From a virus: DNA of 23,476 bases. The notes under the pieces are model-generated. The model was not told where the DNA came from. It was given only the letters and a program-made list of their open reading frames with translations, and searched no databases. How positions within the stretch are numbered: position 1 is the first letter of the stretch; every line of letters begins with the position of its first letter. Shown here in pieces: positions 1 to 23,476 of this stretch. The position numbers were made by a program, and so were the translations under genes. The stretch is from IMG/VR virus record IMGVR_UViG_3300009079_000132, positions 1 through 23,476 of that record; one strand, given 5' to 3'.

Positions 1-1620
1 ATTACTGATACATCTGGCGCACTAGAAGATATTGGTATTACAGCAGCTAAGATTAGTAACTGGACAGTACTTTCAGCATTTACTGCTTCAGCAACAGCTC
101 CAACATCGACAACAGCAGACGGTACATTATGGTACAGTTCAGTAGTTGACGAAGTTGATATGATGTATCACAATGGTACAACTTGGGTTGGCTATAATGA
201 TGCTACTGCTTTTCCAAATGCAAAAGTTACTACAGCAGCAACTGAACCAACTACTAGCTTAGTAGCAAACGATATTTGGATTAGTACAGCAGATTTAGAA
301 AACTATCCAACAATTTATCGTTACAGTGCTGATCTTACAAAATGGGTATTGATTGACAAGTCAGATCAAACTACTGAAGATGGCGTTTTATTTGCTGATG
401 CACGTTACAGTACAGACGGTAGTGCTACTGAATCAACTATAGCTGAAATGCTATTAAGCAACTTTTTAGACACAGATGCTCCAGATCCAGCACTATATCC
501 ACAAGGTATGTTACTATGGAACTTACGTAGAAGCGGATTCAACGTTAAGAAATATGTACGTAACTATGTTGATATTACAGCTGATAATATTAGAATGGGC
601 GATGTAAGTATGGCAGCATACAGTCCAGATCGTTGGGTTACTGAATCAGGAAACCAAGAAGATGGTAGTGGATCATTTGGACGTCACGCACAGCGTAAAG
701 TTATTGTGCAAGGATTACAATCTGAAATGAACAGTAACCAAGACATTAGAGATGATGAATCAAGAATCTTTAACGTTATGGCAACACCTGGTTATTCAGA
801 GCTAATTGGCGAAATGATTAGTTTAAACCTTGATAGAGGCCTAAGTGCATTTATCGTAGGTGACACACCAGCAAGATTAACATCAGACGCAACATCACTT
901 AATGAGTGGGGTCAAAATACTAAACTTGCAGTTGAAGATAACGATGACGGACTTGTATCAAGAGACGAGTACTTAGGTATGTTTTACCCTTGGGGCTTTA
1001 CAAGTGATAACGCAGGCAACAATGTAGTTGTTCCGCCAAGTCATATGATGCTACGCACAATTGCACTTAGTGATCAAGTTAGCTATCCTTGGTTTGCACC
1101 AGCAGGCACAAGACGCGGTGGCGTAACTAATGCTACAGCAACAGGTTATGTTAATGGCAGTGGCGAGTTTGTTTCAATTGCATTAAACGAAGGACAACGT
1201 GACACACTTTACAGTGTAAATGTTAATCCAATTACGTTTATTAACGGAGCAGGACTTGTTAACTATGGTCAAAAGACTCGTGCAAGAAATGCAAGTTCAT
1301 TGGATAGAATTAACGTAGCACGTTTGGTTATCTACTTACGTAGTCAACTTAACAAACTTGCTAAGCCTTATATCTTTGAGCCAAATGACAAGATTACAAG
1401 AGATCAAATCAAACAAGCAGCAGAAAGTTTATGTTTAGAACTAGTAGGTGCTAGAGCACTATATGACTTCTTAGTTGTATGTGATAATAGTAATAACACA
1501 CCAGCTAGAATTGACAGAAACGAGCTGTACTTAGACATAGCAATAGAACCAGTGAAAGCAGTAGAGTTTGTTTACATTCCGCTACGCTTGAAAAATACTG
1601 GTGAGATAGCAGGCTTGTAA
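1..1620 (+). CDS. gp18: Contractile tail sheath protein gp18, 5' truncated
   Basis: This is the sheath subunit that polymerises around the tail tube and contracts to drive DNA injection. The frame is open from base 1, so the gene starts outside the window and 539 residues are visible. The C-terminal part is the classic sheath end: RINVARLVIYLRSQL, then KPYIFEPND, GARALYDFLVVCD and a final beta segment EFVYIPLRL. The first 130 or so visible residues hold an inserted region with two similar blocks (a Thr/Pro-rich segment, then LWYSS... or IWIST..., then an aromatic YHNG or YRYS motif), as I recall from marine T4-like sheaths. Every visible Ala-Ala pair is written GCA-GCN, unlike all later genes in the window. 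The identification is by family resemblance and by the tail tube gene directly downstream. Confidence 0.93.
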   Translation: MTDTSGALEDIGITAAKISNWTVLSAFTASATAPTSTTADGTLWYSSVVDEVDMMYHNGTTWVGYNDATAFPNAKVTTAATEPTTSLVANDIWISTADLENYPTIYRYSADLTKWVLIDKSDQTTEDGVLFADARYSTDGSATESTIAEMLLSNFLDTDAPDPALYPQGMLLWNLRRSGFNVKKYVRNYVDITADNIRMGDVSMAAYSPDRWVTESGNQEDGSGSFGRHAQRKVIVQGLQSEMNSNQDIRDDESRIFNVMATPGYSELIGEMISLNLDRGLSAFIVGDTPARLTSDATSLNEWGQNTKLAVEDNDDGLVSRDEYLGMFYPWGFTSDNAGNNVVVPPSHMMLRTIALSDQVSYPWFAPAGTRRGGVTNATATGYVNGSGEFVSIALNEGQRDTLYSVNVNPITFINGAGLVNYGQKTRARNASSLDRINVARLVIYLRSQLNKLAKPYIFEPNDKITRDQIKQAAESLCLELVGARALYDFLVVCDNSNNTPARIDRNELYLDIAIEPVKAVEFVYIPLRLKNTGEIAGL

Positions 1621-1624
1621 GAAT

Positions 1625-1632
1625 GATAAATA
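1625..1632 (+). promoter_or_regulatory. Late promoter upstream of tail tube gene
   Basis: GATAAATA matches the T4 late promoter core TATAAATA at seven of eight positions. By T4 geometry transcription would start near 1638, giving a leader of about 20 bases that contains the Shine-Dalgarno AGGAG (1646-1650) eight bases before the ATG at 1659. Confidence 0.7.
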
Positions 1633-1658
1633 TATATAACAAATTAGGAGCAAAGTAA

Positions 1659-2297
1659 ATGGCTATTTCATCATTATCAAAAATCACAGTTCCATTAGCT
1701 TCGGATGCAAGTAACTCTACCCAAGGGTTACTTATGCCAAAACTCCAGTACCGCTTTCGAGTGTCACTGGAAAACTTTGGTGTAAGTGCAGGCGAAGTTA
1801 CTGAACTAACAAAACAGGTTCAGGATGTTACTAGACCAAACGTAAGCTTCGAGACAATGACTGTTGACGTATATAACTCAAGAGTTTATCTTGCAGGTAA
1901 ACATACCTGGGAAGCTATTACACTTACTTTAAGAGACGATGCTACTGGTGCTGTACAAAAACTAGTTGGTGAACAACTACAAAGACAGTTCGATTTTATG
2001 GAACAGTCAAGTGCGGCAAGCGGAATTGATTATAAGTTTGTAACTAGAATTGAAATTCTAGACGGTGGTAACGGTAACTACGCACCAGAAACATTAGAAA
2101 CTTTTGAACTATACGGTTGTTACTTAGAAAGTGCAAATTACAATTCATTAGCATACAGTGCTAACGAACCAGTAACAGTTGCATTAACAGTTAAGTACGA
2201 CAATGCTATCCAAACATCAGGCGCAAGCGGTGGTGGAGTAGGTACTGCTATTGGAAGATCAGTAGCGGCTATAGCAAGTACAACTGGCGCAAGCTAA
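1659..2297 (+). CDS. gp19: Tail tube protein gp19
   Basis: This 212-residue protein forms the inner tube of the contractile tail. Typical tube features are the early LQYRFRVSLENFG strand, VQDVTRPNVSFETMTVDVYNS around residues 54-74, YLAGKHTWEAITLTLRDD, and the late strand LYGCYLESANYNSLAYS ending in a VTVALTVKYDNA strand. Length is close to the family norm. It follows the sheath gene as in T4, separated by 38 bases that carry a late promoter and a good ribosome binding site. The C-terminal 25 residues are Gly/Ala/Ser-rich and look flexible. Ala-Ala pairs are written GCG-GCN, in contrast with the sheath gene next door. Confidence 0.92.
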   Translation: MAISSLSKITVPLASDASNSTQGLLMPKLQYRFRVSLENFGVSAGEVTELTKQVQDVTRPNVSFETMTVDVYNSRVYLAGKHTWEAITLTLRDDATGAVQKLVGEQLQRQFDFMEQSSAASGIDYKFVTRIEILDGGNGNYAPETLETFELYGCYLESANYNSLAYSANEPVTVALTVKYDNAIQTSGASGGGVGTAIGRSVAAIASTTGAS

Positions 2298-2327
2298 GTT
2301 ACTTAATAGTACAACAAATTAGAATTA

Positions 2328-2348
2328 GGGGCTTCATTGCCCCTTTTT
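2328..2348 (+). terminator. Rho-independent terminator after tail tube gene
   Basis: Stem GGGGC (2328-2332), six-base loop, stem GCCCC (2339-2343), then five T residues. It closes the sheath/tube transcripts. A fresh late promoter follows 26 bases later. Confidence 0.85.
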
Positions 2349-2374
2349 CATTTTATACGCAGTTAATAACATTG

Positions 2375-2382
2375 GATAAATA
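2375..2382 (+). promoter_or_regulatory. Late promoter with predicted start at the ATG
   Basis: GATAAATA is followed by five bases and then the ATG at 2388. If it spans -13 to -6 as in T4, transcription starts at 2388, the A of the start codon. No Shine-Dalgarno sequence would be present in the mRNA. Confidence 0.7.
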
Positions 2383-2387
2383 TTAGT

Positions 2388-3803
2388 ATGGCGAACATAT
2401 TCAATGGATTCTTAGATAACTTAGTAAACGGCGCACTTAGTCCAAAGGGCGACATGGCCGACTATTCACATGCGGCACGTTTATTCACAGACGACAACTT
2501 TCGTTTAGCTCCCAAACAAAAGTTTCTATATCATGTAACACTTAATTTAAATGACAACGTAGTAAACAAAGTATTACCAGGTTGGGTTGGCAGACATACT
2601 AATGAAGTTAATATGCTTGTTAAAAGTGTAACTATGCCTAGTTATGATATAACAACTGAAGTTAAGAACAAATACAATCGTAAAAAGAATGTACAAACAC
2701 GTATAGATTATTCACCTGTAAATATTGTATTCCACGATGATAACAATAGCATAACAACACAGTTATGGACAGCATACTATAACTATATGTTTAGAGACGG
2801 TACATATGGTAGCAGAGATGGCGCAGGAGCACCAAATCAAAGTGCAAGACCATATAGTAGATTTAATACGTACAAAGGTAGTACACAGAACGGTGACCGC
2901 TTTGGTTTAGATAACAATCAATACGAACCGTTTTTTACAAGTATACAAATATCACAGTTAGCAAGACATCAATATCTTACGCTAACATTAGTAAACCCAA
3001 TTATTGAAAAATGGTCACACGATACACTTGATAATTCAGCAGGTGCTGATCCTGTGCAGAATACAATGACAGTAGCATACGAAACTGTATTTTATGCAGA
3101 CGGTGCTGTTGTAGAAGGATCAACACCTAAAGGGTTTGCAACAGAACATTATGATTCAACACCTAGTCCAATTGCCGCAGGTAGTGGCGGAAGCCTATTT
3201 GGTAGCTCGGGTGTACTAGCAGGCGGTGTTAGTGTGCTAGGAGATTTAGCAGGCGGTAAAGCAGACTTAGGTACATTACTTACAGCGGCACGTACAGTTA
3301 AAAACGCTAAGAAACTTACTAAAGAAGGTTTGCGTAACGAAGCATATCAAGTTGCAGGACAAACTATTAGAACAGCAACAGGAACTAACGTAAGTGGACT
3401 TGCTAATACTAGTTTTCCAAAATCCGGTGGCAATGGTACACAAACAACTGAAGCAAAAGCAATTACAACTGTTAAGCAAAACAAACAAATAGATACAGCA
3501 GAATTACAAACAGCACTAGCCAATAATGCAGAACTAAAAGACTTAGTTGCAGAAAGAGCTGTTGCAATTGGTGCAGTAAGTACACTAGCAGGGTATAATA
3601 TAGGTAATGCCGCAGGACTTGGAGCGTACGATAACCTTACTATAAACGAAAAAACAATAGTTAAAACAGAAGTTGATCAATTACTATCTAATGAAGATCC
3701 CAAGATGTTATCCATTACCAACTCCATAGTCACTAAATACAGAGAGTCACAAACAGGCAGTAGTACTATTGCCGCACAAAAGAATCCATTAGGAAACGTA
3801 TAA
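2388..3803 (+). CDS. Tube-fold baseplate/tail protein (gp48/gp54-like or gp19 paralogue)
   Basis: A 471-residue protein that I read as having a tail-tube-type domain followed by a long C-terminal extension. The N-terminal 240 residues contain FLYHVTLNL, LVKSVTMPSYDITTEVKNKYN, VQTRIDYSPVNIVFHDDNN, LWTAYYNYMFRDGTYG and HQYLTLTLVNPIIEKW, the strand order of tube and tube-initiator proteins. Residues 255-471 are Gly/Ala/Thr-rich with little recognisable structure. T4 gp48 and gp54 share this plan (tube domain plus extension) and nucleate the tube on the baseplate, so a similar role is plausible. It lies directly after the tube gene and has its own late promoter. It could instead be a minor tube or virion protein. 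The fold call is moderate; the exact role is inferred. Confidence 0.55.
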   Translation: MANIFNGFLDNLVNGALSPKGDMADYSHAARLFTDDNFRLAPKQKFLYHVTLNLNDNVVNKVLPGWVGRHTNEVNMLVKSVTMPSYDITTEVKNKYNRKKNVQTRIDYSPVNIVFHDDNNSITTQLWTAYYNYMFRDGTYGSRDGAGAPNQSARPYSRFNTYKGSTQNGDRFGLDNNQYEPFFTSIQISQLARHQYLTLTLVNPIIEKWSHDTLDNSAGADPVQNTMTVAYETVFYADGAVVEGSTPKGFATEHYDSTPSPIAAGSGGSLFGSSGVLAGGVSVLGDLAGGKADLGTLLTAARTVKNAKKLTKEGLRNEAYQVAGQTIRTATGTNVSGLANTSFPKSGGNGTQTTEAKAITTVKQNKQIDTAELQTALANNAELKDLVAERAVAIGAVSTLAGYNIGNAAGLGAYDNLTINEKTIVKTEVDQLLSNEDPKMLSITNSIVTKYRESQTGSSTIAAQKNPLGNV

Positions 3804-3804
3804 T

Positions 3805-4173
3805 ATGGCAAACAATTTACCAGCAGTTCCAGCACAAGATAGCGGTGCAGAAGTTAAAGAATTTTTCAATCAATACTTAACAGAAAAAACTTCTTATCCG
3901 GCAAATGATGTTGACGCAGTAATAGGCTTTTTTGAAAATAGAGGTTTCGAAAAATCAAGTGCTATTGCAGTAGGTACAGCAATCTTAAATCAAGCAAAAG
4001 TAGATGACATAAATGTGTTTGAACTTATTGATACACTAAAAGGTATTAACTCAACACAGATGAGTGATATCATTGCTAACGTACTAAACTACAGTAGAGA
4101 AAAAACAAGCACACTTGGATTTAAAGTAACTTCAAATTACGAAAAAATTGAAAAGCGAAACATCATATACTAA
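3805..4173 (+). CDS. Conserved small protein of marine T4-like phages, unknown function
   Basis: A 122-residue, mostly helical protein: a disordered N-terminus (PAVPAQDSG), then EVKEFFNQYL, VDAVIGFFENRGFEKSSAIAVGTAILNQAK, INVFELIDTLKG and IIANVLNYSREKTSTLGF. I recall similar proteins annotated only as hypothetical or virion-associated in marine T4-like phages, usually among structural genes. It starts one base after the upstream stop, with AGGAAA at 3791-3796 as a possible ribosome binding site. The context suggests a structural or assembly role, but no catalytic motif is visible. Confidence 0.75.
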   Translation: MANNLPAVPAQDSGAEVKEFFNQYLTEKTSYPANDVDAVIGFFENRGFEKSSAIAVGTAILNQAKVDDINVFELIDTLKGINSTQMSDIIANVLNYSREKTSTLGFKVTSNYEKIEKRNIIY

Positions 4174-4179
4174 AATGCC

Positions 4180-4617
4180 ATGGGAAGATTTGCACAGGGA
4201 AAATATAGTCTCAAAAATCCTGAGAAGTATATAGGTACAAAGACACCAACTTATAGAAGTAGTTGGGAGTTTACGTTTATGCGATTTTGCGACGAACACC
4301 CAAGTGTTGCTAAATGGGCAAGTGAAGCAATTAAAATTCCATATAAGAATCCATTAACCGGAAAGCATACAATATATGTTCCGGACTTCTTTATTGCATA
4401 CGCAGACCGTAAAGGAAAGCAACGTGTAGAACTAATAGAAGTAAAGCCAGAGAATCAAGCAGTAAAAGAAAAACTAGGCCGTAGTAAACATAACCAGGCT
4501 TCTTGGGTAGTTAACCAAGCAAAATGGGAAGCCGCAAGGGCATACTGTAAACAAAAAGGTATATTCTTTAGAGTCATAACAGAAAAAGATATATTCCACA
4601 ACGGTAAAAGACGATAA
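4180..4617 (+). CDS. gp4: Head-completion nuclease gp4
   Basis: A 145-residue homologue of T4 gp4, needed to finish DNA-filled heads before tail joining. The N-terminal signature NPEKYIGTKTPTYRSSWEF (residues 13-31) is diagnostic. A PD-(D/E)xK-type nuclease centre is visible: Glu30 in SSWEF, Asp69 in VPDFF and Glu87-x-Lys89 in LIEVKP. This is a TnsA/Vsr-like arrangement. The basic C-terminus would suit DNA binding. The start at 4180 lies six bases after the previous stop with no clear ribosome binding site, so translation may be coupled. Its stop codon is part of the next late promoter. Confidence 0.85.
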   Translation: MGRFAQGKYSLKNPEKYIGTKTPTYRSSWEFTFMRFCDEHPSVAKWASEAIKIPYKNPLTGKHTIYVPDFFIAYADRKGKQRVELIEVKPENQAVKEKLGRSKHNQASWVVNQAKWEAARAYCKQKGIFFRVITEKDIFHNGKRR

Positions 4618-4620
4618 ATA
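4613..4620 (+). promoter_or_regulatory. Late promoter overlapping the gp4 stop codon
   Basis: GATAAATA, whose internal TAA (4615-4617) is the stop codon of the gp4 gene. The predicted start near 4626 gives a 22-base leader with AGGA at 4641-4644 before the ATG at 4648. Confidence 0.65.
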
Positions 4621-4647
4621 ATAGTAGCATATAATGGTATAGGACAC

Positions 4648-5148
4648 ATGACCAAAAAACTAGAAGATTTACTCAACATGCCTGATTCAAAAGAAATTAT
4701 ACAACAGGCAGAGAAACAAGAAAAAGCACAAACAAAACACGAAGTAGCTCATGAAGATAGCTTTCGTGATATAGCAGAGTTTGATAAAATTACAAGCGCA
4801 TTACCAGCTGTTAAAGGCTTAGGTGATAAAGCAGATAGTGAGTTAAATGAAATAGCAGATAAAGCACTTGAAGCATATGACGATTTAATGAATCTTGGTA
4901 TGAATGTAGAAAGCCGTTACAGTGGTAGAGTATTTGAAGTTGCCGGCGGCCTGCTTAAAACAGGACTAGATGCAAAAGTAGCAAAACTTAATAATAAGTT
5001 AAAAATGGTTGAACTACAACTTAGAAAAGAAAAGCAAGATAAAGACGGTGGCATTAGTGAAGACGGTATGATTGCTGGAGAAGGCTATGTTGTAACAGAT
5101 CGCAATAGCCTCTTAGAAAAGCTCAAAGGACTCGATAAGGATAAATAA
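4648..5148 (+). CDS. gp16: Terminase small subunit gp16
   Basis: A 166-residue protein matching the small terminase of marine T4-like phages, the subunit that recognises DNA and regulates the gp17 motor. Diagnostic segments are LEDLLNMPDSKEI at the N-terminus, the helix ALPAVKGLGDKADSELNEIADKALEAYDDLMNLGMNVE, and SRYSGRVFEVAGGLLKTGLDAKVAKLNNKLKMVELQLRKEK, a coiled-coil-like stretch expected for ring assembly. The length equals T4 gp16 (about 164). It is two genes upstream of the large subunit, whereas in T4 the two are adjacent. Confidence 0.82.
   Translation: MTKKLEDLLNMPDSKEIIQQAEKQEKAQTKHEVAHEDSFRDIAEFDKITSALPAVKGLGDKADSELNEIADKALEAYDDLMNLGMNVESRYSGRVFEVAGGLLKTGLDAKVAKLNNKLKMVELQLRKEKQDKDGGISEDGMIAGEGYVVTDRNSLLEKLKGLDKDK
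5140..5147 (+). promoter_or_regulatory. Late promoter overlapping the gp16 stop codon
   Basis: GATAAATA overlaps the TAA (5146-5148) that ends the small terminase gene. Predicted start near 5153, just ahead of the AGGATGG ribosome binding site at 5156-5162. Confidence 0.6.
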
Positions 5149-5167
5149 CTTATATAGGATGGATAAT

Positions 5168-5680
5168 ATGGAAACACGATTTCAAGAATTGCTAAACGAG
5201 TCTAAAAAGACTTATGCATTTAAAATAGGTATTGCAGGTGTTTTGCCTGAAGGTTGCGAAGAAAGCATCAAAACATGCTTACAAAAGTATGATGTTGCTA
5301 GTATAAGCAAAGGTAAAAAGACACCTATTACAGAACGTCCATTAGATTTTCCACAGCTGGAAAACATGGAAGTTACTTACTTTGAAGTCGAACTTAACTA
5401 TCCTTCCACACAACAAGTTTTACAAGAGTATATTGGACAGTGCTGTAGCATAGACCAAGCACATATTATTGTAAGAAATCCATTAGAGATGCAAGAGAAA
5501 TATCAGGAAATGCCTGAGGACAATGTATATCAAACAAAGTTAACAACAGAAGACATGGGCGGCGAAAGCGCACAAGACTCAGTTGGTGAAAACAGAGTAA
5601 TGGAATTATTGAAAGAACTTGAAAAAGTAAAAACAGAACGTGAGCACGATCCAAGTGCGGCGGTATCGGAGACAAACTAA
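5168..5680 (+). CDS. Conserved protein of unknown function between the terminase genes
   Basis: A 170-residue acidic protein with no motif I recognise. The first 110 residues look folded (KTYAFKIGIAGVLPEGCEESIKTCL, MEVTYFEVELNYPSTQQVLQEYI, SIDQAHIIVRNPLEM), an alternating beta-alpha pattern like a small ferredoxin-like domain. The last 60 are charged and probably disordered, with a short helix MELLKELEKVKTEREHD. The ATG at 5168 is preferred to the one at 5159 because AGGATGG (5156-5162) sits at normal spacing only for the former. Its stop overlaps the next start (TAATG). I recall similar proteins beside terminase genes in marine T4-like phages, without a known role. Confidence 0.75.
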   Translation: METRFQELLNESKKTYAFKIGIAGVLPEGCEESIKTCLQKYDVASISKGKKTPITERPLDFPQLENMEVTYFEVELNYPSTQQVLQEYIGQCCSIDQAHIIVRNPLEMQEKYQEMPEDNVYQTKLTTEDMGGESAQDSVGENRVMELLKELEKVKTEREHDPSAAVSETN

Positions 5681-6372
5681 TGAATATGAAAAAGTTAATA
5701 GAGTCGATTGATGTTGCACAGGAAGGCTTACCAATGCCTATGCCTAGTACAGCACCTGAGATGGACAAAGGTAACCCAGTAACAATGAATGTATCAATGA
5801 ATGCAAGCGGCAAAGAACATGTTGCAGATTTAATTGATATGATGAAAAACGCAGGCATGGAAGGCGCAAAGGAAGTTGGCGCTGACATTATGCCAATGCG
5901 TAGAGATATGGAAAGACTACGTGATATAGTTAAAGGTCCAGACATGGAAAAAGACATGGATGATCTTAAACCAGGCATGCAAGATGAGCCATGTGATAAT
6001 TGCGGTAAGCAACATGTTGGTGCAAGTAGTTGTAATGATGACATTGAAATGGATGACGAAGCAGTTGCAGACGAAGCATATGCTAACGAGCCAGATGAAA
6101 AATACAGTGCAATAGACGATGTAATTAATTCAGGCGATGATTTACATAAGTCTAAAGCGGCATATCCTGCAACACAGGGTGGCGACAATCCAATGGCGTT
6201 ACAAGACGAAATTAAAGAAAAATTAGCGGCTAGACTTAAAGAGTTAATGGCTGGCGATGTAGAAGAAGCAGGCGACCACGATCATGAAGAAGGCGAAGAA
6301 CATGATTGTCCAGAATGCGGCGCTCCAGGCAAAACGAAGTTAATGGCTTGTAGCTCTTGCGGCTGTAGTTAA
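5680..6372 (+). CDS. Acidic Met-rich protein with C-terminal zinc ribbon
   Basis: A 230-residue protein of unknown function. It is rich in Met, Asp and Glu. A first cysteine cluster is C105-x2-C108 with H112 and C118. A second at the very C-terminus is C210-x2-C213 and C224-x2-C227 (plus C229), the spacing of a zinc ribbon. Between them lies an ANEPDEKY...DDLHKSK...GGDNPMAL segment (about 135-174) that I recall as a recurring module in marine phage virion or head-associated proteins. It overlaps the previous stop by one base and is closed by the terminator at 6387. Position beside the terminase suggests a packaging or head-core function, but that is inference. Confidence 0.75.
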   Translation: MNMKKLIESIDVAQEGLPMPMPSTAPEMDKGNPVTMNVSMNASGKEHVADLIDMMKNAGMEGAKEVGADIMPMRRDMERLRDIVKGPDMEKDMDDLKPGMQDEPCDNCGKQHVGASSCNDDIEMDDEAVADEAYANEPDEKYSAIDDVINSGDDLHKSKAAYPATQGGDNPMALQDEIKEKLAARLKELMAGDVEEAGDHDHEEGEEHDCPECGAPGKTKLMACSSCGCS

Positions 6373-6386
6373 AATACACAAAATTC

Positions 6387-6413
6387 AATAGGGCTTCCGG
6401 GCCCTATTTTTTT
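6387..6413 (+). terminator. Rho-independent terminator before gp17
   Basis: Stem AATAGGGC (6387-6394), loop TTCCGG, stem GCCCTATT (6401-6408), then a T tract to 6413. The gp17 late promoter begins two bases after the T tract. Confidence 0.9.
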
Positions 6414-6414
6414 G

Positions 6415-6422
6415 AGTAAATA
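6415..6422 (+). promoter_or_regulatory. Late promoter of gp17
   Basis: AGTAAATA, a variant of the late core with G at position two, follows a terminator immediately. The ATG at 6427 is four bases downstream, so the predicted transcript begins at or within one base of the start codon. Confidence 0.55.
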
Positions 6423-6426
6423 CAGT

Positions 6427-8007
6427 ATGAGCAAGAGTTTAGACGGTGTCCTTACTAAAAAGGCCAATCAAAAAGAATCATTTAGCGAAGCACAAATTGC
6501 TGACTTGTTAGCATGTACAGATCCTGACACAGGGTATATGTACTTTGCCAAGAAGTTTGCTTTTATACAACATCCTGTACAAGGTAAGTTGTTGTTTGAT
6601 CCTTATGAGTATCAAACACGTTTGATGCATTCATATCACAGTTTTAGATTTAATATAAACATGATGCCTAGACAAACAGGTAAAACTACTTGTGCGGCAA
6701 TATACCTTGCATGGTATGCAATGTTTGTACCTGATCAAACTATACTAATTGCGGCACACAAATACACAGGTGCTCAAGAGATTATGGCACGTATACGTTA
6801 CATATACGAAACGTGTGAAGATCACATACGTGCAGGTGTTACATCATATAACAAAGGCTCAATTGAATTTGAAAACGGCAGTAGAATTGTATCACAAACA
6901 ACTACTGGAAACACTGGACGTGGTATGTCCATATCATTACTATATTGTGACGAGTTTGCATTTGTGCAACCTAACATCGCAGAAGAGTTTTGGACATCAA
7001 TATCACCTACACTAGCAACAGGTGGTCGTGCTATTATTACTAGCACACCTAACAGTGATGAAGATACGTTTGCTACTATTTGGAAACAAGCAGAAGAGAA
7101 GTTTGACGCACACGGTAATGAAACTGATCTAGGGTCAAACGGATTTCATAGTTTTGTTGCAGAGTGGCAGGAGCATCCAGATAGAGATGAAGAATGGAAA
7201 GAAGCAGAAATTGGACGCATAGGCGAAGAAAAGTTTAGACGTGAATACGGCTGTGAATTCTTAGTCTTTGATGAAACACTTATTAACAGTATTAAGTTAG
7301 CCGCAATGGATGGTAAAAATCCTATATTAAATATGGGTCAAACTCGTTGGTATAAAAAGCCAAGCAGTGAGTTTACATATGCAGTTGCATTAGATCCGTC
7401 AATGGGAACAGGTGGCGATAATGCCGCAATTGAAGTATTTGAATTACCTAGTTATGAACAAGTAGCAGAGTGGCAACATAACCAAACAGGCATTCCAGGA
7501 CAAGTTAGAGTATTAAGTGATATATGTAATTACATTGCTACTGAATCTAAGTCCGATACTAATGTATATTGGAGTGTAGAAAACAATGGTATAGGTGAAG
7601 CCGCACTAATTGTTATAAATGACTTTGGTGAAGAAAATATACCCGGACTATTTGTAAGTGAACCTATACGCAAAGGACATGTACGTAAGTTCCGTAAAGG
7701 ATTTAATACTACACACGGTACAAAAATTACTGCATGTAGTAGACTTAAAACTATGATAGAAAACGATAAAATGTCTATAATAAGTAAACCTTTATTATCA
7801 GAACTAAAAGGGTTTGTTGCAACAGGCTCAAGTTTCCAAGCAAAGTCAGGAATGACAGATGATTTAGTAAGTGCTACATTACTTGCTATTAGAATGATGG
7901 CAGTACTAAAAGACTGGGATCCAAGAGTGTATAATACATTCAATCAAGCCGAACAAGATGAAGATTATGAGCCACCAATGCCTATCTTCATTAGCAGTAA
8001 CTATTGA
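6427..8007 (+). CDS. gp17: Terminase large subunit gp17
   Basis: The DNA-packaging motor: an N-terminal ATPase that pumps DNA into the prohead and a C-terminal RNase H-fold nuclease that cuts concatemers. Counting from the ATG at 6427 (526 residues), Walker A is PRQTGKTT (81-88), Walker B LLYCDEF (171-177, catalytic Glu176) and motif III ITSTP (204-208). The nuclease acids are Asp323 in ALDPS, Glu385 in SVENNG and Asp478/479 in MTDDL. A TTG at 6412 lies in the terminator T tract and upstream of the predicted transcript start, so ATG 6427 is preferred. Length is somewhat below T4 gp17 (610). All catalytic residues are present. Confidence 0.96.
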   Translation: MSKSLDGVLTKKANQKESFSEAQIADLLACTDPDTGYMYFAKKFAFIQHPVQGKLLFDPYEYQTRLMHSYHSFRFNINMMPRQTGKTTCAAIYLAWYAMFVPDQTILIAAHKYTGAQEIMARIRYIYETCEDHIRAGVTSYNKGSIEFENGSRIVSQTTTGNTGRGMSISLLYCDEFAFVQPNIAEEFWTSISPTLATGGRAIITSTPNSDEDTFATIWKQAEEKFDAHGNETDLGSNGFHSFVAEWQEHPDRDEEWKEAEIGRIGEEKFRREYGCEFLVFDETLINSIKLAAMDGKNPILNMGQTRWYKKPSSEFTYAVALDPSMGTGGDNAAIEVFELPSYEQVAEWQHNQTGIPGQVRVLSDICNYIATESKSDTNVYWSVENNGIGEAALIVINDFGEENIPGLFVSEPIRKGHVRKFRKGFNTTHGTKITACSRLKTMIENDKMSIISKPLLSELKGFVATGSSFQAKSGMTDDLVSATLLAIRMMAVLKDWDPRVYNTFNQAEQDEDYEPPMPIFISSNY

Positions 8008-8013
8008 TAAATA
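8006..8013 (+). promoter_or_regulatory. Late promoter overlapping the gp17 stop, start at next ATG
   Basis: GATAAATA shares its first bases with the TGA stop of gp17 (8005-8007). Five bases separate it from ATG 8019, so T4 geometry puts +1 exactly on that A. Confidence 0.68.
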
Positions 8014-8018
8014 CATTT

Positions 8019-10001
8019 ATGCAGAATTTAGACACAACAGCAGAAGAACTATTTAATAAGATACGTGGACGCTTTCCAAGTATTACTATAGGTGATGCTG
8101 AAGGTAACGTAACTAACGAACCTAAACTAGGTAGATACTTTGATTTTGACTTTGTAAATGAAGGTCGTCCAATTGGTAAAGTTAGTGTAAGTCTAGATGA
8201 AAAGAATGTGGCAGTAGTATACGGTGGCGACTTAGTTGCTACTGAATCAGATATAGCAAAAAAAGGCTGGTACGATTTCTTAAAAGAACTACGCATGTTT
8301 GCAAGAAAACGAACACTAGAATTTGACACAAGAGACATAACAAAATCTAATTTAGATCAAAGAGATTACAAATTTTTGGCAAAGAATCGTGACGGGGATA
8401 ACGGAATGAACGAATCAAAATTATATGGCACATCAAGACAGTCTTTTCAAGACTTTGATGGAGCACGTTTAATGATCAAACATACAGAAGGTGTTGATCA
8501 AGAAGCAAGCGCAGGACGCACAAGAAAAATTGGTGCAATATATGTTGAAAGCTCAGAAGGTGAAAGATTTAAATATCCTTTCAAACACCTTACTGGTGCA
8601 AGAGCAATGGCAAGACACGTATCAGAAGGCGGAGTACCGCATGATGATTTTGGTAAGCATATTGTAAGTATGTCAGAAGAAATGAACAAACTACGTAAGT
8701 TTAAATCTTATATGGGACGTTCAGCAGTAATGGCAGAAAGCCTAGCAGAGTATGTAGATGTTGTTAAACAACGTGTAGGTACAATTAAGAAAACATTAGA
8801 ATCATTACAAAAGCCATCATACTATAAAGAAACATTTGAAGCATTTGAAACCCCCGTACTTGAAGATGTTCCTACTGATGTTGCCGAAAATTGGATTGAT
8901 CAACTTACTATTAAACAGTTCAATGAAGAGCTTGCAGATGTATTCCCCTACATTTACAAATTAGTAAGCGAAGCAAACAAAGCAGAAGAAATAACTGCTG
9001 AAGATTTATTAGGTGAAAAGAAAAGTTCACCAGCAGGCGGTCCAGCATGTTGGGATGGTAAAAAGATTGGTGACCCTAAAACTAAAATGAAGGGTGGCAA
9101 AAGAGTTAATAACTGTGTACCAGAAGGCGCAGAAGATCGCGCTCGTTATGATGCAGATGAAACTCCACGTGGTGAGAAGAAGAAAAAAGTTAGTCTTAAA
9201 AAAGCACCATGGGACAAAGATGACGAAGTAAAAACAAAAGAAGAAATTGAACTAGAGCAAGGCTTTGAAGAAATGATGGGTCAGTTTGCTGAAGGTGATA
9301 TGAAGTGGAAGCAAACTAGTATGTCACCAGAAGAAGCTGTAGCAAAGTACGGCAAAGACAATGTAAAAGTTAAAAAAGGCGGACTTAACAACGGCGACGA
9401 TATGGTATCAGTACATGTTGCAGATGAAAGTTTTGATCCAAGTTCAGAGCCAAGCAAAGCAGATGCAATGGCAGACGAATTTATGTCAGCATATGAAAAA
9501 GGCGGCGAAGAAGCACTAGCAAAAGCAATGGGCATGAGCGATCAAGAGCTTGACCAAGAAATTACCGAATACGGTATGGAACACGGCTTACATGCTGACG
9601 ACGATAGAGATGATATTATCCAAGGCGTGATTGAACAAATAGTCGATAATATGGACGAAGGCAATGCATACTCAGCCGCTGTAGCAAAAGCCAAAATGAA
9701 TGGCAAGAAAAAGGGCGATGAAATTGATGGCCCAGACGGCGAAAAGATTAAGTTAGAAAAAGAAGAACAAAAGACACCATTAGGCGAGTTCATACTATCT
9801 TACTACGATAAAGAAGAAGGTGCATTTCCAAAAGGCGAAACAGCAGTACTAACAATGGTAGAAAAAGATTACGGTGAACAGTATATCAATCCAGCAAAAG
9901 CATTTATTGAAAGTGTATATGAAATGACGGAAAGATACAAACAGGCAGAAGATACGAATCCAGAAATGGATAGAATGAAAGAATTAGCCGGTCTAAGATA
10001 G
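8019..10001 (+). CDS. Large conserved protein of marine T4-like phages, unknown function
   Basis: A 660-residue protein. The N-terminal 320 residues look folded: GRYFDFDFVNEGRPIGKVSVSL, WYDFLKELRMFARKRTLEFDTRDITK, DYKFLAKN, KIGAIYVESSEGERFKYPFKHLTGARAMARHV and ENWIDQLTIKQFNEELADVFPYIYKLV. I recall this region in marine T4-like phages as an unassigned conserved protein. Residues 341-369 carry the short module GPACWDGKKIG...KMKGGKRVNNCVPEG. The rest is charged and repetitive, ending in NPEMDRMKELAGL. ATG 8019 is preferred to TTG 8004, which lies upstream of the predicted transcript start. A virion or head-interior role is possible, not shown. A stretch rich in T but without a stem follows at 10011-10032. 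Confidence 0.8.
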   Translation: MQNLDTTAEELFNKIRGRFPSITIGDAEGNVTNEPKLGRYFDFDFVNEGRPIGKVSVSLDEKNVAVVYGGDLVATESDIAKKGWYDFLKELRMFARKRTLEFDTRDITKSNLDQRDYKFLAKNRDGDNGMNESKLYGTSRQSFQDFDGARLMIKHTEGVDQEASAGRTRKIGAIYVESSEGERFKYPFKHLTGARAMARHVSEGGVPHDDFGKHIVSMSEEMNKLRKFKSYMGRSAVMAESLAEYVDVVKQRVGTIKKTLESLQKPSYYKETFEAFETPVLEDVPTDVAENWIDQLTIKQFNEELADVFPYIYKLVSEANKAEEITAEDLLGEKKSSPAGGPACWDGKKIGDPKTKMKGGKRVNNCVPEGAEDRARYDADETPRGEKKKKVSLKKAPWDKDDEVKTKEEIELEQGFEEMMGQFAEGDMKWKQTSMSPEEAVAKYGKDNVKVKKGGLNNGDDMVSVHVADESFDPSSEPSKADAMADEFMSAYEKGGEEALAKAMGMSDQELDQEITEYGMEHGLHADDDRDDIIQGVIEQIVDNMDEGNAYSAAVAKAKMNGKKKGDEIDGPDGEKIKLEKEEQKTPLGEFILSYYDKEEGAFPKGETAVLTMVEKDYGEQYINPAKAFIESVYEMTERYKQAEDTNPEMDRMKELAGLR

Positions 10002-10040
10002 ATTGGTTATAAGTTTTTCAGGTTTTTCTTTAAAAAAGAC

Positions 10041-10069
10041 TTGACAAGGTAAGTAGTAGAGTGTATTAT
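10041..10069 (+). promoter_or_regulatory. Sigma70-type early promoter of gp32
   Basis: Consensus -35 TTGACA (10041-10046), a 17-base spacer and -10 TATTAT (10064-10069). Expected start near 10076, giving a leader of about 62 bases. This is the host-polymerase promoter that opens the replication/recombination block. Confidence 0.85.
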
Positions 10070-10075
10070 ATATAC

Positions 10076-10106
10076 TGTGCTACAAACAAATAGGCACAAA
10101 AGCACA
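10076..10106 (+). ncRNA. Candidate 5'-leader hairpin of gp32 mRNA
   Basis: TGTGCT (10076-10081) can pair with AGCACA (10101-10106) across a 19-base A-rich loop, right at the predicted 5' end. An alternative GCACA at 10094-10098 lies in the loop. The remaining leader is A-rich and unstructured up to the AGGAGG at 10125-10130. T4 gp32 represses its own translation through a leader pseudoknot plus unstructured RNA; this could be a counterpart, though no pseudoknot partner is evident. Confidence 0.3.
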
Positions 10107-10137
10107 TAGGCATAACAATCATATAGGAGGCACAACT

Positions 10138-11124
10138 ATGGCATCATTAGCAGAAATCCGAGCAAAGCTCAAAGAGCAAGAAGCAAACGCTTCAGGTAAC
10201 CGTAGCTCAGGCGGCGGTGACAACAGCATTTACCCATTTTGGAATATTAAAGAAGGCGAGTCGGCAACGATGAGATTCTTGCCAGATGGCGATGCAGATA
10301 ACACTTTCTTTTGGAAAGAAAGACTCGTTATTAAACTTCCATTCGCAGGCATTAAAGGTGAAACAGATTCACGCCCTACACAAGTACAAATTCCATGTAT
10401 GGAAATGTATGGTGAGACATGTAACATTCTTAACGAAGTGCGTGGTTGGTTTAAAGATCCAAGTTTAGAAGACATGGGTCGTAAGTATTGGAAAAAGCGT
10501 TCGTACATTTTCCAAGGCTTTGTAACGGATAACCCACTAACGGACGATAACACACCTGAGAATCCAATTCGTAGGTTTATTATTGGTCCACAAATCTTCC
10601 AGATCATTAAGCAGGCGCTTATGGATCCAGACATGGAAGAATTGCCAACAGACTATACTGCAGGCGTAGACTTTCGTCTAAACAAAACATCCAAAGGTGG
10701 ATACGCAGACTACAGCACAAGTAATTGGGCACGTAGAGAGCGTCCATTAGACGATGCACAAATGAATGCAGTTAATACAAACGGTCTGTTTAATTTGTCA
10801 GACTTCCTGCCTAAAAAGCCAGGAGAGATTGAACTTAAAGTAATGCAAGAAATGTTTGAAGCGTCAGTAGACGGTGAAGCATTTGATGCAGATCGTTGGG
10901 GACAATACTTCCGACCAGCAGGTATGCAACAGCGTACAGGTGATCCATTAAAGGCATCTGCACCAGCGGCAACAACACCTGCTCCGACACCAGCACCAGC
11001 GGCACCTGCTCCAGTAGCAGAAGCGGCTCCTGCGGCAACTCCAGCACCAACTGCTGAAGCGGCACCAGCAGATGGTGGTAATGCTCAAGACATTCTAGCA
11101 ATGATCAGAGCACGTCAAAGTTAA
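10138..11124 (+). CDS. gp32: Single-stranded DNA-binding protein gp32
   Basis: The cooperative ssDNA-binding protein of replication and recombination. The N-terminus (LAEIRAKLKEQE) is the basic segment used for cooperativity, followed by the OB-fold start SIYPFWNIKEGESATMRFLPDG and RRFIIGPQIFQIIKQAL. The protein has 328 residues, against 301 in T4. The T4 zinc site (one His, three Cys) is not complete: only Cys87 and Cys95 occur and there is no histidine at all. Residues 273-311 are an Ala/Pro/Thr-rich linker, ending in a short helix NAQDILAMIRARQS instead of the acidic T4 tail. A strong AGGAGG precedes the ATG by seven bases. Own sigma70 promoter; uvsX follows. Confidence 0.9.
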   Translation: MASLAEIRAKLKEQEANASGNRSSGGGDNSIYPFWNIKEGESATMRFLPDGDADNTFFWKERLVIKLPFAGIKGETDSRPTQVQIPCMEMYGETCNILNEVRGWFKDPSLEDMGRKYWKKRSYIFQGFVTDNPLTDDNTPENPIRRFIIGPQIFQIIKQALMDPDMEELPTDYTAGVDFRLNKTSKGGYADYSTSNWARRERPLDDAQMNAVNTNGLFNLSDFLPKKPGEIELKVMQEMFEASVDGEAFDADRWGQYFRPAGMQQRTGDPLKASAPAATTPAPTPAPAAPAPVAEAAPAATPAPTAEAAPADGGNAQDILAMIRARQS

Positions 11125-11135
11125 TAATAATTTAA

Positions 11136-11168
11136 TATGGGTTACAAGTGTAATGCTTGTAACTCATA
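11136..11168 (+). other. Strong hairpin between gp32 and uvsX
   Basis: A 13-base-pair stem, TATGGGTTACAAG (11136-11148) with CTTGTAACTCATA (11156-11168), with one G-U pair and a seven-base loop. No T tract follows, so it is not a normal terminator. It may stabilise the 3' end of gp32 mRNA, be an RNase cut site or attenuate read-through into uvsX. Confidence 0.6.
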
Positions 11169-11198
11169 AATTAACGGCTTTTAAAAACAGGAGATACC

Positions 11199-12293
11199 AT
11201 GGCGAATAAAGCGTTTGATCCTACTAAGTTTAGGACACAACTAACTAAATCCATTTCAGGAATGAGTGCAGGGTTCAATGACCCGACTGATTGGATTAGT
11301 ACAGGAAATTATGCACTCAACTATCTTATCTCAGGAGACTTTCATAAAGGTGTTCCGCTAGGTAAGGTATCTGTTTTTGCAGGAGAATCAGGTGCAGGTA
11401 AATCATATATCTGTGCAGGTAACATTGTAAAAGCGGCACAAGACCAAGGCATCTTTGTAGTCTTAATTGATTCAGAGAATGCACTTGACGAAGCGTGGCT
11501 ACAAGCATTAGATGTAGACACAGCAGATGACAAACTACTAAAACTTAATATGTCAATGATTGATGATGTTGCTAAAACAGTATCAACATTTATGATTGAC
11601 TATAAAGCAATGGACGAAGAAGAACGTCCTAAAGTATTATTTGTTATTGACTCACTAGGTATGCTATTAACACCAACAGATGTTGATCAGTTTCAAAAGG
11701 GTGACATGAAAGGTGACATGGGTCGTAAGCCTAAAGCACTAACATCACTTGTACGTAATACTGTTAACATGATTGGTTCACATAACGTAGGCTTAGTGTG
11801 TACTAACCATACATATGCATCACAAGATATGTTTGATCCAGATGACAAGATATCAGGCGGTCAAGGCTTTATCTATGCATCTTCAATTGTTGTAGCAATG
11901 AAAAAACTAAAACTAAAAGAAGATGAAGATGGTAACAAGATCAGTCAAGTTATGGGTATTCGTGCAGGCTGTAAGGTAATGAAAACTAGATATGCAAAAC
12001 CTTTCGAGGCAGTGCAAGTTAAAATTCCTTATGAAACAGGCATGAATCCATATAGCGGACTATTGGAGTTATTTGAAGCAAAAGGTGTCATTGAAAAACA
12101 AGGTAACAGACTAAAGTATGTTTCCAGCGATGGCAAAGAAATCTTAGAATATCGTAAGAAATGGATCGGCGAAAACCTCGATACTGTTATGTCAGATTAT
12201 CTAATAAAAGAAGCGACTCTGGTAAATACCTCGGACGACGAATCTATTATAGATGAAGTAGAATTAGACGACATACAAACAATCGAGGAGTAG
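11199..12293 (+). CDS. uvsX: RecA-like recombinase UvsX
   Basis: The phage strand-exchange recombinase, which forms filaments on ssDNA and drives recombination-dependent replication and repair. In 364 residues, Walker A is GESGAGKS (62-69), followed by the catalytic-Glu segment LIDSENALDEAW (89-100) and Walker B VLFVIDSLGML (146-156). A GDMGRKPKALTSLVRN stretch and THYASQDMFDPDDKISGG-like DNA-binding loop region follow. The acidic C-terminus is typical. AGGAG at about 11190 precedes the ATG. It is probably transcribed from the gp32 promoter through the hairpin at 11136. Length is slightly below T4 UvsX (391). Confidence 0.95.
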   Translation: MANKAFDPTKFRTQLTKSISGMSAGFNDPTDWISTGNYALNYLISGDFHKGVPLGKVSVFAGESGAGKSYICAGNIVKAAQDQGIFVVLIDSENALDEAWLQALDVDTADDKLLKLNMSMIDDVAKTVSTFMIDYKAMDEEERPKVLFVIDSLGMLLTPTDVDQFQKGDMKGDMGRKPKALTSLVRNTVNMIGSHNVGLVCTNHTYASQDMFDPDDKISGGQGFIYASSIVVAMKKLKLKEDEDGNKISQVMGIRAGCKVMKTRYAKPFEAVQVKIPYETGMNPYSGLLELFEAKGVIEKQGNRLKYVSSDGKEILEYRKKWIGENLDTVMSDYLIKEATLVNTSDDESIIDEVELDDIQTIEE

Positions 12294-12296
12294 AGT

Positions 12297-12527
12297 ATGG
12301 AAGAAGAGCAAATCGTAGATACATGGAATATGTTTAAGGAGTATCTTGACAAAAAGCATATTGAGATTGCGGCAGAACGCTTTGTAGACTTGATGGCCGA
12401 TATGGGCACAGGTGACGATGTGTTTACTAATGCACTAGGAAGTGATAGTGCATTGGATACTGCAATAAACTATTATCTAGACATTGACGATGAAGATGTT
12501 CTTGACGAAGAGACGGATTGGGATTAA
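12297..12527 (+). CDS. Small acidic conserved protein downstream of UvsX
   Basis: A 76-residue, very acidic protein: IVDTWNMFKEYLDKKHIEIAAERFVDLMADMG, then SALDTAINYYLD and an Asp/Glu tail ending ETDWD. Short proteins of this kind follow uvsX in marine T4-like phages as I recall, with no assigned function. AGGAG at the end of uvsX serves as its ribosome binding site, three bases separate the genes, and the tight packing between uvsX and the UvsY-like gene suggests a recombination-linked role. An acidic partner of UvsX or a DNA mimic are possibilities only. Confidence 0.75.
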   Translation: MEEEQIVDTWNMFKEYLDKKHIEIAAERFVDLMADMGTGDDVFTNALGSDSALDTAINYYLDIDDEDVLDEETDWD

Positions 12528-12530
12528 ATT

Positions 12531-12986
12531 ATGGGTTGGTATAGCGAAGTATCTAGAGACATTAACAAGATACCTAATGCAGTTACATTCTATGAAAGTG
12601 AACTAATTGACGCAAAGAAAGAAGTTAAATTAGTTGGCAGTGTAGAAAAAGCATCAGCGGCTATGCCAGGCATAGTGGAACACAGGTTCAATCAATTACA
12701 AGAGATTGAAGCAATCCTAAACTATCTAAACATTGAGCTACGCAGGTTGCGTAGTTCATACTTTAAAAAATACTTAGAAAATTATCAACGAGCTCTGTCT
12801 AGTCGTGACGTAGAAAAATACGTTGACGGCGAGGCAGACGTTGTTGATTATGAAAAAATTATTAACGAGTTTGCACTAATGCGTAATAAGTGGTTAGGTG
12901 TCTTAAAAGGACTTGATCAAAAGCAATGGCAAATAACAAACGTAGTTAAACTACGTGTAGCAGGTATGGAAGATGCTACGCTATGA
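12531..12986 (+). CDS. uvsY: Probable UvsY-like recombination mediator
   Basis: A 151-residue, largely helical protein. Features resembling UvsY are two long helices (EHRFNQLQEIEAILNYLNIELRRLRSSYFKKYLENYQRAL), a KYVDGEADVVDY segment and a C-terminal helix pair ending VVKLRVAGMEDA. T4 UvsY (137 residues) shows the same order: basic helices with a YYSG or YVDG-like turn, then a helical tail. UvsY loads UvsX on gp32-coated DNA, and both partners are encoded directly upstream. Similarity is weak enough that it could be an unrelated conserved protein. Its stop overlaps the FkbM start (ATGA). Confidence 0.5.
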   Translation: MGWYSEVSRDINKIPNAVTFYESELIDAKKEVKLVGSVEKASAAMPGIVEHRFNQLQEIEAILNYLNIELRRLRSSYFKKYLENYQRALSSRDVEKYVDGEADVVDYEKIINEFALMRNKWLGVLKGLDQKQWQITNVVKLRVAGMEDATL

Positions 12987-13636
12987 CACAATACTACAGT
13001 CAAATAGAACAAGACAAATATTATATTGAAAATATATCACGTGGTAAACGTGAAGGATTCTATTTAGATATTGGTGCTAATGATGGAGTATTTACAAGTA
13101 ATACTGCTACATTAGACTACTCCTTTGGCTGGAAAGGTATTTGTATAGAAGCAAATCCACATTTAATACCGCAACTACAAAACAACAGACAGCATAGTAC
13201 AGTAGTACATTGTGCTGTTTTTAATACTAACGGTGAAGTTACTTTTGAAATTCCTTTAAGTGAACATAAGGATATTCGAGGAGACTTGTTATCTAGAATT
13301 ACAAACGTAGATTTAGATGCTAGAAATAAAAAATACTTTAAAAAACATTTTAAAGATAAAACAGAAACTACAACAGTAACAAGCAAAACTGTTACCACAA
13401 TATTACAAGAGAATCATAAATTGCCGTGTACAGTTGACTACATGAGTTTGGATACAGAAGGTGCTGAACTAGAAGCATTACAAGGTATAGACTTTAGTAA
13501 AATTACAATAAAGTTTATGACTATTGAACATGGTAATAGAAAAGGCATGATTGAAAAGTTAACGGATTACCTATCACCACATGGATACAAAGTACATAGA
13601 ATCAATAAGTGGGATATAGAATTTGAGCATGAATAG
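12983..13636 (+). CDS. FkbM-family SAM-dependent methyltransferase
   Basis: A 217-residue methyltransferase of the FkbM type (Methyltransf_21), which typically O-methylates sugars in glycans or glycosylated products. SAM motif I is YLDIGANDGVFTSN (27-40), followed by GWKGICIEANPHLIPQL (motif II, acidic ribose-binding residue in EAN) and VDYMSLDTEGAELEALQGIDF, the family's most recognisable segment. It overlaps the UvsY-like gene by four bases (ATGA) and is the first gene of the glycan cassette. Probable substrate: a sugar hydroxyl added by the downstream transferases (inferred). Confidence 0.88.
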   Translation: MTQYYSQIEQDKYYIENISRGKREGFYLDIGANDGVFTSNTATLDYSFGWKGICIEANPHLIPQLQNNRQHSTVVHCAVFNTNGEVTFEIPLSEHKDIRGDLLSRITNVDLDARNKKYFKKHFKDKTETTTVTSKTVTTILQENHKLPCTVDYMSLDTEGAELEALQGIDFSKITIKFMTIEHGNRKGMIEKLTDYLSPHGYKVHRINKWDIEFEHE

Positions 13637-14852
13637 TTGGGACGTATTTGATACACTAATTGCACGTAGGTTCTTTTATCCTAAAACAGTACATGAAGAA
13701 ACTGCTAGACGTATTAACGATTCTAACTACGTTAAAAAACGTATACGTGCTGAAAAAGCAACTAAGAAAGACGAAGGCAACTTCGAAGACATCTATAAAC
13801 TGTTACCTGAGTACGATCCACAAGTTGAATTACAAGTAGAACTTGAACACTTATTTCCAATAGTAGAAAATATAAACAAAGTCAAAGACGGTGACTTAAT
13901 ACTAAGTGACATGTATCTTAGTGCAGATGAAATTATGAAAATATTACGCAACTGCGGACTAACAAAAAATGTAGATATTATTGTTACTAGGTATGGTAAG
14001 CGTCACGGATACATTTGGGATAGTGTAAAACAGAAGTATAACATAGATACACACTATGGAGATAACGAACATAGCGATGTTAAAACTGCACAAGCAAACG
14101 GAGTTAATGGCGTCTTAGACACGCTTACACACTTCACAGAGCTTGAACAAATGGCATATGAAGTAGATCCACAACTAGCATGTTGGATGCGTAAAACTAG
14201 GTTATTATGTCCACATACAGGCGATGCAAAGAAGTATTGGATTGAGCAAGCAAACTTAAACTTGCCTGTACTAGCACTTGCTACACTAGAACTACCAGAT
14301 AGAGATATTGCTTTTACATATAGAGACTGTTGTAATTGGCAACCGTTATACGAAGCAATGACTGGTAAGAAAAGTAAGATGCTTATTACTAGTAGGAAAA
14401 TGTATTTAGAACCTAACGAACACTTTAAAGAATATATAGATAGAACGATTGATGCTAACACAACTATAGTAGATTTGCAAGGTGAAGGTAATAGCATTTA
14501 TAAATTTTATAACCAAGCACCACCGCATACAATATACATAGGAGGAAAGACACTTCCTTACATTGATCGTCTTGTACCGTTTGCTACAAAGAGTTTAGAA
14601 AAACACAACTGCTATCAGTTTGGACCAGTAATTGATTGGGACGAAGATGGACCTATTAGAGGACCAAACGATCATCCTCAACAGATTGCAAAGATACAAT
14701 ATAATGCAATGGCTAGTGCAATTAGTATTTGTGATTTATTTAAACCTAAGCCTAACAAAGAACTATTGTTAAAGTTTGTTGAACGTATGCACAGTAAAGA
14801 ATATGCAACAACAAATATTAAATGGGCAAAGTTTAATGAGCAAAAGAAATGA
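13629..14852 (+). CDS. HAD-superfamily hydrolase of surface-glycan type (COG5610-like)
   Basis: A 407-residue protein with an N-terminal HAD domain. Motif I is WDVFDTL (Asp5 nucleophile; the usual +2 Asp is Phe, as in the DxFDT group of glycan-cluster HAD proteins), motif II DLILSDMY, a lysine in TRYGKRHGYIW and motif IV YGDNEHSDVKTA. The second half (ITSRKMYLEPNEHFKEYI, ANTTIVDLQGEGNSIYKFY, HTIYIGGKTLPYID) looks like another domain that I cannot name. Such proteins occur in O-antigen and capsule clusters; the reaction is unknown. ATG 13629, eight bases inside the FkbM gene, is chosen over TTG 13623. The stop overlaps the next start (ATGA). Confidence 0.8.
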   Translation: MNSWDVFDTLIARRFFYPKTVHEETARRINDSNYVKKRIRAEKATKKDEGNFEDIYKLLPEYDPQVELQVELEHLFPIVENINKVKDGDLILSDMYLSADEIMKILRNCGLTKNVDIIVTRYGKRHGYIWDSVKQKYNIDTHYGDNEHSDVKTAQANGVNGVLDTLTHFTELEQMAYEVDPQLACWMRKTRLLCPHTGDAKKYWIEQANLNLPVLALATLELPDRDIAFTYRDCCNWQPLYEAMTGKKSKMLITSRKMYLEPNEHFKEYIDRTIDANTTIVDLQGEGNSIYKFYNQAPPHTIYIGGKTLPYIDRLVPFATKSLEKHNCYQFGPVIDWDEDGPIRGPNDHPQQIAKIQYNAMASAISICDLFKPKPNKELLLKFVERMHSKEYATTNIKWAKFNEQKK

Positions 14853-15835
14853 AAGGCGTAGCAGTAATAGGCGCAAGTAAGTCATCTGGAATACTAAAGC
14901 GTATGCTATACGCACATGGACATACATTTGATTTAAAAAGTTGTTTAGATTCTAACTATGCTGATTTTTATTTCCAAACAAATATCTTAAAACATTATGA
15001 AGGAAAGAAAGTAACTAGAGATGCATTTGAATTTATTGCACGTAGTGATAAACCTTCTATTGTAAACGAAAGTCCTATCTTTAGAGATTTACAAGGTAAC
15101 AGTAAATTAACTAAATGGCACAGGCTTGCTTGGAATAGTTACTTTTATAATACTGGCACGTATCCAAAAGACTGTCCTAGTGACCGTTGGGAAATGATGC
15201 AAAAGGATTTTGATTTACAAATAAACCCTTGGGACGATAACGGCGATTATGTATTACTATGCTTACAGAAAATTGGTGATAGTAGTTTAAATCATTTGTA
15301 TAAAAAATACAATACCGACACAGCCTGGCAAGCATACACCTTATGGTTAAAAGATACACTAGACGAAATACGTAGAAATACAGATAGAAAAATTGTAATA
15401 CGCCCACACCCAAATAATATGCGACCACAAGTAAGATACTTTTCAGAGTTAGCAAGCAAATATACAAATGTGGTAATGAGTAGCAACTTTGAATACAACG
15501 GAAGTGTTACTATGGCACCCAGCGGTGGGCTTAAAAAGGACATTTTAGACTCAAAATGCGTTATAGTTTTTAGTAGTTTAACGGCAGTTGAGAGCATTTT
15601 TAATGGCAAACCAACGTATACATTAGACCCAAGTTCAGTAGCATCACCTATTGCTAGAAGCAATTTACATCATATTGAGACTGCTTGGCAACCCGTTGAT
15701 AGACAACAATGGTTAAATGATATGAGTTATGCACAGTGGACAGGTGAAGAAATACAAAGAGGTGATCCTTGGCATACATTACATTCTTTATTTGAACAAG
15801 CCAAGACACAAAAGCATACACAAATCATGCAATAA
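14849..15835 (+). CDS. GT-B/capsule-type transferase, paralogue 1
   Basis: A 328-residue protein of the same family as those at 17260, 18722 and 21212. The shared core is YVLLCLQ (134-140), WLKDTLDEIRRNTDRKIVIRPHP (166-188) and CVIVFSSLTAVESIFNGKPTY (237-257), then IET...DRQQWL and EEIQRG. The RPHP and SS motifs resemble those of bacterial sialyltransferases and capsule/CDP-glycerol-type transferases with a GT-B fold, where His-Pro and Ser-Ser contact the nucleotide donor. The N-terminal VIGASKSSG is a nucleotide-fold-like start. Its TAA is part of the late promoter at 15831. Donor and acceptor unknown. Confidence 0.72.
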   Translation: MKGVAVIGASKSSGILKRMLYAHGHTFDLKSCLDSNYADFYFQTNILKHYEGKKVTRDAFEFIARSDKPSIVNESPIFRDLQGNSKLTKWHRLAWNSYFYNTGTYPKDCPSDRWEMMQKDFDLQINPWDDNGDYVLLCLQKIGDSSLNHLYKKYNTDTAWQAYTLWLKDTLDEIRRNTDRKIVIRPHPNNMRPQVRYFSELASKYTNVVMSSNFEYNGSVTMAPSGGLKKDILDSKCVIVFSSLTAVESIFNGKPTYTLDPSSVASPIARSNLHHIETAWQPVDRQQWLNDMSYAQWTGEEIQRGDPWHTLHSLFEQAKTQKHTQIMQ

Positions 15836-15838
15836 ATA
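15831..15838 (+). promoter_or_regulatory. Late promoter inside the glycan cassette
   Basis: AATAAATA includes the TAA stop (15833-15835) of the upstream gene and is five bases from ATG 15844, the same spacing as at 2375 and 8006. It would give a leaderless late mRNA for the cytidylyltransferase-cupin gene and those after it. Confidence 0.62.
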
Positions 15839-15843
15839 TCTAC

Positions 15844-16605
15844 ATGAACGTAGTATTAGTAACCGGCGGCTTTGATCCGCTACACTCAGGACACATAGAA
15901 TATTTTATAGAAGCAAAGAAACTCGGCGACAAACTTGTTGTTGGTGTTAATACAGATGCTTGGTTAAAACGCAAGAAAGGTCGTCCGTTTATGCCCGGCG
16001 GCGAACGCATTTCAATTATAAAAAACTTATCAATGGTTGATCATTGTTTGTTATTTGGTGACGATGACGATAGTGCTATTGAAGCAATAAACAATGTTAG
16101 ACTGTTATATCCTGATGCACATATCATATTTGCAAACGGCGGAGATAGAACATCTGAGAATATTCCAGAGATGGAAGCAGATGTAGAAAATATTTCTTTT
16201 AAATTCGGCGTAGGCGGAGAGAACAAAGCCAACAGTAGTAGTTGGATACTTGACGAGTGGAAAACACAAAAGACTGAACGTGATTGGGGCTATTGGCGTG
16301 TACTAGATGACAAGCCAGACAAAGGTTACAAAGTAAAAGAGCTTGTAATATATCCAGGTAAATCACTCAGTGATCAAAAACACTTTAAGCGTTCAGAAGA
16401 ATGGAATGTGCTAGAAGGCACAGTTAAAATGGACACTGAATGGAATAGTATACAAAGTAGTATAATACTAGAACCAAAAAGTAGAACATTTCAAATTGGT
16501 AAACAAGTTTGGCATAAGGCAAGCAATCCTGGAACAGAGAACACTCATATACTAGAAGTACAATGGGGCGACTGTTATGAAGAAGATATAGAAAGAAGAG
16601 ATTAA
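15844..16605 (+). CDS. Cytidylyltransferase-cupin fusion (sugar-nucleotide synthesis)
   Basis: A two-domain protein of 253 residues. Residues 1-140 are a nucleotidyltransferase of the glycerol-3-phosphate cytidylyltransferase/RfaE family: GGFDPLHSGHIEY with the HxGH-type HSGH (14-17), KGRPFMPGGERISII, ANGGDRTSENIPE and NKANSSSWIL. Residues 148-253 are a cupin like the C-terminal domain of type II mannose-6-phosphate isomerase/GMP: WGYWRVLD, YKVKELVIYPGKSLSDQKH, EEWNVLEGTVKM and HKASNPG...LEVQWGD. The HxH metal pair reads H180-F-K182, so one ligand is lost. It probably makes an NDP-sugar or CDP-polyol donor for the neighbouring transferases. Stop and next ATG share one base (TAATG). Confidence 0.85.
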   Translation: MNVVLVTGGFDPLHSGHIEYFIEAKKLGDKLVVGVNTDAWLKRKKGRPFMPGGERISIIKNLSMVDHCLLFGDDDDSAIEAINNVRLLYPDAHIIFANGGDRTSENIPEMEADVENISFKFGVGGENKANSSSWILDEWKTQKTERDWGYWRVLDDKPDKGYKVKELVIYPGKSLSDQKHFKRSEEWNVLEGTVKMDTEWNSIQSSIILEPKSRTFQIGKQVWHKASNPGTENTHILEVQWGDCYEEDIERRD

Positions 16606-17276
16606 TGAAAGTATTCATAGGCTACGAACCAAGAGAAGATATGGCTTATCAAGTGTGTAAACATAGCATACTAAAGCATCAACCCGATGCAGATGTACGT
16701 CCGCTAGTACAAAAAGAATTAAGACAAGCAGGATGGTACAAGCGTCCTGAAGATAAACTTGCATCAACAGAATTTACATTTACACGTTTCTTAGTACCAG
16801 AGCTTGCTAACTATAAAGGCTGGGCTTTGTTTATGGATTGTGATATGTTGCTTACAACAGACATTAAAGAATTATTTGATCAAGCAGATGACAAGTATGC
16901 TGTTATGTGTGTGCAACATGATTACACACCTAAAGAAGGTATTAAGATGGACGGACAAAAACAAACTATCTATCCACGCAAGAACTGGTCAAGTGTTGTG
17001 TTATGGAACTGTAGTCATCCTAGTAATAAAGTTGTTGACCAAGATCAAGTTAACAGTTTAGAATTAAATGGTGCATACTTTCATAGGTTTAGTTGGCTAC
17101 AAGATGAAGAAATTGGCGAACTAGATCATACATGGAACTACTTAGTAGGTGTGTACGACGATATTGAAAAACCTAAATTAATTCATTTCACTGAAGGAGG
17201 TCCTTGGTTTGAAAACTATAGAGACTGTCAGTTTAATGAATTATGGAAACAAGAACTGTATGATATGTTTAAGTAA
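16605..17276 (+). CDS. GT-A glycosyltransferase 1 (GT8-like)
   Basis: A 223-residue transferase with a GT-A fold. MKVFIGYEPRED at the start is the nucleotide-binding strand and loop, FTRFLVPEL precedes ALFMDCDML, whose DxD (Asp78, Asp80) binds the divalent metal and sugar nucleotide. Later segments WSSVVLWNC, LDHTWNYLVGVYD and KLIHFTEGGPWF match the acceptor-side and C-terminal histidine features of GT8-like enzymes. It follows the sugar-nucleotide enzyme directly and precedes a GT-B paralogue that starts within its last codons. Donor and acceptor not identifiable. Confidence 0.82.
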   Translation: MKVFIGYEPREDMAYQVCKHSILKHQPDADVRPLVQKELRQAGWYKRPEDKLASTEFTFTRFLVPELANYKGWALFMDCDMLLTTDIKELFDQADDKYAVMCVQHDYTPKEGIKMDGQKQTIYPRKNWSSVVLWNCSHPSNKVVDQDQVNSLELNGAYFHRFSWLQDEEIGELDHTWNYLVGVYDDIEKPKLIHFTEGGPWFENYRDCQFNELWKQELYDMFK

Positions 17277-18036
17277 AAATAAAACAGATCAATATATAAA
17301 CATGTTTGCTAAAAGTGCAAACTTGCCTATATACGACTATAGCGACTTTCCAGACGATGTTCCTATTGTAATACGTAGCATGGGCAAACGAAAACTTATA
17401 CACGAATGTTGGAAGAACAAAAGAGACTTTTACTATATGGATAGTGGTTATGTAGGAAACTACAAGTCATCAATAAATCCAAACGGTTGGAAACAATGGC
17501 ATCGTATAGTAAAGAATGATGTACAACACAACGAAATAATAGACAGACCAAACGACAGATGGAACCGACTACAACAAGCAATACACAAACCTAAGAAAGG
17601 TGGCGCACATATATTACTTGTTACACCTAGTGAAAAGCCTTGTAAGTTTTATGGTATTGATAGAGATCAATGGGTCAAAGATACTGTTAACGAAATAGAA
17701 AAGCATACAGATAGAACTATTATAATTAGAGACAAAGCACCACGCCAAAGTCGTATAGACAAAACTATATATGATGACTTAGACAACTGTCATGCAATGG
17801 TTACATATCAAAGCATAGCGGCAGTAGAAAGTGTGTTATATGGCGTCTCAGCGTTTACTACAGCGCCTACAGCGGCTGATCCAGTGTGCGATAAGGATAT
17901 TAGTCGTATTGAAAGTCCAACACAACAAGACTCGCATAAAGTATATAAATGGGCATGTCACTTAGCATACGGACAATTCCATAATGAAGAATTACAAAAC
18001 GGTACAGCACATAGAATAATAAAGGGCCTAGTATGA
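17260..18036 (+). CDS. GT-B/capsule-type transferase, paralogue 2 (altered HP motif)
   Basis: A 258-residue member of the four-copy family: HILLVTP (117-123), WVKDTVNEIEKHTDRTIIIR (138-157), CHAMVTYQSIAAVESVLYGV (177-196) and IESP. Where the others have RPHP or RAHP it has RDKAP, and the Ser-Ser motif reads QS, so catalytic residues appear changed. Start choice is uncertain: TTG 17209 and ATG 17236 overlap the previous gene by 68 and 41 bases, ATG 17260 by 17; the last is preferred for its compact overlap and a plausible N-terminus (MICLSKNKTDQYIN). It is the shortest of the four. It may be a degenerate or differently specific enzyme. Confidence 0.68.
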   Translation: MICLSKNKTDQYINMFAKSANLPIYDYSDFPDDVPIVIRSMGKRKLIHECWKNKRDFYYMDSGYVGNYKSSINPNGWKQWHRIVKNDVQHNEIIDRPNDRWNRLQQAIHKPKKGGAHILLVTPSEKPCKFYGIDRDQWVKDTVNEIEKHTDRTIIIRDKAPRQSRIDKTIYDDLDNCHAMVTYQSIAAVESVLYGVSAFTTAPTAADPVCDKDISRIESPTQQDSHKVYKWACHLAYGQFHNEELQNGTAHRIIKGLV

Positions 18037-18725
18037 AATTAAAATTTGTTACAAGTATATCAAAAAACTATTGGAAAGGCGTTGGCAAGCATTGTATTAG
18101 CACATGGGACTTGCCCGGCAAAGTAGAAATATATATTGACCAACACGAAGGTGATGTTGAATGGTTTAATGAATTGCCTTTTAACAAAAGATTGTTACAT
18201 GTACCTGCATTAGATGTTGACAGCGAGTTTGATGTTAATACTAAAATAAGAAAGTTCTGGGGTAAAAGTGTAGCACAAATACATGCTATAAAAAATAGAC
18301 AAGAGGACGAAAGAATAATTTGGTTAGACGCAGACATAGAACAAATGCGTAAAGTGCCTGAAGAAGCATTTAGTTTTCCATTTATAAATCCAGTTGCTAT
18401 GATGCAAAGTAATAATTCACACCCTGACTGTTACGAATCAGGACTTGTATTGTTTAATGAAGAATACGAAAAATTAACATTATGGTCAAACAAGTATTGG
18501 GCATTTTGGAATGATCAAAACAAACTAGAAAGTTTACACAAACCTTATGATGCTATTGTACTTGGTAACTTTGCTAAAGGTGAAAAAGCAGGCTTCTTAA
18601 ATTTATGTGACGATGTATGTGAAAATGTAAATGCATTAGAAAATACACGCTTTAGTTTATATTTCAAACATCATATTAATAAAACTAATAAAGACAAACT
18701 TAAACATACATTGGCATCAACATGA
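18033..18725 (+). CDS. GT-A glycosyltransferase 2
   Basis: A 230-residue GT-A-like protein related to the next one at 19633. MKLKFVTSISKNYW is the first strand, IHAIKNRQEDERIIWLDADIEQM carries the DxD (Asp99, Asp101), and CYESGLVLFNEEYEKL is the segment after the metal site seen also in the neighbours (there SCETGFFVLN). The C-terminus (YFKHHINKTNKDKLKHTLAST) is basic. It overlaps both neighbours by four bases (ATGA), so translation is coupled to the paralogous GT-B genes on each side. Confidence 0.78.
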   Translation: MKLKFVTSISKNYWKGVGKHCISTWDLPGKVEIYIDQHEGDVEWFNELPFNKRLLHVPALDVDSEFDVNTKIRKFWGKSVAQIHAIKNRQEDERIIWLDADIEQMRKVPEEAFSFPFINPVAMMQSNNSHPDCYESGLVLFNEEYEKLTLWSNKYWAFWNDQNKLESLHKPYDAIVLGNFAKGEKAGFLNLCDDVCENVNALENTRFSLYFKHHINKTNKDKLKHTLAST

Positions 18726-19636
18726 AATCTGTAAGAATTTACTACGCAGGTATTCCCGCACATAATAAAAATTTAGAAAAAAGACAAGTTCTAACAAGTT
18801 TCCATAATGGCGTAGGCACTGATGGAGAAAGTTTAGAAATTCAAACACCTAACTGGGAACCAAGTGACTTAGGTGTTATACAAGGATGGGTACATGCAAA
18901 TAGCGGTAGTACTCCACACTTAATGTTTCGCAGACAAGTAATACAACAACAAAAACTTATTGGCAAACATACACTTGCTATTGATAGTAATTTATTCTTA
19001 TATAGAGATCCAGGTAATACTAAACAGTATCTACGTTTTAGTTTAGATGATGTATTTCCAACCACAGGTAATTACTTTACAGATAATGTAGACCCTACAC
19101 GCTGGCAACAATTAAAACGCAACTTAGGTTTTGATTTGCAACCGTGGACTAACAAAGGCAAGCACATACTATTATGTTTACAACGCAACGGCGGTTGGAG
19201 CATGGGCGGATATGACGTAATGGATTGGTGTAATAAAACTATTAAAGAAATACAACAACACACTGATAGAGATATTATAGTTAGAGCGCACCCTGGAGAT
19301 AAGAAAGCAAAACAATACTTGACTTTGAACTATCCAGGTGTTAAGATAAGCACAGCACCGTCTATATTAGACGATTTTAGAAAATGCTGGGCAGTAGTTA
19401 CATACAACAGTAGCCCAGGCGTAGCGGCGGCGATAGAGGGTATTCCTGTGTTTATAACAGACCCTAATGCTAAAGTTAGTCAAGCATATGATGTAGGCAA
19501 TACAGATTTAAGTCAACTAGACAATCCAATACGTCCTGAAAGACAACAGTGGATTGAAAAACTAGCAATGAGTCATTTTAATTTTGCAGATTTAGAAAAA
19601 GGAACTGCATGGAATATTATTAAGGAGTACCTATGA
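18722..19636 (+). CDS. GT-B/capsule-type transferase, paralogue 3
   Basis: A 304-residue member of the family: HILLCLQRNGG (148-158), DWCNKTIKEIQQHTDRDIIVRAHP (168-191), CWAVVTYNSSPGVAAAIEGIPVF (222-244), then LDNPIRPERQQWIEKLAMSHF and EKGTAWNIIKEYL. The RAHP and NSS motifs are intact. The N-terminal half (VRIYYAGIPAHNKN, VIQGWVHANSG, HTLAIDSNLFLYRD) resembles the corresponding parts of the 17260 and 21212 proteins. Four-base overlaps at both ends. Role inferred as transfer of a sugar or polyol phosphate. Confidence 0.74.
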   Translation: MKSVRIYYAGIPAHNKNLEKRQVLTSFHNGVGTDGESLEIQTPNWEPSDLGVIQGWVHANSGSTPHLMFRRQVIQQQKLIGKHTLAIDSNLFLYRDPGNTKQYLRFSLDDVFPTTGNYFTDNVDPTRWQQLKRNLGFDLQPWTNKGKHILLCLQRNGGWSMGGYDVMDWCNKTIKEIQQHTDRDIIVRAHPGDKKAKQYLTLNYPGVKISTAPSILDDFRKCWAVVTYNSSPGVAAAIEGIPVFITDPNAKVSQAYDVGNTDLSQLDNPIRPERQQWIEKLAMSHFNFADLEKGTAWNIIKEYL

Positions 19637-20340
19637 AATACGCAGGTATAACTAGTATGAATCAATCATATTATGATCGTTGTGGTTCTAATATGTTGAA
19701 TACGTTTAAGAAACATTGGTCACACTTAATAAAATTACATGTTTATAATGAAGATAACTTCTCATTAAATGATGATACGTTTATTGAAATGGGTTGGGAC
19801 TTAGGCGATGCATACGAATCATTTCAAGCAAGACATAAAAATAAAAGAGTAAAAACATTTGCTAAAAAAGGCTTTAGTATTATACATGCTATGGATAACA
19901 TTGACGCTGATAGAATTATTTGGATTGATGCAGATACAATAATTAAGAAGCCTTTTGACCTAGCAGTGTTTGGAAATATTACACAAGATAAGTTTTTAAG
20001 TTCGCATTTACAAGTATGGCATAACAAAAATGACATTGACTATTATAGTTGTGAAACAGGATTCTTTGTTTTAAATACAAGACACAAAGGCTACAAAGAG
20101 TTTTGTGATACATACAAAGACATTTATTATAATGATAAACGTGAAGGTATGCGTAGATTTTATGATGGAGAAATTTACGGTAAAACTGTACAAGCAATGC
20201 ACAGTAGAAACTTTAAAATGTATAATATGACATACGGGGATCGTGTAAAAACACCTGTGCCTAGAAGTCCATTAGCACCATTTATTGAACACAATAAAGC
20301 AGGATTAAAAGAACGTATTGACTACGACTTAGTCCAATAG
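19633..20340 (+). CDS. GT-A glycosyltransferase 3
   Basis: A 235-residue GT-A-like protein. KYAGITSMNQSYYDRCGSNML, LHVYNEDNF, FAKKGFSIIHAMDNIDADRIIWIDADT (DxD at Asp99/Asp101), SCETGFFVLNTRHKG and a GEIYG motif are visible. It has the best ribosome binding site of the cassette, AAGGAG at 19622-19627. It overlaps the previous stop by four bases, and its 3' end overlaps the reverse-strand gene by 19 bases, with no terminator between. It resembles the 18033 and 20322 proteins, so the three are probably paralogues. Confidence 0.8.
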   Translation: MKYAGITSMNQSYYDRCGSNMLNTFKKHWSHLIKLHVYNEDNFSLNDDTFIEMGWDLGDAYESFQARHKNKRVKTFAKKGFSIIHAMDNIDADRIIWIDADTIIKKPFDLAVFGNITQDKFLSSHLQVWHNKNDIDYYSCETGFFVLNTRHKGYKEFCDTYKDIYYNDKREGMRRFYDGEIYGKTVQAMHSRNFKMYNMTYGDRVKTPVPRSPLAPFIEHNKAGLKERIDYDLVQ

Positions 20341-21170
20341 TCTTCTTTTCTATTAACCATTATATCTGTACGTTTACTCTTACCAGCAGTTTTACGATCA
20401 CCTTTCATGTGATCCATCCATCTACCTAGTTCAGTATTAATTAAAGGATGTCCGCCGCCACCTGTACGTGCTTCACGCATATACATAGTAGCACTATAGT
20501 CAAATGCATTAGCATCAAATTCTTTATAATGTTTTAGTATGTGTCCAAACACATAACTGTCGTGCCATTCTTCTAATTCAAAAATGCCGTTGTCTGCATC
20601 TTCGTACATACGTTCAAACTCTTTAAGGAACTCGTGACACACTGGATGATTTAAGTTCATACCATAAAAGCCGCACTCGGGCCATGTCTGTGATCCTTTG
20701 CCTCTACCTACATATGTAATGTAAGCATTGTTAGGTAGTAAGCGAGCAAAGTCTTTGTGCTTCCAAGGACTATGAATAAATGTATCTGCGTCCATCCATA
20801 CACACCAACCTTTGCTACGTTCACACGCATCAAACACTGCATAAGTTTTGTTAGCAAAACGTATAGCGTCCCACTTAAACTTCTTTTGCCAATCTCTTGG
20901 TCTACGTGCTTTAATATCATCTGGAGGAATACCATTTGCTTTGTCTACGTTACCCCAACGCTGTTTAAATTTTACAAGTTTAGGTAACTCTTTAGTTGCA
21001 TCTAATATTGTAATTTGTTCTGGATTAGGATTAACAGGATTACAATCTTCTGCATATACTAGCAGTTTGATCTTATCACTTACGTTCTCAGCAAATGAAT
21101 CTATCATACGCTGTCCATATAATTTTAAACCCGGACGGTGAAACGTTGTAACCACAGTTATGTCTGACAT
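20322..21170 (-). CDS. GT-A glycosyltransferase 4, only reverse-strand gene
   Basis: A 282-residue GT-A-like protein read on the - strand from ATG at 21170. DITVVTTFHRPGLKLYGQRMIDSF, LLVYAEDC, WDAIRFANKTYAVFDACERSKGWCVWMDADTF (DxD at Asp127/Asp129), WPECGFYGMNLNHP and EEWHDSYVFGHIL are visible, the last three parallel to segments of the 19633 protein. A Gly-rich TGGGGHPL lies near the C-terminus. The upstream sequence is purine-rich (GAGAGAG) before the ATG and includes a possible late promoter at 21202-21209. Its opposite orientation in an otherwise one-directional block suggests a local inversion or separate acquisition. Confidence 0.82.
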   Translation of the reverse strand: MSDITVVTTFHRPGLKLYGQRMIDSFAENVSDKIKLLVYAEDCNPVNPNPEQITILDATKELPKLVKFKQRWGNVDKANGIPPDDIKARRPRDWQKKFKWDAIRFANKTYAVFDACERSKGWCVWMDADTFIHSPWKHKDFARLLPNNAYITYVGRGKGSQTWPECGFYGMNLNHPVCHEFLKEFERMYEDADNGIFELEEWHDSYVFGHILKHYKEFDANAFDYSATMYMREARTGGGGHPLINTELGRWMDHMKGDRKTAGKSKRTDIMVNRKEDYWTKS

Positions 21171-21182
21171 TATACTCTCTCT

Positions 21183-21190
21183 TGTAAATA
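21183..21190 (+). promoter_or_regulatory. Possible late promoter, + strand of divergent pair
   Basis: TGTAAATA, a variant late core like the one before gp17 but here in only 41 bases between divergent genes. Predicted start near 21196, with AGGA at 21197-21200 upstream of ATG 21212. Confidence 0.4.
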
Positions 21191-21201
21191 GCTTATAGGA
21201 A

Positions 21202-21209
21202 TATTTAAC
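21202..21209 (-). promoter_or_regulatory. Possible late promoter, - strand of divergent pair
   Basis: Read on the - strand this is GTTAAATA. T4 spacing places its start near 21196, 26 bases before the reverse-strand ATG at 21170, coinciding with the predicted start of the + strand promoter. Confidence 0.35.
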
Positions 21210-21211
21210 TT

Positions 21212-22060
21212 ATGAGATTCAGTTTATGGACACAATATGGCGCACAGAATAGCAGATCGGTTTTTGATGCCTTTGCTCACAGCCTTGTGGTTGCTGGGCA
21301 TGACGTTTTGTATAATACTAGTGGTTGTGACGTTGACGTCATTTGGAGTGTTCTTTGGAGTGGTAGAATGGCTCCAAACGAAAATATCTGGAAGCAAGCA
21401 GTACAACAATCGAAACCGATAATAGTTTTAGAGGTCGGCGGCATAAGTAGAGGTACAACATGGAAGGTTGGACTCAATGGCATTAATAGGGACGCTTACT
21501 TTGGCCCTAGTAGCACAGATAGCAATCGTGCTAACAGTTTTAACATCAAGTTAAAAGACTGGAACTATAACGGCGAATACATTTTACTATGTGGGCAACA
21601 CGACAAAAGCCTGCAATGGGCAAACATGCCTCCAATGTCTCGCTGGGTACACGACACAATAACATTCATAAGAGCGCAAACGAAACGTCCTATCATATTT
21701 AGGCCTCATCCTAGATGCAGACTTGAAGCAATTGAAAGAGACTTCAAAGATGTAATAAGACAAGAACCGCGACAAATACTAGGTTCATATGACGACTTCG
21801 ATATGAAGTTTGATAACATATGGGCTACTATAAGCTGGTCAAGCAATCCAGGCATACACAGTATTATTAATGGTGTACCTGCATTTACAGGACCTAGCAG
21901 TCTAGCATTTGATGTTGCTGATCAAAACTTTCGCAACATAGAGAATCCTCTTTATCCAGATAGAACTAAATGGGTCAACGACTATGCTTGGACAGAATTT
22001 ACTTTAGAAGAAATATCTCAGGGAATACCACTTAAACGCTTGACTTCTAAGCTAACATAG
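21212..22060 (+). CDS. GT-B/capsule-type transferase, paralogue 4
   Basis: A 282-residue member of the four-copy family: YILLCGQ (123-129), WVHDTITFIRAQTKRPIIFRPHP (145-167), IWATISWSSNPGIHSIINGVPAF (203-225), then IENPLYPDRTKWVNDYAWTEF and EEISQG. The N-terminal part (FSLWTQYGAQNSRSVFDAFAHSL, VDVIWSVLWSG, IIVLEVGGISRGTTWKVGLNGINR) is better preserved as a nucleotide-fold half than in the others. RPHP and WSS are intact. It is the last gene of the cassette, and its 3' end contains the sigma70 promoter of the following gene. Confidence 0.75.
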   Translation: MRFSLWTQYGAQNSRSVFDAFAHSLVVAGHDVLYNTSGCDVDVIWSVLWSGRMAPNENIWKQAVQQSKPIIVLEVGGISRGTTWKVGLNGINRDAYFGPSSTDSNRANSFNIKLKDWNYNGEYILLCGQHDKSLQWANMPPMSRWVHDTITFIRAQTKRPIIFRPHPRCRLEAIERDFKDVIRQEPRQILGSYDDFDMKFDNIWATISWSSNPGIHSIINGVPAFTGPSSLAFDVADQNFRNIENPLYPDRTKWVNDYAWTEFTLEEISQGIPLKRLTSKLT

Positions 22061-22068
22061 CGTATACT
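22040..22068 (+). promoter_or_regulatory. Sigma70-type early promoter with start at the ATG
   Basis: -35 TTGACT (22040-22045), 17-base spacer, -10 TATACT (22063-22068). The expected start, seven bases on, is 22075, the A of the next ATG. It lies across the stop codon (22058-22060) of the preceding transferase and marks the return to early genes. Confidence 0.8.
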
Positions 22069-22074
22069 AACACT

Positions 22075-23307
22075 ATGGAAACATTAGAAGATTGCATAGA
22101 ACATCTTGTCGGAATACAGTCAAGAGAAACAGATAAGTTTGATATAGACAGTAGCGACTATAACTTACTTACTAGCCTCGCCCGCCAGACTTTCAAAGGC
22201 ACAGCATATACAGATAGGCAAGCAGAACTTGCCAAACAAAAACTGTTGCAATATAAAGATCAGTTTGATGCTAACGGATATAACATTGATGATTCTTATA
22301 GTAATTTAAGAATGCCGTTACGTTCAATAGATAGAAGTCGTTGGGTTAAAGTATTTGACGAAGAACATTTAATTTCAGATGAAGAAGGACCTTGGATAGG
22401 TGTAAGATTTATTTTTCAAAAGAAACTAATAACTGCTATTGAAAGAATGAATAAGTTTCTAGGCGAAGGCTTATACGACAAAGTAGAAAAGATACACTAC
22501 TTTAAATTTAATGAAAACACATGCTACGAAATAATTAATACATTTAATGAAAACAACAACTTTGAAGTTGAGGATCAGTTACTAGAATATTATGAGAAGT
22601 TATTAGAAATGAAAAAAAATCAAGACAAATACGTACCGGGAATATATTCGTTTAAACTAAAAAATTTACATGAGAAAAGTTTTAACTTTGCTATTAGCAG
22701 TATAGGCGAACCTAATATAGATAACCTATGTAACTATTACGACAAAAAAGATCAGTTTGGATTAGAACATTTTGATCAAGAAGAGTTACAACAAAGTTTA
22801 AAATCATTAACTCCGCTTGCACAAAAAGTAGTAAACAGAAGTCAAGCAAGTATATTTGTAAACAATAAAGAACACACTGTTAACAATCTTGCTGAAGTAG
22901 TATTAGAGTTATATAGATTTCCGTTAGTTATTGTACTACATGAAGATACTTGCTACGATCATTTAACACAATTTAATAAGGCCTTTCAAAATATTATACC
23001 TAGCGAACGCATGTCTGTAATGTTTAGATTAGATAATACTTCAGAAGGAAAACCGTTTAACGAATACATTAAACAACACAATCTTAATAATGTGGTTGAC
23101 AAAGACACAAAAATAGTGTATATTAGTAGTAATAAAATACCGAAACCACTTTTAAAAAGTGAATGGTTTCCTAGCGCGGCTATAACAACATTTGCTGGAA
23201 AAGCATATGGTGATGCAAAAACTAGTACATACATAGGAGAATTAGATTTGATAATACATTATGACAATCAGCTTAGTCCTTTTATGAGAAAAATTGAGAC
23301 GATATAA
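22075..23307 (+). CDS. Conserved protein of unknown function upstream of UvsW
   Basis: A 410-residue protein that I do not recognise by function. The first 120 residues are helical and conserved-looking (LEDCIEHLVGIQSRETDKFDIDSSDYNLLTSLARQTFKGTAYTDRQAELAKQKLL), then RMPLRSIDRSRWVKV and a VRFIFQKKLITAIERM segment. The second half has alternating strands and helices (FPLVIVLHEDTCYDHL, ERMSVMFRLDNTSEGKPFNEYI, TKIVYISSNKIPKPLL, AAITTFAGKAYGDAKTSTYIGELDLIIHYD), reminiscent of a RecA/helicase-like or nucleotide-fold domain but without a Walker motif. I recall a similar gene beside uvsW in marine T4-like phages. Its stop abuts the uvsW ATG, and it has a strong early promoter, so a role in recombination or replication is likely. 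Confidence 0.8.
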   Translation: METLEDCIEHLVGIQSRETDKFDIDSSDYNLLTSLARQTFKGTAYTDRQAELAKQKLLQYKDQFDANGYNIDDSYSNLRMPLRSIDRSRWVKVFDEEHLISDEEGPWIGVRFIFQKKLITAIERMNKFLGEGLYDKVEKIHYFKFNENTCYEIINTFNENNNFEVEDQLLEYYEKLLEMKKNQDKYVPGIYSFKLKNLHEKSFNFAISSIGEPNIDNLCNYYDKKDQFGLEHFDQEELQQSLKSLTPLAQKVVNRSQASIFVNNKEHTVNNLAEVVLELYRFPLVIVLHEDTCYDHLTQFNKAFQNIIPSERMSVMFRLDNTSEGKPFNEYIKQHNLNNVVDKDTKIVYISSNKIPKPLLKSEWFPSAAITTFAGKAYGDAKTSTYIGELDLIIHYDNQLSPFMRKIETI

Positions 23308-23476
23308 ATGGCAACATGTAGACTAATTATTGAAGATGAAGTAAACATTAAACTAGAAGGACTAGAAGTTGACGTACGAAGGAAGCTCGCGAATGCTCTC
23401 AAGTTTGAAGTGCCTTACGCAAAGTACATGCCACAATATAAACTTGGTCGCTGGGATGGAAAAGTTGCTTTCTTTG
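23308..23476 (+). CDS. uvsW: RNA-DNA/branch-migration helicase UvsW, N-terminus only
   Basis: Only the first 56 codons lie in the window; the frame is open to the right edge. The sequence ALKFEVPYAKYMPQYKLGRWDGKVAFF matches the small N-terminal domain of T4 UvsW, which reads similarly up to its YGNWDGRI motif. UvsW unwinds R-loops and migrates branched DNA, switching replication from origin-dependent to recombination-dependent. The ATG follows the previous stop directly (TAA then ATG). The helicase motifs are outside the window, so the call rests on this domain and the recombination context. Confidence 0.8.
   Translation, partial: MATCRLIIEDEVNIKLEGLEVDVRRKLANALKFEVPYAKYMPQYKLGRWDGKVAFF

Follow-up and report, generated by a model that had tools for sequence, protein, structure and literature searches.

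The window, by which we mean the whole stretch of 23,476 nucleotides that was analysed, is part of a T4-like phage and, by kinship, of a jumbo phage. Its genes and the features connected with the word GCWGC (GCAGC or GCTGC) are as follows:

1..1620, + strand: tail sheath gene, cut off at its 5' end by the window edge (PF17482 Phage_sheath_1C, E-value 6.6e-13)
4180..4617, + strand: TnsA-like endonuclease domain protein (PF08722, E-value 1.7e-24)
6412..8007, + strand: terminase large subunit, T4 type, marker of the first tree (PF03237, PF17289)
10138..11124, + strand: gp32-like single-stranded DNA binding protein with an Ala/Pro tail (PF08804, E-value 8.4e-05, under the curated cut-off)
11199..12293, + strand: UvsX/RecA-like recombinase, marker of the second tree (PF00154, E-value 2.1e-15)
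12983..13636, + strand: FkbM-type methyltransferase (PF05050, E-value 2.6e-17)
1422..23476: stretch without GCAGC or GCTGC (count 0; shuffle mean 29.6 for 1659-23307)
1..1500, + strand: sheath-gene stretch that diverges from sister contig G002 (identity bins) and contains all four GCAGC
43..47, + strand: GCAGC site 1 (count)
235..239, + strand: GCAGC site 2 (G002 has an insertion there, and no GCWGC in that stretch)
613..617, + strand: GCAGC site 3 (missing from G002)
1417..1421, + strand: GCAGC site 4 (GCCGC in G002, GCAGC in L002)

In the profile search, the tail sheath gene did not match PF04984 itself. To our knowledge, the FkbM type is not a DNA methyltransferase family. The gene of Sinorhizobium phage Phosso that roughly matches the TnsA-like gene in position, the only property compared, is annotated as a head completion protein.

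By direct count, GCWGC is wholly absent from 1422-23476, as a preliminary description of this DNA had claimed. The whole window contains four occurrences, all of them GCAGC, and GCTGC is found nowhere. Since GCWGC is self-complementary as a class, this count covers both strands. A maximal-order Markov model of the whole window predicted 28.2 occurrences where 4 were observed, the lowest z-score among the 5-mer classes. Shuffling codons within genes across the window gave a mean of 34.0 (sd 2.9, minimum 26, n = 1000), and a shuffle that roughly kept the first base of the next codon gave a mean of 32.8 (minimum 23, n = 1000). For the coding regions of the genes after the first (1659-23307), the codon shuffle yielded a mean of 29.6 and a minimum of 20 (n = 2000), versus none observed. 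Here, GCWGC was the only zero class among 468 5-mer classes with an expectation of at least 10, the next lowest ratio being 0.21. GCWGC is thus rarer than composition, codon and junction usage predict, and the codon-shuffle nulls rule out that its absence stems from composition or codon choice. The preliminary description had put the expectation at a dozen or more, which was too low, as about 30 sites are expected. It had also named an equal shortage in codon-shuffled controls as a refutation, and no comparable shortage was seen in the shuffles. Counts close to expectation in other parts of the genome were its second refuting outcome; the near-identical sister contig G002 instead repeats the shortage (3 GCWGC vs 54 expected over 42 kb). 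Its view that the avoided word is GCWGC and not GCNGC agrees with the counts of GCGGC and GCCGC (GCSGC) in the same regions, which reached 42 versus 14.8 by codon shuffle, the highest ratio of the 5-mer classes. This enrichment rules out avoidance of GCNGC.

The shortage extends to every frame: codon shuffles of the whole window predicted 28.4, 3.8 and 1.8 sites in the three frames, and 4, 0 and 0 were observed. The bulk of the expectation therefore comes from codon-aligned Ala-Ala pairs, with some five to six sites in the other two frames. Beyond the first gene, each of the 30 Ala-Ala pairs begins with GCG (22) or GCC (8), in line with the earlier claim that none starts with GCA or GCT, and the five pairs in the gp32 Ala/Pro tail all start with GCG, also as described. 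The four remaining pairs of the window begin with GCA and lie in the first gene. As 28.4 of the 34.0 expected sites are codon-aligned Ala-Ala, a codon-pair preference could mimic much of this pattern when the window is considered alone, and a bias in mutation or in codon pairing, arising in the replication or translation machinery, might then remove GCWGC without any defence enzyme.

The fate of individual sites was followed in 13 of the 26 window genes, after removal of one gapped site out of 125, and of five out of 93 in the controls. None of the 124 aligned GCWGC sites of seven normal relatives was kept in the window, and 58 had been replaced synonymously, mainly from GCA or GCT to GCC or GCG. 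Six control pairs kept 29 of 88 sites, with 12 synonymous losses; in the reverse direction, 29 of 93 were kept and 14 were lost synonymously.

To place the window among its relatives, we used loci among the matches listed in our scans. These gave 258 loci, which together with the window made 259 sequences, and 66 near copies were dropped from the set; 9 of the resulting 193 had a GCWGC expectation below 5 and were left out, giving 184 loci. The ratio of observed to expected GCWGC was at least 0.6 in 136 loci, between 0.3 and 0.6 in 3 and below 0.3 in 45, with 35 at zero; given the scope of the scans and the fact that several queries were purged phages, the share of purged loci does not estimate their prevalence. 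The counts are two-peaked, with a normal group, a purged group and few loci between. The comparison with related phages that the preliminary description had proposed thus found both groups (136/184 and 45/184), and the predominance of normal relatives in this sample rules out GCWGC loss as a family-wide trait. Long contigs without the word include one with 0 of 139 expected sites in 117 kb and another with 0 of 104 in 86 kb. A 358-kb relative carries 770 sites versus 863 expected. No near match to the window was found among phage records. In three isolated phages, GCWGC counts over 40 kb each were normal: Vibrio phage 2.275.O had 56 vs 63 expected, Sinorhizobium phage Phosso 84 vs 95 and Pelagibacter phage HTVC008M 45 vs 39.

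Normal GCWGC counts in relatives with matching genes and similar base composition argue against a mutation or codon-pair bias, as does the loss of CATG, AGCT, GTAC or CTAG, instead of or besides GCWGC, in other lineages. We know of no cause for a bias that acts on GCA-GC and GCT-GC but not on GCG-GC and is absent in close kin, and consider this explanation extremely improbable.

The state of GCWGC changed repeatedly in the family. The UvsX tree (135 rows) has 16 state changes, at least 8 of them forced by starred branches, and the TerL tree (81 rows) has 5, at least 2 of them forced; both are fast, single-gene trees from recombining phages. Intermediate counts were found in contigs G001 (50 vs 164 expected) and G004 (39 vs 89). 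A mosaic reading of G004 was weak, as 132 of 5000 random placements give an equally long gap. These two contigs and the four sites that persist in the window suggest that the pressure is not absolute or does not last in every lineage.

We also determined which other words had been eliminated, leaving out 59 of the 193 loci that were shorter than 9 kb. Other relatives have purged AGCT, CATG, GTAC, CTAG or TGCA. Some lineages purged several palindromes at once, and GCWGC was sometimes lost together with AGCT. Eliminated words made up 39 of 5070 tests for palindromic words and 0 of 46,176 for non-palindromic ones. One exception to the palindromic rule is the asymmetric exact 5-mer CGAAA, nearly absent in L057 (1 vs 21). 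When the cut-off was relaxed to include anything below 0.15 of expectation, the scan listed numerous non-palindromic words. Most were 6-mers expected only a few times, but they also included ACTGC in L156 (about 3 vs 24 expected) and TCGCA in L103 (about 2 vs 18), with two-strand counts halved. That almost every eliminated word is palindromic is a signature of orthodox Type II restriction.

A host defence different from orthodox Type II, such as a Type I, Type III or BREX-like system or a modification-dependent BisI-like reader of GCNGC, might fit the asymmetric CGAAA loss, and BisI-like enzymes are described as reading GCNGC (PMC4926085, PMC11347163). The split between palindromic and non-palindromic words speaks against such a defence, and a GCNGC reader in particular conflicts with the enrichment of GCSGC in the window. 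Moreover, the survey in PMC6286503 reports no avoidance for Type I and IIG systems and very rare avoidance for Type III. We therefore regard this class of explanations as very improbable.

Phages in general carry nucleases, and a phage-encoded enzyme might instead cut GCWGC in host or rival DNA while leaving the phage's own, site-free DNA intact. The DNA methyltransferase families PF00145, PF01555 and PF02086 had no match in the phage records searched, which are mostly fragments; with no phage methylase found in these three families, such a nuclease would need a site-free genome. Against this stands the purging of different palindromes, several in some lineages, each of which would need a separate nuclease. 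Gene content, compared over no more than some 23 kb per genome (7 of 193 loci left out), revealed no gene convincingly tied to GCWGC loss: no protein occurred in more than 6 of 48 purged loci and in 0 of 138 normal ones. A self-sparing nuclease is accordingly very improbable.

The four remaining sites all lie in the part of the sheath gene where the window departs from sister contig G002, a near-identical contig with 3 GCWGC versus 54 expected over 42 kb. In an alignment that starts at 85, identity to G002 is 75-83% in the three 500-base bins to 1500 and mostly 97-100% afterwards. Among the loci compared, the best match of the 1..1500 stretch was the non-purged L018 (79.3%), with sister L001 nearly equal (78.1%). 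Judging from these sequences, the stretch is probably a recombination tract, and its sites would be recent imports.

The preliminary description had suggested that a host restriction enzyme of the TseI/ApeKI type, specific for GCWGC, selected against the word. The shuffles, the two groups of relatives and the palindromic losses support this as the best inference, the enzyme being putative. GCWGC is a palindromic Type II recognition site, and TseI is specific for it (PMC6329791). We consider it very probable that the lineage of the window phage was emptied of GCWGC by prolonged selection from an orthodox Type II restriction-modification system, encoded by the host and cutting the unmethylated word. 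Each GCWGC site would make incoming phage DNA cuttable, and variants that lose sites would survive better until almost none were left. Loss would often be synonymous, through the change of Ala GCA or GCT to GCC or GCG before G, and the sites remaining in the sheath stretch may have been exchanged between lineages.

Restriction-site avoidance is already known; what stands out here is its scale and the repeated purging. Elimination of Type II sites in phages is documented in PMC6286503, which puts the eliminated share of Type II sites at 7.1% and includes GCWGC in its discussion of palindromic Type IIM sites that double as orthodox Type II sites. As in that survey, a palindromic Type II word is eliminated in a tailed phage. 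Unlike there, we describe T4-like metagenomic contigs in which up to 139 expected sites are missing from one contig and the state changes repeatedly inside one family, sometimes with AGCT. Among 33 pelagiphages, about half are depleted in GANTC, and these group together on a tree (PMC9516812). Those phages of one marine host group likewise form motif-poor and motif-normal clusters, whereas the word here is GCWGC and the phages are of another, larger kind. GCWGC-specific methylation exists in aquatic bacteria: M.AbaBS3I of lake Chloroflexi is a GCWGC methyltransferase, tested with TseI, although PMC6329791 tables it outside any restriction-modification system and the enzyme is not linked to the present phages. 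In the present family, avoidance is near-complete over long stretches of very large genomes, with at least 8 state changes among the sampled members and a switching of palindromes. Repeated purging of this kind lets the influence of restriction on big phages be studied as a natural experiment.

A species-genome collection contained seven loci encoding a relative, in five MAGs. GCWGC was low in six of the seven loci (four of the five MAGs), one of them with only 3 expected, and normal in L351 (7 of 7). The MED657 MAG, a bin titled Rickettsiales and hence alphaproteobacterial, was binned with a GCWGC- and AGCT-free relative and carries two m5C restriction-modification loci, which are candidate systems only. 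The candidate m5C methyltransferases of the bin are on contigs C15 and C25. Searches of NCBIfam, PADLOC, Pfam, PDB and plasmids assigned no recognition specificity to its enzymes, and the MAG had no PF01555 match and no 16S. Its cellular contigs do not avoid GCWGC (129 vs 118 expected in pooled fetched stretches, GC <0.34), a count compatible with either reading, since a restricting MED657 would protect its GCWGC sites by methylation. No host of the window phage could be linked to a GCWGC methyltransferase/nuclease pair. It is possible, though rather doubtful, that the GCWGC- and AGCT-free phages have in common a marine, low-GC host that carries two m5C Type II systems, that the eliminated palindromes can be read as a record of host defence, and that jumbo phages of this family gained entry to such hosts by repeatedly clearing several hundred sites from their genomes. 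Missing words could predict the restriction systems, and hence the hosts, met by uncultured jumbo phages.

MAG RS350, home of the near-alike low-GCWGC loci L349 and L350, also contains m5C methylase genes. The contigs that bear them measure 8.2, 5.3 and 60.8 kb and are distinct from those of L349 (335 kb) and L350 (153 kb), and the stretches examined of the methylase contigs had no DNA match to the sampled phage loci. By eye, an ORF adjoining one of these methylase genes resembles a phage protein.

A direct count placed GCAGC at positions 43, 235, 613 and 1417 of the window and GCTGC nowhere in it, which bears out the preliminary description of 1422-23476 as free of GCWGC (GCAGC and GCTGC together). 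Across the whole window, 28.2 sites are expected under a maximal-order Markov model. Synonymous codon shuffling of all coding sequence gave an expectation of 34.0 (minimum 26 in 1000), or 32.8 (minimum 23 in 1000) with the first base of the following codon roughly preserved. The four sites lie in the first gene:

1 to 1620, plus strand: tail sheath gene (match to a phage tail sheath domain), 5' end outside the window

Without this gene, no site is observed against 29.6 in the shuffles, where no run of 2000 fell below 20. Codon shuffling, the control named in the preliminary description, thus does not reproduce the shortage; the observation made there stands, although its rough expected number of sites was too low. 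With the first gene left out, GCWGC alone had a zero count among 468 word classes with an expectation of at least 10, and its synonym outlet, GCGGC/GCCGC, had the top enrichment of all classes (42 against 14.8). Codon choice was also as described: the 30 Ala-Ala pairs of the later genes start with GCG (22) or GCC (8), never GCA or GCT, including five of five with GCG in the Ala/Pro tail of the gp32-like protein. Where the next residue is not Ala, 462 of 495 Ala codons are GCA or GCT. TAATC is also scarce in the window (4 against 15.6 by codon shuffling; GATTA/TAATC 28 against 59 by the Markov model).

To follow the fate of individual sites, we aligned 13 window genes to seven relatives with normal GCWGC counts. 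None of the 124 sites in these relatives is retained in the window: 58 were replaced with residues unchanged, chiefly by GCA or GCT becoming GCC or GCG, whereas the other 66 replacements altered a residue. When normal relatives were compared with each other (six pairs, with overlapping sequences), 29 of 88 sites were kept and 12 lost synonymously, or 29 of 93 and 14 in the reverse direction. This surplus of silent replacements suggests that selection acted on the DNA word and not on the protein.

That phages avoid restriction sites is already established. In almost 4000 viruses surveyed, avoidance was seen chiefly at orthodox Type II sites (PMC6286503), and the GANTC depletion reported for pelagiphages offers a marine parallel to the GCWGC loss seen here (PMC9516812). 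The GCWGC purge is a strong further case of a known phenomenon. The terminase and UvsX of the window have their closest counterparts among named phages in PA5oct, Phosso, Atu_ph07 and Vibrio phage 2.275.O, whose records span about 287 to 490 kb, and because of this kinship the window probably derives from a jumbo phage. A review brings up jumbo phages in relation to nucleus-like shells (PMC12707154); the open-licence full texts searched yielded no dedicated paper on restriction-site avoidance in jumbo phages.

Relatives were collected in five viral-contig scans, each limited to 600 stretches and its 80 top-ranking loci, giving 258 loci and, once near copies were removed, 193 sequences including the window. 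Because the scans were started from two window proteins and three terminases from other purged phages, purged fractions describe the sample and not the family. In the 184 loci with an expectation of at least 5, GCWGC counts were two-peaked: the observed/expected ratio was at least 0.6 in 136, between 0.3 and 0.6 in three and below 0.3 in 45, with zero sites in 35. Whole contigs were counted as well.

GCWGC in whole contigs of relatives, observed/expected
G029, 117 kb: 0/139
G031, 86 kb: 0/104
G030, 96 kb: 1/110
G032: 0/43
G002, near-identical sister of the window: 3/54
G005, normal, 358 kb: 770/863
G042, normal, 275 kb: 461/495
G001, intermediate: 50/164
G004, intermediate: 39/89

On fast, single-gene trees, the purged label required five changes for TerL (two forced by starred branches) and 16 for UvsX (eight forced), where changes may be gains or losses.

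The four remaining sites lie ahead of a break in similarity to G002. Identity is 75-83% between position 85 and roughly 1500, rising to mostly 97-100% beyond, and the GCWGC-free stretch begins, at 1422, close to this break. The matching stretch of G002 has no GCWGC. Among the DNA compared, the closest to the window's first 1450 bases was L018 (79.3%), a locus with normal GCWGC (38 against 36 expected), almost equalled by the sister locus L001 (78.1%). Given the identity drop followed by near-identity, the sheath segment appears to have been exchanged in one of the two contigs, window or G002. In L002, the next nearest relative, two of three sites lie in the portion of the sheath gene that it covers.

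We next tallied which words are eliminated (below 0.1 of expectation) in 134 loci of at least 9 kb, using words expected at least 12 times and no 6-mers; as the loci are related, the tests are not independent. Palindromic words were eliminated in 39 of 5070 tests (AGCT in 15 loci, GCWGC 14, CATG 5, CTAG 2, and GCGC, TGCA and GTAC one each), against none of 46176 for non-palindromic 4-mers and 5-mers with W/S centre grouping. Among exact 5-mers (52706 tests), GCAGC was eliminated 14 times and CGAAA once, in L057. There, asymmetric CGAAA/TTTCG (1 against 21 expected) is outside what orthodox Type II restriction explains. A laxer scan returned many non-palindromic words, mainly low-expectation 6-mers, with ACTGC in L156 and TCGCA in L103 among the stronger.

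AGCT loss accompanies GCWGC loss: it affects 18 of the 45 loci poor in GCWGC and 4 of the remaining 139, an association due in part to shared descent. Both words are eliminated in G030 (AGCT 0/208 expected over 96 kb), G032, G033 and phage-like contigs of the metagenomic bin MED657. In the window, AGCT is half-depleted (36 against 75 by codon shuffling), at 0.50 of Markov expectation, against a median of 0.80 in normal relatives, of which 15 of 133 lie at or below 0.52. None of eight loci with CATG loss was GCWGC-poor, possibly by chance (P 0.2). CATG was eliminated in L071, L019, L166, L154 and L148, and was absent from contig G009 (0/85 expected). In G010, the contig of L019, it is absent up to 18.7 kb and then occurs six times in the final 3.4 kb, perhaps another exchanged tract. 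Further purged palindromes were GTAC (0/102, G051), CTAG (0/86, G037), TGCA (8/125, G040) and GCGC (0/28, L168). Pelagibacter phage HTVC008M (L380, bases 1-40000) had normal GCWGC, with TCGA at 0/33 and CASTG at 2/44. The six-base palindrome GTGCAC was scarce in several whole contigs, both purged and normal (for example 2/55 in G005, 3/21 in G030), and AGCGCT was absent from normal contigs G005 (0/26) and G042 (0/11).

Complete palindrome loss, synonymous exits, word switching between lineages and word combinations all fit host Type II restriction, the likely pressure purging GCWGC. For a possible host, we scanned bacterial and archaeal species genomes and found relatives encoded at seven loci in five MAGs. 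Six of these loci, from four MAGs, had low GCWGC, one with an expectation of only 3; the seventh, L351, was normal. The MED657 bin, titled Rickettsiales bacterium, contains phage-like contigs. Seven stretches of these (139 kb, GC 0.345-0.39), chosen for zero GCWGC and zero AGCT in each, have 0/107 and 0/186 expected, respectively; an eighth, L364, has 0/8 and 7/26. MED657 contigs at about 0.27-0.31 GC, whose genes look chromosomal by eye, hold two m5C Type II loci:

Contig C15: two tandem methylases adjoining a pair of ORFs with matches to PADLOC nuclease family PDLC03402
Contig C25: methylase, protein resembling HNH endonucleases, second methylase

The likeness of the C25 HNH-like protein to plasmid hits spans 18-27% of its length, and its PADLOC HNH match reaches only E 0.065. 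Two candidate systems of unassigned specificity alongside two missing words are suggestive, with co-binning being weak evidence of infection. The cellular contigs of MED657 show no GCWGC avoidance (129 sites, 118 expected). As the window's clade is not fully without AGCT, its host may differ from MED657. Methylases of the m5C type also occur in a second bin, RS350, where they lie on contigs separate from those of its phage loci.

DNA methylase families PF00145, PF01555 and PF02086 were not found in the phage records examined, mostly fragments, and comparing gene content between 48 purged and 138 normal loci revealed no common determinant. Six GCWGC-free loci (L218, L221, L224, L227, L245 and L263) have two adjacent genes in common, found in none of the 138 normal loci; by eye, one is peroxiredoxin-like and the other macrocin-type methyltransferase-like. 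Of ten proteins scanned in the window at 12983-23307, after UvsX, seven gave no Pfam hit at E 0.001; the other three are an FkbM methyltransferase, a cytidylyltransferase-like and mannose-6-phosphate isomerase protein and a family 8 glycosyltransferase.
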